Source: Bacteroidales bacterium (lineage in GTDB: Bacteria; Bacteroidota; Bacteroidia; Bacteroidales; Muribaculaceae). From it: 64,000 nucleotides of DNA. Each line of letters begins with the position of its first letter. Within the stretch, counting starts at the first letter, position 1. Below the pieces are notes generated by a model that saw only the letters and a list, made by a program, of their open reading frames with translations, was not told the origin of the DNA and ran no database searches. Below are positions 1 through 64,000 of the stretch, in pieces. The stretch spans positions 1 to 64,000 of the forward strand of contig JAAVFI010000013.1 of the NCBI GenBank assembly GCA_014800815.1, in the 5' to 3' direction. Position numbers and translations under genes: made by a program.

Positions 1-1
1 C

Positions 2-398
2 GTAGAGCGCGATATCTCTATCAGTGCATACCGAGCATATCGCCGTAAGGCCATGGAAGACCTGCCTGCGAAGGCCGCTCCCATGACCACCTATTTCCTC
101 ATCCCCGTATCTTCGCCTCAGAAGCCGCCGCCTAAGGAACGAGGTTCGGGCCCGACTATGGAGGGTCTGGACTTCTACACCTTGGCGGCAGCTGCCCCGC
201 ACCCGATGAGCCTCACGGCTCACACCCCGCAGCGAAGAGGAAATTGACGTATTGAGAAAATAGCCGATTCATGGCTGAGACTACGCCCCACGTGCGCAGG
301 AGTATCACACTAACCGCCGAAGTATCCACAGGTATTCCCCCTCCCTACACCGTCTACGTGGTTACCTACGCAGCTTCCCCCTGCAGCTGCCGATTGGA
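2..398. other. Stretch without a recognised gene; structured-looking DNA
   Basis: No ORF here resembles a known family. A plus-strand frame is open from the window edge to position 247, but its product is rich in Pro and Arg and unlike any protein I know. The DNA holds many short self-complementary pieces, for example GAGCC-GTGA-GGCTC and a GCGGCAGCTGCCGC palindrome read on the minus strand, which would suit a structured RNA. I looked for the landmark sequences of RNase P RNA, tmRNA, SRP RNA and common riboswitches on both strands and did not find them. It may be a degenerate gene end, an unknown RNA, or plain intergenic DNA. Confidence 0.3.
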
Positions 399-441
399 CA
401 CAAAGAAAGCGGCTGGCGGGAGGTCAGTCGCTTTCTTTGTG
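399..441. terminator. Perfect 13-bp inverted repeat after the oxalate operon
   Basis: CACAAAGAAAGCG and CGCTTTCTTTGTG pair perfectly around a 17-nt loop, starting 19 nt beyond the stop codon of the AEC carrier on the minus strand. No long T tract follows, so termination is inferred from position and stem strength. It could equally end a transcript coming from the left. Confidence 0.6.
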
Positions 442-460
442 AGGATATTTCAAGTCTTGC

Positions 461-1435
461 TTAGAATGCTGCGAGAGCGAGGTCGGTGAGCCATATCCAG
501 AGGGGACAGAAGCCGATGAAGAGGATTACAGATAGGGTCAGTGATGAGGTACCTGTTGCAACGTAGGTGTTGTATTCGTCGGCGATGATGATGCCTGAGA
601 AGGCAGGGGGCAGTGCGGCTGCTACTACGAGCATCTTGAGGTTGAGGGGATCCATGTGGAAGAGGAGGCCGAGGATGAGCACTACTGCGGGCATGATGAC
701 CATCTTCATGATAGAGCCGAGTACGGCCTGCCAGTTGAGCTGGAATTTAATGGCCGAGAGGGTGATACCTGCTGAGAATACTGCCATTGAGGCGTTGGCC
801 TTGGCGATAAGGTCGAAGGACGGGCTGAGTTCTTTCGGCCAGGGTATTCCGACGAGTACCCATACTACGGCGAGGATAGGAGCCCATGCCACAGGTTGCT
901 CAAGTGCGTGGAGGACGGGTTTCCATGCGCTCTCTTTCTTGGTGGAGCCGGGGTTCTGCTTCTCAAGGGATGCGTTCATGAGTGAGAGTCCGACAGGGAT
1001 ACCGATAGCGTTAACTACGATACCAACGATTGCTACGACGAGGGCTACGGAAGGACTTGTGCCGAAGATAGGCTCAAGTACAGCGAAGCCGAGGAATCCG
1101 ATAGTAGGCGAACCGCTGATAAGGGCGGATACTGCGGCATCGGCGCCGGTATTCTTCTTGAAGCAATATTTAAAGACGAAGTAGACGAGCATGAAGCAGG
1201 CCATGATGCCTATGGTAGACACGAGGGTAAGCTTGGCGTCGCGTACGAGGTCTTCGCGTGAAGCCTGGACGATGGATACGAAGAGGGCTGCCGGTAATGC
1301 GTAGTCGAGCACAACCTTATTGAATTTCTTGGCATCGTCGCCCGTAAAAGCCCCTTTCTTGCCGGAGATGTATCCGGCGAGCATTACTACGATAATCGGG
1401 ACTATAGCGTATAGAATAACATGTTGTAAGCCCAT
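461..1435 (-). CDS. AEC-family transporter of the oxalate operon (YfdV-like)
   Basis: A 324-residue integral membrane protein of the auxin efflux carrier (AEC) family, which also holds malonate and malate permeases. Hydrophobic segments alternate with short loops in the usual ten-helix pattern; the first begins near residue 5 and the last ends at the C-terminus, with a central hydrophilic loop near residues 150-170 (EKQNPGSTKK). It is the last gene of the frc-oxc operon, 57 nt after oxc. In E. coli the AEC protein YfdV sits in the same operon as the homologues of frc (yfdW) and oxc (yfdU). I therefore infer a role in oxalate uptake or oxalate/formate exchange at the inner membrane. The substrate is not visible in the sequence, and no OxlT-type MFS antiporter occurs in the window. 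Confidence 0.85.
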   Translation of the reverse strand: MGLQHVILYAIVPIIVVMLAGYISGKKGAFTGDDAKKFNKVVLDYALPAALFVSIVQASREDLVRDAKLTLVSTIGIMACFMLVYFVFKYCFKKNTGADAAVSALISGSPTIGFLGFAVLEPIFGTSPSVALVVAIVGIVVNAIGIPVGLSLMNASLEKQNPGSTKKESAWKPVLHALEQPVAWAPILAVVWVLVGIPWPKELSPSFDLIAKANASMAVFSAGITLSAIKFQLNWQAVLGSIMKMVIMPAVVLILGLLFHMDPLNLKMLVVAAALPPAFSGIIIADEYNTYVATGTSSLTLSVILFIGFCPLWIWLTDLALAAF

Positions 1436-1492
1436 AGTAATTCAAAATTAGAGGATTAATAGATAAAGTTGAATGGTGGATACGCTACGGGA

Positions 1493-3238
1493 TTATACGG
1501 TATAGTCGATAAGCGGAGCGGGGTTGAGGTATCCGATGTGGCCTGATTCCTTGCCGGAGTCAGCAGCGAGCTGTACGTCGATAAGAGTCGGGCGCTTGGA
1601 GGCGATAGCAGCTTCGAGAGCTTTCTTGAGGTCGGCAGGATTGTCGACGCGGTAGTTGTCGGCACCGAAGGCTTCTCCGATGAGGTTGTACTGCGCGTTG
1701 ATATCGAGTGTTGTAGGAGCGGGAGCGTCGCCGCCGGAGGGGTTGACGCCAACGCCGTTGTATATACCGCCGTTGTTGAATATTACAACAGTTACCGGGA
1801 GTTTGTAGCGGCAGATAGTTGCGAAGTCCATGCCGGAGAATCCGAAAGCGGAGTCGCCTTCAACTGCCACGACGCTCTTGCCGGTGGCTACAGCGGCACC
1901 TACGCACGAACCCATGCCCATACCCATGATTGACCACGAAGCGCAGTCGATACGGTGGCGGGGGAGCGACATGTCCACGCTGTCGCGGGTATCGTCGAGG
2001 GTGTTGGCACCTTCGTTTACGAGGATTACGTCGGGGTTGGCTTCGAGGACGGGTTTCACTACCGAGAGGGCGGTCCAGTGTGTCATAGGCACGGTGGAGG
2101 CAGCGTCGGCGAGACGGGCGCGGAACTTGGCGTCTTTGGTCTTGCTCTCGGCCTGGAGTGAAGCGAGCCACTGAGGATCGGCGCTCATGGTCTTGCCCTT
2201 GAGTCCTGCGAGAATCATGTCGAGCGACTGGCCCATGTCGCCTACTACGGGCGCTGCGATAGGCACGTTGCGGTCGATTTCTTTAGGCTCGACGTCGAGT
2301 TGAACGAATTTCACGTCGGGATTCCACTTGCCGCGGCCGAAGGAGAGCATCCAGTTGATGCGGGCGCCGATTACGACTACTACGTCGGCCTGCTCCATGA
2401 TAGTAGAGCGGCAGCTGAGGGCGCTGTATTCGCCTGCGTCGGGCATAAGGCCTTTTGCCATAGACATGGCGAGGTAAGGAATCTTGTAGGTCTCGACGAG
2501 GGCCTTGATTTTATCGTCGACCTGAGCGTAGGCTGCGCCTTTGCCGAGAAGGATTGCGGGGCGCTTGGCCGAGGCGATGAGTTCGACGGCACGGTCGACG
2601 GCGCTCTGCGAGGGAGCTACTGTCGAGGCTACGTCGACGGGGGTGTAGTAGAGTTTTTCGGCTTCAGAGGCGTCCATTACTTCGGCGAGTGCGGGAGTTG
2701 CCATGTCGATATACACGCCGCCGGGACGGCCGCTAACGGCAGCTCGGTAGGCGCGGGCAACGGCCTGAGGGATGTCTTTTGCGTGAGAGCAACGGAAGGC
2801 TGCCTTGACGTAGGGACGGGCTGCGTTGAGCTGGTCAAGCTGCTCGTAAGTGCCCATGTCCATGTCGACCATCTGAGGGTCGGAGGCACCCGAAATCTGA
2901 ATCATCGGGTAGCAGTTGACGGTGGCGTTGGTGGTGGCGGTGAGGCCGTTGAGGAAGCCGAGTGAAGATACGGTGAGGAGAACGCCGGGCTGCTTGGTGA
3001 GGTAGCCGTGGGTAGCGGCTGCCATACCGGCCTGCTGCTCGAATCGGAAGCCGTAGTAGTTCATGCCTACTTTCTGCATGGCGTAGGCAACTTCTGTCAC
3101 GGGGATGCCAACGAGGCCGTAGACGTCGTTAAGGCCGAGGCGGTGCAGGGATTCTGCAAGGATATACATACCGGTGACCTGCTCCGGGAATTTTGGAGCC
3201 TGTGCAGTGCCGGTAGTTGTAGCTGTGGTTGATGCCAT
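1493..3238 (-). CDS. oxc: Oxalyl-CoA decarboxylase
   Basis: Thiamine-diphosphate enzyme that converts oxalyl-CoA to formyl-CoA and CO2 in the cytoplasm, the energy-yielding step of oxalate breakdown. The 581 residues show the three-domain layout of the ThDP decarboxylase family. The N-terminal pyrimidine-binding domain carries the cofactor-activating glutamate (about E67, in FRFEQQAGMAAA). The C-terminal pyrophosphate domain has the metal-binding motif from EGDSAFGFSGMD to NNGGIY near residues 465-500, which closely matches my recollection of the Oxalobacter formigenes enzyme rather than acetolactate synthase. Length is near the usual 568. It lies between frc (115-nt gap upstream) and the AEC carrier. 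The pairing with frc makes the assignment strong. Confidence 0.95.
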   Translation of the reverse strand: MASTTATTTGTAQAPKFPEQVTGMYILAESLHRLGLNDVYGLVGIPVTEVAYAMQKVGMNYYGFRFEQQAGMAAATHGYLTKQPGVLLTVSSLGFLNGLTATTNATVNCYPMIQISGASDPQMVDMDMGTYEQLDQLNAARPYVKAAFRCSHAKDIPQAVARAYRAAVSGRPGGVYIDMATPALAEVMDASEAEKLYYTPVDVASTVAPSQSAVDRAVELIASAKRPAILLGKGAAYAQVDDKIKALVETYKIPYLAMSMAKGLMPDAGEYSALSCRSTIMEQADVVVVIGARINWMLSFGRGKWNPDVKFVQLDVEPKEIDRNVPIAAPVVGDMGQSLDMILAGLKGKTMSADPQWLASLQAESKTKDAKFRARLADAASTVPMTHWTALSVVKPVLEANPDVILVNEGANTLDDTRDSVDMSLPRHRIDCASWSIMGMGMGSCVGAAVATGKSVVAVEGDSAFGFSGMDFATICRYKLPVTVVIFNNGGIYNGVGVNPSGGDAPAPTTLDINAQYNLIGEAFGADNYRVDNPADLKKALEAAIASKRPTLIDVQLAADSGKESGHIGYLNPAPLIDYTV

Positions 3239-3353
3239 AATAAGGTGTGTAGTTTAAAGAGTTTGATTTGGATGTTGTAGAGGTCAAACCGGAGCGGAGA
3301 GACGTGCTCGTGAGGGCTGTCGCTCCGCCTCGGTTTGTGGATATACGGTGCTT

Positions 3354-4679
3354 TTACTTGGATGCTGTGTCTGCAGCGGGTTTGGGCATGGGAGCGGTGG
3401 TACCGTTTGCCTTGAATGCTGCAATCTGGTCGGCAGTATATCCGAGAGAGGTAAGGATTTCGTCGGTGTTGCCGCCGAGATCAGGAGCAGGACCGTAGGT
3501 AGGAGTATAGTTCGAGAAGGTGAACGGGCAACCTACCGTAACGAATTCGCCGATTTCGCCGCCCTGGTTGATGCGGACGAGGGTATTGCCGTCGTAGAGG
3601 CTTTCGTCGGTCATCATTTCCTTGGTAGAGAGCACAGGGCCTACAGGCACGCCTGCCTTGCCGAGGATGTCGGTGACTTCATATTTAGTCTTGTCGGCAG
3701 TCCACTGGCCGATGCGTTCGTAGATAGCCTGCTTGTTGCGGTCGCGGGCGTCGGCGGTGTTGAAGTCGGGGTTTGTGAGCCAGTCGGTGAAGCCTGTTGC
3801 CTGGCAGAAGAGCTCGAAGTCTTTGGCACCGCGCTGGAGCACGATGTACACGAAGTTGTTGGCATCAACCTCAGAGTCGTAGCCACCGGCAGGTTTACAC
3901 TTGTATGTCCAGCCGAGTACGCCGCCGCCTTCGATGTTTCCTGAACGAGGAACGCAGTCGCCGAACTTGCCGTTGGGGTACTGAGGGAACTGAGTGAGGT
4001 ATCCGATCTTGTCGAGGGTGAGCTGGTCGCGGGTCTTGATACGGCAGAGGTTAAGACATGCGTTGTGCATCGACTGATATACGTATACGCCTTCGCCGGT
4101 GTGTTCGCGCTGTACGAGAGCAGCGAGGAGGCCTATGAGGAGGTGCATACCTGTATTAGAGTCGCCGAGGGCCGCACCCGACTGGGTAGGAATGTTGTAC
4201 TGGCCGTCGTACCAGCCTGTAGTAGAGGCGGCGGCAGCTGTTACCTGTGCGATAGGCTCGTAAGCCTTAAGGTCTTTGTACTTCGAAGAAACGGGGAAGC
4301 CCTTGATAGTACCGTAGATACAGCGGGGATTGAGAGCGTGTACGGCCTCCCAGGAGAATCCGAGTTTATCCATAGCACCCGGGTGGAGGTTTTCAACGAA
4401 GATATCGCATTCTTTGATCAGCTTGGTAAGAATTTCCTTGCCGTCGGGAGTCTTTGCATCGAGAGTGATAGACTTTTTGTCGGAGTTGAGCTGAAGGAAG
4501 TAGTACGAAGGCAGGTCGGGGTTGAACTGAAGTTCTTTACGGGTTGCGTCGCCTACACCGGGACGTTCGATTTTGATAACATCAGCGCCAAGCCAGGCGA
4601 GCATCTGTGTACATGAAGGGCCTGACTGAACTTCTGTAAAGTCGACCACCTTGATTCCTTGTAGAGGAGCGTAGTTCAT
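3354..4679 (-). CDS. frc: Formyl-CoA:oxalate CoA-transferase
   Basis: Class III (CaiB/BaiF) CoA-transferase that moves CoA from formyl-CoA to oxalate, giving oxalyl-CoA for Oxc and releasing formate. The 441 residues begin with the family start GIKVVDFTEVQSGPSC and LGADVIKIERPG. The catalytic aspartate is D173 in GAALGDSNTGMH, equivalent to D169 of the O. formigenes enzyme. The family is usually about 428 residues; the excess lies in a short C-terminal tail rich in Ala, Pro and Lys. It is the first gene of the minus-strand oxalate operon, so the long gap upstream (4680-5064) should hold the operon promoter. Frc and Oxc together form a cycle that needs only oxalate import and formate removal. 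Confidence 0.95.
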   Translation of the reverse strand: MNYAPLQGIKVVDFTEVQSGPSCTQMLAWLGADVIKIERPGVGDATRKELQFNPDLPSYYFLQLNSDKKSITLDAKTPDGKEILTKLIKECDIFVENLHPGAMDKLGFSWEAVHALNPRCIYGTIKGFPVSSKYKDLKAYEPIAQVTAAAASTTGWYDGQYNIPTQSGAALGDSNTGMHLLIGLLAALVQREHTGEGVYVYQSMHNACLNLCRIKTRDQLTLDKIGYLTQFPQYPNGKFGDCVPRSGNIEGGGVLGWTYKCKPAGGYDSEVDANNFVYIVLQRGAKDFELFCQATGFTDWLTNPDFNTADARDRNKQAIYERIGQWTADKTKYEVTDILGKAGVPVGPVLSTKEMMTDESLYDGNTLVRINQGGEIGEFVTVGCPFTFSNYTPTYGPAPDLGGNTDEILTSLGYTADQIAAFKANGTTAPMPKPAADTASK

Positions 4680-5064
4680 ACGAATTTTGGTTTAAAGGTT
4701 GTGTTTATGTTAGTTTTCGTTCACGTCTCGGGGCAAACGGTGCCGGTGTTTTCGAATTGGAACACATCAATAAAACGTGTGGCCGCTTAAAAGGTTCAGA
4801 AAGAGCGTCCGCGGGAGTAGGGGCGGAGTTTATAGTATTAACAAATTATTAATTATCATTAAAATCATTTAACAAATTGGGGGGGGGTAATTGCAAAATT
4901 ATATTTAATTTTGCGTCAGCGTTCGTATATGCGCGCACGAATATGATAGCACAACTATATACATCAATGCAAGAAATTGCCTCTCAATAAGTTACCAAAG
5001 GTACAACACCAATTGAAATACAATAAACAATCAATATTCATAGTTCTCTAATCTTAATTAATAG
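4680..5064. promoter_or_regulatory. Divergent control region between frc and the secreted Ig-like gene, with a G9 tract
   Basis: This 385-nt gap separates two divergent genes and has no ORF. It turns AT-rich from about 4830 and contains an uninterrupted run of nine G at 4879-4887. Just beyond lies CAAAATTATATTTAATTTTG (4894-4913), which holds a TAnnTTTG -7 element on each strand: TAATTTTG at 4906-4913 for plus, and its mirror at 4894-4901 for minus. Neither has a well-placed TTG about 20 bp upstream, so both promoters are tentative. The plus-strand leader would be about 145 nt. Confidence 0.45.
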
Positions 5065-7509
5065 ATGAAAAAATTATTACTCACACTTTTCGTGTTCGTG
5101 TGCTTCGGCATGGCGAGTGCGTGGGCAGCGACTGCGACGTTCTCAATGCCCGAGCTCGGCAAGGACATAAAGAATGGTACTGTAGTCGGACCATTGAGCA
5201 TCTCGCCTATCTCAATTGAGTTTGCTAAGGGTGATAACAAATCAACTCTGGCGGCTTGGTATAATAGCGGAAAAGAAATCAGATTATATGGAGGTAATAC
5301 AATGACCTTCGAAGTCGCTGAAGGATACCGTATAACTAATATTAATTTCACCACAACTTCTATTTTTGTTAGTGGTGCTAAAGCAGATTGCGGTAGCTTT
5401 AGTGCAACTAATAAAACGTGGAGTGATGCCAATGGTGTCTCTAAGGTTGTGATAACAAATGGAGGTACTTCTGGAAATACTAAGATTACCGAAATCGAAG
5501 TGACCTATAAATCAGACTTGAAAACAGTAGAAAACGTGACTGTTACACCTACTGACCTCAAGGTTGGAGATAAAGGTACATTCGATATCGAAGCTCCCGA
5601 AGACTTCTTGAGCGATGTAAACCTGACTTTCACTCAGACAACATCTAACGCTGTTGTTGTAGACGCCGAAGGTAATTATGAGGCTGTCGGTGTCGGTACC
5701 GACGAAATTACTCTCAGCTGGGAAGACGGCGCCGTATACGAAGCCGGTGAATATACATTTACCGTAAAAGCTCTCCCTGCCGTTAAACTCGAGGTAACTC
5801 CTGAGTTCTCGGCCGTATCTGTATCTAGCGGCGAATATGGTAAATTTACCTTAGTATCTCCTGAAAACTTCTTCGAAGGTATCGGCGAATACACCGTAGA
5901 GTCTGACAATGAAGATGTACTTCTGGTAGATGGCCTTGAATTTGTTGCAGGTCTTCCCGGTACAGCTACTGTAACTATCTCATGGGAAGAGGGCGACTAC
6001 TATCTCAGTGGAGAAGCAAGTTTTGAGGTGAATGTTCAGAAGCTTCCCCTTGCGCTTAACTTTGACGGTAAGACTTATAATGTAGGTCTTCTCGAAGGTG
6101 CTCCTGCTCTCAATATCCCCGCAGGTGTGGAATACACCATCGAATCTGACAATACTTCCGTTGCGGCTCTTTCGCCTATCGATAACAAGGCTCTCTGGCT
6201 TCTCTCTCAGGGTACTGCAAATATCACAGTGAACACTGCAGAAACAGAAATGTATGGAGCTGCTACTGCCACTTACACTCTGAATGTACTCCCCGGAGAG
6301 GGTGCTGAAAAGAAAGTTACTTTTAACTTTACTACAGAAGATGCTTATGGCATGACAATGCGATCGGGCTCGAGCAGTGATTATGAAGAAGATAATCGCG
6401 AGTTTGTCGAAGATGTCGTAACTATGCTGGTTCAGAAAAATGGAGGAAATGGATGCCGTCTCTGGACAGGTCCTCAGCTTCGTATAATGAACCATGCGAT
6501 TGTATCTTTCTCAGCACCTGAAGGATATGAAATTCAAACAGTTACATTTAATGTAGAGTCCAACAATCTAAGCACCGTGCAGGGAGTTAAAAACGGACAG
6601 GCATCAAAATTTACTACTTTTGACTTTACCGCAACCTCAAGAATCTTGACTATTGATGTAGTTTATACTCATCTCCTCTCAGAGCCTTCCGACCTCACCT
6701 TCAACAAGGAAGATCGTAAGGCAATTGCCGGCCAGACTGTAGTATTCCCTGCAGCTACCGCGTCGGCAGAGAATGTGAACTATATCGCTACCGACGCCGA
6801 GGGCAATGTTACTGAGGTGATTGTTGACGAAAACGGTTATATCTCGTTCGCTGCCGACGAAGCCGGTGAATATACCCTCACAGCTTACCACGAAGCAGAG
6901 GGCGAACTTCCCTGCGGTATCGCTCAGACAACTGTAAAGGTTGAGGAATTCGAGCAGCCTGCCGCTTACTATCTCGTAGGTCACTTCTTCGACCGCTACT
7001 ACGATGTGAACACCCCCTGTGTGTTCGAATATGACGAAAACGAGAATGTCTACACTCTGAAAGATATCCTCATCGGTGGTACTGAAGAAGAAGGCGACTA
7101 CGGCTATATCGTGGTGACCAATTGCTCCAACATCGACTCTATGGGCAGCACAACAGAGAAAGTGCGTCGCCGCGCTATGGCTCACGCTACAGACTGGGCT
7201 AACTTCAACGAAGGCTATGTATATCACGCAGCAGGTACTACTCACGCTGCCGACGTAACTTCGGGTGAGCACTTTGTGCCCTTCACCGTAGAGCCCGGTA
7301 CCTACGACTTCACACTCGACGCTACCGATGCTACCGCTCCCGTGATTACCACCACTCCCGCCGACCTTACTACCGGTGTTGAAAATATCGGTGTAGAGGC
7401 AGGCGCAGAGGTTGAATACTACGACCTCACAGGCCGCAAGGTGGCTAATCCTGCTGCCGGTGTCTACATCCGCGTAGAGGGTGGTGAGGCCCGTAAGGTA
7501 GCTCTCTAA
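5065..7509 (+). CDS. Secreted multi-domain Ig-like protein with a C-terminal sorting-like tail
   Basis: An 814-residue exported protein. It opens with a clear signal peptide (MKKLLLTLFVFVCFGMASAWA). Residues about 22-150 form a beta-rich domain with the phrase AEGYRITNINF, also met as EGYKMTEITF in the protein at 60213. Several bacterial Ig-like segments follow, then a second similar beta domain near 410-530, then a more acidic region. The last 35 residues (YYDLTGRKVANPAAGVYIR) match the tails of three proteins near 56-62 kb. Such tails resemble, in shortened form, type IX secretion sorting signals, and porX lies in this window. Surface or extracellular location is inferred. No catalytic motif was recognised. 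Confidence 0.75.
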   Translation: MKKLLLTLFVFVCFGMASAWAATATFSMPELGKDIKNGTVVGPLSISPISIEFAKGDNKSTLAAWYNSGKEIRLYGGNTMTFEVAEGYRITNINFTTTSIFVSGAKADCGSFSATNKTWSDANGVSKVVITNGGTSGNTKITEIEVTYKSDLKTVENVTVTPTDLKVGDKGTFDIEAPEDFLSDVNLTFTQTTSNAVVVDAEGNYEAVGVGTDEITLSWEDGAVYEAGEYTFTVKALPAVKLEVTPEFSAVSVSSGEYGKFTLVSPENFFEGIGEYTVESDNEDVLLVDGLEFVAGLPGTATVTISWEEGDYYLSGEASFEVNVQKLPLALNFDGKTYNVGLLEGAPALNIPAGVEYTIESDNTSVAALSPIDNKALWLLSQGTANITVNTAETEMYGAATATYTLNVLPGEGAEKKVTFNFTTEDAYGMTMRSGSSSDYEEDNREFVEDVVTMLVQKNGGNGCRLWTGPQLRIMNHAIVSFSAPEGYEIQTVTFNVESNNLSTVQGVKNGQASKFTTFDFTATSRILTIDVVYTHLLSEPSDLTFNKEDRKAIAGQTVVFPAATASAENVNYIATDAEGNVTEVIVDENGYISFAADEAGEYTLTAYHEAEGELPCGIAQTTVKVEEFEQPAAYYLVGHFFDRYYDVNTPCVFEYDENENVYTLKDILIGGTEEEGDYGYIVVTNCSNIDSMGSTTEKVRRRAMAHATDWANFNEGYVYHAAGTTHAADVTSGEHFVPFTVEPGTYDFTLDATDATAPVITTTPADLTTGVENIGVEAGAEVEYYDLTGRKVANPAAGVYIRVEGGEARKVAL

Positions 7510-7599
7510 CAATATAGGAGGGCCTTGCGGCCTCTCCGACAGCATCGGTCGTTACGGCCGATAAAGAGAACATAGAAAATGAGGCGCTTCGGCGCCCGG

Positions 7600-7640
7600 C
7601 TTCCGCGACCGCCGAGAGGCTCTCGCGGAAGTTTTTTATT
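7600..7640 (+). terminator. Intrinsic terminator after the secreted Ig-like gene
   Basis: CTTCCGCGA pairs with TCGCGGAAG and is followed at once by TTTTTTATTTT. It lies about 90 nt past the stop codon and abuts the ilvE promoter. Confidence 0.8.
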
Positions 7641-7670
7641 TTGCGTTTATCTTTTTTTTCTATAACTTTG
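7641..7670 (+). promoter_or_regulatory. Bacteroidetes-type promoter for ilvE and the HD gene
   Basis: TTG at 7641-7643, a 19-bp spacer, then TAACTTTG at 7663-7670, matching the Bacteroidetes -33/-7 consensus. Transcription would begin some 20 nt before the ATG at 7701, which argues against the in-frame GTG at 7689 used in the ORF track. Confidence 0.75.
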
Positions 7671-7700
7671 CATCGCATAATTAAATAAGTGCATATAAAT

Positions 7701-8723
7701 ATGGATACTGATATTGACTGGTCGACGCTCCCGTTCGGCTATTTCCGTACGGACTACAATGTTCGTTGCTACTTCCGCGACGGCAAGTGGGGTCCTATAG
7801 AAGAAACACAGTCGGAGACTGTAGAAATCCACATGGCGGCAACTTGCCTCCACTATAGTCAGGAAATATTCGAAGGCCTTAAGGCTTTCAGGGGTGCCGA
7901 CGGCAAAATACGTATATTCCGTCTCCGCGACAATGCACTCCGTATGCAGGAGTCGGCCAAGGGCATTCTCATGGAGCCTGTACCCGTAGAAATTTTCGAG
8001 GAGATGTGTATCCGCGCGGTTAAGCTCAACGAGCGTTTCGTGCCCCCCTACGGCAGCGGTGCTTCGCTCTATATCCGCCCTGTGGAGATAGGTATGTCGC
8101 CCCGCATCGGCGTGAAGGAAGCCGACGAATACCTCTTTATGGTAATGGTTACTCCTGTGGGACCGTACTTCAAGGGCGGATTCAAGAACACCAATATCTG
8201 CATAATGCGCGACTACGACCGCGTGGCACCCCGTGGTACTGGACGCTGGAAGGTGGGCGGCAACTATGCGGCGTCGATGGGCGCGGGCAAGAAGGCTCAC
8301 GACCTCGGCTACTCGGCTGTGCTCTATCTCGACCCGAAGGAGAAGAAGTATCTGGACGAATGCGGCCCGGCAAACTTCTACGCTATCAAGGACGGTAAGT
8401 ATATCACTCCGAAGTCTGATTCGATTCTTCCTTCGATCACCAATATGAGCCTTATGACTCTGGCCCGCGAAATGGGTATGGAGGTTGAGGAGCGCCATAT
8501 CACTGTGGATGAGCTTGCGGAGATATCGGAGGCTGCTGCCTGCGGTACGGCTGCCGTGTGCTCGCCTATCGGTGAAATCGACGACCTCGACACGGGTGTT
8601 AAGTATGTGGTGTCGAAGGACGGCAAGCCCGGCCCTGTGACTACTGAATTTGTGCGCCGCCTCGACGCTATCCGCGCCGGCGAGGAGCCCGATGTTCACG
8701 GCTGGATAACTATCGTGGAATGA
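7701..8723 (+). CDS. ilvE: Branched-chain amino acid aminotransferase
   Basis: PLP-dependent fold-type IV transaminase that makes or deaminates Leu, Ile and Val with 2-oxoglutarate/glutamate. The Schiff-base lysine is in GTGRWKVGGNYAAS (K188 in track numbering, K184 from the ATG). Other family blocks are FEGLKAFRG, GASLYIRPVEIG and the phosphate-binding AAACGTAAVCSPIG near the C-terminus. The length of 340 residues fits the longer BCAT type found in Bacteroidetes and eukaryotes. The ORF track starts four codons earlier at a GTG; the ATG is preferred because it keeps a longer leader behind the promoter. The stop overlaps the next gene by ATGA. Confidence 0.93.
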   Translation: MDTDIDWSTLPFGYFRTDYNVRCYFRDGKWGPIEETQSETVEIHMAATCLHYSQEIFEGLKAFRGADGKIRIFRLRDNALRMQESAKGILMEPVPVEIFEEMCIRAVKLNERFVPPYGSGASLYIRPVEIGMSPRIGVKEADEYLFMVMVTPVGPYFKGGFKNTNICIMRDYDRVAPRGTGRWKVGGNYAASMGAGKKAHDLGYSAVLYLDPKEKKYLDECGPANFYAIKDGKYITPKSDSILPSITNMSLMTLAREMGMEVEERHITVDELAEISEAAACGTAAVCSPIGEIDDLDTGVKYVVSKDGKPGPVTTEFVRRLDAIRAGEEPDVHGWITIVE

Positions 8724-9265
8724 TCTGGCAAGACATTATAGCAAATATATATCCCGCGGGCCGAAAGGTCAGCGGGATTTTGCTTACACACAGCCGCGCG
8801 GTGGCCGAGGAGGCACTGGCTATAGCGCACCGTCGTGGTCTCGCGCTTTCTGATGAGGAAATCGAGGATGCGGCCATGCTGCACGATATCGGTATAATAC
8901 GCACCAATGCGCCCGGAATAGGCTGCTACGGCGCTGCGCCGTATATGTGTCACGGGGTGATAGGTGCCGATATGCTTCGCGCGCTGGGAGCCCCCGAGAA
9001 GTATGCGCGTGTGGCGGAGCGTCACACGGGTGCGGGTCTGCTACCCGAGGAGATTGCGGCGGCGCATCTGCCCCTGCCTGCCGACCGCTCTTATATGCCC
9101 GAGAGCGTGCTTGAGCGCCTTATATGCTATGCCGACTGTTTCTACAGCAAGGGGGCGTATATGGGACGCAAGTCGCTTGAACGCGTGAGGGCGTCAATGG
9201 CGAAGTTCGGGCCGGGTGTGGCCGAACGTTTTGAGGAACTGCACAAGGAATTCGGGGAGGAGTAA
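8720..9265 (+). CDS. HD-domain hydrolase
   Basis: A 181-residue soluble protein with the metal-binding HD superfamily pattern: a histidine in LLTHSRAVAEEAL (near residue 24), the HD pair in AMLHDIGII (near 55), then CHGVIGADML and AERHTGAG. These residues bind divalent metal in HDIG phosphohydrolases acting on nucleotides or related phosphate compounds. The substrate cannot be read from the sequence. It overlaps ilvE by four nucleotides (ATGA), so it is translationally coupled to it. A link to branched-chain amino acid metabolism is suggested only by that coupling. Confidence 0.85.
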   Translation: MIWQDIIANIYPAGRKVSGILLTHSRAVAEEALAIAHRRGLALSDEEIEDAAMLHDIGIIRTNAPGIGCYGAAPYMCHGVIGADMLRALGAPEKYARVAERHTGAGLLPEEIAAAHLPLPADRSYMPESVLERLICYADCFYSKGAYMGRKSLERVRASMAKFGPGVAERFEELHKEFGEE

Positions 9266-9280
9266 TACCTGAATTAAATC

Positions 9281-9300
9281 GGACGTACCGGGGTGCGTCC
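9281..9300. terminator. Hairpin between convergent genes, REP-like
   Basis: GGACGTACCGGGGTGCGTCC folds into a tight stem and is followed by CTACA. It sits between the ends of the HD gene and the wzy-like gene, so it could terminate both. The shape recalls short repetitive palindromes seen in Bacteroidetes intergenic DNA, but I found no second copy in this window. Confidence 0.5.
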
Positions 9301-9306
9301 CTACAT

Positions 9307-10788
9307 TTATTGCTTGGAGCGGGCGTTCATGATTATTGCGGCGTAGGCTACGGAGAGTACGAAAAGTCCCTGAGCGCCGATGAGGCCCACGAAGCCGCCG
9401 AGTCCGAACCAAGACATAAGGAATGCTATGCTGAGGTAGTAGGCGCTGTAGGGCAGCCTGCGTATGCAGAGGTAGAGGATGAGGAAGAACAGGCAGTGTA
9501 TGAAGAGGCCTATCCAGCCTATGTTGATGAAAATCTGTACGGGGATGACTTCGACCGCCGTGGCCACTTCTTCCGATTGGGTGATGTCGCTATAATAGTC
9601 GTTGGTGATGATGTAGCGTGTAATCTTTGTCTTCTGGGGATGCAGGAAGCCGAGGCCTGTGAGGGTGCGTCCTTCATCAATCATCAGGTCGACTTTAGGT
9701 AGAATCTGCGCCATACGTCCTGAGCCGAATTCGGCGATATCTTCGTCGTCGACGGCCTCGGAGAGCTCGAAGAACTGGTCGACAGACGACTTGATGCGCA
9801 GTGAGGAGGTGACGGTGAGCTCGTCGCGGGTCATGGGCAGATAGCTGTCCAGAATGTATACGCCCACTCCCAAGACCATGCTGAGTATGATGTACTTAAT
9901 GGTGCGGAGTGTGGAGCCCTGGAAAAATATCCAGAAGAAAATAAAGCCTGTGATTATGGTGAATGTACGCGTAGCCATGAGGGCCACAATAAATACTACC
10001 CATTGCCACGGGCGCAGGCGATAGTATCTGATAGCGGGCAGGGCTGCGAGGATCACGAAGTAAAATCCGGGAGGATACTTTCGCATCATGCTACCGAGGG
10101 GCAGGTGGTAGAGGGAGTAGAAGGTGCTTGAGACGTTGTCACCCCAGATGTGAGTGGCCGGAAGGAAGATGTTGCCGGGCAGGATGAAGCCGTCGCTGAT
10201 GTAGAAAAAGAGGATGATGAATACGTAGGGCATGAGCCGACGGAAAAACTCGCGGATGTCGAAGTCATGTCCGGCGAAACAGGCGACGGGTACTATGATA
10301 TAGAGTATGCCGAAGTAGTTGCGCATGGTGTAGATCTGTATGCGCATCGACTCGAGGGAGAAGGAGGCGAGGACGAAGAGGGCGGCGATGTAGAGGAGGA
10401 TGAAGAAGAATGTCTTGCGCAGCAGAGGCGTCTTGCGGTAGACTACCCACAGCAGGCATGAGAGGCCCAGGGCAATGTCGGAGGGCCAGGGTTTCATGGT
10501 TGTGGTGGGGTCGGTGAGGCCGTATCCTCCGAAGAAGATTGTGAGCTGGAAGATGAGGGCGTAGCGGTCGTTTTTCCACGCTTTAAGCCAGAATATAGGG
10601 AAGAAAACGAGGATAGGGTAGAAGTGGAGGCCGAGTGCCGCCATGCACAGCAGATAGAGCAGGGGAGTGTACCACTCTTTCTTGGCGATGTCGATATACG
10701 GACGAGCCGACGCACCCGAGGGTGTGCCGGCTTGTGCCGCGGGAGCTTCTTTTACTCCCGGTCTATAGTTTATAAGCTCGAGGCTCAT
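9307..10788 (-). CDS. Polytopic membrane protein, likely polysaccharide polymerase (Wzy-like)
   Basis: A 493-residue protein with about 40 soluble N-terminal residues, then a dozen or so hydrophobic segments, with one large loop near residues 310-400 (SSLRIKSSVDQFFELSEAVDDED). Few motifs are conserved in this class. The reason for the call is the pattern of many helices with one long loop together with its place 18 nt behind a Wzc-type kinase and a Wza-type export lipoprotein. It would join repeat units of an exported polysaccharide at the periplasmic face of the inner membrane. An O-antigen ligase or other EPS membrane protein remains possible. Confidence 0.6.
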   Translation of the reverse strand: MSLELINYRPGVKEAPAAQAGTPSGASARPYIDIAKKEWYTPLLYLLCMAALGLHFYPILVFFPIFWLKAWKNDRYALIFQLTIFFGGYGLTDPTTTMKPWPSDIALGLSCLLWVVYRKTPLLRKTFFFILLYIAALFVLASFSLESMRIQIYTMRNYFGILYIIVPVACFAGHDFDIREFFRRLMPYVFIILFFYISDGFILPGNIFLPATHIWGDNVSSTFYSLYHLPLGSMMRKYPPGFYFVILAALPAIRYYRLRPWQWVVFIVALMATRTFTIITGFIFFWIFFQGSTLRTIKYIILSMVLGVGVYILDSYLPMTRDELTVTSSLRIKSSVDQFFELSEAVDDEDIAEFGSGRMAQILPKVDLMIDEGRTLTGLGFLHPQKTKITRYIITNDYYSDITQSEEVATAVEVIPVQIFINIGWIGLFIHCLFFLILYLCIRRLPYSAYYLSIAFLMSWFGLGGFVGLIGAQGLFVLSVAYAAIIMNARSKQ

Positions 10789-10806
10789 CTGCTGAAAAGA
10801 TGCGGA

Positions 10807-13092
10807 TTATTTGCCGGATTTTTTCTGTCCGTAGCCGTAGGTTTTCTTGGTAGCGGTACCGTTGATCACGAGCGAGAGTTTCTTCAGGCGCTGGTGTTCG
10901 TATATATCGTTGATCTGATTGAGGTCGTTGAGCGAAGTATAGTTCGCGCGGCAGACGTAAATTGCGGCGTCGGCAATGCGGTCGAGCGTGAATGTGTCGC
11001 TTACGAGGCCGATAGGAGCGGTGTCGACAATGATGTAGTCGTAGCGCTGACGGAGTTCCTGGAAGAGTTCGTCGACCTTGTGGCTGATGAGGAGCTCGGC
11101 GGGGTTGGGTGGCACGGGACCTGCCACGATGAGGTCGAGGTTCTTCACGCCGGGCATGGGCTCGATAATCTGGCCGATAGATACGCTCGACGACGAGAGA
11201 TACTGTGTGAGGCCGAAGCGCGGGTGCACGTTGAGGTAGTTGGCAAGCTGGGGGTTGCGGATATCCATGCCTACGAGGAGCACGCGCTTCTCGGTGAGGG
11301 CGAGCGAGGCTGCAAGGTTGATAGAGATGAACGACTTGCCTTCGCCCGACGATGTGGAGGTGAGTAGCACAACTTTATCGCGCGGGTCGTTGAGAATGAA
11401 GAGGAGGTTGCTGCGCATGAGTCGGAAGAGCTCTGCCGTAGCCGAGGTGTCGTCGGAAGCAACCACGAGTCGGCGGCCGGAGTTGTCGATGCACATCTCG
11501 CCGACGATAGGCACGTCGGTGATGCGCTCGACTTCGGCGCGGGTCTCGAAGCGATTGTGGATGAGGCGGCGTATGTAGAGCCATACCGGCGGGATGAGGA
11601 GGCCGAAGAAGAGGGCGATGAGCATAATCATCTTTTTGCCCATGCCGAGGGGGTCGCTGAGGGTGTAGGCCTCGTCGATGAGGATGCCTTTGGGGATAGA
11701 GTTGGCGAGGAGGAGCGATACTTCTTCGCGACGGCGGAGCAGGAACATGAAGAGCTGCTGCTTGACCGACTGCTGGCGCATGAGGTCGAGGTACTCGCGC
11801 TCGTGTACGGGGAGCTCGGAGAGCGAACCTTGTGTCGACGCCATTTCTTTGGAGAGGTCGCGGACGCTCACCTTGGATGTCTCGAGGGCGCGGTCGAGCG
11901 ATGTGCCGATGTTGCCGCGCATCATGTCGAGTTGCTCGGAAATCTGCACGAGCGAGGCATTGTCGGGCTTGGCGCTCTGCAGCATCTCCGAACGCTTGAG
12001 CACGAGCTCGTTGTAGGCTTCGATAGCGCGTTGCAGGCCTTCGTTGGGGAGAGTGGAGGGAATGAGTGCGTAGGCATTGCGGGGCTCTCTGATGAAGTCG
12101 CGGGTGAGGGCTATCACCTCTTCCTGAGTCCTTGCTTCGAGCAGGGCTTCTTCGAGGCGTGCTTTCTTCTCGGTGTTGTACTTCGTGTCTACCACGAGGT
12201 CGACAATGCCGTAGCGCTGCTTGTAGTCCTGAATATTGCTTTCAGACTGGCTGAGCTCGTTGGCGAGGATATCGAGACGGCTGTCGATAAATTCGGCTGA
12301 AAGTTCGTTCTGCGATTTTTTCTCGGCTACTCCGCGCTCATTGTATTTCTTGATTATCTCGTTGAGGATAGCCTTGCCGTAGAGCGGGTTGGTGGTGTTG
12401 ATGCTCAGAGAGATAACGTTGCTTCGCTTGGATGCGATCTCGGTGTTTACCGATTCGTCGAGGCCTTCGGCAGCCTGGTCGTAGCCGAATACGGCTATCG
12501 ACATTTTCACGCTTTCGCCTTCTGGGTAGCTGTTGGTCTTGGCGAAGGTGAATTTACCGAGAGGGGTGTCGAGGGTGTAGGGGAGTGTTACTTTCTTTGC
12601 CTTCGCTACGATATCGCGCTTCATCTTGGCGTCGATATCGGCCTGTCCCTTTTCGTTTACCTTGACCTTGAATGTGATGCCACGCTCGAGGGTGTCGAGC
12701 AATCCGGCCTGAGGCACTACCTCGAGCTGATGATTGGGGTAGGCTATTTCACTTACAAAGGGATTTTTGTGGTAGATGTATGAGATGTTCAAGCCGAGGT
12801 CGCGCGCCACATTTTTGTAGAGCGAGTGCGACGAAACGATGAAAATTTCATCGTCGACATAGCCCTGCGAACCGAAGAGCGCGCCCAGCGAGCCCATACC
12901 GCCCGCAGCACCTTCGTCTTCGGTGGAGATGAGGAGGTTGGCCTTCACCGCATATTCCTGCTGACGTACCGAGACGTAGAAGAATGCAATAGCGAGGCAT
13001 ACGAAGACCGAAATGGCAAAGAGATACCACTTCGATATGTACTGTTTGACAAGAGCTGCGATGTCGATAAAATCGGAGTTGTTCTTAGCCAT
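10807..13092 (-). CDS. Polysaccharide co-polymerase with tyrosine autokinase domain (Wzc-like)
   Basis: A 761-residue inner-membrane protein that controls chain length and export of a capsule or exopolysaccharide. A first membrane helix lies near residues 20-40, followed by a Wzz-type periplasmic domain with long coiled coils (about 240-430). A second helix lies near 495-515 (MIMLIALFFGLLIPPVWLYI). The cytoplasmic BY-kinase domain has Walker A STSSGEGKSF, Walker A' VLLVGMDIRNP and Walker B YIIVDTAP. The basic C-terminal tail holds only a YGYG pair rather than the usual tyrosine cluster, so autophosphorylation may be reduced. The gene starts 6 nt after the Wza-like gene. Confidence 0.92.
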   Translation of the reverse strand: MAKNNSDFIDIAALVKQYISKWYLFAISVFVCLAIAFFYVSVRQQEYAVKANLLISTEDEGAAGGMGSLGALFGSQGYVDDEIFIVSSHSLYKNVARDLGLNISYIYHKNPFVSEIAYPNHQLEVVPQAGLLDTLERGITFKVKVNEKGQADIDAKMKRDIVAKAKKVTLPYTLDTPLGKFTFAKTNSYPEGESVKMSIAVFGYDQAAEGLDESVNTEIASKRSNVISLSINTTNPLYGKAILNEIIKKYNERGVAEKKSQNELSAEFIDSRLDILANELSQSESNIQDYKQRYGIVDLVVDTKYNTEKKARLEEALLEARTQEEVIALTRDFIREPRNAYALIPSTLPNEGLQRAIEAYNELVLKRSEMLQSAKPDNASLVQISEQLDMMRGNIGTSLDRALETSKVSVRDLSKEMASTQGSLSELPVHEREYLDLMRQQSVKQQLFMFLLRRREEVSLLLANSIPKGILIDEAYTLSDPLGMGKKMIMLIALFFGLLIPPVWLYIRRLIHNRFETRAEVERITDVPIVGEMCIDNSGRRLVVASDDTSATAELFRLMRSNLLFILNDPRDKVVLLTSTSSGEGKSFISINLAASLALTEKRVLLVGMDIRNPQLANYLNVHPRFGLTQYLSSSSVSIGQIIEPMPGVKNLDLIVAGPVPPNPAELLISHKVDELFQELRQRYDYIIVDTAPIGLVSDTFTLDRIADAAIYVCRANYTSLNDLNQINDIYEHQRLKKLSLVINGTATKKTYGYGQKKSGK

Positions 13093-13098
13093 GATGAA

Positions 13099-13902
13099 TT
13101 ATTTGACAGTAAGGGCGATGACGAGAGATGCGATGACAGAAGCGGCGCTCACTATGGTGGAGATTACGGAGAGCTTGAAGGCGTTGTTCTGATTGTATTT
13201 AGAGTTTGCCTGACGGATGTTGTTGGGGGCAACGTACACGTAGTCGTTCTGCTGCAGATAGTAGTAGGGCGAAGTGAGTAGGTCCGACGAGTTGAGGTCG
13301 AGGTGGGCGTATTTGCGCTCGCCGTTTTCTTCGCGGATTATGAGTACATTGGAGCGTTCGCCAAACTCGGTGAGGTCGCCTGCGGCGGCGAGGGCGTCGA
13401 GGATGCTTATGCGGTTGCCATCAACTTTGATGCGCTGGGGAGTCTTGACTTCGCCGGCCACGGTGACTATGAAGTTGACGAGCTGCACGGTGACTACGGG
13501 GTCTTTTACCTGCTCCCCGATTTTAGAGGTGAGGAGTTCTTTCACCTGATCGGTTGTGAGGCCGGCAACGTGTATGGTGCCCAATACGGGGAAGTCGATG
13601 TCGCCCTTGGGATTGACGATATAGGTCTGCATACGCGGAGCTACGCTCGACGTAATCATATCGCGGCTTGTGGGGTTGACATAGGGAAGATTGTAGGCAG
13701 CTGTGGCAGCGGGGCTTGCCGACGAAACGAAAATGGCGAGCTCGTCGTCGGGCTGAATTTCAGGAGTATAGTTGCTCTGAGGAAGAGTCGATTCTTTGAC
13801 CTCTGCTATATCGGTGAAGTATGGTAGCACAGTCTTCGATGATGAGCAGGAGGCAAGTCCCCCGGCCAAAACAAGAGCAAGTGCGAGTGATTTTAAATTC
13901 AT
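13099..13902 (-). CDS. Polysaccharide export outer-membrane lipoprotein (Wza-like, SLBB)
   Basis: A 267-residue lipoprotein. The signal peptide ends in the lipobox LASC near residue 19. A polysaccharide export domain (about 45-135, with IQPDDELAIFVSS and NPKGDIDFPVLG) is followed by an SLBB domain (about 140-225, with VTVAGEVKTPQRI). A hydrophobic C-terminal helix (VISTIVSAASVIASLVIAL) fits the outer-membrane helix of Wza or an inner-membrane contact. It would form the outer channel partnered with the Wzc-like protein. No glycosyltransferase genes follow, so this trio must serve a polysaccharide whose sugars are made elsewhere. Confidence 0.92.
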   Translation of the reverse strand: MNLKSLALALVLAGGLASCSSSKTVLPYFTDIAEVKESTLPQSNYTPEIQPDDELAIFVSSASPAATAAYNLPYVNPTSRDMITSSVAPRMQTYIVNPKGDIDFPVLGTIHVAGLTTDQVKELLTSKIGEQVKDPVVTVQLVNFIVTVAGEVKTPQRIKVDGNRISILDALAAAGDLTEFGERSNVLIIREENGERKYAHLDLNSSDLLTSPYYYLQQNDYVYVAPNNIRQANSKYNQNNAFKLSVISTIVSAASVIASLVIALTVK

Positions 13903-13981
13903 GATCGGTTTGTGTTAACACGTTTTGCTTATTGAAGAACGTATGTGCTGTGCCGTTTAGTATGTGAAATGTGAAAAAATG

Positions 13982-14353
13982 CTACCAACGGTATGTAAAA
14001 CCTGCCTTATCTATCTCCGCGCGTATGGGCGGGTTGAGTTTGTAAAGCGAAATTTCACCCGAAGTTATCTGCGGATACCGTGCTGTGAGGGCCTTGTATA
14101 TTCTGTAGACTACGTTTTCGAGGAGCTTGGAGGTAATGCTCATCTGCTCCTGTATGATAGCTGTGACTTCGGCGTAATTTATGGTGTGGGCGAGGTCGTC
14201 GTCTGCCATTGCATCGGCGCAAGGGAAGGCGAGATTTACGTTCACCTCAAAATAATTACCCACGACGTTTTCCTGAGGGTCAACGCCGTGGTGTGCATAA
14301 ATTTTGAGATTCTGTATGTCGATATAGCCGATTAGCGGCCGGGAGTTATTCAT
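13982..14353 (-). CDS. folB: Dihydroneopterin aldolase
   Basis: A 123-residue enzyme that cleaves dihydroneopterin to 6-hydroxymethyl-dihydropterin in folate synthesis. Family blocks include IGYIDIQNLKIYAHHGVDPQE with the conserved glutamate, the TINYAEV segment, and LLENVVYRI with the second conserved glutamate. The length is typical. It lies 36 nt behind rnr and 79 nt ahead of the polysaccharide export genes, all on the minus strand. Another folate gene, folC, is in this window at 37.4 kb but not linked. Confidence 0.93.
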   Translation of the reverse strand: MNNSRPLIGYIDIQNLKIYAHHGVDPQENVVGNYFEVNVNLAFPCADAMADDDLAHTINYAEVTAIIQEQMSITSKLLENVVYRIYKALTARYPQITSGEISLYKLNPPIRAEIDKAGFTYRW

Positions 14354-14389
14354 TATCAGTCGATTGGTCTATCGGTTGGAGAGTATGGC

Positions 14390-16639
14390 TCAGTGACGTT
14401 TCTGCCGTCCTTTGCCTTTTTTCTTGCCCGGTTTCTCGTAGGCTGCCTGAGAGCGTCCCATGGGCTTTGAGGCTTTGAGGGTGTCGAGGCTGCGGGGCGG
14501 ATTCTTTTCGTCGACGATTACGAAGTCGAGCTGCTTGCGCTGGAGGTCGGCGCGTGCAACCTGAACTTTCACCTTGTCGCCGAGGCGATAGCGGTTGTTG
14601 TACTTGCGGCCGATGAGGCAGTAGTTCTTTTCGTCGAAATCGTAGAAGTCGTCGGCGAGGTCGCGCATGGGCACGAGGCCCTCGCACTTGTTGTCGTCGA
14701 GCTCGATATAGAGGCCCCACTCGGTGACGCCTGAAATCACGCCGTCGAACACTTCGCCGAGGTGGTCGCCCATGTATTCAACCTGCTTGTACTTGATAGA
14801 GGCGCGCTCGGCGTTGGCTGCGAGCTGCTCGCGCTCCGATGAATGCTTGCACTCTTCCTCGAGCTTGTCGAGCGATACGGTGCGTCCGCCGGCGAGATAT
14901 TTCTCGAGCAGACGGTGAACCATCATATCGGGGTAGCGGCGGATAGGAGAGGTGAAGTGGGTGTAGTAGTCGAAGCCGAGACCGTAGTGGCCTACGTTTT
15001 CGGTAGAATATACAGCCTTTGCCATAGAGCGGATGGCGAGTGTGGCCAGGAGATTTTCTTCGCCCTTGCCTTTGACATCGGCAAGCATCTTGTTGATAGA
15101 GCGGTTGATATCTTTTGCTTCGCCTTCGGTCTTGAGCTTGTAGCCGAATGTGCGTGCGAGAGCGGCGAGGTTGGAGAGGCGCTCAGCGTCGGGCACGTCG
15201 TGGATACGGTAGACGAATGCTTTGGCTTTCTTGCGCTTGGGCACAATGCCGATAGCCTCGGCTACGGCCTTGTTGGCAAGAAGCATGAATTCTTCGATGA
15301 GTTTGTTGGCGTCTTTTGATTCTTTGAAGAATACCGATACGGGATGACCCTTCTCGTCGATGTCGAAGCGTACTTCGACGCGGTCGAAGTCTACCGAGCC
15401 GTTCTCGTAGCGGTTCTTGCGGAGAACTTTTGCGAACTTGTCGAGCGTGAGGATTTCCTCTGCAAAGTCGCCCTTGCCTGTCTCGATTACTTCCTGGGCT
15501 TCTTCGTAGGTGAAGCGGCGGTCGCTGCGGATTACGGTGCGGGCTATGCGGGAGTCGACGATTTTGCCGTTCTTGTCCATTTCGAAGATTACCGAGAAGG
15601 TGAGCTTGTCTTCGTCGGGACGGAGCGAGCAGATGCCATTTGAGAGGTGTTCGGGGAGCATGGGCACCACGCGGTCTACGAGGTAGACGCTTGTGGCACG
15701 TTCTTCGGCTTCTTTGTCGATGATGCTGCCGGGGCGTACGTAGTGGGTAACGTCGGCGATGTGTACGCCGATTTCGTAGTTGCCGTTGGGCAGCTTGCGG
15801 ATCGAGAGTGCGTCGTCGAAGTCCTTTGCGTCGCGGGGATCGATGGTGAATGTGGTGACTCCGCGCATGTCTTCGCGGCGTGCAACTTCTTCGTCGGTAA
15901 TGCCTGCGCCGATTTTGTCGGCGGCTTTTTCCACGGCTTCGGGATACTTGTAGGGCAGGCCGAATTCCGCGAGGATAGCGTGCATCTCTGCCTTGTTCTC
16001 GCCGGTCTTGCCGAGGATGTCGACTACCTCTCCCTGAGGATTGTTGGCGTCGTCGGGCCAGTTGGTGATGCGGACGATTGCCTTGTCGCCGGTCTTGCCG
16101 CCTTTAAGTTTGGCTTTGGGGATGTAGATGTCTGTAGCCAGGTACTTGGAGTCGGTAATGAGGTAGGCGAAATACTTGTCGACCTTGAGTGTGCCGATGA
16201 AAGTCTGCGCTTTCTTTTCCAGGATTTTGATTACCTTGGCCTCGGGCTCGCGACCTTTGACGCGTGCAGCGATGCTCACCTCCACCTTGTCGCCGTTGAG
16301 GGCGTGCATGGAGTTGCGCTCGGCTACGAAAATTTCTTCGCCGTCGCCGTCGGTGATAACGCTGTTCTTGCCGTTTGAGCGGCGCGAGAATACGCCGGTA
16401 GCGGTCACAGTTCGGCTGGGAGTCTTGTACTTGCCGGGAGCTGTTTCAATTATCACGCCGTCGAATGCGAGCTCGGCCAGATACATTGCTACCGCTTTCT
16501 GTCCGGCGGGAGTGCTTTGGCCAATGGCGGCCGAAACCTGCCTGTAATTGTAAGTGCCGCCCGTCTGAGCGGCTATATATGTGTCGACAGCGCTTTTAAT
16601 CTGGGCTGCCTTACGGCTTGATTTTGATATTTTAGACAT
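14390..16639 (-). CDS. rnr: Ribonuclease R
   Basis: A processive 3'-to-5' exoribonuclease that degrades structured RNA. From the chosen start MSKISKSSRK the protein has 749 residues: a basic N-terminus with a small winged-helix-like region, cold-shock domains, the RNB catalytic domain with the aspartate cluster in TIDPRDAKDFDDALS, then an S1 domain (GEVFDGVISGVTEWGLYIE) and a basic tail. The ORF track begins 28 codons earlier, but that extension (MLYYIIYPGRF) reads through the gyrB terminator and is unlike the family. It follows gyrB by about 100 nt with a strong hairpin between, so it may have its own promoter. Confidence 0.93.
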   Translation of the reverse strand: MSKISKSSRKAAQIKSAVDTYIAAQTGGTYNYRQVSAAIGQSTPAGQKAVAMYLAELAFDGVIIETAPGKYKTPSRTVTATGVFSRRSNGKNSVITDGDGEEIFVAERNSMHALNGDKVEVSIAARVKGREPEAKVIKILEKKAQTFIGTLKVDKYFAYLITDSKYLATDIYIPKAKLKGGKTGDKAIVRITNWPDDANNPQGEVVDILGKTGENKAEMHAILAEFGLPYKYPEAVEKAADKIGAGITDEEVARREDMRGVTTFTIDPRDAKDFDDALSIRKLPNGNYEIGVHIADVTHYVRPGSIIDKEAEERATSVYLVDRVVPMLPEHLSNGICSLRPDEDKLTFSVIFEMDKNGKIVDSRIARTVIRSDRRFTYEEAQEVIETGKGDFAEEILTLDKFAKVLRKNRYENGSVDFDRVEVRFDIDEKGHPVSVFFKESKDANKLIEEFMLLANKAVAEAIGIVPKRKKAKAFVYRIHDVPDAERLSNLAALARTFGYKLKTEGEAKDINRSINKMLADVKGKGEENLLATLAIRSMAKAVYSTENVGHYGLGFDYYTHFTSPIRRYPDMMVHRLLEKYLAGGRTVSLDKLEEECKHSSEREQLAANAERASIKYKQVEYMGDHLGEVFDGVISGVTEWGLYIELDDNKCEGLVPMRDLADDFYDFDEKNYCLIGRKYNNRYRLGDKVKVQVARADLQRKQLDFVIVDEKNPPRSLDTLKASKPMGRSQAAYEKPGKKKGKGRQKRH

Positions 16640-16693
16640 ACCGGTGTGTTGAATCGTGAGTGATGTTAGTTGATGAGACCGGAGGACGTGAAA

Positions 16694-16733
16694 TCGCCCC
16701 GGATATATTATATAGTATAACAATCCGGGGCGG
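16694..16733 (-). terminator. Strong hairpin downstream of gyrB
   Basis: CGCCCCGGAT and ATCCGGGGCG pair around an AT-rich loop, beginning 8 nt past the gyrB stop codon. No clear T tract follows, which is common in Bacteroidetes. Confidence 0.65.
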
Positions 16734-16741
16734 TGAAGGGT

Positions 16742-18673
16742 TTATGCGTCGATGTTGGCGTATGTAGCGTTAGATTCGATGAAGTCGCGGCGGGGAGCCA
16801 CATCTTCGCCCATAAGCATGGAGAATATACGGTCGGCTTCTACGGCGTCGCTGATCTGCACTTGCTTGAGGATGCGGTGCTCGGGCGACATTGTCGTGTA
16901 GCGGAGCTCGTCGTCCGACATCTCACCGAGACCTTTGTAGCGCTGTACTGAGGTGCGCTCGCCGTATTTCTCGATGAACTGCTGTACCTGCATATCGTTC
17001 CAGCAGTATTCCTCGTTTTTGCCGAGCTTGCACTTGTACAGAGGGGGCGATGCGAGGTAGAGGTAGCCCTGCTCGATGAGCGGACGCATGCAGCGGAAGA
17101 AGAAGGTCATCAGAAGGGTGGCGATGTGGGCGCCGTCGACGTCGGCATCGGTCATGATGATAACCTTGTGGTAGGCGAGTTTGCTCAGGTTGGGAGCATC
17201 CTTATCTTCTTCAGTACCGATAGTTACGCGGAGTGCCTTGTAGAGATTGGAGATTTCCTGGCTCTCGAATATGCGGTGCTCGATAGCTTTCTCCACGTTG
17301 AGAATCTTACCGCGGAGGGGGAGTACGGCCTGGAAGCGGCGGTCGCGCGCCTGCTTGGCTGTACCGCCTGCGGAGTCACCTTCGACGAGGAATATCTCGC
17401 AGTCTTCGGCAGTGCGGCTCGAGCAGTCGGTGAGCTTGCCGGGGAGGCCTCCACCAACGAGGGGAGTCTTGCGCATCACTTCCTGACGGGCGCGGAGGGC
17501 TGCAGTGCGGGCACGAGCGGCGAGAATCACCTTCTCGACGATAGTCTTTGCCTGCTGGGGATGCTCTTCGAGGTAGTTGCCGAGGGCTTCGCTTACGGCT
17601 ACCTGTACGGCACCCATCACCTCGTTGTTGCCGAGCTTGGTCTTGGTCTGGCCTTCGAACTGAGGCTCCATGACCTTGACAGAGATAACGGCGGTAAGGC
17701 CGTCGCGGAAGTCGTCGCTTGCGATTTCTACCTTGGCGTTCTTGAGGAGGCCGTTTTCGTCGGCATACTTCTTGAGTGTGCTTGTGAGGCCGCGGCGGAA
17801 GCCGGTGAGGTGAGTACCACCTTCGATAGTGTTGATGTTGTTTACGAAGGAGTAGATGTTCTCGTTAGAGGAGGTATTGTAAGTGAAGGCCACTTCGATA
17901 GGTACTCCTGCACGCTCGGTGTTGAGGTCGATCACATCGTTGATGAGGGGCTCCTTGTTGGCGTCGATATACTCAACGAATTCCTTGAGTCCTTCGCGCG
18001 AGTAGAAGGTCTCGGTGCGGGGCTTGCCTTCGGCGTCGAGCTCGCGCATGTCGGTGAGGTGGAGAGTGATACCGGCGTTGAGGAATGCGAGGTCGCGGAG
18101 GCGGTTGGCAAGTGTGGAGTAGTTGTAGACGGTGGTTGTGAAGATGCTGCCGTCGGGTTTGAAAGTGACGGTGGTACCGGTGTGGTCGCTTTCGCCTACG
18201 ATTTCGAGAGCGCTTGTGGGCTTGCCGCAGCTGTACTCCTGAGCGTAGATTTTGCCGTTTCGGCGAACTTCGGCGCGGAGATAGGTAGAGAGAGCGTTTA
18301 CACATGAGACACCCACACCGTGGAGACCGCCTGATACCTTGTAGTTGCTCTTGTCGAACTTACCGCCGGCATGGAGTACGGTGAGGACGACTTCGAGGGC
18401 GCTCTTGTGCTCTTTTTCGTGCATATCCACGGGGATACCGCGGCCGTCGTCTTCTACAGTGATTGAGTTGTCTTCGTTTATCGTTACCTTGATATCCTTG
18501 GCGTATCCTGCCAGGGCTTCGTCTATGGAGTTGTCCACCACCTCATAGACAAGGTGATGAAGACCTTTTTCGGAAATATCGCCGATGTACATCGCCGGGC
18601 GCTTGCGGACTGCTTCGAGTCCCTCGAGCACCTGAATGTTACTGGCGCTGTATTCCTCTTGATTTTCAGCCAT
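16742..18673 (-). CDS. gyrB: DNA gyrase subunit B
   Basis: ATPase subunit of gyrase, which with GyrA introduces negative supercoils. The 643 residues show the GHKL ATP-binding blocks (VDNSIDEALAG, VEDDGRGIPV, SGGLHGVGVSCVNAL), the transducer domain, and the TOPRIM metal site (LVEGDSAGGTAKQARDR and DADVDGAHI). The tail (GLGEMSDDELRYTTM) is characteristic. The ParE paralogue is the main alternative, but the ATPase start EGLEAVRKRPAMYIG and the length favour GyrB. A consensus promoter lies just upstream; gyrA is not in this window. Confidence 0.93.
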   Translation of the reverse strand: MAENQEEYSASNIQVLEGLEAVRKRPAMYIGDISEKGLHHLVYEVVDNSIDEALAGYAKDIKVTINEDNSITVEDDGRGIPVDMHEKEHKSALEVVLTVLHAGGKFDKSNYKVSGGLHGVGVSCVNALSTYLRAEVRRNGKIYAQEYSCGKPTSALEIVGESDHTGTTVTFKPDGSIFTTTVYNYSTLANRLRDLAFLNAGITLHLTDMRELDAEGKPRTETFYSREGLKEFVEYIDANKEPLINDVIDLNTERAGVPIEVAFTYNTSSNENIYSFVNNINTIEGGTHLTGFRRGLTSTLKKYADENGLLKNAKVEIASDDFRDGLTAVISVKVMEPQFEGQTKTKLGNNEVMGAVQVAVSEALGNYLEEHPQQAKTIVEKVILAARARTAALRARQEVMRKTPLVGGGLPGKLTDCSSRTAEDCEIFLVEGDSAGGTAKQARDRRFQAVLPLRGKILNVEKAIEHRIFESQEISNLYKALRVTIGTEEDKDAPNLSKLAYHKVIIMTDADVDGAHIATLLMTFFFRCMRPLIEQGYLYLASPPLYKCKLGKNEEYCWNDMQVQQFIEKYGERTSVQRYKGLGEMSDDELRYTTMSPEHRILKQVQISDAVEADRIFSMLMGEDVAPRRDFIESNATYANIDA

Positions 18674-18721
18674 ATACTGATGTATTATTATTGAATGTTT
18701 TGTATCGCTGTTTTAAGCATA

Positions 18722-18751
18722 CAAAGATAGTGATTTTTTGTCGAACGGCAA
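18722..18751 (-). promoter_or_regulatory. Bacteroidetes-type promoter for gyrB
   Basis: Read on the minus strand, TTG (18749-18751) is followed after 19 bp by TATCTTTG (18722-18729). The start codon is about 50 nt downstream. Confidence 0.75.
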
Positions 18752-18768
18752 AAAATTACGGATAAGTT

Positions 18769-19905
18769 TTAGCGCATCAGGAATGCGATGTGTCCGGGGA
18801 TATCGCCTGTTTTTGCGGTCCACTTGAGAGTGCCCTCGGGGCTGTAGCAGCGGAGCTCGCCCGACGATACGTAGTTGCGTGCGTCGGTGATGAAGATATC
18901 GCCGTTAGAGGGCTGTACGGCAACGCAGTAGGGTGCCATGATAGAAGCCTGAGTGCCGTCGGTGATGAAGTCGTCGCCTTTGGCTGCGGTGCGGGTGTCG
19001 ACGGTTCCGTAGATGTTTGTCGAGTTCCACGATTCGTCGTAGACGGTGGCGTAGTAGTAGAGTTTGTCGCCGCTGATTGTGAAGTTTGTACAGGGGATGT
19101 CGAGGGCAATGGGGCTGCCGAATTCGGCTTTGCCTTCTTTGGGGAGCTTGTAGAGGTTGGAGGGGATGTCGTAGTAGTTGCCGCGCGAGCTTACCCAGAG
19201 GTTGCCCTCGTTGTCGGCGCGGAGGTGGTGCATGTTCACGTCCACTTCGATGCTGCCGGTCATGGTGAAGCTGTCGAGACTTACTACAGATATAGTGCGG
19301 TCGTAGTTAGGAGCCTGGAACTGGCCTGAGTTGGCTACGTAGAGCTTGCCGTCGGCAATTACAATTTCTTCGGGCTGAAGGCCTACCGAAACGCTGCCGG
19401 TGATAGTGCCGGTGGTGGTGTCGAAGCGTACTACGGAGCCGCAGTCGCCTGTTCCGCCCACGAATGAGCTTACGTATGCGTTGCCCTTGTCGTCGAATGC
19501 GATGTTGCGGCACGAGGGAATGTCGACGTGACCCATAGACTTGCATGTGGCGGCATCGAGGATTTCCACCTTGTTCGAGCCGGTGACTACTATGAAGAGT
19601 TTGTTGCCGTCAATGGCTATATCGTTGCCGGTATCGCCCAGTTCGAGCACGGCGTTGGGGTTGCGTTCGGGATAGAGGTTGCGGATGTACTCGGCAGTGG
19701 CGTAGTCGAAGAAGTCGATAGTGCACTTGTTTGCGCCCATATTGCCTTCGTTCATTACATATACGCCGGCTACGGGGCCGGCGGTATCGGGAGTTGCACC
19801 TTCTACGGGTTCACGTTCAGCCGAAATCACCACGGGGTCGTCGTTGTGGCATGCTGTGAGGGCAGCCATAGCTGCGATAATAAAGAAGCGGTTCAGTTTC
19901 ATCAT
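18769..19905 (-). CDS. Beta-propeller (YncE/DUF5074-like) lipoprotein
   Basis: A 378-residue exported lipoprotein. From the start MMKLNRFFIIAAMAALTAC the lipobox cysteine is near residue 19; the ORF-track start 24 codons earlier would hide the signal peptide and lie across the promoter. The mature part is built of repeated short strands typical of a seven-bladed propeller, with phrases such as GNDIAIDGNKLFIVV, GLQPEEIVIADGKLYVAN and PSNGDIFITDARNYV. Such proteins sit on the periplasmic or outer face of the outer membrane, and some act in metal or vitamin uptake systems. No partner receptor is adjacent, so the role stays open. Confidence 0.8.
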   Translation of the reverse strand: MMKLNRFFIIAAMAALTACHNDDPVVISAEREPVEGATPDTAGPVAGVYVMNEGNMGANKCTIDFFDYATAEYIRNLYPERNPNAVLELGDTGNDIAIDGNKLFIVVTGSNKVEILDAATCKSMGHVDIPSCRNIAFDDKGNAYVSSFVGGTGDCGSVVRFDTTTGTITGSVSVGLQPEEIVIADGKLYVANSGQFQAPNYDRTISVVSLDSFTMTGSIEVDVNMHHLRADNEGNLWVSSRGNYYDIPSNLYKLPKEGKAEFGSPIALDIPCTNFTISGDKLYYYATVYDESWNSTNIYGTVDTRTAAKGDDFITDGTQASIMAPYCVAVQPSNGDIFITDARNYVSSGELRCYSPEGTLKWTAKTGDIPGHIAFLMR

Positions 19906-19928
19906 TTTAAAAGGGTTGAAATCGGGTG

Positions 19929-19959
19929 CAAAATTAGCAAAAAAATCATTGTGCGGCAA
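19929..19959 (-). promoter_or_regulatory. Bacteroidetes-type promoter for the propeller lipoprotein
   Basis: On the minus strand TTG (19957-19959), a 20-bp spacer and TAATTTTG (19929-19936). This supports the start at 19905 over the longer ORF. Confidence 0.7.
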
Positions 19960-19984
19960 ATGCTTACTTTTGAACATCTTTTAG

Positions 19985-19992
19985 TAATTTTG
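19985..19992 (+). promoter_or_regulatory. -7 element for the GlmU-like gene
   Basis: TAATTTTG lies 23 nt before the ATG at 20016. No TTG occurs at the right distance upstream, so only the -7 part is supported. Confidence 0.5.
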
Positions 19993-20015
19993 CAGACTGA
20001 ACCAAAACATACGCT

Positions 20016-21164
20016 ATGAAAATTGCAGTATTCGATGATGCCCGTATACGTGCCGAGCTTTTGCCTCTTACTTATACACGGCCTATAGCAAGCATCCGCG
20101 TGGGCATCGACACTATATATGAAAAATGGCAGGCTTTCGTGCCCGGTGAATATTCGCACCGCCCCGGCACCGACTACCTCGCCGAGATATTCAAGGAAGA
20201 TGCTGAGGCCGAGCTGTTTATAGCCGGCCACGTCATACCCGACGCTGCGCTTGCCGCTGCAGTGGCCTCGCTGGGCGAAAACGCCGCGCTTAAAGCGGGC
20301 GACACAGTCATAGCATATCGCGGTGCGGGTAGTGATATAGTTGAGTATCAGAGAGAAATCAAAGCCGTAGAGCATCTCTATGATATATTCCTGCACAACG
20401 GTGATGCCCTAAAAGACGATTTTGCCCGTATCACGGCAGGCCGTAAGTCGGCACCAGTCAGTGCTACAAATGTAGTAATCGGCGACCCCTCCCTCATATT
20501 TATAGAAGAAGGGGCGAAGGTCGAAGGTGCTTTCCTCAATACCAACGCCGGACCTATCTACGCCGGAGAGAATGCCGAGATTATGGAAGGCTCAATGCTT
20601 CGCGGTCCTATTGCTCTCTGCGAGCATGCCGTGGTGAACATGGGCTCGAAGATTTACGGCGCCACAACCCTCGGACCGTGGTGCAAAGTGGGCGGCGAGC
20701 TCAACAATGTGGTGATGCAGTCCTACTCCAATAAGGCTCACGACGGTTTCCTCGGCAATGCCGTGATAGGCAGCTGGTGCAATATCGGAGCCGGCGCCGT
20801 GGCGTCTAACCTCAAGAATGACTATACTCCTATCAAACTGTGGAATTATCCTGCCGGACGCTTCCTCCGCACCGGTCTGCAGTTCTGCGGTCTGATAATG
20901 GGCGACCACTCGAAGGCGGGTATCAACACCATGTTCAATACCGCTACGGTGCTTGGAGTTGGCGTGAATATCCACGGTTCGGGCTTCCCGCGCAATTTCG
21001 TGGCCTCGTTCAGCGAGGGCTCGACGGCGGGGTACAGCGACGTGTCCATGACAAAATTCTTCGACATTGCCTCGCGCATGATGAGCCGTCGCGGAGTAGA
21101 GCTCACCGAGGCCGACAAGCGTATGTTCTACGCCATTCGCGAGGCCGCAGAATCGTTCAAGTGA
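20016..21164 (+). CDS. GlmU-like sugar-phosphate nucleotidyltransferase/acetyltransferase
   Basis: A 382-residue protein with a divergent nucleotidyltransferase-like N-terminus (IAVFDDARIRAELLPLTYTRP) and a left-handed beta-helix of hexapeptide repeats in the C-terminal half (VNMGSKIYGATTLGPWCKVGGE, NAVIGSWCNIGAGAV). This layout matches the Bacteroidetes alternative GlmU-related family. The usual start motif LAAGxGTRM of GlmU is missing, so uridylyltransferase activity is uncertain. It probably works in amino-sugar nucleotide or cell-wall precursor supply in the cytoplasm. It stands alone between two promoters. Confidence 0.8.
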   Translation: MKIAVFDDARIRAELLPLTYTRPIASIRVGIDTIYEKWQAFVPGEYSHRPGTDYLAEIFKEDAEAELFIAGHVIPDAALAAAVASLGENAALKAGDTVIAYRGAGSDIVEYQREIKAVEHLYDIFLHNGDALKDDFARITAGRKSAPVSATNVVIGDPSLIFIEEGAKVEGAFLNTNAGPIYAGENAEIMEGSMLRGPIALCEHAVVNMGSKIYGATTLGPWCKVGGELNNVVMQSYSNKAHDGFLGNAVIGSWCNIGAGAVASNLKNDYTPIKLWNYPAGRFLRTGLQFCGLIMGDHSKAGINTMFNTATVLGVGVNIHGSGFPRNFVASFSEGSTAGYSDVSMTKFFDIASRMMSRRGVELTEADKRMFYAIREAAESFK

Positions 21165-21172
21165 TTATTGCA

Positions 21173-21202
21173 TTGCACATTCACTATTATTTCGTAACTT
21201 TG
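21173..21202 (+). promoter_or_regulatory. Bacteroidetes-type promoter for yicC
   Basis: TTG (21173-21175), a 19-bp spacer and TAACTTTG (21195-21202). It begins 8 nt after the preceding stop codon and gives a leader of about 45 nt that includes a GC-rich hairpin (CCGCCCGTGCGGG). Confidence 0.75.
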
Positions 21203-21252
21203 CAGGTGCCAAACCGCCCGTGCGGGTGGGGCGCCAACTAATCATACAGCCT

Positions 21253-22140
21253 ATGCTATTGTCGATGACAGGCTTTGGAAAAGCCACAGCAGAAACCGCG
21301 GCGAAGAAAATCACCGTGGAAATAAAATCACTGAACTCCAAGCAGCTGGACCTCAATGTCCGCTTGCCGCTGTCTTTCCGCGAGCAGGAACTTGAGCTGC
21401 GTTCGGCAGTCGCTACCGTGCTCGAGCGCGGTAAGGTAGACGTGTACGTCTCCTCTGAGAATACACAAGGCAGTAATGCCGGTCTTACTGCGAGCCTCAA
21501 CGTGGAGGCGCTTGCAGCTTACCGTCGCCAGATATCCGAAGCGTCGGCCGCGATAGGTATTCCCGAACCGGCCGACTGGTACTCCGTTCTCCTCCGTTTC
21601 CCCGATACTATCCATGCCGAAACCGCCGAAAGTGTCGGCGAGGAAGAGGCTCTCGCGCTCAAGGAAGCCACCAAGGGTGCCGTTGAGGCCCTCATGGCAC
21701 ACCGCCGTGCCGAAGGCGAGGCTCTCGAGCGCTTCTTTGCTGAGCGAATCGAGGCTATATCCGTTCTCCTGGCGAGTGTCGCTCCCTACGAGGCCGAGCG
21801 CATAGAGAAAATACGCCAGCGCATGTCCGACGGCCTTGCCAAAATCCCCGTGGCTGAATACGACAAGGGTCGCCTTGAGCAGGAGATGATATTCTATATC
21901 GAAAAGCTCGATGTGAACGAGGAGAAGCAGCGCCTTGCACGACACCTGGCTTACTTCATCGAAACGATGAACGCTCCCAAGCCCGGTCAGGGCAAGAAGC
22001 TCGGCTTCATAGCTCAGGAAATGGGTCGCGAAATCAACACCCTCGGTTCCAAGAGCAATCACGCCGAAATGCAGGCTATCGTGGTACGCATGAAAGACCT
22101 CCTCGAGCAGATTAAAGAGCAGGTGCTCAATGTGATGTAA
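21253..22140 (+). CDS. yicC: YicC family endoribonuclease
   Basis: A 295-residue cytoplasmic protein with the family start MLLSMTGFGKA and the C-terminal blocks KLGFIAQEMGREINTLGSKSNH and QAIVVRMKDLLEQIKEQVLNV. YicC proteins were first known as stress-induced and later shown to be RNA-cleaving. The ORF track starts 11 codons earlier (MRVGRQLIIQP), inside the leader hairpin; the inner ATG gives the normal family start and length. The downstream hairpin shows it is monocistronic. Confidence 0.9.
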   Translation: MLLSMTGFGKATAETAAKKITVEIKSLNSKQLDLNVRLPLSFREQELELRSAVATVLERGKVDVYVSSENTQGSNAGLTASLNVEALAAYRRQISEASAAIGIPEPADWYSVLLRFPDTIHAETAESVGEEEALALKEATKGAVEALMAHRRAEGEALERFFAERIEAISVLLASVAPYEAERIEKIRQRMSDGLAKIPVAEYDKGRLEQEMIFYIEKLDVNEEKQRLARHLAYFIETMNAPKPGQGKKLGFIAQEMGREINTLGSKSNHAEMQAIVVRMKDLLEQIKEQVLNVM

Positions 22141-22165
22141 GTTCGCACGAGAGTGCAGAAAATAT

Positions 22166-22214
22166 AACCCGGCACAACACTCCGCATTGGCGAGGGTCTG
22201 TGCCGGGTTTTATT
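22166..22214 (+). terminator. Intrinsic terminator after yicC
   Basis: AACCCGGCACA pairs perfectly with TGTGCCGGGTT and is followed by TTATT. It lies between the convergent yicC and birA genes and may serve both. Confidence 0.8.
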
Positions 22215-22239
22215 ATGTCCTGACTCGTGGGCGTGGCTT

Positions 22240-22968
22240 TCAGATGATGTAAGCCACTTCTTTGAATGCGTATTGGCGTCCGTTGGAGAGGGTGAGGATT
22301 CCGTCGAGGGCTACGTCGGTGATACGGGCGGTGAAGGTGCCGTCGGCGTCGCGGAACGGATTTGTGCCGTCGGTCCACATCAGGCGACTCATATACTCGG
22401 ATTTGAGAGCCGCAGGGTTAGGCGAGGCGAAGTAGCGTGCGGCGTAGTCGGCCATTCGCGAGGTCACGTCGGTGAGGAATTGAGTGAGGTCGGTGGTTGC
22501 GCCGCCATTGTGCAGGATTATAGAGGTGGGATTGGGTGCGTCGGAGAGGAATTCCGTCTGATTCACGTTGATGCCCACGCCAGCTATTGCGCGCTCGATA
22601 TTCCGGCCGGCGAGTTTGTTCTCGATGAGGATTCCGCAGACTTTTTCGAGGCCGATGTATATGTCGTTGGGCCACTTGATGGTGGTACGGATGCCTTCAG
22701 GCAGTCGGCTGTCGATAGCGTCGGCTATAGCGAGCGACACTATCATCGAGAGCTCGAACTGCCTTGCCGCCTCAAGGCTTGTCGGGCGGAAAAGCATTGA
22801 GAATGTGAGGTTCTTGCCAGGCTCGGCTTCCCATGAGTTGCCTCGCTGACCGCGGCCTGCCGTCTGCGTGTGTGTGGCTATCACGGTGCAGTCGGCGGCA
22901 TCGGTGAGGCCGTTGAGAACGCTGTTGGTCGACGTGCAGGAGTCGAGGATAGTAATGTCGGGTTTCAT
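22240..22968 (-). CDS. birA: Biotin--[acetyl-CoA-carboxylase] ligase
   Basis: A 242-residue enzyme that attaches biotin to carboxylase carrier proteins through biotinyl-AMP. The biotin/ATP site appears as QTAGRGQRGNSWEAEPGKN near residues 36-54 and KWPNDIYIGLEKVCGILIEN near 98-117. It lacks the N-terminal DNA-binding domain of E. coli BirA, so it is a ligase without repressor function, the common form in Bacteroidetes. It overlaps tsaE by four nucleotides, so porX, tsaE and birA form one operon. Confidence 0.93.
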   Translation of the reverse strand: MKPDITILDSCTSTNSVLNGLTDAADCTVIATHTQTAGRGQRGNSWEAEPGKNLTFSMLFRPTSLEAARQFELSMIVSLAIADAIDSRLPEGIRTTIKWPNDIYIGLEKVCGILIENKLAGRNIERAIAGVGINVNQTEFLSDAPNPTSIILHNGGATTDLTQFLTDVTSRMADYAARYFASPNPAALKSEYMSRLMWTDGTNPFRDADGTFTARITDVALDGILTLSNGRQYAFKEVAYII

Positions 22969-23390
22969 TCAGATATCTCGAGTGTGCGGCTGTCGTCGTC
23001 GTTGACGCGGATGCGCACTGTCACGGTATCGGAGGGGAGGGCGGGAGCCACGCGTTCGGGCCATTCGAGGAGGCAGAGTGCGCCGGAGTCGAAGTAGTCT
23101 TCGATGCCGATTTCGAGTGCTTCTTCGAGCGACTCGATGCGGTAGAAATCAAAATGATAGATGAGTTCTGCCGTTGTGTCGGAGCGGTATTCGTTTACGA
23201 GCGCGAATGTGGGGCTTGCAGTCTCCTCGGGGTCAACGCCGAGAGCCTTGCAGAGTTCGTTGATGAAAGTTGTCTTTCCGGCTCCCATGTCGCCGTAGAA
23301 AGCGAATACGGTGTTGTCGCCCATGAGGCCGGCAAATTCGCGTGCTGCTTCGGGGAGCGCTTCGAGGGTAGGTATCTGTATGGTTTTCAT
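22965..23390 (-). CDS. tsaE: tRNA threonylcarbamoyladenosine biosynthesis ATPase
   Basis: A 141-residue P-loop ATPase that helps TsaB and TsaD make the t6A modification at position 37 of ANN-decoding tRNAs. Walker A is GDMGAGKTTFINELCKALGV near residues 34-53; SPTFALVNEYR and HFDFYRIES follow as expected, and LLEWPERV is the family's C-terminal block. Length is normal. It starts 4 nt after porX and overlaps birA by four. Confidence 0.95.
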   Translation of the reverse strand: MKTIQIPTLEALPEAAREFAGLMGDNTVFAFYGDMGAGKTTFINELCKALGVDPEETASPTFALVNEYRSDTTAELIYHFDFYRIESLEEALEIGIEDYFDSGALCLLEWPERVAPALPSDTVTVRIRVNDDDSRTLEISE

Positions 23391-23394
23391 TATC

Positions 23395-24942
23395 TTATGC
23401 TTTAGGGGTTAGACTTATCAGGGGCACGAGCATTTCTTCCATAGATATGCCTCCGTGCTGGAATGTTCCTGTATAGTATTGTACGTAGTGGTTGTAGTTG
23501 TTGGGGTAGGCGAAGAAGTCGTCGCGAGCGGCAAAGATATATGTTGTCGACACGTTTGGGCTGGGGAGGCCGTAGCGCGCCGGAGTCTTGATTTCATATA
23601 CCTGCTTGGCGTTGTATGCGAGGTTCTTGCCGAGCTTGTAGCGGAGGTTGGTGTTGGTGTTTTTGTCGCCAACGACCTTTATGGGGTTCTCCACACGCAC
23701 GGTGCCGTGGTCGGTGGTGAGGATTATCTTGTAGCCTTTGGCTGCTATGCGGCGGAAGATTTCGAGTGCCGACGAGTGGCGGAACCACGACTCGGTGAGG
23801 GAACGGTAGGCGGCGTTGGTGGACGCGAGTTCGCGTATCATCTTCGACTCGGTTCGGGCATGCGAGAGCATGTCGATGAAGTTGAAGATAATCACGTTGA
23901 GGTCGTTCTGCTCGAACGCATTGAAGTCGCGCAGGAGCTTCTCGCCGCCGGCGGTGTCGTTGATTTTGGTGTAGGAGAAGCGGCAGTTGCGGCGGTAGCG
24001 CTCAAACTGTGTGGCGATGAGCGGTGACTCGTTGATGTTCTTGCCTTCTTCCGAATCTTCGTCGACCCACAGTTCGGGGAACATTTTCTCTATCTGTGCC
24101 GGCATGAGACCCGAGAATATGGCGTTGCGCGCATACTGGGTAGCGGTGGGGAGAATGGTGGTGTAGAGTTCTTCCTCGAAGTTGAAGTGCTCGGCGAGTA
24201 TGGGCTTGATAGTGCGCCACTGGTCGAGGCGGAAGTTGTCGATGAGAATGAAGAATACTTTCTCACCGGCATCAAGCAGCGGGAAGACTCTCTCGGGGAA
24301 GATGCGTTGGCTCATGAGGGGACGCTCAGAGCCGTTGAGCCACCCTTCGTAGTTGCGCTTTACCCACTTGAAGAACTCTGCATTTGCCTCTTTCTTCTGC
24401 GTCTCGAGGAGTTCGCCCATGTTTGTATCGGCCTGAGCAAGTTCCATTTCGCGGAATACGAGACGATCGTAGAGGTCGTACCACGCGGCTATGCTGTCGG
24501 CATTGTTGATGAGTGTGCCGAGCTCGCCGAATTCCTGGCGGTAGTCGCTGGTAGCTTTCTCCGACACGAGGCGGTCGGAGTGCAGATGCTTCTTAATGGC
24601 GATGAGTATCTGGTTGGGGTTGACAGGCTTGATGAGGTAGTCGGCGATTTTGCTGCCGACGGCCTGATCCATGATATTCTCTTCCTCGCTCTTGGTAATC
24701 ATTATCACCGGGGTGTGAGGCAGTCGCTGCTTGATGAGCGCGAGAGTCTCAAGGCCGGTAAGGCCCGGCATGTTCTCGTCGAGGATGATGAGGTCGAAGG
24801 GCTCGGCCACGGCCATGTCGAAAGCGTCGCGGCCGTTGTTGGCCGTAATAACGTCGTAGCCCTTGTTACGGAGGAAAAGTAAATGCGGCTTCAGAAGGTC
24901 TATTTCATCGTCGGCCCAGAGGATTCGTTGCTGGCTTGTCAT
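23395..24942 (-). CDS. porX: PorX-type response regulator with PglZ phosphatase domain
   Basis: A 515-residue cytoplasmic regulator. Residues 1-125 form a receiver domain with the acidic pair in LWADDEIDLLKPH, the phosphoacceptor D55 in LIILDENMPG, and the switch residues MITKS and K near 105. Residues about 200-515 form a PglZ domain of the alkaline-phosphatase superfamily, with metal-site segments FILIDNFRLDQWR, ILTTDHGTVR and FQHGGISMEEM. This architecture is that of PorX, which with the kinase PorY and the sigma factor SigP governs type IX secretion in Porphyromonas. PorY and T9SS structural genes are not in the window. The adjacent promoter would give an almost leaderless mRNA. Confidence 0.9.
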   Translation of the reverse strand: MTSQQRILWADDEIDLLKPHLLFLRNKGYDVITANNGRDAFDMAVAEPFDLIILDENMPGLTGLETLALIKQRLPHTPVIMITKSEEENIMDQAVGSKIADYLIKPVNPNQILIAIKKHLHSDRLVSEKATSDYRQEFGELGTLINNADSIAAWYDLYDRLVFREMELAQADTNMGELLETQKKEANAEFFKWVKRNYEGWLNGSERPLMSQRIFPERVFPLLDAGEKVFFILIDNFRLDQWRTIKPILAEHFNFEEELYTTILPTATQYARNAIFSGLMPAQIEKMFPELWVDEDSEEGKNINESPLIATQFERYRRNCRFSYTKINDTAGGEKLLRDFNAFEQNDLNVIIFNFIDMLSHARTESKMIRELASTNAAYRSLTESWFRHSSALEIFRRIAAKGYKIILTTDHGTVRVENPIKVVGDKNTNTNLRYKLGKNLAYNAKQVYEIKTPARYGLPSPNVSTTYIFAARDDFFAYPNNYNHYVQYYTGTFQHGGISMEEMLVPLISLTPKA

Positions 24943-24946
24943 ACCG

Positions 24947-24977
24947 CAAAGTTACAAAGAAAGGTGCGTATCTGCAA
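24947..24977 (-). promoter_or_regulatory. Bacteroidetes-type promoter for porX-tsaE-birA
   Basis: On the minus strand TTG (24975-24977), a 20-bp spacer and TAACTTTG (24947-24954). The -7 box ends only 4 nt before the ATG, so transcription should start at or inside the start codon, unless a downstream start or another promoter is used. Confidence 0.7.
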
Positions 24978-24979
24978 GT

Positions 24980-25009
24980 AAAAAAACGGTCAGCCGCGAG
25001 ACTGACCGT
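24980..25009 (-). terminator. Intrinsic terminator of the envelope operon 25037-29407
   Basis: Read on the minus strand, ACGGTCAG and its complement form a stem followed by seven T. It lies 28 nt beyond the stop of the triplicated-barrel gene and just ahead of the porX promoter. Confidence 0.85.
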
Positions 25010-25036
25010 TGTGAGTATGGGTAGGGTGTGATTTTA

Positions 25037-26770
25037 TCAGAACTTGTATTGTACGCCAAGCTGCATGCGTATTTCGGGAGTGAGGCTGCTTGTCCATTGG
25101 TCTATCGGACCGTAGAGAGCCAGCAGCTGCGGCTCAAGGAAAATGCCTACTCGTGATGAGACTCTGAAATTGCCCTTGAGACCCGCACGGACACCGAAGG
25201 TTGCGTGGGCATCACCACCGTCGAACTTTGAACTACCCACGAGTAAACCGCCGAATGCTTCAAGGTCGAAGATGCGATAGGGGTTGTAGCCGGCCATTGC
25301 GGTGGATATGCTCGTAAGATAATCACAGCCAATGGTTTCTCGATTGTAGCCCGAGAATGCGGTCCTTTCAAGGTTAAGACGCAGAGCCGAAAGGGGCGTG
25401 AATTGTCTGCCGATGCCAATGAAACCATCGTATACTTTATCACGCTCAAAGCGCAGACGAAGGCCGGCGCCGCCGCCAACCATTAGGAACCATGGGTGTG
25501 AATTGTCAAACTGAGCGTCTTGTCCTTTGTGGAGACGGGTGTAGTCGCCGATAGTATAGCGGAGTCCGAGATCAGCGGTGAGCAGGGGACGACGGCCGAT
25601 GCCGAAAGAAGTCGTGAAACTTTCGCTGAAGACCGATACTTGAGGATGGATGAAGATGCCCCAGTTGTCGGAGATGCGTACAAGACCCATGAGACCGGCC
25701 TGGGCTCCAAAGTGTACCTTGGATACTTCCTGAATTTTGGCGCCTGATACACCCAAATTCAAAAACATCTGAAACGGAGCCCTTGGACGATATCCGCTTA
25801 ATGCATTGTTAAGATTAAGAACATAATCCAACGATGCCATAGCTGCTCCTAAATCATTGAAACCGCCATGTAGTTTTTTAATGAAACTTGTAGATACCTG
25901 AAGACCCGATGTGGATGAGAACATTTTGCCGGCAAAAATATTCGCGTGAGGATTTTTTACGTTCAAATTGCTGGTAAGGAATGTGAATCCACCACCGCCA
26001 ACACCTGCAAATATATTGTCCTCACCCGACTGGAAGAAGTTGGTGGCACCTGCCTTGCGATATTTGCCGGTGAGGATGCGGTAGCCTACACCTATATTAA
26101 AAGCGAGATTGGTGTACATGCGCTCCCAGGGATAGGCGGAATTGTATTTACGACCGGCGAGCATGTTGAGCTCGGGCTCCATGAAGAGGTAGTAGGTGGG
26201 GCCTACGTTGAAGCGCATCTGAAGCGAAGCGGCAGCTCCGTAGTTGTAGCTGTGGTGTCTGTTCTGTCGGACAAGCTGATATACAAGACCTGCACCGCCG
26301 ATGAGTTCGAACACGCGGTCGGGGTCGTAGCCGTAGAGCAGTGCTGAGAGATTGACCATATAGTCGGCGCGAAGGGAACCGTACCATGCGTTGGACACTC
26401 CTGAGTTGACTGAGTGACGACCGCCTACACCTGTAAGACGGATACCGTGCACGGGGGTAAACCAACCGCCGATGTGTCCGCCGAGTTTGAAGCCGAGGCG
26501 CATCTTGTCCGACACTTCGTTGCTGATAATCGAGGTTCCGCCATTGAGGCCTATGTATAAGTTATTGCCGAGGCCTTTCTTACCTTCCGGAAACGCGGGG
26601 TTGCCGAGAGGCTTCTGGAGCACGTGCTCAAGGCCGTTGAAGCCCGATGATTCGCGTCCCTTGATATCCACAGAAGTCTTTTTTGCAAAAGCAGCCGTGG
26701 ATGAACCTACGAGAAGTGCGACCGCAATTGCAAGACGTGCAGTAATGGATTTTATATTGTTATTGTTCAT
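25037..26770 (-). CDS. Outer-membrane protein with three tandem beta-barrel-like repeats
   Basis: A 577-residue exported protein with a signal peptide (AIAVALLVGSSTAAFA). Three repeats of about 165 residues can be aligned by eye. Each starts with a GGG- or NGG-containing strand and contains a cognate block: ADYMVNLSALLYGYDPDRVFE (repeat 1, near 135), LDYVLNLNNALSGYRPRAPFQ (repeat 2), CDYLTSISTAMAGYNPYRIFD (repeat 3). Each ends with strands such as LFMEPELNM, IFIHPQVSV or IFLEPQLLA. The chain ends in aromatic F, as outer-membrane barrels do. It overlaps the OmpA/TPR gene by 11 nt and is the last gene of that operon. Function unknown. Confidence 0.75.
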   Translation of the reverse strand: MNNNNIKSITARLAIAVALLVGSSTAAFAKKTSVDIKGRESSGFNGLEHVLQKPLGNPAFPEGKKGLGNNLYIGLNGGTSIISNEVSDKMRLGFKLGGHIGGWFTPVHGIRLTGVGGRHSVNSGVSNAWYGSLRADYMVNLSALLYGYDPDRVFELIGGAGLVYQLVRQNRHHSYNYGAAASLQMRFNVGPTYYLFMEPELNMLAGRKYNSAYPWERMYTNLAFNIGVGYRILTGKYRKAGATNFFQSGEDNIFAGVGGGGFTFLTSNLNVKNPHANIFAGKMFSSTSGLQVSTSFIKKLHGGFNDLGAAMASLDYVLNLNNALSGYRPRAPFQMFLNLGVSGAKIQEVSKVHFGAQAGLMGLVRISDNWGIFIHPQVSVFSESFTTSFGIGRRPLLTADLGLRYTIGDYTRLHKGQDAQFDNSHPWFLMVGGGAGLRLRFERDKVYDGFIGIGRQFTPLSALRLNLERTAFSGYNRETIGCDYLTSISTAMAGYNPYRIFDLEAFGGLLVGSSKFDGGDAHATFGVRAGLKGNFRVSSRVGIFLEPQLLALYGPIDQWTSSLTPEIRMQLGVQYKF

Positions 26771-28808
26771 CTTCTGAATAAGTTGTGTCGTTATCTTCCA
26801 ATAGGTCTATTACGTCGCCGTCGATTTTGGCAACTTCTCTCAGCGAGGGGTCGAGTGCGAAAGCATTCTCGAGATATACGGTAGCCTCCATGTATTTGTC
26901 AAGACGGTTTGCGGCAACGGCTTTTACGTATTGCTCAACGGCAGAATCACCGAGCTTCTGAGCCTTCTCCCAGGCGTGGTTGTTGTTTTTCGAAGCGAGG
27001 AGTACGAGTACTTCGTTGAGGGGCGAATCGGCATTGATTTCTTCGAGGACATCCATATATCTGCCGTTCTGAGCGGCTGCATATATCTTGGCCTTGTGAG
27101 TCTCGGGGGTGTCGGGAAGAGTGGAGAGGATAGAGTCGGCACGTGAGTAGTGCATGGCCTCCATGCTTGCGATACCCATGTTGAGACGGGTTGACTCGGG
27201 GAGGCGTGTCCACCGCTTGGGGTCTGTGAAGAAGGGTTCAAGCAGCTCCGAGGCGTCTTCGCCGCGGTTAATTATAATCTCCGAGAGGTCGGTGGCGGCA
27301 GCGATGAAGTCGGGGTGCGAAGCCATGGCCTGACGCAGGATTTTCTCGCGTTCGTCACCTTCCTTCTTCGAGTAGAGGCGGTAGTACTGGTACTTGGTGA
27401 GGCCTGCGGGGTTGGCACTGTATAGTTCGGCGATTTCCTCGTCGGTGAGCGGACGGTAAATCGACGACTTTATGTGGTAGTTTACGCGGCGAAGGCGTGG
27501 GAGGTACTTTTCGGCAAGAAGCGTTTTGTAGAAAGGAAGGCGCTTCATGTACACCGACTGAATGTCCGGATTGGAGTAACGGTTGATATTCTTCTGGACT
27601 TTATCAGCTTCATCGTTGAGGCCGTCGGCTCGCAGAAGGGCCACCACATCTTCCCATGTAGCTACTTCTGCATGCGACGATACTTCGGCATTGCGGCGTA
27701 GAGAGGGATCTACACTCGAGAGCACGGTCTCAAGAGCCGATTTCATACGGGCGTCAGCAAGGGTCTGATTAAGTTCTCTACTACCATCGGGAGATGCGAA
27801 ACCATTGATTGAGAAGCTCTTAAGCGACATGTCCGGACTCTTCTCTATAGTCTTGAATTCAGCAATAAGTGTGCCGAGCTCTGCGGCATTGTTGCCGAGA
27901 GAGAGATCAAGCTTTGACTTGCCTACGGGGAATACGAGGATGACTTCACCCTGGGTGTCGCGGAGTTCGACCTCGGGAGTGGGGATGAAGCGTTCTTCTG
28001 AGAGAGGCACAGCAGTGACTGAGTATGAGAGGAAACGCAGAGGATTTACCGTACCGCGCGCTATCTCGAAGGTGTCGGTGTACATCACACGGTTGTAGTT
28101 CTCAAGCGATGTGAGGATTATGCCCATGAAGTCGTCCTTGGGATTCTCAACATAAAGCGAGTCGAGGATATATACCGTGCCCTTCTCTGCTTTGTTTACT
28201 GCCTGCTTGATTTCCTGGTATGGAGTGAGGGGGTCTACGTCCTTGTTCCAGTCGTCCATACGCTCCTGGGTAGCGGCGTAGCGCCATCCGTCGTAGACGA
28301 TAGGATGCAGATAGAAGAGGTGTTTGCGGGTAACGTTGTAGATTGCCGGTTGGATGATTGCGCGCACGTCGGAGCGGTTCATCTTGTTGGGAATCTTTAC
28401 TTTAGTCTTGAATCGCAGCATGTTGCCGTCGAGGTCGAGGTCGGTAGGCTCTGCCGACATCGTAGTTTTGCCGCCCTTTGCGGTGATGACAATTTCGTTG
28501 AGGGCGTTTGACTGAGGCATTAGCTGCACGTCGATTACGTGGCGGTCTCTTACGCTTTCGGTGTGGTCTTCGGCAGTCATGAAGCAGAATATGAGGTCGG
28601 CTTCGGAGTCCACGGTGATATTGTAGCGGCCGTCTTCGCCGGTGATAGCTATGAGTCGCTGGGTGGCACCGTCGAGAATCGAGGCTCCGGGAGCAGGCTC
28701 GTTGGAACCTTTGAGCGTTACAGAGCCGCTGACATTTATTTTTCGCGCATCAACAGACACTGCAGCGAGCACTGCAAGTATTGTGAGCAGAAGTTTTCTT
28801 TTAATCAT
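26760..28808 (-). CDS. Carboxypeptidase-regulatory, OmpA-like and TPR multidomain envelope protein
   Basis: A 682-residue exported protein with a signal peptide ending near SVDA. Residues about 24-95 form a CarboxypepD_reg-like beta domain (VSGSVTLKGSNEPAPGASILDG). The middle shows an OmpA-type peptidoglycan-binding signature, FSINGFASPDGSRELNQTLADARMKS, near 340. The C-terminal third has helical TPR-like pairs ending in an acidic tail. Proteins of this build occur next to DUF3575 proteins in Bacteroidales, often near fimbrillin genes; here the DUF3575 gene is directly upstream but no fimbrillin is present. It likely links the outer membrane to peptidoglycan. Confidence 0.75.
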   Translation of the reverse strand: MIKRKLLLTILAVLAAVSVDARKINVSGSVTLKGSNEPAPGASILDGATQRLIAITGEDGRYNITVDSEADLIFCFMTAEDHTESVRDRHVIDVQLMPQSNALNEIVITAKGGKTTMSAEPTDLDLDGNMLRFKTKVKIPNKMNRSDVRAIIQPAIYNVTRKHLFYLHPIVYDGWRYAATQERMDDWNKDVDPLTPYQEIKQAVNKAEKGTVYILDSLYVENPKDDFMGIILTSLENYNRVMYTDTFEIARGTVNPLRFLSYSVTAVPLSEERFIPTPEVELRDTQGEVILVFPVGKSKLDLSLGNNAAELGTLIAEFKTIEKSPDMSLKSFSINGFASPDGSRELNQTLADARMKSALETVLSSVDPSLRRNAEVSSHAEVATWEDVVALLRADGLNDEADKVQKNINRYSNPDIQSVYMKRLPFYKTLLAEKYLPRLRRVNYHIKSSIYRPLTDEEIAELYSANPAGLTKYQYYRLYSKKEGDEREKILRQAMASHPDFIAAATDLSEIIINRGEDASELLEPFFTDPKRWTRLPESTRLNMGIASMEAMHYSRADSILSTLPDTPETHKAKIYAAAQNGRYMDVLEEINADSPLNEVLVLLASKNNNHAWEKAQKLGDSAVEQYVKAVAANRLDKYMEATVYLENAFALDPSLREVAKIDGDVIDLLEDNDTTYSEDEQ

Positions 28809-28837
28809 AGAGCGATATTATAATAGGTTCTGCTGTA

Positions 28838-29407
28838 TCATTTAAATATGTAGCCGAATGAAACTGCGGCTCGTATCGGCGCGGGCATTTTCTTGCTGAA
28901 GTTGCGCTTCTCGGGTACGCGAAGCGGGTCGGTGTATTCTATACCGGACATCGACACGAGGCCTACACCAAGCTCGAACTCGACATTCCAGTGTCGGCTG
29001 AGGACGAGTGCGTAGCCGTAGCTGATACCTGCGGCAACGGCGTCACCTTTGTAGTAGCGGTAGTTCCACTCGATAGAGTAAGAACCGGCTGTTGCACTGA
29101 GGGCGATGAAGTGCTTCGCCATAGGGCGGTTGAACCAGTAGCGGACTTCGGGCTCGACACGGTAGTTGGCCAGTCGGTAGCCTTTGATATCGGTCTGCAT
29201 GGGGTTGCACGACACTCCGAGCTGGGCCGTAATCTTTCGGCTGAGACGGGCTTCGAGCGTGAGATTCGGTGAGAGAATCAAATACTCGAGGGCGTTGGTC
29301 TTCAATGCAACGCGCTGAGCTGATGCGTCTTGAAAAGAAATAATGGAGAGTACGAAAACAAGACCTAAAAGAATCCCTCGACTCCTTAAAGTAGTTAAAA
29401 TTTGCAT
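28838..29407 (-). CDS. DUF3575 outer-membrane beta-barrel protein
   Basis: A 189-residue protein with a signal peptide (VFVLSIISFQDASA) and eight or so amphipathic strands, for example RVALKTNALEYLILSPNLTLE and AVSFGYIFK at the aromatic C-terminus. The opening ALKTNxLxxxxxxPNLxLE block is typical of the DUF3575 family, commonly found in Bacteroidales operons with fimbriae or OmpA-like proteins. It is the first gene of a three-gene envelope operon, 29 nt ahead of the OmpA/TPR gene. Confidence 0.8.
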   Translation of the reverse strand: MQILTTLRSRGILLGLVFVLSIISFQDASAQRVALKTNALEYLILSPNLTLEARLSRKITAQLGVSCNPMQTDIKGYRLANYRVEPEVRYWFNRPMAKHFIALSATAGSYSIEWNYRYYKGDAVAAGISYGYALVLSRHWNVEFELGVGLVSMSGIEYTDPLRVPEKRNFSKKMPAPIRAAVSFGYIFK

Positions 29408-29458
29408 TAACCTATTATTATTAATTTATCTGAATTGTCCTGTTAGTAAACGACGGCG

Positions 29459-29466
29459 CAAAATTA
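29459..29466 (-). promoter_or_regulatory. -7 element of the envelope operon
   Basis: TAATTTTG on the minus strand, about 50 nt before the start codon. At the -33 position the sequence is ATG rather than TTG after a 19-bp spacer, so this is a weaker match than the others. Confidence 0.5.
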
Positions 29467-29632
29467 CACAAATAAATGGAATTTTCATAATTTTATGACA
29501 AGGAAAATGTACAAAAACTTTGCTTCGGGCACACATTTTTTATCGACTATCGTTCAGTATGTTGTCTCTGATATACTGTGGTGTGGATTGGTTCTATAGA
29601 CTATTTATTTACACTTGACAGCGGAAAATCAC

Positions 29633-29640
29633 TAACTTTG
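29633..29640 (+). promoter_or_regulatory. -7 element for the DMT transporter gene
   Basis: TAACTTTG 21 nt before the ATG at 29662. The nearest TTG is only 15 bp upstream. It overlaps one arm of a 10-bp inverted repeat (TTCGGGCACA at 29524, TGTGCCCGAA at 29639). Confidence 0.5.
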
Positions 29641-29661
29641 TGCCCGAAAAATAAGTGATAC

Positions 29662-30567
29662 ATGTCAATTTCCAAGCGTATTACAGGTCATCTGTCATTG
29701 TTGGGTGCTAATGCCTGCTGGGGCCTTATGGCTCCTGTAGCCAAACTCGTGATGAGTGCCGGGGTAATAGCTCCGCTCGTACTCACCGACTGCCGCATCT
29801 TCGGCGCAGCCGTCCTCTTTTGGATGCTGTCGTTCTTCCGCCCTGCCGAGCATGTTCCGGGTGCCGACCTCCTGCGGCTTGCGGGCGCCGGATTTCTTGC
29901 TATAGTTTTCAATCAGGGCTGCTATATCTTTGGAGTGGGATATACGTCGCCGGGTGAGGCTTCTATCATTACCACCACCATGCCTATGTGGGTGATGCTG
30001 CTCGCGCGAATCATACTCGGCACCCCCGTTACGTGGAAGAAAGCTCTCGGCATAGCGCTTGGGGCGACGGGCGCGGCCACGCTCGTGCTGTCGTCGGGAG
30101 TAGGCGCATCGCGCGGCGGCAACCCTGTGTTGGGCGACTTGCTCGTGCTCACGGCACAGCTCTCGTATGCGCTCTATCTGACTCTGTACAAGAACTTTCT
30201 TGCAAAGTATTCTCTTGTGACCATGATGAAGTGGATGTTTACCTTCGCGGCTGTTGCCGTCTTCCCCTTCTCGGTACGCACGCTTGCGTCGACGGAGTGG
30301 AGTACGGTGACTCCGACACTGGCTCTCGGTGTGGCCTATGTGGTGGTTATGGGCACATTCGTGGCATATATGCTGATGATGACGGGCCAGAAAGCCCTGC
30401 CGCCGACGGTGGTGGGTATGTACAACTATTTCCAGCCAGTAGTCGCCGGATGCGTCGGCCTCTGGCTGGGGCTCGACGTGTTTACTCCGCTCAAGGCCGT
30501 GGCCGTGTTCTTAATCTTCTCGGGTGTATATCTTGTTACGTCCTCGAAAGCGCCCGAGACTGCATGA
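29662..30567 (+). CDS. DMT-superfamily transporter (EamA)
   Basis: A 301-residue inner-membrane protein with about ten hydrophobic helices in two EamA halves. The first half holds NACWGLMAPVAKLVMSAG and INTTMPMW-like segments; the second begins near GDLLVLTAQLSYALYLTLYK and has TVVGMYNYFQPVVAGCVGLWLG. The family exports metabolites, amino acids or drugs; the substrate cannot be predicted. It is transcribed alone from a -7 element close to its start. Confidence 0.88.
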   Translation: MSISKRITGHLSLLGANACWGLMAPVAKLVMSAGVIAPLVLTDCRIFGAAVLFWMLSFFRPAEHVPGADLLRLAGAGFLAIVFNQGCYIFGVGYTSPGEASIITTTMPMWVMLLARIILGTPVTWKKALGIALGATGAATLVLSSGVGASRGGNPVLGDLLVLTAQLSYALYLTLYKNFLAKYSLVTMMKWMFTFAAVAVFPFSVRTLASTEWSTVTPTLALGVAYVVVMGTFVAYMLMMTGQKALPPTVVGMYNYFQPVVAGCVGLWLGLDVFTPLKAVAVFLIFSGVYLVTSSKAPETA

Positions 30568-30638
30568 TGATTGTCGCTTTCCGCCAAAAAATTGGGCTAA
30601 ATAGATACGCTTCGGCACGCCCCTCGAAAAAAATGTGT

Positions 30639-30646
30639 ATCTTTGC
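30639..30646 (+). promoter_or_regulatory. -7 element for the mlaE-mlaF-holB run
   Basis: TATCTTTG lies 41 nt before the ATG at 30688. Transcription from here would begin downstream of the ORF-track start at 30643, which supports the inner start. No convincing -33 TTG. Confidence 0.5.
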
Positions 30647-30687
30647 ACTCTGCACAAATATCGGTGCAGCAATTCAGATTTTACGCA

Positions 30688-31437
30688 ATGCTTATTACTG
30701 ACTCTCTGGCCACTTTCGGCCGCTATTGCCTGTTTATGAAGCGTGTGTTTTCGGTGCCTGACAAAATGTCGGAATTCGGAAAACGCACCATACAGGAGGT
30801 GTCGAAGCTCGGCATCGACTCAATTCCGCTTGTTCTCATCATATCGGTGTTTATAGGCGCTGTCATCGCTATACAGATGCAGCTCAATATCGCCTCGCCG
30901 CTGATTCCCGCCTATTCGGTGGGTCTCGCCACGCGCGATATCGTCCTTCTCGAGTTCTCGAACTCTATACTCTGCCTTATCCTTGCCGGCAAGGTGGGCT
31001 CCAACATCGCATCCGAAATAGGTACGATGAGGGTTACGGAGCAGATCGACGCTCTTGAAATCATGGGTATCAATTCGGCCAACCTCCTGGTTCTGCCCAA
31101 GATAGTTGCCCTCGTATTGTTCATGCCTATTCTCGTGATACTCTGTATAGGTACCTCGCTCGTCGGCGGCTGGCTTGTGGCCGTGTTTACCGACCTTATC
31201 ACGGTGTCGAAATATGTATATGGCCTTCAGGCATTCTTCGTAGAGTGGTACGTATGGTATGGCCTCATCAAGTCTCTTGTCTTTGCATACATCATCGCTT
31301 CTACGGCATCGTTCTACGGCTACTACGTGAAGGGGGGCGCCCTCGACGTGGGTAAGGCAAGTACTAACGGCGTGGTGGCCAGCAGTATTCTCGTTCTCTT
31401 TTTCGACGTTGTCCTCACAAAACTCCTTCTGCAATGA
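30688..31437 (+). CDS. mlaE: MlaE-type phospholipid ABC permease
   Basis: A 249-residue inner-membrane permease of the MlaE/YrbE family, part of the system that moves phospholipids between inner and outer membrane. Family blocks are VLIISVFIGAVIAIQMQLN, GLATRDIVLLEFSNSILCLILAGKVGSNIASEIGTMRVTEQIDALEIMG and the C-terminal GASTNGVVASSILVLFFD-like helix. The ORF-track start is 15 codons earlier and overlaps the promoter. It overlaps mlaF by ATGA. MlaD, the MCE-domain partner, does not follow and must be encoded elsewhere. Confidence 0.9.
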   Translation: MLITDSLATFGRYCLFMKRVFSVPDKMSEFGKRTIQEVSKLGIDSIPLVLIISVFIGAVIAIQMQLNIASPLIPAYSVGLATRDIVLLEFSNSILCLILAGKVGSNIASEIGTMRVTEQIDALEIMGINSANLLVLPKIVALVLFMPILVILCIGTSLVGGWLVAVFTDLITVSKYVYGLQAFFVEWYVWYGLIKSLVFAYIIASTASFYGYYVKGGALDVGKASTNGVVASSILVLFFDVVLTKLLLQ

Positions 31438-32216
31438 TAGAGGTTAAGAATCTTACAAAATCGTTCGACGGGCGTACGGTGCTCGATAATATCGACGCTA
31501 CTTTCTATACCGGTAAGACCAACCTTATAATCGGTCAGAGCGGTTCGGGCAAAACCGTGCTTATGAAGTCGCTTGTGGGTCTGCACACTCCCGAGAAAGG
31601 TCAGATACTTTTCGATGGACGCGACCTGCTCTCAATGTCTGCTGCCGATGTCAAGGAATTGCGCAAGGAAATAGGTATGCTCTTCCAGGGTTCTGCGCTG
31701 TTCGACTCCGAGACTGTGCTCGGCAATGTCGAATTTCCGCTGAAGATGTTTACCGACAAGAGCCGCGAGGAAATCCGCGAGAGAGCGCTTTTCTGCCTCG
31801 AGCGCGTCAACCTCAAGGGTGCCGAGAAGAAATATCCCTCTGAAATCTCGGGCGGTATGCAGAAACGTGTGGCTATCGCACGCGCCATTGCTCTGAATCC
31901 GAAATACCTCTTCTGCGATGAGCCGAACTCCGGCCTCGACCCCAAGACGTCGATAGTAATCGATGAACTCTTGCGCGATATCACCCATGAATACAATATC
32001 ACTACCGTAATCAACACCCACGATATGAACAGTGTGCTCGGTATCGGTGAAAATATTATTTTCATCAATAAGGGACACCGTGAGTGGGTGGGCGATATGA
32101 CGCAGATTTACAATACCGCCAATGAGGCTCTCAACAGTTTCGTATTCGCTACACGTCTTTTTCAGGAAGTGCGCGAGTACGTGGCCGAACATGGCACTAT
32201 CCAGCAGCGGAAATGA
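31434..32216 (+). CDS. mlaF: MlaF-type ABC ATPase
   Basis: A 260-residue ABC ATPase that powers MlaE. Walker A is IIGQSGSGKTVLMKSL near residues 32-47, the Q-loop is GMLFQGSALFDSETV, the signature ISGGMQKRVAIARAI, Walker B YLFCDEPNSGLDP, and the switch histidine NTHD. The FQGSALFDS stretch after the Q-loop is typical for this subfamily. It overlaps both mlaE and holB by four nucleotides. Confidence 0.93.
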   Translation: MIEVKNLTKSFDGRTVLDNIDATFYTGKTNLIIGQSGSGKTVLMKSLVGLHTPEKGQILFDGRDLLSMSAADVKELRKEIGMLFQGSALFDSETVLGNVEFPLKMFTDKSREEIRERALFCLERVNLKGAEKKYPSEISGGMQKRVAIARAIALNPKYLFCDEPNSGLDPKTSIVIDELLRDITHEYNITTVINTHDMNSVLGIGENIIFINKGHREWVGDMTQIYNTANEALNSFVFATRLFQEVREYVAEHGTIQQRK

Positions 32217-33337
32217 GATTTGCCGACATCAAGGGACACGACGATATAAAGCGTCGCTTGCGCGAGCTTGTGGATAACGACAGAATCCCGCACGCTCTTC
32301 TCCTCGAAGGTCCTCCGGGGGCGGCTAAGTTTGCACTTGCCAGAGCTTTTACCAAATATCTGCATTGCACCGACCGCACTCCCGACGGCGACAGCTGCGG
32401 CAAATGCCCCTCGTGTCTCCAGCACGATACGTTCAATCATATCGACACGATATATTCGTTCCCGGTGGTGAAGAAGAACTCCAAGCCGACGATATCCGAC
32501 GACTATGCTTCTCTCTTCCACGACTTCCTCAACGAATATCCCTATATGGACTTCGAGCACTGGCTCGAAGCGCTCGACAATATCAATGCTCAGCCTAAAA
32601 TCTTTGTTGAGGAAGGTCAGGAGTTGCTCCGCCGTCTTACCTACAAGGCGCGTCAGTCGCGCTTCAAAGTGGTGCTTCTGTGGCTCCCCGAGCGTATGAA
32701 CGAAGATACGGCCAACAAGCTCCTGAAACTTGTCGAGGAGCCCTTCGGCGATACTATCTTCCTCATGGTTAGCAACAACCCGCGCGGAATTCTACCTACC
32801 ATATACTCGCGCACGCAGCGTATCGGCATCTGCCGCTACTCTGATGCCGAGGTCGAGGAGATTCTTCAGGAGTCGGGCATCGCGCCCGAGGCCGCTCACG
32901 ACGCATCTCTGATAGCGGGCGGCGACGTGAACGAGGCTCTCAAACTTGCCAATGTCTCGGAAGAACGTCTGCGCTATTTTCAGCTCTTTGTCGACCTTAT
33001 GCGCAAGGCCTACGCACGAAAAGTGGGCGAACTGAGGCAGTGGAGCGTGGATGTCGCAGGCCTTGGCCGCGAACCCGCAATGCAGTTTATCGACTACTGC
33101 TCGCGCCTGATCCGTGAGAGCTTCCTCATGCACCTCAACGACCCGCGTCTGCTCACGCTCAACAAGGCCGAGCTGGCGTTCACTATCAAATTTTTCCCCT
33201 TCATCAACGAGAAAAATGTCGAGGATATGGCAACGCTTTTCGATGATGCGCGTCGCGATATCGCCGGCAATGCCAATGGTAAAATAGTATTTTTTGACCT
33301 CGCTGTGAGGGTGATAATGCTTATTCGACGTAAATAA
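32213..33337 (+). CDS. holB: DNA polymerase III subunit delta'
   Basis: A 374-residue AAA+ clamp-loader subunit. The fold is that of DnaX/HolB: LEGPPGAAKFALA in place of a normal P-loop, a cysteine cluster (HC, then CGKCPSC) for zinc near residues 50-68, a KLVEEP segment, and SRTQRI at the arginine-finger site. The P-loop keeps lysine but has Phe where Ser/Thr should be, as in delta' proteins that do not hydrolyse ATP. It overlaps mlaF and is followed without a gap by the AddB-like gene. Confidence 0.88.
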   Translation: MRFADIKGHDDIKRRLRELVDNDRIPHALLLEGPPGAAKFALARAFTKYLHCTDRTPDGDSCGKCPSCLQHDTFNHIDTIYSFPVVKKNSKPTISDDYASLFHDFLNEYPYMDFEHWLEALDNINAQPKIFVEEGQELLRRLTYKARQSRFKVVLLWLPERMNEDTANKLLKLVEEPFGDTIFLMVSNNPRGILPTIYSRTQRIGICRYSDAEVEEILQESGIAPEAAHDASLIAGGDVNEALKLANVSEERLRYFQLFVDLMRKAYARKVGELRQWSVDVAGLGREPAMQFIDYCSRLIRESFLMHLNDPRLLTLNKAELAFTIKFFPFINEKNVEDMATLFDDARRDIAGNANGKIVFFDLAVRVIMLIRRK

Positions 33338-36319
33338 ATGACAGAAGACTCTTTCCTCCGGTCTGTTGCTGCCTATTATACTTCGGGTGTGCCGGGTCGA
33401 CCCGCGCTCGAATCGCTCGTGTTCGTCCTCCCGAACAAACGAAGCGCGATGTTCCTCAAGAAACATATCCGCGAGGAACTCTCCGCGGGTGTGGCCATGA
33501 TGCCGCGGTTCATGACTATTCGCACCTTTCTGAGTATATTCGCCCGCTATTCCGAGGCGCCTCAGAATGAGTTGCTGTTTATTCTATACACCGCTTACCG
33601 AAAGGTGATGGAGCGCAGAGGCCGTATTGAGACCGTGCGCGAGTTCGACTCGTTTATTTTCTGGGGCGATATGATGCTTTCGGATTTCGACGATATCGAC
33701 CGCTCGCTGGTAAATGCCGACGATTTATATCGCAATCTTAAGAATCTCAAGGAGATACAGGCCGACTATCTCGATGAAGAACAGAAAGATGTGATTCGGC
33801 GTGTGTGGGGCGAAAGCCGTATTACAGCCGATGCGTCGGAGTTCTGGATGCACCTTTCCGAGGGCGACGATGCTCCAATGGCCACTAAATTCGTGTATCT
33901 CTGGGAGATAATGGCCGATGTCTACCACGAATTTCACCGCAGTCTCGAAGAAAAGAAACTTGCCTCGGCAGGCGCGCAGTATCGCTCGGCTCTCGAGGCT
34001 GTGAAAGCTATCGGGCCCGACGAGGTAGACCGCGATACCCACTATGTGTTCGTCGGATTCAACGACCTCAGCACCGCCGAAACTCTCATCTTCGAGCGTC
34101 TGCGCAAGTTGGGCAATGCTTCATTCTTCTGGGATACCGCACCTCTTGCTCTCATCGAAAGTGCTCCATCGACAGCCCTTGCCCGCCCGCTGAGGCGCCT
34201 GCGCTCGTTGGCTGTAAACTTCCCCATGCCCGACGGCTACGAAGTGCCTGATGGTGCTTTCTCTGCCTCGACGGTCATCACATCCGTGCCGTCGAATATA
34301 GGGCAGGCAAAGGCGATAAATCCCGTGCTGACCGATTGGGTTGAGAAAAAATATATTGATTCGGCCGACCCGCTCAATACTGCGGTGATTCTGCCTGACC
34401 AGGGCCTGCTGCTGCCTACGCTCCTCTCCATACCTGCCGATGTTGAGAAAATCAATATCTCAATGGGTCTTCCTTACCGCACTACCACTTTTGCGTCGTT
34501 GCTGCACTCTATCATAAGCATGCAGCTGAGAGCGAGAAAGTTGCGCGGTACCACCCACTACTTCTACGAAGATGTCAATGCCATACTCGCGCATCCGCAT
34601 ATCAGGATTATCGCGGCGGAGGCTGCCGATGCGCTGGCTCTGAAAGTTTCCGACGAGAAGCTGTATAATATCCCCGTTGCTGAAATAGCGTCGGTAGCGC
34701 CGGCCCTTATGCCCGTTTTCAATCCTGTAAGGGATATGAGTTCGGTGGCCGAGGTGGCTCAATACCTTATATCTATGCTCAACTGGATTGAGGAATCGCT
34801 GCCTGAAAAGGATGCGTACTCTGAAAACGGATTCGAGAAGCAGGCTATCGCATATTTCCGCTCTGAAGTACAGTCGCTTTCCACACTCGTGGAGGCTTAC
34901 GGTGTGACGATGACGGACCACACATTCCTGCATCTTTTCGAGCGAATTTTCAATGCTCGCGGCCTGACGGTAAACGGCACTCCTCTCGCAGGTATGCAGT
35001 TGCTCGGCGTGCTTGAGACTCGAGCGCTCGACTTCGACAATATCATTATCCTGTCGATGAACGAGCGTATATTCCCGCGCCGGCAGTACACCAAGACTAT
35101 GATTCCCAATACACTCAGAGCCGGATTCGGGCTGCCCGATTTCGAGAGCCTTGAGTGGACCTACGCTTATTGCTTCTATCGCCTCATGGCCCGTGCCAAG
35201 AGGGTGCATCTTTTCTACGATTCGCGTACCGACGGACTTTCGAGCGGCGAGAAATCGCGCTACATCTCGCAGATGCTGTATCTCATGCCCAAACTCAATG
35301 TGCATGAGAATTCAGTAACTTATATCTCCGAGCCTGACAAGAACGTCGGCGTGTCGATAGCCAAGACTCCTGATGTTATGGCTCTGCTCGACCGCTTCCG
35401 TGCGGGCGGCGACAGGCGTTTCTCGGCGACGGCTTTCAAGACGTACAAGAAATGTCCTCTGCGCTTCTATCTCGAATATGTGCGCCGCATGAGAGGGTCC
35501 GACGACCTCGTGGATTATATCTCGGCGGCCGAATTCGGTACGGTGGTGCATAATACGGTGCAGAAGCTGTATTCCGAGTACAAGAACTGCCTCATCGATA
35601 GCGCTGTATTTGACTCGTGGCTTGATAAGAGCAACGATGCCGTGGAGCGCGCGGCACGCGATATGATTGTGGCTGAACGATATCCGAAGGCCGACCCTGC
35701 TACGGTGGAGATTTCGGCGGAGGCCAAACTGGCTGCCGATCTCGTGGCGAATATTGCAAGAGCCGACTTGCTTGCCGAAAAGAAATTCTATTGCGCCGAC
35801 GGTGCCGACTTTACCTTTATAGCCAATGAGTATCCGGCAGACGGCTCGTGGCAGATCGACGATGACCTGAGTATACGATTCTATATGTCGATCGACCGTG
35901 TAGACCGCATGAATGCCGCTTCGATGCGTCTTGTCGACTATAAGACGGGCGCCGATGAGATTGCGGTGGGGTCGATAGAAGAATTGTTCGACCCTGATTC
36001 GCACAACAAAGACGGTATCTTTCAGCTTCTTACATATTGCGAGGCCTATCTGTCTATCAAGGACGGCGATGTCAAGCTCATGCCTGTGCTTCACCCCATG
36101 CGCAGCCTTTCGTCGGGAGCGGAACTTAGTCCGCTTGTTATAGCGAAGGAGGAGCTGTGGGATTACAGCACTGTGCGGGCTGAATTTCAAAAGCATTTCC
36201 GCAATTTCGTGAAGGAAATTTTCAACGAGGAAGTGCCTTTCAGTCAGTGCGAAGACGATAAGAACTGTAAGTTCTGCCCGTTCCTTACTCTTTGCGGACG
36301 TACTCCTTCCGATTATTGA
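33338..36319 (+). CDS. AddB-like PD-(D/E)XK nuclease with Fe-S cysteines
   Basis: A 993-residue protein of the AddB/RecB-family nuclease group. The N-terminus (SLVFVLPNKRSAMFLKKHI) resembles the inactive helicase half of AddB, without a Walker A. The C-terminal nuclease carries ATAFKTYKKCPLRFYLEYVRRM, FGTVVHNTVQKLY, and the active-site MRLVDYKTGADE. One cysteine in KKCPLRFY and three in the C-x2-C-x5-C pattern CKFCPFLTLC form the iron-sulphur staple known from AddB and Cas4. Its start codon touches the holB stop. The helicase partner AddA is not adjacent. It likely acts in double-strand break processing. Confidence 0.85.
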   Translation: MTEDSFLRSVAAYYTSGVPGRPALESLVFVLPNKRSAMFLKKHIREELSAGVAMMPRFMTIRTFLSIFARYSEAPQNELLFILYTAYRKVMERRGRIETVREFDSFIFWGDMMLSDFDDIDRSLVNADDLYRNLKNLKEIQADYLDEEQKDVIRRVWGESRITADASEFWMHLSEGDDAPMATKFVYLWEIMADVYHEFHRSLEEKKLASAGAQYRSALEAVKAIGPDEVDRDTHYVFVGFNDLSTAETLIFERLRKLGNASFFWDTAPLALIESAPSTALARPLRRLRSLAVNFPMPDGYEVPDGAFSASTVITSVPSNIGQAKAINPVLTDWVEKKYIDSADPLNTAVILPDQGLLLPTLLSIPADVEKINISMGLPYRTTTFASLLHSIISMQLRARKLRGTTHYFYEDVNAILAHPHIRIIAAEAADALALKVSDEKLYNIPVAEIASVAPALMPVFNPVRDMSSVAEVAQYLISMLNWIEESLPEKDAYSENGFEKQAIAYFRSEVQSLSTLVEAYGVTMTDHTFLHLFERIFNARGLTVNGTPLAGMQLLGVLETRALDFDNIIILSMNERIFPRRQYTKTMIPNTLRAGFGLPDFESLEWTYAYCFYRLMARAKRVHLFYDSRTDGLSSGEKSRYISQMLYLMPKLNVHENSVTYISEPDKNVGVSIAKTPDVMALLDRFRAGGDRRFSATAFKTYKKCPLRFYLEYVRRMRGSDDLVDYISAAEFGTVVHNTVQKLYSEYKNCLIDSAVFDSWLDKSNDAVERAARDMIVAERYPKADPATVEISAEAKLAADLVANIARADLLAEKKFYCADGADFTFIANEYPADGSWQIDDDLSIRFYMSIDRVDRMNAASMRLVDYKTGADEIAVGSIEELFDPDSHNKDGIFQLLTYCEAYLSIKDGDVKLMPVLHPMRSLSSGAELSPLVIAKEELWDYSTVRAEFQKHFRNFVKEIFNEEVPFSQCEDDKNCKFCPFLTLCGRTPSDY

Positions 36320-36326
36320 CCTCGCT

Positions 36327-37433
36327 ATGGCCGGTATCTACGTGCATGTTCCTTTCTGTCGGGCCAAGTGCGCCTACTGCGACTTCTATTCGATCGCGGC
36401 GGAGAAATTTATGGAACCGTACTCTCTGGCTGTCGGCGAGGAGTGGAAGGCTCGCAGAGCCGAACTCGGCGGCCAGGGTATAAACACGATATATTTCGGC
36501 GGCGGCACACCCTCATCGCTACCTCGGCAGTTGTTTCTGAACATCGCGCGACTCTTTCCGCTCGATAGGGTAGAGGAGTTTACTATCGAGGTAAATCCCG
36601 AGGATGTCAATCCCGCGTCGGTCAGCTTGTGGCGCGAAGCGGGAGTAAATCGTGTAAGTATGGGCGTGCAGTCGCTTGTCGATGAAGAACTTAAAGCGGT
36701 GGGTCGCAGGCACTCTGCTGCCGAAGCGCTTGCTGCGATAGAGTGCATCCGTGCGGGTGGAATCGGTAATATAAGTTGCGACCTTATATACGGTCTGCCG
36801 GGGCAGACAGAGGAGTCGTGGCTGTATTCGGTGCGTAAACTATTGTCGACGGGTATTTCGCATCTCTCGGCGTATTCCCTTAGCTACGAGGAGGGTACAA
36901 AGCTTAGCAAGTGGCTCGATGAAGGGCGGATAACGCCCGTCGACGATGATGTGGCCTGCCGCATGTATGATACCCTCTGCGCCTGCGCTGCAGAGGCGGG
37001 ATTCGTTCACTATGAGATATCAAACTTTGCATTGCCGGGATTTGAGTCGAAGCATAATTCATCGTACTGGGACGGTCTTACGCCCTATCTCGGGCTTGGC
37101 CCCGGTGCCCATAGTCTTGACTTCCAAGGGGTGCGCCGCATCGTGCCGCCCGGACTTACGCGCTATATAGCGAAGCCCGCAGAGTCTGCTGAGATTGACA
37201 CGGAGAGCGAGCTCGACCGAATAAACGACCTGATCTTTGTGAGCCTGCGTACGGCGCGAGGCCTCGACCTGAACCGTTTGCCGGAGGAACTGCGCAGACG
37301 GCTGCTTGCAGAGGCTCAGCGCTTTATAGAAGAGGGCTTGCTTTCGATTTCGGGCGACAGGCTGGCTATCCCCGAACACCACTGGCTGATAAGCGACAGT
37401 ATTATTCGCGACCTTCTTCTTGAAGAAGACTGA
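36327..37433 (+). CDS. hemW: Heme chaperone HemW (coproporphyrinogen oxidase-like radical SAM protein)
   Basis: A 368-residue radical SAM protein. The 4Fe-4S motif CxxxCxxC is CRAKCAYCDFYS near residues 10-21, preceded by YVHVPF. FGGGTPSSL, EVNPEDV, RVSMGVQS and DLIYGLPGQTEESW follow as in HemN/HemW. The missing N-terminal extension and C-terminal features of true HemN favour HemW, which inserts heme into target proteins. It begins 7 nt after the AddB-like gene and its 3' end overlaps the convergent folC by 32 nt. Confidence 0.88.
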   Translation: MAGIYVHVPFCRAKCAYCDFYSIAAEKFMEPYSLAVGEEWKARRAELGGQGINTIYFGGGTPSSLPRQLFLNIARLFPLDRVEEFTIEVNPEDVNPASVSLWREAGVNRVSMGVQSLVDEELKAVGRRHSAAEALAAIECIRAGGIGNISCDLIYGLPGQTEESWLYSVRKLLSTGISHLSAYSLSYEEGTKLSKWLDEGRITPVDDDVACRMYDTLCACAAEAGFVHYEISNFALPGFESKHNSSYWDGLTPYLGLGPGAHSLDFQGVRRIVPPGLTRYIAKPAESAEIDTESELDRINDLIFVSLRTARGLDLNRLPEELRRRLLAEAQRFIEEGLLSISGDRLAIPEHHWLISDSIIRDLLLEED

Positions 37434-38709
37434 GGAAGTCGGCCACCACGAAAGTACTGCCTCCTACAAATATCGTATCACCCTCTTTTGCAGACGATTG
37501 CGCAGCCTTGAAAGCTTCCGCCACGCTTGCGTAGGCCTTGCCCTCAATGCCGTGTTTGGCGGCTTCTGCCTGCGTTTCTTCGGCGGGACGTCCTCTTTTT
37601 ACGCTCGGCGTGGCGAAGTAATATTTGGCGCCATTCGGCATGTAGTCGGTGATAGTCGAAAGGTCCTTGTCGTTGACAAAGCCGAGTACGAGGTGCAGAT
37701 TGCCGATTTTATTCAGACTTTTACCGAGGTATTCCCAGCCGCCGGGATTGTGTCCTGTGTCGCATATTATCTTTACGGGAGTTTCGCTTATCTGCATCCA
37801 TCTGCCGGCAAGTCCCGTCAGAGAGCATACGTTTGAAAATCCGCGTTTTACGGCCTCTGAATCTATCTTCAGGAATTGCTCTTTCAGCAGGCTGAGAGCG
37901 GTGAGGATTGTCTTGCCGTTTTCTTTCTGGCACTCGCCGTGAAGTTCTCCGCGCACGTCGCCCCACTCGGTACCTTTGTAAATAAGGGCGTCAGCTTCGA
38001 CTTCTATATCGGTGCAGACATCGGCGTCCGAAGCAAGCAGGAGCGGAGAATTATTGTCGGAAGCTGCCTTGCGGAAAACGTTGAGAACAGCGCCTTCGGC
38101 ACGTCCTATAACTACCGGTACGCTCGGTTTGATTATTCCTGCTTTTTCGCCCGCTATTGCTTCCTCGGTATGTCCGAGCAGTGCCGTATGGTCAAGCGAA
38201 ATATTGGTGATTACGCTCAGGCAGGGAGTGATTATATTGGTGCAGTCGAGTCTGCCTCCGAGTCCGGTCTCAATCACGGCTACGTCAACGTCCATGTCGG
38301 CGAAATATCTGAAAGCCATGATAGTAGTAAGCTCAAAGAAGGTCGGAGCAAGACTTCTGAGTTCTTCCGACTGAATGAATTTGTCGGTGAATCGGCACAC
38401 GAAATCTTCGTCGACAGGCACGCCGTTAACACGGCTGCGTTCGCGGAAATCAAGAAGGTGAGGCGAGGTGTAGAGCCCCGTCTTGTAGCCTGCCGACTGG
38501 AGGATGGCGGCGAGGGTGTGCGCGGTGCTCCCTTTGCCATTTGTGCCCGCTATATGTATGCACTTTTTCAGCGCTTTATGCGGATTGCCGAAGTATTCGC
38601 TGATAGCGAGTGTCGTGCCGAGGCCGGGCTTGTATGCGCCGGCGCCGAGATTCTGAAACATCGGCACGCAGCCGTACAGATAGTCGAGGGTTTCCTGATA
38701 TGTGAGCAT
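37402..38709 (-). CDS. folC: Folylpolyglutamate synthase / dihydrofolate synthase
   Basis: A Mur-ligase-type enzyme that adds glutamate to dihydropteroate and folates. From MLTYQETLDYLYG the protein has 435 residues. The ATP site IHIAGTNGKGSTAHTLAAIL, the GLYTSPHLLDFRERSRVNG block, ETGLGGRLDCTNI and DTGHNPGG are all present. The ORF track adds 14 codons that overlap the upstream chromate-transporter gene; the inner start leaves a 7-nt gap. The 3' end overlaps hemW in convergent orientation. Confidence 0.93.
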   Translation of the reverse strand: MLTYQETLDYLYGCVPMFQNLGAGAYKPGLGTTLAISEYFGNPHKALKKCIHIAGTNGKGSTAHTLAAILQSAGYKTGLYTSPHLLDFRERSRVNGVPVDEDFVCRFTDKFIQSEELRSLAPTFFELTTIMAFRYFADMDVDVAVIETGLGGRLDCTNIITPCLSVITNISLDHTALLGHTEEAIAGEKAGIIKPSVPVVIGRAEGAVLNVFRKAASDNNSPLLLASDADVCTDIEVEADALIYKGTEWGDVRGELHGECQKENGKTILTALSLLKEQFLKIDSEAVKRGFSNVCSLTGLAGRWMQISETPVKIICDTGHNPGGWEYLGKSLNKIGNLHLVLGFVNDKDLSTITDYMPNGAKYYFATPSVKRGRPAEETQAEAAKHGIEGKAYASVAEAFKAAQSSAKEGDTIFVGGSTFVVADFLSLLQEEGRE

Positions 38710-38716
38710 CCTGGCG

Positions 38717-39286
38717 TTAGAATAATATGTATCCTGCGATACCTGCACCAATTATGATAAGTATCGGATGTATTTTGGTAAACAATGAAAGACCGAGGCT
38801 TACGGCGGCGAGTATGATACTCTTGGTGATATCCGATGATGTGCTGCCGAAGTTGTCGCTGTTCATCAATATAAGAGCGGCCGAAGCTATAAGGCCTATT
38901 ACTACGGGGCGCAGGCCCGAGAATACACCTTTGAGAGCGACGCTGTCGCGGTGACGGGCTATATAGTGGCCAGCATATCTTACGAGAATGAACGACGGCA
39001 GAACTACCACAAGCGTGCACAGCAGCGACCCCAATATTCCGAAAATCGGCGCTGCGAGTGCGGGCGACGATACTCCGGGAGCGACATATCCTATATATGT
39101 GGCCGAGTTGATGCCGATAGGGCCGGGTGTCATCTGCGAGATGGCAACGATGTCGGTAAACATTTGCTCTGTAATCCAACCGGGCGTAACTATCTCGTTT
39201 TCAATAAGGGCGAGCATTGCGTAGCCGCCTCCGAATCCGAAAAAACCTATTTTCAGATAGCTCCATATAAGTCTGAGGTATATCAT
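38717..39286 (-). CDS. Half-size CHR (chromate) transporter, second of a pair
   Basis: A 189-residue membrane protein of the short-chain CHR family. GFFGFGGGYAMLALIENEIV and QMTPGPIGINSATYIGY are the family blocks of one half of ChrA. Short CHR proteins occur in tandem pairs, each providing half of the transporter; its partner is the gene directly upstream, overlapping by four nucleotides. Chromate/sulfate transport is established for some members, but the natural substrate in gut anaerobes is not clear. Confidence 0.88.
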   Translation of the reverse strand: MIYLRLIWSYLKIGFFGFGGGYAMLALIENEIVTPGWITEQMFTDIVAISQMTPGPIGINSATYIGYVAPGVSSPALAAPIFGILGSLLCTLVVVLPSFILVRYAGHYIARHRDSVALKGVFSGLRPVVIGLIASAALILMNSDNFGSTSSDITKSIILAAVSLGLSLFTKIHPILIIIGAGIAGYILF

Positions 39287-39861
39287 TTCTCAACATCCTC
39301 CTTTCGTGCTTCAAGACGCTTGTGCGACCTTATGGCAAGCCAATAGCCTGCAGCTCCGCCGATTAATATATATAGTATGGGATTTGAAACAATCGGCCAC
39401 TTTGACCATATCAGCAGAGCAACCGCCGCAGGAATCCACGCCAGACGCCACCCTATGCCCGATGATTTTGCTGTGGTAAATACGGGCGCGATGATGAGTG
39501 CTACCACCGCCGGACGTATGCCCTTGAAAATAGCCGCCAGAGTAGGGTTGCTGATGATTGTTTCGGGTGTGAGAAACATCGCTATGAGCAATATTATAAG
39601 GAAAGAGGGGGTGATAGTGCCGGTTGCTGCGGCAATAGCGCCCTTAAGTCCTTTGAGCTTGTCGCCTACGACCACAGATATGTTTACGGCGAGGATGCCC
39701 GGAAGCGATTGGGCAACAGCAAGCAAATCAAGAAATTCTGTGCGGTCGAGCCAGTGGCGTTTATCTACCACTTCGCGCTCTATAATAGAAATCATTGCCC
39801 AGCCGCCCCCGAAAGTGAAGGCCCCGATTTTGGCAAATGTGAGAAATAGTAGTCTTAACAT
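39283..39861 (-). CDS. Half-size CHR (chromate) transporter, first of a pair
   Basis: A 192-residue membrane protein paralogous to the next gene. KIGAFTFGGGWAMISIIEREVV and AVAQSLPGILAVNISVVVG match the same family blocks, with the conserved FGGG and an SLPG version of the PGP motif. Opposite membrane topology of the two halves is known for such pairs and is likely here. It heads the operon CHR-CHR-folC under a consensus promoter. Confidence 0.88.
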   Translation of the reverse strand: MLRLLFLTFAKIGAFTFGGGWAMISIIEREVVDKRHWLDRTEFLDLLAVAQSLPGILAVNISVVVGDKLKGLKGAIAAATGTITPSFLIILLIAMFLTPETIISNPTLAAIFKGIRPAVVALIIAPVFTTAKSSGIGWRLAWIPAAVALLIWSKWPIVSNPILYILIGGAAGYWLAIRSHKRLEARKEDVEK

Positions 39862-39880
39862 AGAGTTTGATTTTCGCCTG

Positions 39881-39911
39881 CAAAATTACGCAAATTCGCC
39901 CACTAAGGCAA
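39881..39911 (-). promoter_or_regulatory. Bacteroidetes-type promoter for the CHR-folC operon
   Basis: On the minus strand TTG (39909-39911), 20 bp, TAATTTTG (39881-39888), about 19 nt before the start codon. It lies just after the stop codon of the DUF6377 gene's neighbour region, inside the 70-nt gap. Confidence 0.75.
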
Positions 39912-39931
39912 ATAAATCCGCTTCGCGCGAT

Positions 39932-41494
39932 TCAAAGGATTGCGGCAAGATTTTCCTCGAAATGGTCCTTATCGGCGAGTCGCGACTTCAGTCTGTTGCG
40001 ATAGGTGTATATCGTATTCACCGAAAGGCCGAGAGCCTCCGAGAGTCTCGCTGTATCAGTTATGCCGAGCTTGAGAAAAGCAGCGATGCGCAGCTCTGGA
40101 GTCAGAGTTTCGGCCGGAGGTATCGGTATCTGTCGGCCCGGCAGCATCAACCCGTTGAGCTTCTCTATGAAATCGGGAAATGTAGAGAGGAATGTTGAGT
40201 CGAAGTTCGTGAAATATTTATCCTTTTCCTGCTGAAGATATTTGCCGGATTCCAGCTCGGAATAGAGGTCCTTCACCTGTCCGGCTTTCAGCTTGCGGAA
40301 TATATGCACATGCAGTTCTTTGCTTTGCTCTATGGCAGAGAAAGCAAGGGAGATTAGATTCAGATTTGTGCGTTGCGACGATGCTGCCTGCGACTCCAGC
40401 TTGCTGCGGAGTTCACTCTCGGCAAGCCTGCTTTCTTTAAGTTTCTGCCGAAGTATCCATACGGCACAACAACCTGCAATACAAGAGAGTGCAAGTAGTA
40501 CTATCCATATCCACGAAGTACGTCGAAGCGACACGGCCTCATCACTTGCCAGGCGTGCATAGTGCGCGCGATCAAAGGATGTGTATGGCTGAGCATACGA
40601 ATAGTCGGAGGTCTCCAATGCCAGACTGATGCACCTTCTGCCGAGCTTGCCGTGATTTTCCTTGATAAGAAGCTCTCCCAGAGTAGCGAGAGCTTCCGGA
40701 CGCGCCATGCCATTGTTGAGATTATACATCACGCGACGTGCAAGCATATTTATATATGTCTGGTACTGAGAGGGCTTTTCTTTGTAATAATCACAGATAA
40801 TCCTCATTGCGTCATCTTTCAGGTCGGGATGCTCGTTCAAGTCCTTCAGAACTTCTGCTAACGATGCCACGGCAAGGTTCGTCTCGCCGTCGAACATGTA
40901 TTTGTACGCTTCAAGGAAACGCCCGACAGTCGACGACTGAGGATAGTAATTGATCAGAGAATCGAGAGACGCGTTTCGTTTTTTGATGTAGTAGTTCTTG
41001 TACTGACCTTTGGGGTACGGCATTTGGAGCGAATTATAGAGCTCCATCGAACTCAACCAGTAATTTTTCTTCAACGACTGCGGAACTGATTCATAATCAA
41101 CCGCATTGAAACTCTCTACCGCCTCCCTCGTCACACCGATAGTAGGCATAAGCGAATACAGCTCCAATCGTATTCTCAATTCATCATCCGGCAAATTTGC
41201 CGTGAGAGCATCCTTCTGCGCAATTCTCAGGTACAGGACGGCGCTGTCTATATTGGTCGAAAGGTAGTTGCGACCGAGTTTTTCCCCGATTATCACCTTC
41301 TCCTGCCCGTCCTCAAGTGTGCGTCGCAGCATCTTCAGGTCCTCGAGCATCTGCTCACGCTCCTTTCGCACGCTCTCAAGTTTGTTGAGGCTCGTGGTAA
41401 GACTGTCGAGCAGCAACTCATTGTTGTGGTCGAGGGCAAAGCAACAGAGTACCGTTGTGGCCAGAATGAAGAGAACCAATAGTCGTTGTTTCAT
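39932..41494 (-). CDS. DUF6377 membrane regulator with TPR region and C-terminal HTH
   Basis: A 520-residue signalling protein of a kind often placed near SusC/SusD loci. An N-terminal signal or anchor (LLVLFILATTVLCCFA) is followed by an alpha-helical, TPR-like periplasmic part (about 25-320), one transmembrane helix near 330-350 (SWIWIVLLALSCIAGCCAVWIL), a coiled coil, and a cytoplasmic end with a LuxR-like helix-turn-helix (LTPELRIAAFLKLGITDTARLSEALGLS then TIYTYRNRLKSRL). It resembles the DUF6377 family. It may sense a glycan or envelope state and act on the adjacent polysaccharide locus. It has its own promoter. Confidence 0.8.
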   Translation of the reverse strand: MKQRLLVLFILATTVLCCFALDHNNELLLDSLTTSLNKLESVRKEREQMLEDLKMLRRTLEDGQEKVIIGEKLGRNYLSTNIDSAVLYLRIAQKDALTANLPDDELRIRLELYSLMPTIGVTREAVESFNAVDYESVPQSLKKNYWLSSMELYNSLQMPYPKGQYKNYYIKKRNASLDSLINYYPQSSTVGRFLEAYKYMFDGETNLAVASLAEVLKDLNEHPDLKDDAMRIICDYYKEKPSQYQTYINMLARRVMYNLNNGMARPEALATLGELLIKENHGKLGRRCISLALETSDYSYAQPYTSFDRAHYARLASDEAVSLRRTSWIWIVLLALSCIAGCCAVWILRQKLKESRLAESELRSKLESQAASSQRTNLNLISLAFSAIEQSKELHVHIFRKLKAGQVKDLYSELESGKYLQQEKDKYFTNFDSTFLSTFPDFIEKLNGLMLPGRQIPIPPAETLTPELRIAAFLKLGITDTARLSEALGLSVNTIYTYRNRLKSRLADKDHFEENLAAIL

Positions 41495-41518
41495 ATCTGT
41501 GTAGTCATATTACGACTG

Positions 41519-41549
41519 CAAAGATAGTGATTTTCATAAATATAAACAA
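41519..41549 (-). promoter_or_regulatory. Bacteroidetes-type promoter for the DUF6377 regulator
   Basis: On the minus strand TTG (41547-41549), 20 bp, TATCTTTG (41519-41526), 24 nt before the start codon. Confidence 0.75.
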
Positions 41550-41913
41550 TTTTTATTTATATTTTTCTCTTTATTGTCGCATATATAACAATCAGAAACA
41601 CAGAATAATAGCATTATAGAATATCTTTACATCATTATATTAGATCTATATTGTGTGCTACATTATCAGAATTATTACTAATTTCGCATCAAGTTATAAT
41701 GGTTAGTAAAACAAAGTTTTTGTAATTCAATTTCTAAGAGATTGATTTTAGGTTTGTAGTCGGAGTAACATCCGATTTCAACAAAGGACCCACTCGCGAG
41801 AGCCGGTCCTTTGTTGTTAATAGGCCCAGTGCTAAATTCAGACATGGGGTAGTGCCGATAAGCCGCAAAACGGCTTGCCGGATAAACTTAAATATTCCAA
41901 TAATAATTCTGAT
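41550..41913. other. AT-rich gap with three hairpins between the DUF6377 and sigma-factor genes
   Basis: No gene is visible. The left 200 nt are strongly AT-rich. The right part holds three inverted repeats: a short TCGGA/TCCGA at 41760-41775, a strong 12-bp stem at 41779-41816, and AAGCCG-CAAAA-CGGCTT at 41860-41876. All lie on the 3' side of the sigma-factor gene, so they would be in its mRNA tail if transcription runs through. Confidence 0.5.
41779..41816. terminator. 12-bp perfect hairpin, probable terminator of the sigma-factor gene
   Basis: CAACAAAGGACC pairs with GGTCCTTTGTTG around a 14-nt loop. It lies about 100 nt past the sigma-factor stop codon. There is no T tract, so an attenuator or processing site is also possible. 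Confidence 0.55.
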
Positions 41914-42510
41914 TTAGTGTAGCCAGGGGGCAATTACCGCAACTATAGTTATAAGAGCGGAACTGATATCCTTACGGAGTGTGCGTAGTGCGAGTTCGAT
42001 GTGTTTTTCGACAGTGCGTACCGAAAGGCCGAGTATTTCGGCAATCTCTTTAGCGGATTTGAATTCGTATCGGTTAAGACAGAAAATGCGGCGTCTCTTG
42101 TCGGGCATCGAAGCGATAGACTTATTGACGGCTTCTTCGAGCTCGATATAATCGTAGTTAGAGTCTACACCCGGCGTTGACATGATGTTTGCGTGTACGG
42201 CATCGTTGAAGCGGTCGTTGAACCGAGTGCTTTTCAGACGAAGGTAATTGAAAATTTCGTATTTCACGAATACATAAATATATGCCGTGACTGAAAGCTC
42301 CTCGCGCATTGACGCTCTGGTGCTCCAGATTTTCATAAAAACGTTTTGAAGGAGGTCGTCGGCCACATCGCTGTTAGCGATAAAACGGAGTATGAAATGA
42401 CGGAAGCGGGGATAGTATCGAAGAAAAAGTTCCTTGAAGCTATCCTCGTCACCGGCTTTAATCCTTATTATAAGCTCGTAGTCTTGGAGAGTGTTTTGTT
42501 TTTTATTCAT
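41914..42510 (-). CDS. ECF RNA polymerase sigma factor (Bacteroidetes SusCD-linked type)
   Basis: A 198-residue ECF sigma factor. Region 2 is near residues 25-95 (FLRYYPRFRHFILRF, DDLLQNVFMKIW); region 4 is near 125-180 (SMPDKRRRIFCLNRYEFKSAKEIAEILGLSVRTVEKHIE). The hydrophobic C-terminus (ISSALITIVAVIAPWL) recurs in the Bacteroides expansion family. It diverges from the polysaccharide locus that holds its likely anti-sigma (FecR, 45.6 kb) and signalling SusC (STN domain). It would direct RNA polymerase to the locus when the transporter binds its ligand. Confidence 0.92.
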   Translation of the reverse strand: MNKKQNTLQDYELIIRIKAGDEDSFKELFLRYYPRFRHFILRFIANSDVADDLLQNVFMKIWSTRASMREELSVTAYIYVFVKYEIFNYLRLKSTRFNDRFNDAVHANIMSTPGVDSNYDYIELEEAVNKSIASMPDKRRRIFCLNRYEFKSAKEIAEILGLSVRTVEKHIELALRTLRKDISSALITIVAVIAPWLH

Positions 42511-42623
42511 ACTCGTATAGATGAGAAGTGTGGGTGGCTCTAAATTACGTAAAAAGCAAATAGCTGATTACGTATTTGGGGAAGAGCGAGTTTTCTCCTG
42601 ATAAAGAAAGAACTATAAAAATC
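42511..42623. promoter_or_regulatory. Divergent control region of the polysaccharide locus, two ATTACGTA copies
   Basis: This 113-nt gap lies between the sigma-factor gene (minus) and the first gene of the locus (plus). ATTACGTA occurs at 42544-42551 and 42567-42574, in direct orientation with start points 23 bp apart. No standard TTG/TAnnTTTG pair is present, which fits control by an alternative sigma factor. The same word recurs at 45539, 58587 and 60149. Promoter function is inferred. Confidence 0.5.
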
Positions 42624-43526
42624 ATGAAAAAACTTCTCATCACATTAGCATTCTTGGTAAGCAATTTATTAATAGTGTTTGCAGGTACGACCCCTTCTCC
42701 TGCATCTCCTGATACGCTGAAGATAATGTCGTTCAACATTCGGTTTGATAATCCGAAAGACACATGTGATCAATCGTGGAACAGCCGACGCGCGCCGATT
42801 CGGCGAATGTTTGAGGAGATACAGCCTGATGTGATAGGGATGCAAGAGCCTCGTATAGGGATGCTCGACTCGACGTATGCCCTTTTGCCCGCTTTCGAAC
42901 ACTTCAAGATAGAGGCAGACGAGAACATTTCAGACCCTCAGACAGGGAATATTGTGATATTTTATAGAAAGGCCAGGTTCGAGCCGCTTGATTCGGGCTA
43001 CTTCTGGCTCAGTGAGACTCCCGAAGAGGCATCTGTGCCGTGGAACTCTACCGACACACATTATCGTACGGCTCTTTGGATGAAACTTCGAGATCGTGAC
43101 AGCGGAAAGGAATTCTATTTCTGCACTACGCATTTCCCGTACAAGAAGGCACCTGTCGACACTGAGGTCCGGGCGCGCTGCGCATCGCTCATCGTGGATA
43201 GGATGAAGAGCCTTGCGGGTGACGACGCTGTGGTGTTCGTTACCGGAGATATGAATGCGTCGTATAGCGCCACCGACCCGCGGCGCGGGAGTATAACTCC
43301 TTTCTTCGAGAATATGCACTCGGCTCGCGAAGAAGCTGTGTTTACCAACGCGCGGTCGTCGTTCAACGGATTCGGTCGAGTTTCTCCCGAGATACGCGGC
43401 AAGAATCTTGACCACATATTTTATTTAGGCGCACGAGCTCTTTTGTTTGAAACTGTCGACTATCCCGGCTATGGAGTTCGGTGGATTTCAGATCATTATC
43501 CCATATTATGCTATTTTGAACTATGA
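42624..43526 (+). CDS. Secreted endonuclease/exonuclease/phosphatase (EEP) family protein
   Basis: A 300-residue exported metal-dependent phosphoesterase-fold protein. From MKKLLITLAFLVSNLLIVFAG it has a signal peptide; the ORF-track start 16 codons earlier is not needed. Active-site blocks of the EEP fold are complete: LKIMSFNIRFDN, DVIGMQEPR with the metal glutamate, FCTTHFPY, FVTGDMNAS and RWISDHYPIL with the catalytic histidine. Family members hydrolyse nucleic acids, sphingomyelin, inositol phosphates or other phosphodiesters. In Bacteroidetes polysaccharide loci the substrate is usually unknown. It overlaps the GH97 gene by four nucleotides. Confidence 0.85.
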   Translation: MKKLLITLAFLVSNLLIVFAGTTPSPASPDTLKIMSFNIRFDNPKDTCDQSWNSRRAPIRRMFEEIQPDVIGMQEPRIGMLDSTYALLPAFEHFKIEADENISDPQTGNIVIFYRKARFEPLDSGYFWLSETPEEASVPWNSTDTHYRTALWMKLRDRDSGKEFYFCTTHFPYKKAPVDTEVRARCASLIVDRMKSLAGDDAVVFVTGDMNASYSATDPRRGSITPFFENMHSAREEAVFTNARSSFNGFGRVSPEIRGKNLDHIFYLGARALLFETVDYPGYGVRWISDHYPILCYFEL

Positions 43527-45538
43527 AACAACGATTATTGACAGCAGCGATTGCGAGCATTCTTGCCTGCGGCGTCGCCGCTGCTTCCATGCGTGAATAT
43601 ACACTGTCTTCACCCTCGGGAATACTTCGGGCAGAAGCCGGTGTCGGTGATTCACTTACACTCAGTCTTGTAGATTCTGCAGGCAGGGTGTTGCTCTCGC
43701 CTTCTACAATAGGGCTTAAATGGATCGATAACAAAGAGTGGGGCAGAGATTGCCGTGTGAACAAGGTGCTACGCAGTAGCGCTCACGATACTATCTCTGC
43801 ACCGTTCTATAAGAAATCCCGAGTCGAAGACAGCTATAACGGCATCACATTAAAGATGAAGGACGGCTATGATGTGGAAATTCGTCTTTACGACGACGGC
43901 CTTGCCTATCGCTTCGTTAACTCCGGAGGAAAGAGAGGACAAGTGGAGTCGGAAAAGGCCGTTTACCGCCTGCCGTCCGACTGTGAAATGACTGTCCCTT
44001 ATGTGCGTAACCGCAAGAAAAAGCAGGATGCACCTTATGAGGAATTGTTCTGGAACGATATGCAGAGCCAATATACGAGTACTCCGATGTCGGAGCTTAA
44101 GAAAGGCAGACTGATGTTTACCCCACTGCTTGCCGATATGGGATATGGTGTACTTGCATTTGCCGAAGCGGACGTTGAGTCGTGGCCCGGTATGTACCTG
44201 ACAGTGTCGGACGAAGATTACACATTGGAAGGTGTATCAGCTCCTCGGCCATCTGCAATTACAGGTGGCGGACACAACGACGTGGAGCATATGGTTGTGG
44301 CACGTTGTCCATATATAGCCGAAGTTACAGGACGCCGTGTAATGCCGTGGCGTGCTTTTATATATACCCCGGATGTATGCCGCCTGCCGGAGAACGATAT
44401 GGTGTATCGGTTGGCATCGCCCTCGCGGATAGAAGATGTGTCGTGGATACAACCCGGCAAAGTCGCCTGGGACTGGTGGAACGACTGGGGAGTGTATAAT
44501 GTGGATTTCAAGGCCGGTATAAATACTCCTACATATCTCAAATTTATTGATTTCGCTGCCGGACACGGTATAGAATATGTGATAATGGATGAAGGCTGGG
44601 CCACCAAGGGTGCCAACGACCTTTTCGATATTGTGCCGGCGATAGATATGGATGCCATACTTGAACATGCTTCCGCAAAGGGTGTCGGAATAATATTATG
44701 GGCGGGCTTCCGACCTATGATAGAGAATCTTGACGAGGTATGCGAACGCTATGCTGCCAAGGGCGTCAAGGGATTCAAGATTGATTTCCTGAACCGCGAT
44801 GATCAACAGATGATTGAAGACATGTACCGTATAGCCGAGGTCTGTGCAAAGCACAAACTATTGGTCGATTTCCACGGCTGTTGCAAACCATCGGGACTCC
44901 AGCGCACGTGGCCCAACGTGGTGAACTATGAAGCTGTTTTCGGTCTGGAGCAACTGAAGTGGAGCAAACCCGATGTTGATCAGTTGACGTATGATGTAAC
45001 GCTACCATTCATCCGCAGCATTGCCGGCCCCATGGACTATACTCCCGGAGCGATGCGTAATGCCGTCCCCGGGCAGTACTACCCCTGCCGCAGCAATCCG
45101 ATGAGCCAGGGTACACGCTGTCACCAGCTTGCGGAGTTTATAGTATTTGACTCGCCGCTGACCATGATGTGCGACTCGCCCACCAACTATGAGCGAGAAC
45201 CGGAGTGTACGGCCTTCATAGCCGAAATCCCCACTACGTATGCAGATACTCGCGTTCTATGTGGCAAGCCCGGCGAGTATATCGTTATGGTGAGGGAGTC
45301 CGGCGACGGCACTTTCTATATAGGGGCGCTTACAGGCCGGGATTCGCGGAGTGCTGAAATTTCGCTTGACTTCCTGCCCGAAGGCAACTTCACAATCGAA
45401 GAATTTTCCGATGGTGTCAATGCCTCGCGTCAGGCGTCGGATTACCGACGGGTAGCCCGAACTGCCGACCGCACCCAAAGGCTGAAGATTGAAATGGCCC
45501 CCGGCGGAGGATATGCCGCCTCTATAAAACGCAACTGA
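43523..45538 (+). CDS. GH97 glycoside hydrolase, retaining type (alpha-galactosidase-like)
   Basis: A 671-residue exported enzyme (signal peptide to about residue 21) with the GH97 layout: N-terminal beta-super-sandwich, TIM barrel from about 305 to 580, C-terminal beta domain. Two clues favour the retaining subgroup typified by BtGH97b rather than inverting SusB: D421 in GFKIDFLNRDDQ at the nucleophile place, and E470 in VVNYEAVFGLEQ as acid/base. The activity of the retaining type is alpha-galactosidase or a related alpha-linked sugar. It is translationally coupled to the EEP gene upstream and probably acts in the periplasm on imported oligosaccharides. Confidence 0.9.
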   Translation: MKQRLLTAAIASILACGVAAASMREYTLSSPSGILRAEAGVGDSLTLSLVDSAGRVLLSPSTIGLKWIDNKEWGRDCRVNKVLRSSAHDTISAPFYKKSRVEDSYNGITLKMKDGYDVEIRLYDDGLAYRFVNSGGKRGQVESEKAVYRLPSDCEMTVPYVRNRKKKQDAPYEELFWNDMQSQYTSTPMSELKKGRLMFTPLLADMGYGVLAFAEADVESWPGMYLTVSDEDYTLEGVSAPRPSAITGGGHNDVEHMVVARCPYIAEVTGRRVMPWRAFIYTPDVCRLPENDMVYRLASPSRIEDVSWIQPGKVAWDWWNDWGVYNVDFKAGINTPTYLKFIDFAAGHGIEYVIMDEGWATKGANDLFDIVPAIDMDAILEHASAKGVGIILWAGFRPMIENLDEVCERYAAKGVKGFKIDFLNRDDQQMIEDMYRIAEVCAKHKLLVDFHGCCKPSGLQRTWPNVVNYEAVFGLEQLKWSKPDVDQLTYDVTLPFIRSIAGPMDYTPGAMRNAVPGQYYPCRSNPMSQGTRCHQLAEFIVFDSPLTMMCDSPTNYEREPECTAFIAEIPTTYADTRVLCGKPGEYIVMVRESGDGTFYIGALTGRDSRSAEISLDFLPEGNFTIEEFSDGVNASRQASDYRRVARTADRTQRLKIEMAPGGGYAASIKRN

Positions 45539-45546
45539 ATTACGTA
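45539..45546 (+). promoter_or_regulatory. ATTACGTA copy ahead of the anti-sigma gene
   Basis: The word begins just after the GH97 stop codon, 54 nt before the fecR start, in the only wide gap inside the first part of the locus. It may mark a second promoter for fecR-susC-susD. Function is inferred from its recurrence. Confidence 0.35.
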
Positions 45547-45599
45547 GTGCCTCGGCTACATCACTTCTCCTTGTAGAGAACCACTGTCACATTGCCATA

Positions 45600-46580
45600 A
45601 TGGATGCGAATACATTTGAGAAATTCCTGCTCGGGCGCTGTACTCCCGAAGAGCGACTTACTGTCGAAGCCTGGTTTATGAACCATATCGATAGCGAGGA
45701 GGTGGACCGCATGAGTCTCGAAATCCTCGGACGAATGTCGGCTTACCAAGACCGCAGGAAGGCTTTGGCCTCGTACAAAGTATTCCGCCGACGGATGGGA
45801 TTTCGCCGCAGGTTTACATGGAGTGCGAGATTGTTTAAAACAGCAGTAGCCGCAACTGTTCTTGTAGCAGCAGTTGTCACAGCCTACAGAGTCGGAGTCG
45901 GTACTTCCACGTCGCAGTTGCCTCAGATTCCCGACTACGCGCGTCTGGTGGCACCTTCCACAGGAATGCTTACGGCAACACTTCCCGACTCGAGCACTGT
46001 GCTTCTGCGAGCCGGAAGCCATATAGTCTTCGACAGGAGAAGTTTTAATACGAATCGCAACCTGCTGCTTTTCGGGGATGCTTATTTCGAGGTCTCTGCT
46101 GATAGCCTGCATCCCTTTACCGTTCAGTGTCGGGATGCTTCGATAGAAGTGCTGGGTACCCGCTTCGATGTAAGGTCGCATGAAGATGACTCTGAATTTG
46201 AAGTCGCGCTGTACGACGGTACGGTCAAACTAATGTCGGGCTTCAACAAACACGACGATACATTGATACTGCATCGTGGCGAAGTGGCGAAGGTCGACAA
46301 GGTCTCCGGGGCACTGAGTACTATGACAATCGATGGCCTTGATGTACCGTTGGCCGACGAGCTGCTCATGTTCATAGACAAACCGCTGGTAGATATAGTG
46401 AACACGCTTCGTCGACGCACGGGCACCAATATAGTGCTTGCCAACCGCAACCTCAGCGGCGTAAAATTCTTTGCAATATTCAACGGAGATGAAACCCCGG
46501 ATCGAATACTCTCCACGCTTGCCCTGAGCGAACCAATGACTATAAAGCGCACAGACAGCTGCACTATAGAAATAAGATAG
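45600..46580 (+). CDS. FecR-family anti-sigma factor
   Basis: A 326-residue inner-membrane anti-sigma factor. A short cytoplasmic part (residues 1-75, FLLGRCTPEERLTVEAWF) would bind the ECF sigma factor. One helix follows near 80-97 (TAVAATVLVAAVVTAYRVGVG), then the periplasmic FecR domain (LVAPSTGMLTATLPDSSTVLLRAGSHIVF, FDVRSHEDDSEFEVALYDGTVKL) and a DUF4974-like end (VDIVNTLRRRTGTNIVLANRNLSG) that should contact the SusC STN domain. The sigma factor is encoded 3 kb away on the other strand rather than next to it. Confidence 0.92.
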   Translation: MDANTFEKFLLGRCTPEERLTVEAWFMNHIDSEEVDRMSLEILGRMSAYQDRRKALASYKVFRRRMGFRRRFTWSARLFKTAVAATVLVAAVVTAYRVGVGTSTSQLPQIPDYARLVAPSTGMLTATLPDSSTVLLRAGSHIVFDRRSFNTNRNLLLFGDAYFEVSADSLHPFTVQCRDASIEVLGTRFDVRSHEDDSEFEVALYDGTVKLMSGFNKHDDTLILHRGEVAKVDKVSGALSTMTIDGLDVPLADELLMFIDKPLVDIVNTLRRRTGTNIVLANRNLSGVKFFAIFNGDETPDRILSTLALSEPMTIKRTDSCTIEIR

Positions 46581-46611
46581 TAAAATATTAACCAATTATC
46601 TTCACAATATC

Positions 46612-49600
46612 ATGAAAAAAGACGAAGAGCGCCACTCGTGGCGCATGACAGCACGAGCCTTTGCGGCTATGCTGGCTGCCTCGCTCACACTCTATGCCTC
46701 GGCTCTTGACTTCCACGTCAAGGATGCCACGGTGCGCGAATCGGTGATGCGACTGCAGCGTCAGTCGGGAATGCCGGTAACGGTGAATGCCGACAATGCC
46801 GACCTTGACCGGCGGATATCGCTTGATATGACCTCGGCAGACCCTATAGATATCCTTAAAGAAATATTCAAAGGCCAGCAGGTGGCATGCACATCGAACG
46901 ACGGTGCACTCGTTGTGCGCCGTGCTCCCGAGAACGAAAATTCTGTCAAGGCTCCGCTACCCAAGATCAGCGGTACTGTTGTAGCCGAATCCGACGGCGA
47001 GCCTCTGATAGGAGCCACCGTACTCAACAAGGCCGAGCATCAGGCCGTAGTTACGGATATCGATGGACACTTCACGATAGCCGCCAAGCCAGGCCAGGAG
47101 CTTACCGTGACATATATAGGTTTTCGCGAACAGCATATCAAGGTCGGCGCTTCGACAACACTCGATATCCGCATGGCAGAAAATTCGGAGGCCTTGACAG
47201 AGGTAGTTGTCGTAGGTTTCGGCAGCCAGAAGAAGGTGAATATCACAGGCGCGGTGAGCGTACTTGACAATGGCGAAATCAACGGGCGTCCTGTTTCTTC
47301 GACCGCACACGCTCTTCAGGGCCTGGACCCAGCTATGAACATCGGTATCAATACAGGCCGCGCATCATCAGGATATTCAATCGACATCCGCGGTACGGCC
47401 TCTCTCAACGGAGGAGAGCCTCTTATCCTTGTCGACGGTATTGAGATGCCTCTCAACCGTGTGAACCCCAACGACATCGAAACCGTGTCGATTCTTAAAG
47501 ACGCGTCGGCATCGGCCGTCTATGGCGCCAAGGCCTCGGCAGGTGTTGTACTCGTAACAACTAAAAGCGGTGCCAACCAGCGTATATCCGTAAGCTACAA
47601 CGGACGCTACGGCTGGGCCAAGAATACTACTTCTACCGATTATATCACAAGTGGTTATGACTGGGGAAAGGCCGTGGACAAGTTTAACTATATCTACACC
47701 AACCAGAAGTATCTTAAGTATGACGAGGATGACTGGGCAGAGCTCGAGGCACGCCGCTATGACAAAACAGAGCACCCCGACCGCCCCTGGGTAGTAGTTG
47801 GAGAAGACGGTAACTATAAATACTACGGCAACTTCGACTGGTATGGCTATCTATTTCGTCGCACACGTCCGCAGCAGGAGCACAACGTGTCGATTCGCGG
47901 CGGCAACGATAAGGTGAATTACTTCGTAAGCGGACGCTACTATTCGGCCGACGGCCTGATGAATATCATCAACGACCCCTTCAATTCATATAACTTCCGC
48001 ACACGTCTGAAGATCAATCTCGCCAAGTGGGCACGTTTCGATACAAATGTCAACTATTTCTATGGCAAGACCACGTGGGTAGGCTTCACCAATATAGAAA
48101 AGGCCTTTACCAATTCATCCTATGCAGGCTCGCCTCTGTTTGTGCCCCGCAACCCCGACGGCTCGATAGTGCACAGAACCGATGTAGTGAACCAGAGCGC
48201 AAGCGTATGTGCCGACTATAACCTGATGATAAACACAGGCAATAACCGTAATTCTGAGGAAAACAACGATATAGCAATCAAGAATAATCTTGAGCTTGAT
48301 CTGGCTCCGGGTCTTACCGCCCACCTCAGCTACGCCTATCGCACACATGCCTACTTCGAGACTCATCGTCGTGCCAATGCCGAGTACTCCAACGGCCCCG
48401 ACAAGTTCACAACTGTAAATACGGGCTATTTCATCAATCGTCTGGCCGAGACAGATACCCGCAGCTACCGAAATACCTTCGAGGGATATCTTGACTATAG
48501 TCATCGTTTCGGGGCAGACCACAATTTCAAGGTAATGGCAGGTGTACAGTACGATCACTACAACAAACGCTCCAAGAGCATAAGCCGCGAAGGGCTTGTG
48601 AGCGATGAACTCGATGACTTCGATCTCGCTACCGGCGAGACATACACCCTCACCGGCGGCAAGACGGCATACAAGACTCTCGGTATCTTCGGTCGCGCCA
48701 ACTATGACTATGCAGGCCGCTATCTTCTTGAGGTTTCAGCCCGTGCCGACGGTTCGTCGCGCTTCCGCAGAGGTCATCGCTGGGGTTTATTTCCCTCCGG
48801 CTCGGCCGGTTGGCGAATGAGCGAGGAAAAGTTCTGGCGCCCTTTATCTACATGGTGGAACAATGCCAAGCTCCGTGTATCGGTAGGCTCGCTCGGAAAC
48901 CAGCAGGTAGCTGACTTCCTCTTCTATGATAAAATCACCACAGGTAATTTCGCGAGTGGTTTCACATTCAACGGAATGGACCCTATGCAGTATTCCGCCG
49001 AGTCAAATCCTGTTGCCTCCGACCTTACTTGGGAAAAAGTGACCACTTATGACGTAGGTCTCGACCTTGCATTCCTCAACAACCGCCTTACCGCGAGCGC
49101 CGACTACTATGTGCGCAATACCACAGATATGATGATGCCCGGAGCCACACTCCCGGGTGTATATGGCGTCTCCGCTCCAAAACAAAATTCAGGCGATATG
49201 CGCACAAATGGTTGGGAACTCGTCCTTCGCTGGCACGACCACTTCCGCCTCGGAGCACATACACTCAACTATGGATTGAATGCATCTATCGGAGACTATA
49301 AGAGTGTTGTCACACGTATAAACAATGAAACCCGCATCATTGGCTCGCACTATAAAGGCGAGCAAGTGGGCGAAATCTGGGGCTATACCGTCGACGGCCT
49401 TTTTGCGTCCGATGAAGAGGCTGCCGCCTATCAGGAAATGGTAGACGTATCCTACTTCCTCTCACGAATCATGAGCAAAGGAGCTCCCGAGTATAAAAAA
49501 CTCGTCGGTGGCGACCCGCGCTATATAGATACCAACGGCGACGGCGTTGTCAACCGTGGCAAGAATACAGTAGACGACCCCGGCGACCGTAAAGTTATAG

Positions 49601-50172
49601 GCAACACATTGCCCCGCTACTCTTATACTTTCGGAGGAGAAGCTTCATGGCTCGGTATCGACTTCTCGATACTCTTTCAGGGCGTAGGCAAGCGCGACTG
49701 GTATCCCGGTGGTGGTTACTCCAATCTTTTCTGGGGTCCTTACTGCCGTCCTCACTCCACATTTATATCGCAGCAATTGCTCGATCAGGTGTGGAGCCCC
49801 GAGAATCCTGATGCATATTTCCCCTTCCCCCGTGGTAGTGAGGCCTTTTCATCCAACTCCAATTCAACCTACGATAATTCAAATTCCCACTACACACTTA
49901 CATCGCCCAACACCCGCTATCTGCAGAGCGTAGCTTATCTCCGACTCAAGAACGTAAGTATCGGCTACACCCTTCCGTGCCTCAAGAAATACGTGCAGCA
50001 GATACGTGTATATGTCACAGGCGAAAACCTTGCATACTGGTCGCCTCTGAAAAAGCACTGCAAGTACATCGACCCTGAAGGCGCTATATCAGGCTCTGCT
50101 CAGTATTCAAATTCAGGAGAAGTGTACAACTTCAGTAAAACTTACTCTATCGGTGTAGACATCACTTTCTAA
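46612..50172 (+). CDS. SusC-type TonB-dependent transporter with STN signalling domain
   Basis: A 1186-residue outer-membrane importer. After a signal peptide (AFAAMLAASLTLYASA) comes an STN domain (about 33-108, FHVKDATVRESVMRLQ), then a CarboxypepD_reg domain (118-200), the plug (about 205-330) with the SusC signature ILKDASASAVYGAKASAGVVLVTT, and a 22-strand barrel ending in SIGVDITF. The STN domain shows it can signal to FecR when loaded. The ligand is unknown. It starts 31 nt after fecR and lies 15 nt before susD. Length is normal for a SusC with an STN domain. Confidence 0.95.
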   Translation: MKKDEERHSWRMTARAFAAMLAASLTLYASALDFHVKDATVRESVMRLQRQSGMPVTVNADNADLDRRISLDMTSADPIDILKEIFKGQQVACTSNDGALVVRRAPENENSVKAPLPKISGTVVAESDGEPLIGATVLNKAEHQAVVTDIDGHFTIAAKPGQELTVTYIGFREQHIKVGASTTLDIRMAENSEALTEVVVVGFGSQKKVNITGAVSVLDNGEINGRPVSSTAHALQGLDPAMNIGINTGRASSGYSIDIRGTASLNGGEPLILVDGIEMPLNRVNPNDIETVSILKDASASAVYGAKASAGVVLVTTKSGANQRISVSYNGRYGWAKNTTSTDYITSGYDWGKAVDKFNYIYTNQKYLKYDEDDWAELEARRYDKTEHPDRPWVVVGEDGNYKYYGNFDWYGYLFRRTRPQQEHNVSIRGGNDKVNYFVSGRYYSADGLMNIINDPFNSYNFRTRLKINLAKWARFDTNVNYFYGKTTWVGFTNIEKAFTNSSYAGSPLFVPRNPDGSIVHRTDVVNQSASVCADYNLMINTGNNRNSEENNDIAIKNNLELDLAPGLTAHLSYAYRTHAYFETHRRANAEYSNGPDKFTTVNTGYFINRLAETDTRSYRNTFEGYLDYSHRFGADHNFKVMAGVQYDHYNKRSKSISREGLVSDELDDFDLATGETYTLTGGKTAYKTLGIFGRANYDYAGRYLLEVSARADGSSRFRRGHRWGLFPSGSAGWRMSEEKFWRPLSTWWNNAKLRVSVGSLGNQQVADFLFYDKITTGNFASGFTFNGMDPMQYSAESNPVASDLTWEKVTTYDVGLDLAFLNNRLTASADYYVRNTTDMMMPGATLPGVYGVSAPKQNSGDMRTNGWELVLRWHDHFRLGAHTLNYGLNASIGDYKSVVTRINNETRIIGSHYKGEQVGEIWGYTVDGLFASDEEAAAYQEMVDVSYFLSRIMSKGAPEYKKLVGGDPRYIDTNGDGVVNRGKNTVDDPGDRKVIGNTLPRYSYTFGGEASWLGIDFSILFQGVGKRDWYPGGGYSNLFWGPYCRPHSTFISQQLLDQVWSPENPDAYFPFPRGSEAFSSNSNSTYDNSNSHYTLTSPNTRYLQSVAYLRLKNVSIGYTLPCLKKYVQQIRVYVTGENLAYWSPLKKHCKYIDPEGAISGSAQYSNSGEVYNFSKTYSIGVDITF

Positions 50173-50187
50173 ATCTATCGTTCAGTC

Positions 50188-51948
50188 ATGAAAATCTTTA
50201 AATCAGCATATATTATCTCGGCTGCAATAGGTCTCGCAGGTATTGTATCTTCCTGCGACCTCGACCTTACTCCGGAGTCTTCGCTCAGCCCGGAGACATA
50301 TTTCCGTAAGGCAGCCGACCTCGAGCTTGCCACCAATCGCTTCTATCTGCAGGAGCCGGAGTTCGACGATATTGCAAGCGAACCGTCCGACCTCGTAGTA
50401 GACAAAGGAGCCTCCAACTCGCTTTACTACTCCAATATGCGCACAGTGCCCGGTAGTGGAGGAGGTTGGAGCTGGGGAGACCTGCGCCATATCAACTACT
50501 ATCTGGAACATTCTGTAAACTGCGAAGACATTGATGCCCGCAATCAGTACGATGCCGTGGCTCGATTCTGGAGAGCATGGTTCTATTTCAACAAGGTGAA
50601 GCGCTACGGCGATGTGCCCTGGCACAACCGTGCGCTTGGCTCTTCTGAAACAGAATTCCTCAACAAACCCCGCGACAGCCGCGCTCTGGTGGTCGACAGT
50701 ATTCTGGCCGACCTCGACTTCGCCGCAAAGTTTCTCCCCGAAAGCTCCGACGGCTTCCACCTAAATCGCTACGCTGCAGTCGCCTTCCGCTCGCGCGTCT
50801 GTCTCTACGAAGGAACATTCCGCAAGTATCACGCAGGCGATGTATTCAATCCTGACAATCTTCCCTGGCGAGAACTGCTTCAGCAAGCGGCTGAAGCGGC
50901 CGAAGAAATCATCAGCTCGAAGAAATATTCCATAGCAAAAAGCGGCAATACCCCCTATTATTCACTGTTTGTGGCAGAAGAAGCGAATACTGCTGAATAT
51001 ATATTTGCACGCAGCTACGGCGGTACGATAACCTCGGATGTAAATCTCGTTACATTTTCAGGTGGCGGCAATAAATCCGGGGCTACCAAGGCGCTCGTGG
51101 CAAGCTATCTCATGAAAGACGGCTCGCGCTTTACAGATATTCCCGGCTGGGAAACGATGGAGATTCCCGACGAATTCAAGAACCGCGACCCGCGTCTCAC
51201 TCAGACCATAGCCGGCCCCGGATTCCAGAAATGGGATACAGGAGAGAAGTTCGACTACAAGATAGTCTACTCAGAAACATGCTACCCGCTTGTAAAATGC
51301 GTGCAGGGACCTCTGAATCAGAAGTCTGCCACTCAGGATATGCCTATCATCCGCTATGCCGAAGTGCTCCTCAACTACGCCGAAGCCAAAGCCGAGCTCG
51401 AAACTCTTACACAGGAAGACCTTGAGAATAGTATCGCATTGATACGGGCTCGTGTAGGTATGCCTTGCATCGACATGGCGGCAGCTAATGCCAACCCCGA
51501 CCCCTTCCTCTGTTCGCCCGAATACGGATATGTAAATGTCACGGGTGCGAACAAGGGCGTAATCCTTGAGATTCGCCGTGAGCGTGCTATCGAACTTGTC
51601 AAGGAAGGCTTCCGTTGGCCCGACCTTATGCGTTGGCGCGAAGGACAGCGTCTTACTCACGAGTTTACCGGCGCCTACTTCAAGGGTGCGGGTGCATACG
51701 ACCTCGATGGCGACGGCAAGCAGGACTTTGCGATATATAAAGACCGACCTATCCGTGTCACAGGTGTAACTCCCAAGAAAATCGGTACGGACATATATCT
51801 GACCGACGGCGACAACTCTAAAGGTTATGTGCTCGGCGTGTATGGTATAACTCATGCCTTCAACGAAGAACGCGATTATCTTTTCCCGTTGCCTACCGAC
51901 GACATTCAGCTCTCGGGAGGAACTCTCAAGCAGAATCCCGGTTGGTGA
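50188..51948 (+). CDS. SusD-type surface glycan-binding lipoprotein
   Basis: A 586-residue surface lipoprotein that forms the lid of the SusC channel. The lipobox is IVSSC at Cys23, followed by DLDLTPESSLSPETYF. TPR-like helices and typical blocks are present: FWRAWFYFNKVKRYGDVPW, PIIRYAEVLLNYAEAKAEL, EIRRERAIELVKEGFRWPDLMRW, and the C-terminal DYLFPLPTDDIQL with NPGW. Its stop codon overlaps the GH31 start as TGATG, which suggests coupled translation. Confidence 0.95.
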   Translation: MKIFKSAYIISAAIGLAGIVSSCDLDLTPESSLSPETYFRKAADLELATNRFYLQEPEFDDIASEPSDLVVDKGASNSLYYSNMRTVPGSGGGWSWGDLRHINYYLEHSVNCEDIDARNQYDAVARFWRAWFYFNKVKRYGDVPWHNRALGSSETEFLNKPRDSRALVVDSILADLDFAAKFLPESSDGFHLNRYAAVAFRSRVCLYEGTFRKYHAGDVFNPDNLPWRELLQQAAEAAEEIISSKKYSIAKSGNTPYYSLFVAEEANTAEYIFARSYGGTITSDVNLVTFSGGGNKSGATKALVASYLMKDGSRFTDIPGWETMEIPDEFKNRDPRLTQTIAGPGFQKWDTGEKFDYKIVYSETCYPLVKCVQGPLNQKSATQDMPIIRYAEVLLNYAEAKAELETLTQEDLENSIALIRARVGMPCIDMAAANANPDPFLCSPEYGYVNVTGANKGVILEIRRERAIELVKEGFRWPDLMRWREGQRLTHEFTGAYFKGAGAYDLDGDGKQDFAIYKDRPIRVTGVTPKKIGTDIYLTDGDNSKGYVLGVYGITHAFNEERDYLFPLPTDDIQLSGGTLKQNPGW

Positions 51949-54245
51949 TGACAGCTCGTCGAATCATTGCTGCAGCATTGGTGGCAGCGGCATCTGTCGG
52001 TGGTGCCGCTGTCGGAGCTGCAGAGCCTCCCGCCGTAGGAGCTGACAATCCTATAGTTTGCGGAAACAAACGCATTACCTTAATATCTCCCACTCTCATA
52101 AGGCTTGAGTATGCTGTCGACGGTAACTTTCTCGACGCACCTACCATGTTTGCGGTAAACCGCGATTCGATGATGACCGAAGGTTTTACCGTTACTGAAC
52201 TCGACAGCTCCCGCGTGGAGATTAATACAGGGAAAGTACGTATGGTATTCCTCAACGATAATATGCCTTTCGGACAGGGAAATACCGAGTTTCACTTCAC
52301 CCGTTGGGGAAAGTCCGCAAAAGCCACAGCCCGCAATCTTCACTCGAAGACCAAGCGGCTGAATCTTGGCGGTAGTATTCCGACCCTCGACGGCGTGGCC
52401 TCGGAGATTCCTCTCGACGACGGGCTCCTGAGTGCCGACGGCTGGTATCATCTTTCCGACACCGGTACGGAAATTATCACTTCCGACGGCTGGTTTGAGC
52501 GTCGCTCCGATAGACATGTGCAGGATCAATATTGCTTCATATACGGCGACGACTTCCATGCACCGTTCGCCGACCTCGGGCTCATTGCGGGCCATGTGCC
52601 TATGACGCGTAAATATATGCACGGTATATGGTATTCGCGCTGGTATCCTTACGACGACGATTATATTGCCGGTATTGTGAGCGGATACCGCGACAACGGT
52701 TTCCCGCTTGACGTCCTTTCCATGGACATGGACTGGCATACAATCTATGATGCGAAGGTCGGAACAGGACACAACAATACAGCTCTTGGCTGGACCGGAC
52801 ATTCTTGGAACAGAGATCTTATCCCCGATCCGGCCGCCACTGTGGCAGCTCTCCATGCCGACAGCATATATGTATGTGTCAATGAGCATCCTCACGACGG
52901 TATTCGTCCACACGAGTATTGCTATCCTGCATTCATGAAGGCCATGAATATGGATCCCGCTTCAGGAGAGACACTCCTCTTTAATGCCGGCGACAGAACG
53001 TATATGGAGAACTATATACGCGAGAGCCGACGGGAGAATCATGAAATCGGTATTGACTTCTGGTGGCTCGACTGGCAGCAGGATTACCTGTACCCGTATG
53101 TCAGAGGTTCGCATATGCGTCACATTCCATGGCTGAACCGTCTGTACTATGCCGATACCGAGCGCGACGGCCTTCGCGGAGCTGGCTACAGCCGGTGGGG
53201 CGGTTGGGGCGATCACCGCTATCCCATGAATTTCTCGGGAGATGCCCGTAGCAACTGGGATGTCCTTGCTTTTGAAGTGAAACTAACCCAGACTTCCGGA
53301 AATGCAGGATGCTACTACTGGGCACACGATATCGGCGGATTTGCCGGTGAGAGTCAGCCCGAGCTGCTGGCTCGCTGGTGTCAGTTCGGAGCCGTTTCGG
53401 CGGCATTGCGTACACATGCTCATCGTGGCCCCTTGGCTGATAGGCGCCCTTGGATATGGGGTGATAAAGCAACCCGCAGTATGCGCGCTTCATATCGTCT
53501 TCGGTCTGAAATGATGCCATATATCTACAGTACGGTCTACAGCACCCACAAGTCTATGCTACCCTTTACCCGGTGTATGCCGGTAGACTGGCCTGTCGAC
53601 TCCATGGCCTATAACCGATACGCACAGTATATGCTCGGCGACATACTCCTTGCAGCTCCCGTCACAAAGCCGGGTGTCGGCGAAGACCTTGTGGCGCAGA
53701 CGGAAGTGTGGTTTCCTCCTGTGGGAAATGATATCGGGTGGTATGACTTTTTTACCGATGAATTGTATGCAGGCTCCTCGGTAGCGGTTGTGGAAAAAGA
53801 TATCTATTCATTCCCTCTGTTTGTAAGAGGTGGTCATCTGCTTCCACTGCAACCGTTCTCGTATCATCCCGGCAGCAGTCATCCCGAGCATCTGATCCTT
53901 AGAGTCTATCCCGGGGCTGACGGTTGTAATAATACCGACGAACTTTATGAAGACGACGGTATTTCACGACTGTACCTCGAAGGACAATATGCCGTGACTC
54001 CGCTCAGATACACTCGCAGAGGCAATGATGTCTGTGTCGAAATCGGCCCCGTGCAGGGCACTTTCGAAGGACAGCCGCAAGAGCGTTCGTACACAGTCGA
54101 ACTCCCCGCACACACTGCAATCGAAGATCTGAAAGTCAACGGCCGGCGAACCAGGAGTGCAACCTCAGACGACAAGCGTTATAGCGTCGATATTCCAAAG
54201 CAGAATATCGCAAAACCCGTTAAAATTCAATTTAAAATAAAATGA
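51948..54245 (+). CDS. GH31 glycoside hydrolase
   Basis: A 765-residue exported enzyme (signal peptide MTARRIIAAALVAAASVGGAAVGA). The N-terminal beta domain is followed by the catalytic barrel. LDVLSMDMDWH begins the core, and the nucleophile is D375 in DFWWLDWQQDY, which differs from the usual WxDMNE of alpha-glucosidases. The acid/base aspartate is D461 in AHDIGGFAG. Substrate-pocket blocks RTHAHRG and PLADRRPWIWG follow. The variant nucleophile motif points to a less studied GH31 subgroup, so alpha-glucosidase, alpha-xylosidase, alpha-galactosidase or hexosaminidase are all open. The ATG start is chosen over the track's TTG. Confidence 0.88.
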   Translation: MTARRIIAAALVAAASVGGAAVGAAEPPAVGADNPIVCGNKRITLISPTLIRLEYAVDGNFLDAPTMFAVNRDSMMTEGFTVTELDSSRVEINTGKVRMVFLNDNMPFGQGNTEFHFTRWGKSAKATARNLHSKTKRLNLGGSIPTLDGVASEIPLDDGLLSADGWYHLSDTGTEIITSDGWFERRSDRHVQDQYCFIYGDDFHAPFADLGLIAGHVPMTRKYMHGIWYSRWYPYDDDYIAGIVSGYRDNGFPLDVLSMDMDWHTIYDAKVGTGHNNTALGWTGHSWNRDLIPDPAATVAALHADSIYVCVNEHPHDGIRPHEYCYPAFMKAMNMDPASGETLLFNAGDRTYMENYIRESRRENHEIGIDFWWLDWQQDYLYPYVRGSHMRHIPWLNRLYYADTERDGLRGAGYSRWGGWGDHRYPMNFSGDARSNWDVLAFEVKLTQTSGNAGCYYWAHDIGGFAGESQPELLARWCQFGAVSAALRTHAHRGPLADRRPWIWGDKATRSMRASYRLRSEMMPYIYSTVYSTHKSMLPFTRCMPVDWPVDSMAYNRYAQYMLGDILLAAPVTKPGVGEDLVAQTEVWFPPVGNDIGWYDFFTDELYAGSSVAVVEKDIYSFPLFVRGGHLLPLQPFSYHPGSSHPEHLILRVYPGADGCNNTDELYEDDGISRLYLEGQYAVTPLRYTRRGNDVCVEIGPVQGTFEGQPQERSYTVELPAHTAIEDLKVNGRRTRSATSDDKRYSVDIPKQNIAKPVKIQFKIK

Positions 54246-56026
54246 ACTTACGTCAATCATTATTTCGTATACTTGCGGCCTCTATGTGTCTGATGCTCTC
54301 TGCATCGGGCTACGCCGAGCGCCGGCAGATGAAAATACTTGCAGTAGGCAACAGTTTCACGGTAGATGCCGTGCAGGACGACCTCGTGCCTATGGCAGCG
54401 GCTGACAGCATCGATCTTATCATAGGATATCCCTACAAGGGCGGTACAAGCCTGAAGCAACATCTTCAGTATATCACTGCCGACAGTACTATATACAACT
54501 ATCGCAAGGCTACTCCCTCAGGCCCTATGCCGTATCGTCCGGGCTCCACTATGAAGCAGGCTGTCGAAGACGACGATTGGGAATTGGTGATTCTACAGAC
54601 AAATTACAGTGGCGGAAGCGGTTTCCGCGAAGAGTACTATCCCTATATCGATCAGGTGAGAGACTCTATCAAGGCACACCTTGCTCATCCTGATGATGTT
54701 CGCTGGGGACTTTACATGACATGGGCATACGATAAGGACTCGAAGCATAAGCACTTCCCGAAATACAATAATGATCAGAATCTGATGTACTCCATGATAG
54801 CCGAGGTGGCTCCATTTGTCATGGAGAATACCGACATCAACATAATCATTCCTGCAGGTACGGCAATTCAGAATCTGCGTACTACAAAAGCCTTCGGCGA
54901 CCGCATGAACCGTGACGGATACCACATGAATCTCGATCACGGGCGCTATACCGTGGCTTGCGTATGGTACGAGGCTCTTACTGGACGTTCGCCGCTTGGC
55001 AATTCATATCGACCAAAGGAACTCTCGCCGTATCAGGCTACGCTGTGTCAGATTGCAGCTCACCTTGCAGTGCAGAATCCATACCAAGTTACCGATATGA
55101 GTTCTTTCGGGCCCGATCCTCTCATCGCGCATTTTGGCGACAGTATTCCCCAAAGACTCGAACTCGGTACCACAATAGGTCCTCTCGGCGGATTGAAAAA
55201 ATTGAGTTATAGCAATCTGCGCAACCTTCGCAATAGTGATATGCGCCATATCGAGGTATCGCTGACAGGTCTGGTCAACGGCGATAACCCCATGTCTGAG
55301 AAAGAATTGCAGAAGCGCTTCCGCAAACTCAAGCACGATGCCGATTCTGCAGGCATCAACATCTGGTCTATCCACATGCCTTACGGTATTGACTACGATG
55401 CTTCGTCAACCGATGAGAAAAAGCGCCGGGCTTGTGAAGCTAAGTATCGTAAATATATCGACCTTGTATCTGTGCTCGAACCGGAATACATCCTTTTCCA
55501 CCCCTCTGCATCGTCCATTACTCCGGGATGCCGCACAGAGCATATCAGTCAGGCTGTCAAGACTATCTCCAATCTTAACAAGGACGTGAAGCGAATCGGC
55601 GCCGCGATTGTGGTGGAAAATCTGCGCGGACCGCATCTGCTACGGCCTGACGGAACCGAACGTGGCCTCGGCAGAACAGTAGACGAGATGTGCACTCTCA
55701 TGGATGCTTTGCCCGGCGATATATACGCCGCAGTAGATCTCAATCACATTGCAAATCCCGAAAAACTCATCCGCGCACTCGGCGGCAGAGTCAAGAGCCT
55801 TCATGTTTCTGACAGCGACCAGACTCGCGACTGCCATTTTCTGCCGGGTCGCGGCACCAACGACTGGCCGGAAATAATTGCCGCCCTTTACGAAACAGGC
55901 TACGACGGCCCCTGGCTGTATGAAATAAAACAGAAGGAGGTTGAGGTGTATGGCGAAATGACGTCTGCCTACAATTGGGCTTACCGATCTTATCTTGAAA
56001 AACTATATGACCAATCCGAATTATGA
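54242..56026 (+). CDS. Fusion of DUF4886 (SGNH-like) and sugar-isomerase-type TIM barrel
   Basis: A 594-residue exported protein (signal peptide MNLRQSLFRILAASMCLMLSASGYA) with two parts. Residues about 29-285 match DUF4886, an SGNH-hydrolase-like domain: ILAVGNSFTVDAVQDD with the candidate nucleophile serine, then GLYMTWAY and NLDHGRYTVACVWYEALTG. Residues about 305-590 match the xylose-isomerase-like (AP endonuclease 2) barrel: ILFHPSASS, AAIVVENLRGPH, YAAVDLNHIANPEK, SLHVSDSD and FLPGRGTNDWPEII, a full set of metal-site blocks. It might remove an ester or acyl group and then process a sugar. It overlaps both neighbours by four nucleotides. Confidence 0.75.
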   Translation: MNLRQSLFRILAASMCLMLSASGYAERRQMKILAVGNSFTVDAVQDDLVPMAAADSIDLIIGYPYKGGTSLKQHLQYITADSTIYNYRKATPSGPMPYRPGSTMKQAVEDDDWELVILQTNYSGGSGFREEYYPYIDQVRDSIKAHLAHPDDVRWGLYMTWAYDKDSKHKHFPKYNNDQNLMYSMIAEVAPFVMENTDINIIIPAGTAIQNLRTTKAFGDRMNRDGYHMNLDHGRYTVACVWYEALTGRSPLGNSYRPKELSPYQATLCQIAAHLAVQNPYQVTDMSSFGPDPLIAHFGDSIPQRLELGTTIGPLGGLKKLSYSNLRNLRNSDMRHIEVSLTGLVNGDNPMSEKELQKRFRKLKHDADSAGINIWSIHMPYGIDYDASSTDEKKRRACEAKYRKYIDLVSVLEPEYILFHPSASSITPGCRTEHISQAVKTISNLNKDVKRIGAAIVVENLRGPHLLRPDGTERGLGRTVDEMCTLMDALPGDIYAAVDLNHIANPEKLIRALGGRVKSLHVSDSDQTRDCHFLPGRGTNDWPEIIAALYETGYDGPWLYEIKQKEVEVYGEMTSAYNWAYRSYLEKLYDQSEL

Positions 56027-58536
56027 TTAAAATCAGAACACTACTCTCCATTGGTGCTATTGCTCTGGCTTCATCTATGGCCTGGGCGGGCGCGAACCTG
56101 ACGCTCGGTACCTACAATGTGCGCCTGCGCACTCTTACCGACAAAACAGATGATCCGGCTACCAACAAGTATTGGGACGCTCGTGCCGACTATGTGGCGC
56201 GTACCATACGCGACTGCGGTTTTCAGGTGGTGGCGCTCAATGAGCTTACCGACGATGACCGTCTCGACGGGCACACCATGATGCAGGATATGTACCGCAA
56301 CTTCCGGGCACCCGAGTGGGCTTTTGTGGAGGCAAGCAGCCGGGATGTCCGCAACCTCGGAACCATACACTGCGTGCTGTACAAAACCGATGTCGTCGAG
56401 GAACTGGAGCACGGCAGCTTCTGGCATTCGCCTACTCCCGAAACTTTCAGCGATGATGTGTATGACTTCGGCAACAAGGCGCGTATGTCGCTGTGGGTAA
56501 AATTTCGTGTGAAGGAAACCGGTGAGATATTCTACTTCTTCGAGACGCATCTTCATCATCAGGGCAATATGGGCCGCAATGAGGGCGCCCGCTTAAATGT
56601 AGAGTACGCCCGCAAACTTTCGGGCGGATATCCTGTGTTTATCGCAGGCGACCATAATTCATACGAGAGCCGTTTCCCCATGTACGACCTCTGTAGCGCC
56701 TACTTTATGGACAGTCGCAAGAATGCCGAGAAGGTTATCGGACCGGAGGGTACGTGCAATGTGTGGACTACTTCGGCCAATACGCGCCTTGACCACGTGT
56801 GGGTGCGCGGCGCCAAAATACACTCTTACACTGCTTTCGAAGAGAAGTATGACCTTGGGTTCTATCCCTCCGACCACCTGCCCGTTGTGCTCAACGTTAC
56901 TCTTGAAGATCCTCTTGAAAACCGCGTGAAATACGTTGCCGAAAGTGCCTCTGAGGGTGGCGACGGCAGTATATCGGCACCGTTTGCCAATCTGCAGGAT
57001 GCTCTTGACTCTTGCGTTAAGGGCGATACCATACGTGTGACTGAAGGTACTTACTATCCCACCTACTCGACCGGAGGCAAGTTCCCGCAGAGCTACTTCA
57101 ACGTGAGCAAGTCGGTGACGATACAGGGTGGATATAACGATACTTTTACAGCTGTTACGGGTAAGTCGGTATTTTCGGGCGACCTCAATGGCAACGGAAT
57201 TACCGATGAAGGCGATGCCACTCATGTATTCGCCGTAGCCAAAACTGAAGCTTTCGAGCTTTCCGATGCCGAGGTGTGCCACGGCTATTCGAAGGGAACG
57301 AATGGAGCGGGTATACTATGCGAAGGCCCGCGAGTAATTCTCGATCGCGTAACGGTTAGAGACAATATGTCGCGAGCATTCGGCGGCGGCGTATACGCTT
57401 ATGCGCAACTGATAGCCCGCAACTGTACTTTCGAACGTAACGAGACAACCGGAACCGGCGGTGGTGTCTACGTCAATTACAATAATGGTAAGATTTGGTG
57501 GTTCCACCATATAAGTGACTGCGTGTTTAGAGACAACAAGGCTCTTGGCGGTTCGGCGGCTTATATAACCGGCTCTCTGTGGGTGAATGTGATGGGCAAT
57601 ACTTTCGACGGCAATGTGAGCACCGCCCGCGGTACACTCACTATCGGCGGCGACAAGATTTCGACTCCGGTGACAATCTGCAACAACACTTTCGTAAACA
57701 ACAAGGTTGAGATTACCAACAATACAAATGCGGTGGGCGGTTCGGCTATACTTATACTCGATATGAAGACCGACGGCGGAACAGACTCGCCCGCAGCTAC
57801 TGTGGCGATCATCAACAATACTATAGTGAATAACGAATGCCTATACGCCGAAGGTGTAGGTCCGGCTACAGGATTCCGCGGAGCTGCTGTGCAGACTACA
57901 AATGTCATGCAGCTGTATCTAAACCACAATATTATTGCGGGTAACTATTCCGTTGGCCCCAATGCAGACGTATATATTCAGCAGCCCGATGCTCTGGTAA
58001 AGGGTCAGAGTCGCTACAATCTCTTTACTTCGGCTCAGTCGATAAGCTACTCGAAAGAGTACTACGACCTTCAGGGAACTGATGCGGCAAGTACCGCAGC
58101 CGAACTTGCATCGGTTCTCGACGGTACTGTGATCGACGGGCGATTCTATCCCAATCTTGCCCAAAACGGTGGTGCAACTCCTACGGTACGACTGGTAAAC
58201 CCGACTTTTGCCGGCAAACCTGTGAACTGCATCAAGAAGACCAACCTTGCCGAGGATAAGGTCGTGGCCGACCTGAATGCGGATCGCCAGATTCAGAAGG
58301 CCCTTCTTGATGTGGACCAGCGAGGCGTGGCGCGCAGCCTTACCAACAGTGCTTGCATAGGCGCCTATGAGTGGAGTGTCGACGACCCTGCCGCAGGCAT
58401 GAAATCCGCAGTAATCGGAGATACAGATGCGCCTGCTGTATATTACAATTTACAAGGCATGCGAGTGGAAAATCCGACACCCGGTATCTACATCGTGCGT
58501 AAGGGACACAGCACAGCCAAAGTTATGATTCAATAG
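56023..58536 (+). CDS. Fusion of EEP phosphoesterase, beta-helix and sorting-like tail
   Basis: An 837-residue exported protein (signal peptide to about residue 22). Residues 24-295 form an EEP domain with complete active-site blocks (LTLGTYNVRLR, VVALNELTDDD, FFETHLHH, FIAGDHNSY, YPSDHLPVVLNV). Residues about 300-760 form a right-handed beta-helix of the parallel repeat type (AGILCEGPRVILDRVTVRDN, GGGVYAYAQLIARNCTFERNE, ATVAIINNTIVNNECL). The final 35 residues (AVYYNLQGMRVENPTPGIYIV) are the tail shared with three other proteins here. The build suggests a surface- or matrix-bound phosphodiesterase with a carbohydrate-binding or cleaving helix. Confidence 0.8.
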   Translation: MIKIRTLLSIGAIALASSMAWAGANLTLGTYNVRLRTLTDKTDDPATNKYWDARADYVARTIRDCGFQVVALNELTDDDRLDGHTMMQDMYRNFRAPEWAFVEASSRDVRNLGTIHCVLYKTDVVEELEHGSFWHSPTPETFSDDVYDFGNKARMSLWVKFRVKETGEIFYFFETHLHHQGNMGRNEGARLNVEYARKLSGGYPVFIAGDHNSYESRFPMYDLCSAYFMDSRKNAEKVIGPEGTCNVWTTSANTRLDHVWVRGAKIHSYTAFEEKYDLGFYPSDHLPVVLNVTLEDPLENRVKYVAESASEGGDGSISAPFANLQDALDSCVKGDTIRVTEGTYYPTYSTGGKFPQSYFNVSKSVTIQGGYNDTFTAVTGKSVFSGDLNGNGITDEGDATHVFAVAKTEAFELSDAEVCHGYSKGTNGAGILCEGPRVILDRVTVRDNMSRAFGGGVYAYAQLIARNCTFERNETTGTGGGVYVNYNNGKIWWFHHISDCVFRDNKALGGSAAYITGSLWVNVMGNTFDGNVSTARGTLTIGGDKISTPVTICNNTFVNNKVEITNNTNAVGGSAILILDMKTDGGTDSPAATVAIINNTIVNNECLYAEGVGPATGFRGAAVQTTNVMQLYLNHNIIAGNYSVGPNADVYIQQPDALVKGQSRYNLFTSAQSISYSKEYYDLQGTDAASTAAELASVLDGTVIDGRFYPNLAQNGGATPTVRLVNPTFAGKPVNCIKKTNLAEDKVVADLNADRQIQKALLDVDQRGVARSLTNSACIGAYEWSVDDPAAGMKSAVIGDTDAPAVYYNLQGMRVENPTPGIYIVRKGHSTAKVMIQ

Positions 58537-58576
58537 GCCGATAGCATCAACTTACAATCTGATTTTACTAAAAATT

Positions 58577-58609
58577 GCGCGGGGGCATTACGTAGTTTTG
58601 CTCCCGCGC
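58577..58609 (+). promoter_or_regulatory. Hairpin element A with ATTACGTAGTTTTG loop
   Basis: GCGCGGGGG and CTCCCGCGC pair (one G-T) around the loop CATTACGTAGTTTTG. The loop contains ATTACGTA and a TAGTTTTG -7-like box 53 nt before the next start codon. It lies 41 nt after the preceding stop codon, so it could be a terminator, a palindromic operator around a promoter, or an RNA element. The loop is identical in element B. Confidence 0.5.
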
Positions 58610-58653
58610 TTTGTCATATAGGCGGTATTTATCTTAAAAACTAACATAAGACC

Positions 58654-60111
58654 ATGAAAAAAACTCTTCTTTTGGCCGCCGCTACTATTTTTGCCGGAAG
58701 TTTGGCTATGGCAGAAACGGTAGTCTATGACTTCACAAACTTTAAAGATGGAGAGACCGTAATGGCTCAATGGCCCGAAATTGGCAATGCCTGGATTGCT
58801 TGTAACCCCGCAAAGGGTGGCGAGCCTCGTACAATCACCAACGAAAACACCGATATCACTTTTGCATACAACGGAGGGTCGAGCGCCGGCCAGTTCCGTG
58901 CAAGCAAAACAAAGGGTATCAACAATCTCCAGTTGGGTAAGTCGATGATGATGACAATTAGTTCGACTGCCGAAAATTACGTTATCACGCAAGTCGTAGT
59001 GCAGGGCAATCGCTCGGCCGACACCTCGAGCCTTGTCGATGAGCTTACGAGCCCCGAGACTTCCGGCACGCTGGTATATGATGCCGACGCCAAAACCACA
59101 ACCTGGACGGCAAGTGCTCCGGGCGTGGAATGTGTGCTCGACGCAAACTCAGGGGCATATATAGAATCCATAACCCTGACTCTCGAAAAGACCGAGCTCA
59201 AGCCTGCCAATGTATCGTGGAGCGAAACGGAGTGTACCGTGAATCTTAACGGTGTGTATGAATTCCCCACTCTGAGTCGTGATACTGATGCTGATGTGAA
59301 ATATACTTCGTCGGATGCGAGTGTGGCTGCAATAGATCCTGTCACCGGCGAGATAACTGTCCTTGCAGAAGGCTCAACAAAGATTACGGCAGCATGCGAA
59401 GCAAACAGCGCCTACGACTGGGGTGAAGCTTCGTATACGCTTGTGGTAATGCCCGAGGGCTATAGTAGTGTAGTCTACGATTTCACTAATTTCAAATCCG
59501 GAGAGACGGCAATGGCTGAGTGGCCGGAAATTACCAATTCGTGGTGGACCACCAATCCTGATGATGAGGGAAGCTATTCTTCCGGCACACATTTCTGTCC
59601 GTTGACGATAACCTGCGGCAAAACAAGCATTACTTTTACTGCGGTAGGCGGTCATGGCAATGTGCGTGCCTCTGTTTCCTCTAAGCAGAACAATCTGCAG
59701 CTCGGTGCGGGCGCATATATGACCATCCTTCCTACAGTTGAGAAGTATAAGTATGTGAAGGTGACTGTGAAGGGAAATACCAAAATCGCTGATAACCGCG
59801 TAAGCACAATAACTACACCCGAAACTTCAGGAACTGTAAGCTACGACGCGGAAACCAAGATTATGACCTGGGAGCCGGTATCGGATGATGCTGTATGTGA
59901 ACTTGATGTGAACGGCGGCGCATATATCGAGGCTGTTACTGTAGACTTTATTGAAATTCCGAGTGTCCCTACGGGTGCCGTCAATGTTGAAACCGATACC
60001 GACACCCCCGCAGTCTACTACAACCTGCAGGGTATTCGCGTTGAAAATCCCTCGGGTGGACTATATATCCGTCGAGTGGGTAACCGCTCTGAAAAAGTGA
60101 AGATTCCGTGA
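58654..60111 (+). CDS. Secreted protein with two homologous beta domains, Ig-like linker and sorting-like tail
   Basis: A 485-residue exported protein (MKKTLLLAAATIFAGSLAMA). Two homologous domains of about 160 residues begin with VVYDFTNFKDGETVMAQWPE (near 23) and VVYDFTNFKSGETAMAEWPE (near 273). Each contains NNLQLG and ends in GAYIESITL or GAYIEAVTV. Between them is a BIG2-like Ig segment (about 185-265). The tail YYNLQGIRVENPSGGLYIRR is shared with the neighbours. No enzyme motif is visible; a glycan-binding or matrix role is a guess. The next gene encodes a close paralogue behind a near-identical upstream element, so the pair looks like a tandem duplication. Confidence 0.75.
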   Translation: MKKTLLLAAATIFAGSLAMAETVVYDFTNFKDGETVMAQWPEIGNAWIACNPAKGGEPRTITNENTDITFAYNGGSSAGQFRASKTKGINNLQLGKSMMMTISSTAENYVITQVVVQGNRSADTSSLVDELTSPETSGTLVYDADAKTTTWTASAPGVECVLDANSGAYIESITLTLEKTELKPANVSWSETECTVNLNGVYEFPTLSRDTDADVKYTSSDASVAAIDPVTGEITVLAEGSTKITAACEANSAYDWGEASYTLVVMPEGYSSVVYDFTNFKSGETAMAEWPEITNSWWTTNPDDEGSYSSGTHFCPLTITCGKTSITFTAVGGHGNVRASVSSKQNNLQLGAGAYMTILPTVEKYKYVKVTVKGNTKIADNRVSTITTPETSGTVSYDAETKIMTWEPVSDDAVCELDVNGGAYIEAVTVDFIEIPSVPTGAVNVETDTDTPAVYYNLQGIRVENPSGGLYIRRVGNRSEKVKIP

Positions 60112-60136
60112 AAAAATAGTGATCCTTGAAAAAAAA

Positions 60137-60173
60137 TAGCGCGGGGGCATTACGTAGTTTTGCCTCCGCGCTA
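60137..60173 (+). promoter_or_regulatory. Hairpin element B with ATTACGTAGTTTTG loop
   Basis: TAGCGCGGGGG and CCTCCGCGCTA pair (11 bp with one G-T) around CATTACGTAGTTTTG, the same 15-nt loop as element A. The G-T pair sits at a different place in the stem, so pairing is kept while bases change. The TAGTTTTG box is 50 nt before the start at 60213. Confidence 0.5.
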
Positions 60174-60212
60174 TTTCCCATAGTACTGAACCTTAAAACT
60201 ATATTCAGGATC

Positions 60213-61685
60213 ATGAAAAAAATTTTACTTCTTGCAACTGCTGCCTTGCTCTCTTGCGGCTCGGCCATGGCTGAAACAGTCACTTTCGACTTCAATCTCG
60301 ACAACCCCTGGGATTGGAACAGTATTCCTAAAAATTCGTCAGGTTACATCGACGCTTCTGCAGTACCCGTAAACTGCGTGGAAGCTCCCGTAACTCTCAG
60401 TATCGACGGAAAATTCCGCCGATATGCACAGCAGGCTCTCGGTGGTACGATTTGCCTCCTCATGTACCAGGACACTTCCTTGTCGTTTACTACCGCCGAA
60501 GGCTACAAAATGACGGAGATAACTTTCTATGGTGGTACGGCCAAGTTTGCCGACCTCGCTGTGAAAGAAGGCGAAACCGAACTCCCTGCCGAAGAGCCTA
60601 CCTACGGCGACGGCTGGAATCATACTTCATCAGGCGCACACATCGATGAAGTATACCGCATGGCATACTGCAACACTGCAGGCCCGATCGTATTCTACAA
60701 TCCCACAAACACTACCAACGTCGTTACCAAAATTGAGGTGACTTATGAGGCATCCTCGCTCAAGGAAGCAGGTCTCGCTTGGTCGAAGAAAGAATTCACG
60801 GCCTTTATGAACGAGGATAACACCTTCCCCACACTCTCAAAAGCAACCGATGCCGCTATCGACTATGTCTCGGACAACGAGGAAGTTGCTTCAATTGATG
60901 CAACAACAGGTGTCATCACCCTCCATGCTCCCGGCACCGCTAAGATTATCGCAGGATGCGATGCTACCGATACCTACGACTGGGGTGAGGCATCTTATAT
61001 CCTCACAGTGAAGCGTCAGGGCCAGATTACAGCTCACTACAACTTCACCGAATTCGCCGACATCGAGGGAACCGACAATCAGTGTATCGCCGGTTATCCC
61101 GACATCCTCGTCACCACATGGTGGACAACCAATCCCGATACCAGCTATGGCTCAGGCACTCAGTTTAAGCCCCTCACCATATACAACGACGGCACTGAAA
61201 TAACTTTCAATTACGACGGCACCGGTGGTCACGGCAACGTACGCGGTACTACCACTACCAAGCAGCAGAATCTGCAGCTCGGCAGCAGCGCCTGCATGAC
61301 TATCAAGGGAACTGCCGAAAACGCTCGCCTCTACGAGGTGAAAGTGCAGGGCAACCGCAAAACTTCTAACGGCAGCATGCTTGATCAGATGACTACGAAT
61401 GATGAAGGAGAGATAGAATTCGATGAAGAAAACCGATTCCTTACCTGGACTCCGAAAACAGAAGATGCGGTGTGCTATCTTGATGCCGAGCACGGTGCTT
61501 ACATCGAAACCATTACAGTAGAGTATCACCTCGGCTCCACAGGCGTCGGCAATGTCGCAGCTGACTCCGACGGCAATGCTCCGGCTGAATACTTCAACAT
61601 ACAAGGTATGCGTGTAGACAATCCGGAAAAGGGTCTCTATATCTGCCGCAAAGGCTCAAAGGTAACTAAGATTGTGATTCAATAA
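60213..61685 (+). CDS. Secreted paralogue of the preceding protein with sorting-like tail
   Basis: A 490-residue exported protein. The start MKKILLLATAALLSCGSAMA gives a clean signal peptide; the track's start 29 codons earlier lies inside hairpin B. The N-terminal domain (about 21-185) resembles that of the 5065 protein (EGYKMTEITFYGG). An Ig-like segment follows, then a C-terminal domain (near 300-460) closely like the second domain of the preceding protein (ACMTIKGTAENA, GHGNVRG, NLQLGSS, GAYIETITV). The tail is YFNIQGMRVDNPEKGLYICR. A strong terminator ends the transcript. Confidence 0.75.
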   Translation: MKKILLLATAALLSCGSAMAETVTFDFNLDNPWDWNSIPKNSSGYIDASAVPVNCVEAPVTLSIDGKFRRYAQQALGGTICLLMYQDTSLSFTTAEGYKMTEITFYGGTAKFADLAVKEGETELPAEEPTYGDGWNHTSSGAHIDEVYRMAYCNTAGPIVFYNPTNTTNVVTKIEVTYEASSLKEAGLAWSKKEFTAFMNEDNTFPTLSKATDAAIDYVSDNEEVASIDATTGVITLHAPGTAKIIAGCDATDTYDWGEASYILTVKRQGQITAHYNFTEFADIEGTDNQCIAGYPDILVTTWWTTNPDTSYGSGTQFKPLTIYNDGTEITFNYDGTGGHGNVRGTTTTKQQNLQLGSSACMTIKGTAENARLYEVKVQGNRKTSNGSMLDQMTTNDEGEIEFDEENRFLTWTPKTEDAVCYLDAEHGAYIETITVEYHLGSTGVGNVAADSDGNAPAEYFNIQGMRVDNPEKGLYICRKGSKVTKIVIQ

Positions 61686-61717
61686 GCATTATAAGGGAAA
61701 AATAAGGTGCTTAAACG

Positions 61718-61760
61718 GCATACCGCTATGGCCCGCGAGCAATAGCGGTATGCTTTTTTT
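61718..61760 (+). terminator. Strong intrinsic terminator ending the accessory locus
   Basis: GCATACCGCTAT and ATAGCGGTATGC pair perfectly over 12 bp and are followed by seven T. It begins 32 nt past the stop codon of the last tail-bearing gene. Confidence 0.92.
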
Positions 61761-61795
61761 CTATAACTGACTGTAAACTATAATATCATCATAAC

Positions 61796-62986
61796 ATGAA
61801 GCGTTTAGGTCTGTTTCCGCGTGTTGTCATAGCTATTGCATTGGGAGCTCTGCTCGGTATGTTTATGCCGGAGTTTATGCTCAGAGTTCTCAAAACATTC
61901 AATGTGCTCTTTGCTCAATGTCTCAAATTCGTTGTACCCCTGCTTGTGCTCGGGCTTGTTACGCCGGCTATCGCCAATCTCGGACGCGGCGCCGGCAAGA
62001 TGCTCGCTGCAGTCGTCGGCATAAGCTATATATCTACGGTTTGTGCAGGTTTCTTTGCGTTTGAGTGTTCGACCCATCTGTTTCCGCACTACCTGTTTGC
62101 GGGCGATGCGCAGGCGGCAGGCGAGGCTGCAGAAGCGGCCGTCGAACCCTTTTTCGCGCTTAAAATACCGCCGGTATGCGATATCCTCACGTCCTTGCTG
62201 CTCTCTTTCATGCTGGGTATAGGCATAATCTTCACCAAGGCTGACGTGATAAAGCAGGGTTTCGATCAGTTTGGCGAAATCATAAAACTCACCATAGAGC
62301 GAGCCGTGATACCACTGTTGCCCGTGTACATATTCACCATGATATGCGAGATGAGTGCCGGTGGCAAGTTGGCTCTCATTATGGGCACCGGTCTCAAAGT
62401 TATTGTCACGGGTATAGGCATTTCCATTGCGTTCCTTTTCCTGCAGTATGTCATCACCGGAATTGTGGCGCGCCGCAATCCTTTCAGACTCATGTGGAAT
62501 ATGGTACCCGCCTATCTTACAGGATTCTCGGTGTGCTCATCGTCAGTATGTATACCGGTAACGCTTGCCGGGACACTAAGAAACGGAGCCACCCCCGAAA
62601 TTGCAAATTTCACCGTCCCCCTTTGCTCCACAGTTCACATGTGCGGTTCTACAATTAAACTGGCCACTACTGCAGTTGCCGTAATGTATATTTGTGGAAT
62701 AGAACCCGATTTTACGCTTTTCGCAAATTTTGTATTTCTGCAAGCAATATCTTCGGTAGCGGCTCCGGGTGTAATGGGTGGTGTGTTGATGGCATCTGTC
62801 GGGCTCCTCGAATCAGTTCTCGGCTTTTCACCTGAGCATAGCGCTCTGCTTATGACTATTTATCTGGCGCTCGACGGATACGGTCCCGCCTGCAATGTGA
62901 GTGGTGATGCTGCCGTTACGCTTATCATAGACTCCATTTTCAGACGGAAGAAAGGTGTGGAATCTCAGCTTGCGGTTGAAGTCTGA
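61796..62986 (+). CDS. Dicarboxylate/amino acid:cation symporter (DAACS)
   Basis: A 396-residue inner-membrane transporter of the GltP/DctA family, which takes up glutamate, aspartate, serine or C4-dicarboxylates with Na+ or H+. Family blocks include CLKFVVPLLVLGLVTPAIANLG, the serine-rich hairpin SVCSSSVCIPVTL, the NFTVPLCSTVHMCGSTI segment, and GYGPACNVSGDAAVTLII near the end. The serine motif has cysteines on both sides, and a Tyr-Gly-Pro replaces the usual region before NVxGD, so substrate choice is open. The 3' end overlaps the convergent rmuC by 22 nt. Confidence 0.9.
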   Translation: MKRLGLFPRVVIAIALGALLGMFMPEFMLRVLKTFNVLFAQCLKFVVPLLVLGLVTPAIANLGRGAGKMLAAVVGISYISTVCAGFFAFECSTHLFPHYLFAGDAQAAGEAAEAAVEPFFALKIPPVCDILTSLLLSFMLGIGIIFTKADVIKQGFDQFGEIIKLTIERAVIPLLPVYIFTMICEMSAGGKLALIMGTGLKVIVTGIGISIAFLFLQYVITGIVARRNPFRLMWNMVPAYLTGFSVCSSSVCIPVTLAGTLRNGATPEIANFTVPLCSTVHMCGSTIKLATTAVAVMYICGIEPDFTLFANFVFLQAISSVAAPGVMGGVLMASVGLLESVLGFSPEHSALLMTIYLALDGYGPACNVSGDAAVTLIIDSIFRRKKGVESQLAVEV

Positions 62987-64000
62987 CTCTCCTCTCCCGA
63001 TTCCGCAAATCGTGCAGGTAGCCCTTTCTTGGATTTGGCGCCAAGCATCTGCAGTTTCTCGGCGCGGCTGATAAGGTTGCCGGGGCCGCTCGACAGTTTT
63101 CTGAACGCATCGTCGCAAGTCTGGCGCGCAGTCTCGAGAGCTTTCCCCACCTTGTCCATTTCACCGACAAACGAGTAGAATTTATCGAGCATCTTGCCGG
63201 CCTCGTCGGCAATGGCGAGAGCATTTTTGTTCTGCTTGTCGTGTCGCCACATCTGTTCGATAAGCTTCACAATCGACATGAGATGCGCCGGAGATATTAT
63301 CAGCACGCGGCTGTCGAACGCCGATTCCCAAAGGGTGTTGTCAAGTCCCATTGCCGCGAGGAACGCACCTTCGTGGGGGATAAACATGAGCACGTAGTCA
63401 AATCCGCGCGTCTTGCCCGCGTCCTGATAGCTTTTGTTGCGGAGCTCGGCCACATGCTTTTTCACCGAGGCGATGTGAGCCCTCGCGTGAGCCTCGCGGC
63501 CGGCCTCATCCTCGGCATTAAGCATTTCGAAGTAGTCGCTGATAGATACCTTCGAGTCGATTATTATCCGTCGTCCTTCTGTGTAGTCAATCACCACGTC
63601 GGGGCGCAGTCGGCGTCCGTTGCTGTCGGTCACCGACTCCTGCACCTGGTATTCATACCCCTTTCGGAAGCCCGCGCGCTCAAGGATATTGTCGAGAATC
63701 ATTTCGCCCCAATCGCCCTGCAGGCGGGTGTTGCCTTTGAGTGCGTCGGTGAGGCGGCGAGTCTCCGAACCGATAGCCCGGTTGAGATCCATCAGTTCTC
63801 TCACGCGTTCGCCGAGCGAAAACCGCTCCCTTGCCTCCCGCGAATAGCTGTCGGCGACTGTCTGCCTGAAGTTGTCGAGATTCTCCTTCATCGGAGCCAA
63901 CACTTCGGCAAGACTCTGCGTGCTCTGTCGGCGAAGCAACTCCGCATTTGCTGTCAGCGATTTATTGGCCAAAGCCTCGAATCGGCGCTCGGCCTCGGCA
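62965..64000 (-). CDS. rmuC: DNA recombination protein RmuC, 5' end beyond the window
   Basis: Partial gene; the frame stays open to the window edge (AEAERRFEALANKSLTANAELL), so the TTG used in the ORF track is not the true start. About 345 C-terminal residues are visible: a coiled-coil part, then the nuclease-like core with LQGDWGEMILDNILERAGF, RRLRPDVVIDYTEGRRIIIDSKVS and YVLMFIPHEGAFLAA. RmuC proteins limit DNA inversions and relate to PD-(D/E)XK nucleases. The C-terminus overlaps the convergent symporter gene. Confidence 0.92.
   Translation of the reverse strand, partial: AEAERRFEALANKSLTANAELLRRQSTQSLAEVLAPMKENLDNFRQTVADSYSREARERFSLGERVRELMDLNRAIGSETRRLTDALKGNTRLQGDWGEMILDNILERAGFRKGYEYQVQESVTDSNGRRLRPDVVIDYTEGRRIIIDSKVSISDYFEMLNAEDEAGREAHARAHIASVKKHVAELRNKSYQDAGKTRGFDYVLMFIPHEGAFLAAMGLDNTLWESAFDSRVLIISPAHLMSIVKLIEQMWRHDKQNKNALAIADEAGKMLDKFYSFVGEMDKVGKALETARQTCDDAFRKLSSGPGNLISRAEKLQMLGAKSKKGLPARFAESGEESQTSTAS

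Follow-up and report, generated by a model that had tools for sequence, protein, structure and literature searches.

The surface of gut Gram-positive bacteria is rich in teichoic acid polymers, and our literature search found no described teichoic-acid utilization locus. The nearest characterised relative of the locus studied here is PUL24 of Bacteroides thetaiotaomicron (BT1871-BT1877), which resembles it in a GH97 of the same equivalog, an ECF sigma/FecR pair and SusC/D, but has a putative endo-arabinase and a beta-glucosidase in place of the EEP, GH31, DUF4886, TIM and SDF genes (PMC11501099). With such different gene content, PUL24 is not the same system, and our literature search found no characterised locus in which the genes are arranged in this order. 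An earlier note, made from the sequence alone, had named the studied locus as the best candidate for an undescribed system. The chemistry that we propose for the locus, glycerophosphodiester cleavage of teichoic acid, is that of the Bacillus subtilis teichoicases GlpQ and PhoD, although these have GDPD and PhoD folds rather than EEP or endonuclease IV-type TIM folds, and act on the organism's own wall polymers (PMC7086022). PolyGroP bears D-alanyl esters, alpha-glucose is found on B. subtilis WTA and galactose on Listeria LTA, the anchor glycolipid is Gal(a1-2)Glc(a1-3)DAG, and GlpQ is blocked by such teichoic-acid substituents (PMC3089915, PMC4944223, PMC7086022).

Gene content and extent of the locus

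Within the window, by which we mean the whole 64,000-nucleotide stretch that was analysed, the locus is real and had been almost correctly described. All of its genes are intact open reading frames at the positions given below, and their family assignments exceed the curated cut-offs in profile searches, except where indicated for individual genes. The operon order is EEP1, GH97, FecR, SusC, SusD, GH31, the DUF4886/TIM fusion, EEP2/beta-helix, two tailed proteins and an SDF symporter, with the ECF sigma gene divergent. From EEP1 to the symporter all genes run in one direction, neighbouring genes being separated by -7 to 117 bp and overlapping in four cases; the susC/susD pair is adjacent and the degradative genes are co-directional, which makes the locus a PUL. 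The operon does not end at 61685, as first read, but continues to the symporter gene at 61796-62986, which had been overlooked. The component families are already known; the PUL variant that they form is new.

The sigma/anti-sigma and SusC/D assignments are confirmed by the ECF sigma factor (41914..42510, - strand; TIGR02985, 135 bits against a cut-off of 126), the FecR anti-sigma factor (45600..46580, + strand; PF04773, PF16344), the SusC TonB-dependent transporter (46612..50172, + strand; PF13715, PF07715, PF00593), in which an N-terminal extension precedes the carboxypeptidase-regulatory-like domain, and the SusD-like glycan-binding lipoprotein (50188..51948, + strand; PF07980, PF14322). 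Sigma genes are also carried by the related loci L040, L042 and L048. The SusR-like DUF6377 HTH regulator (39932..41494, - strand; PF19904, 116 bits) is of uncertain membership: it scores 218 bits against the NCBIfam SusR model, under the cut-off of 480, and although its gene adjoins the locus, no DUF6377 gene was found next to the orthologous loci that were read. We therefore do not count it in the operon, and the suggested control of the locus by DUF6377 gains no support. Elsewhere, GH31 or glp genes do have DUF6377 genes as neighbours.

The glycosidases and the absence of endo-acting enzymes

The GH97 (43523..45538, + strand) scores 904 bits against the NCBIfam retaining alpha-galactosidase equivalog NF053844, the cut-off of which is 800, and matches 3A24 with E=2.5e-208; D421 and E470, of the nucleophile and acid-base motifs, are conserved in the alignment to 3A24, so that its description as retaining-type stands. 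Could the locus then simply be devoted to raffinose-family or melibiose-like alpha-galactosides, like PUL24, with EEP, TIM and DUF4886 as accessories? Growth on raffinose-family oligosaccharides depends on BT1871, a member of the same equivalog, and sigma/anti-sigma and SusC/D genes are present in PUL24 too. Nevertheless, we regard this as very unlikely, as sugars of the raffinose family carry neither esters nor phosphates, the locus has no GH32 sucrase, the remaining PUL24 genes differ and the natural substrate of PUL24 is itself not known (PMC11501099), and two related loci, C71 in the same genome and G012, keep GH31, SusC/D and EEP2 with no GH97 in the stretch read.

The GH31 (51942..54245, + strand; PF01055) is of the GH31_u1 type and is a predicted alpha-1,3-glucosidase: it scores 332 bits against LlGH31_u1 of Lactococcus lactis (7WJ9), the closest solved and assayed enzyme, compared with 111 bits for the next characterised family, and aligns over residues 36-695 with the catalytic pair D377 and D434 present. 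A GH31_u1-type enzyme cleaves nigerose, and kojibiose at 13% relative efficiency (PMC9061262). LlGH31_u1 is without a signal peptide and is considered intracellular, whereas the GH31 studied here has a signal peptide and is encoded inside a PUL, and in relatives of the locus it is fused to a DUF4886 or TIM domain. Profile searches detected no endo-acting glycosidase or lyase family in the locus, as the earlier note had observed. The beta-helix of EEP2 had been considered as a possible lyase, but the Pfam matches amount to no more than a beta-helix repeat, seen in the homologue from C71, along with choice-of-anchor Q/DUF1565 signals that are weak.

Phosphoesterase-fold, tailed and fusion proteins

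Two EEP proteins had been recognized, and both were verified as such. EEP1 (42624..43526, + strand; PF03372) has a signal-peptide-like start and the active-site motif residues N38, E75, H170, D209, N211, D263, D290 and H291, and its closest PDB entries are 3G6S, 3MPR and 4C1R. EEP2 (56023..58536, + strand; PF03372 and structure) has the invariant residues N32, E74, H176, D210, N212, D257, D284 and H285, followed by a right-handed beta-helix and a C-terminal sorting-like tail; matches in a structure search of EEP2-helix are dominated by the EEP domain. Both exceed the PF03372 cut-off and retain the full N/E/H/D-N/D/D-H set, which speaks against the inactive EEP domains that had been raised as an objection. 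The nearest characterised EEP is the mannosyl-6-phosphatase BT3783 (4C1R), likewise a Bacteroides enzyme of this fold acting on a phosphorylated sugar; it is a phosphomonoesterase rather than a phosphodiesterase, and unlike BT3783, the EEPs here are two in number and encoded beside GH97 and GH31, one of them with a beta-helix and tail. The two tail-bearing proteins are present as first read: a probable surface binding protein (58654..60111, + strand; Big_2), the tail of which is common to EEP2, and its paralogue (60213..61685, + strand; Big_2 just under cut-off), which has a homologue in G115. The tails resemble sorting domains, although Pfam Por_Secre_tail matched only the C71 homologue, under cut-off; SprA of the type IX system is encoded in the genome.

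The reported SGNH-like/TIM fusion is indeed one open reading frame (54242-56026). Its DUF4886 domain (54242..55126, + strand; PF16227, 247 bits; 4I8I) is a predicted esterase that retains Ser38 (GNSF, block I) and D225-x-x-H228 (RDGYH, block V), the S, D and H being invariant in the alignment; for no protein of the DUF4886 family is an activity known (PMC9487903). The AP_endonuc_2 TIM barrel (55127..56026, + strand; PF01261) retains, by hhalign to E. coli Nfo, all nine endonuclease IV metal ligands (H378, H420, E459, D499, H502, H521, D530, H532 and E561), with D530 replaced by Glu in one of five homologues. Because all nine ligands are kept, it is probably a phosphodiesterase, with a predicted endonuclease IV-type metal site, rather than a sugar epimerase. 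Nfo itself is a DNA repair enzyme, whereas this TIM domain is presumably exported and is joined to DUF4886 or, in related loci, to GH31. Might the TIM domain instead be a periplasmic isomerase or epimerase acting on the released sugar? D-tagatose/allulose 3-epimerases are its best Foldseek and HMM matches, and the whole fold (AF2 model, pLDDT 90) is at least as similar to ketose 3-epimerases as to endonuclease IV. We consider this improbable: the protein scores 22-38 bits in D-tagatose 3-epimerase family models with cut-offs of 300-305, some of the nine ligands occupy positions that epimerases lack in the alignments compared, and in a distant homologue the TIM barrel is joined to a metallophosphoesterase domain that resembles purple acid phosphatase. 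The top NCBIfam match, though far under cut-off, is the phosphodiesterase CbiR, for which our literature search found no metal data.

Related loci, the GH31 tree and the symporter

The same genome contains a related locus (C71), and others are found in further Muribaculaceae and in Prevotella/Bacteroidaceae MAGs. Across them GH31, DUF4886 and TIM are fused in three different pairings: DUF4886-TIM in the studied locus and G115, DUF4886-GH31 in C71, and GH31-TIM in G012 and Prevotella UBA2850. C71 lacks TIM as well as GH97 and has a sulfatase-family gene. The GH31 tree joins the EEP-type clade (9 rows) to a sister clade with GDPD/metallophosphoesterase neighbours, with joint support of 100/98. 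When neighbours were scanned over equal flank lengths, GDPD and/or metallophosphoesterase genes adjoined GH31 in 11 of 14 loci at 46-52% identity, versus none of 13 at 30-35% (Fisher p=3.4e-5). Two loci of the GDPD/metallophosphoesterase type also hold a glpT-glpC-glpB-glpA-like cluster with a DeoR-type regulator, and in B. faecalis there are GDPD, a GlpT-like transporter, glpA/glpB-like genes, GH89 and a metallophosphoesterase. Metallophosphoesterases are found in other PULs as well. Elsewhere in the genome that carries the studied locus, a GDPD-EEP fusion immediately precedes GH36 and GH27 alpha-galactosidase genes, and there is a separate glpT/glpA/glpB-like cluster.

The SDF symporter (61796..62986, + strand; PF00375) is a dedicated, SstT-like paralogue, under the cut-off of NCBIfam SstT. 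It does not adjoin the locus by chance: among the genomes of the family sample, a close paralogue (79% or more) is confined to those with this locus, while a 40% paralogue occurs in most genomes, and in Prevotella-type loci the SDF gene adjoins GH31. A few residues (GltPh D394/N401 conserved, R397 replaced by Gly, in alignments) suggest a neutral amino acid or similar small acid as its substrate.

Discussion

What might the locus degrade? The sequence directly shows the families, their intact active sites, how the operon is laid out, its conserved linkage and the shuffling of domains, and genomic association is what would connect them to teichoic-acid degradation. The glycerophosphate link is supplied by the sister GH31 clade and by further loci in the genome, there being no GDPD or glp gene within the studied locus itself, and the sister GH31 clades may have different substrates. 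The clade's GDPD, metallophosphoesterase and glp neighbours, the endonuclease IV-type site and the GDPD-EEP fusion next to alpha-galactosidases support that part of the earlier substrate proposal that envisaged a decorated, alpha-linked, phosphodiester- or ester-bearing substrate of glycolipid or teichoic type; nothing speaks in favour of a phosphorylated host glycan, also proposed, or of sphingomyelin, which the note suggested for assays, and no family supports either. We would give even chances to the locus being a PUL for (glycero)phosphodiester glycoconjugates with alpha-galactose, alpha-glucose and ester substituents, the simplest candidates being Gram-positive LTA or WTA with its glycolipid anchor.

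The same enzyme chemistry would serve for another phosphorylated bacterial or fungal glycan, such as a capsule, exopolysaccharide or phosphomannan with phosphodiester-linked sugars or glycerol. Capsules and exopolysaccharides bearing glycerophosphate groups exist, the relationship of the EEPs to BT3783 fits such a substrate, and the tie of EEP and TIM to glycerophosphate is not experimental. We nonetheless judge it rather unlikely, since mannosidases, rhamnosidases and endo-glycosidases were all missing from the locus in profile searches, such glycans usually demand a broader set of glycoside hydrolases, and the sister GH31 clade is tied to GDPD and in some loci to glp genes.

For a teichoic-type substrate, we infer activities, cellular locations and induction as follows. 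At the cell surface the polymer would be bound and nicked by EEP2-helix together with the two tailed proteins, which are probably type IX-exported; fragments would be imported via SusC/D, and the FecR/ECF-sigma pair would induce the locus. In the periplasm, GH97 would remove alpha-galactose, GH31 alpha-glucose, and DUF4886 the D-alanyl or acyl esters. Phosphodiesters and phosphomonoesters, otherwise shielded by these substituents, could then be cut by EEP1, EEP2 and the endonuclease IV-type TIM domain, and the symporter would import the released neutral amino acid or similar small acid, D-alanine being a guess.

More broadly, and tentatively, since we lean against it in its full form, the locus could represent an undescribed PUL class with which gut Bacteroidota degrade the teichoic acids of Gram-positive neighbours. 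This class would exist in two versions, GDPD/metallophosphoesterase/glp and EEP/EndoIV-TIM, the latter with a secreted endonuclease IV-like phosphodiesterase, a DUF4886 D-alanyl esterase and a dedicated amino-acid symporter. If the teichoic-acid reading of the locus is true, gut Bacteroidota would obtain carbon and phosphate, and perhaps D-alanine, from their neighbours, DUF4886 would gain a function, EEP and endonuclease IV-like proteins would gain a role beyond nucleic acids, and the breakdown of glycosylated and alanylated teichoic acids that block GlpQ would be explained.

Organization and conservation of the locus

The window's genome most likely belongs to the Muribaculaceae, as another genome counted in its family has a GH31 locus identical to that of a named Muribaculaceae assembly. 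The genes at 42624-62986 form one co-directional run with intergenic gaps of -7 to 117 bp, in the order EEP1, GH97, FecR, SusC, SusD, GH31, DUF4886 with a C-terminal AP_endonuc_2 domain (TIM), EEP2 with a beta-helix and tail, two tailed proteins, and an SDF-family symporter (61796-62986); EEP1 and EEP2 have the endonuclease/exonuclease/phosphatase fold. The ECF sigma gene is divergent from the run, with the DUF6377 regulator on its far side. The genes listed in the earlier note, which proposed a decorated alpha-linked substrate with phosphodiester or ester groups, were correct, but the symporter had been left out and is now included. Next to each other at 38717-39861, two ORFs for small membrane proteins of 189 and 192 aa appear to resemble a split chromate-transporter-type pair.

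This gene set is a conserved module. Gene order from sigma to SDF is identical in the related genome G115, and the window's own genome (2.77 Mb, 79 contigs) contains a paralogous PUL (L040/L041, G000:C71:16001-44315) consisting of SDF, a sulfatase-family gene that adjoins it and has the Ser-type motif S-G-A-S-R, FecR, SusC, SusD, a DUF4886-GH31 fusion, two EEP2-helix proteins, sigma, and EEP1, without GH97 or TIM. GH31 is fused to TIM in a second related genome, G012, and Prevotella and Bacteroidaceae MAGs possess either this fusion or GH31 and a separate TIM, together with EEP2-helix, GH97, and SDF. Fusion of GH31, DUF4886, and TIM in three different pairings argues that they would act on a common substrate.

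The SDF paralogue is dedicated to the locus, because homologues of at least 79% identity are confined to locus-bearing genomes in the family sample; a 40% paralogue is found in most genomes. Its alignment retains the GltPh-equivalent D394 and N401, and R397 is replaced by Gly, which, given the roles of these positions, suggests that the substrate lacks an acidic side chain.

Association with glycerophosphate genes

What might the substrate be? GH31 genes that share 46-52% identity with the window gene are directly adjacent to a glycerophosphodiesterase (GDPD) and/or calcineurin-like metallophosphoesterase gene at 11 of 14 loci in the family sample, whereas those 30-35% identical have such neighbours at 0 of 13 (Fisher p=3.4e-5; equal flanks of about 1.5 kb per side). 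In a tree of 56 GH31 sequences, the EEP-type clade (nine sequences) and the GDPD/metallophosphoesterase clade form a sister pair (100/98), within a Bacteroidota group. Longer stretches contain operons of the type SusC-SusD-metallophosphoesterase-GH31-GDPD. Two genomes have metallophosphoesterase-GH31-GDPD next to a glpT-glpC-glpB-glpA-like cluster that includes a DeoR-type regulator, the glp names being assigned from domain content and resemblance. Bacteroides faecalis carries proteins resembling GlpA and GlpB, a transporter resembling GlpT, GDPD, DUF6377, GH31, SusC/D, metallophosphoesterase, and GH89. No GDPD or glp genes were seen in the stretches of EEP-type loci read.

Elsewhere in the own genome, L172 (G000:C24:83001-98078) encodes at 7060-12307 a GDPD-EEP fusion (495 aa) followed directly by GH36 and GH27 alpha-galactosidases; a DUF4855 protein is encoded upstream. 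L174 (G000:C31:1-9000) holds a separate cluster that is glpT/glpA/glpB-like, includes a DeoR-type regulator and a HAD phosphatase, and adjoins a DUF6377 gene; DUF6377 regulators may track glycerophosphate genes. Varied phosphodiesterase folds recur with the same alpha-glycosidases, and the common theme is glycerophosphate.

Predicted active sites

The active sites of the locus enzymes look intact from their sequences. GH97 scores 904 bits against the NCBIfam retaining alpha-galactosidase equivalog (cut-off 800), and its alignment with the alpha-galactosidase 3A24 spans its length. Among characterised enzymes, GH31, which has the catalytic Asp pair D377 and D434, is by far closest to LlGH31_u1 (7WJ9), with 332 bits against 111 bits for the next characterised family. 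LlGH31_u1 is an alpha-1,3-glucosidase that acts on nigerooligosaccharides; its relative efficiency on kojibiose is 13% (PMC9061262). EEP1 and EEP2 each retain the full catalytic set, and the mannosyl-6-phosphatase BT3783 is among their nearest solved relatives. The DUF4886 domain retains the SGNH Ser and Asp-x-x-His; no activity is known for any DUF4886 protein (PMC9487903).

The best matches of TIM, by sequence and fold, are ketose 3-epimerases, with endonuclease IV (EndoIV) ranking lower, although it reaches only 22-38 bits against curated epimerase models with cut-offs of 300 or more. Residues conserved among five homologues (H, H, E, D, H, H, D/E, H, E) fall, in a profile alignment to E. 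coli Nfo, on all nine EndoIV zinc ligands, which we take to be H69, H109, E145, D179, H182, H216, D229, H231, and E261. The structure model is confident (pLDDT 90). With this EndoIV-type site on an exported domain, TIM is less likely to be an isomerase than a phosphodiesterase. Only 4 of the 393 genomes in an order-wide sample have the domain, which makes it rare, and one distant homologue is fused with a purple-acid-phosphatase-like metallophosphoesterase. Homologues from another Bacteroidales family (L180, 17043-17981; L182, 10034-10975) lie between PHB-type esterase and APH-type kinase genes.

The tailed proteins may be T9SS cargo, judging by the presence of SprA in the own genome and the appearance of their tails. 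For EEP2-helix, the structure model is of only partial confidence (pLDDT 67).

Teichoic acids as candidate substrates

Many teichoic acids are glycerophosphate polymers bearing D-alanyl esters and sugars (PMC3089915, PMC4944223, PMC7086022). In LTA, D-Ala is at C2 of GroP, and the Listeria anchor is Gal(a1-2)Glc(a1-3)DAG (PMC3089915); Listeria LTA bears galactose (PMC4944223), and B. subtilis WTA bears alpha-glucose, such substituents blocking GlpQ (PMC7086022). The teichoic-acid reading draws on gene association and active-site inference, and some other phosphorylated glycan is a possible substrate. Teichoic-acid chemistry would be matched item by item by the predicted enzyme set: an alpha-galactosidase, a 1,3/1,2-preferring alpha-glucosidase, an SGNH esterase, three domains that are candidate phosphodiesterases or phosphatases, and a symporter of the neutral amino-acid type.
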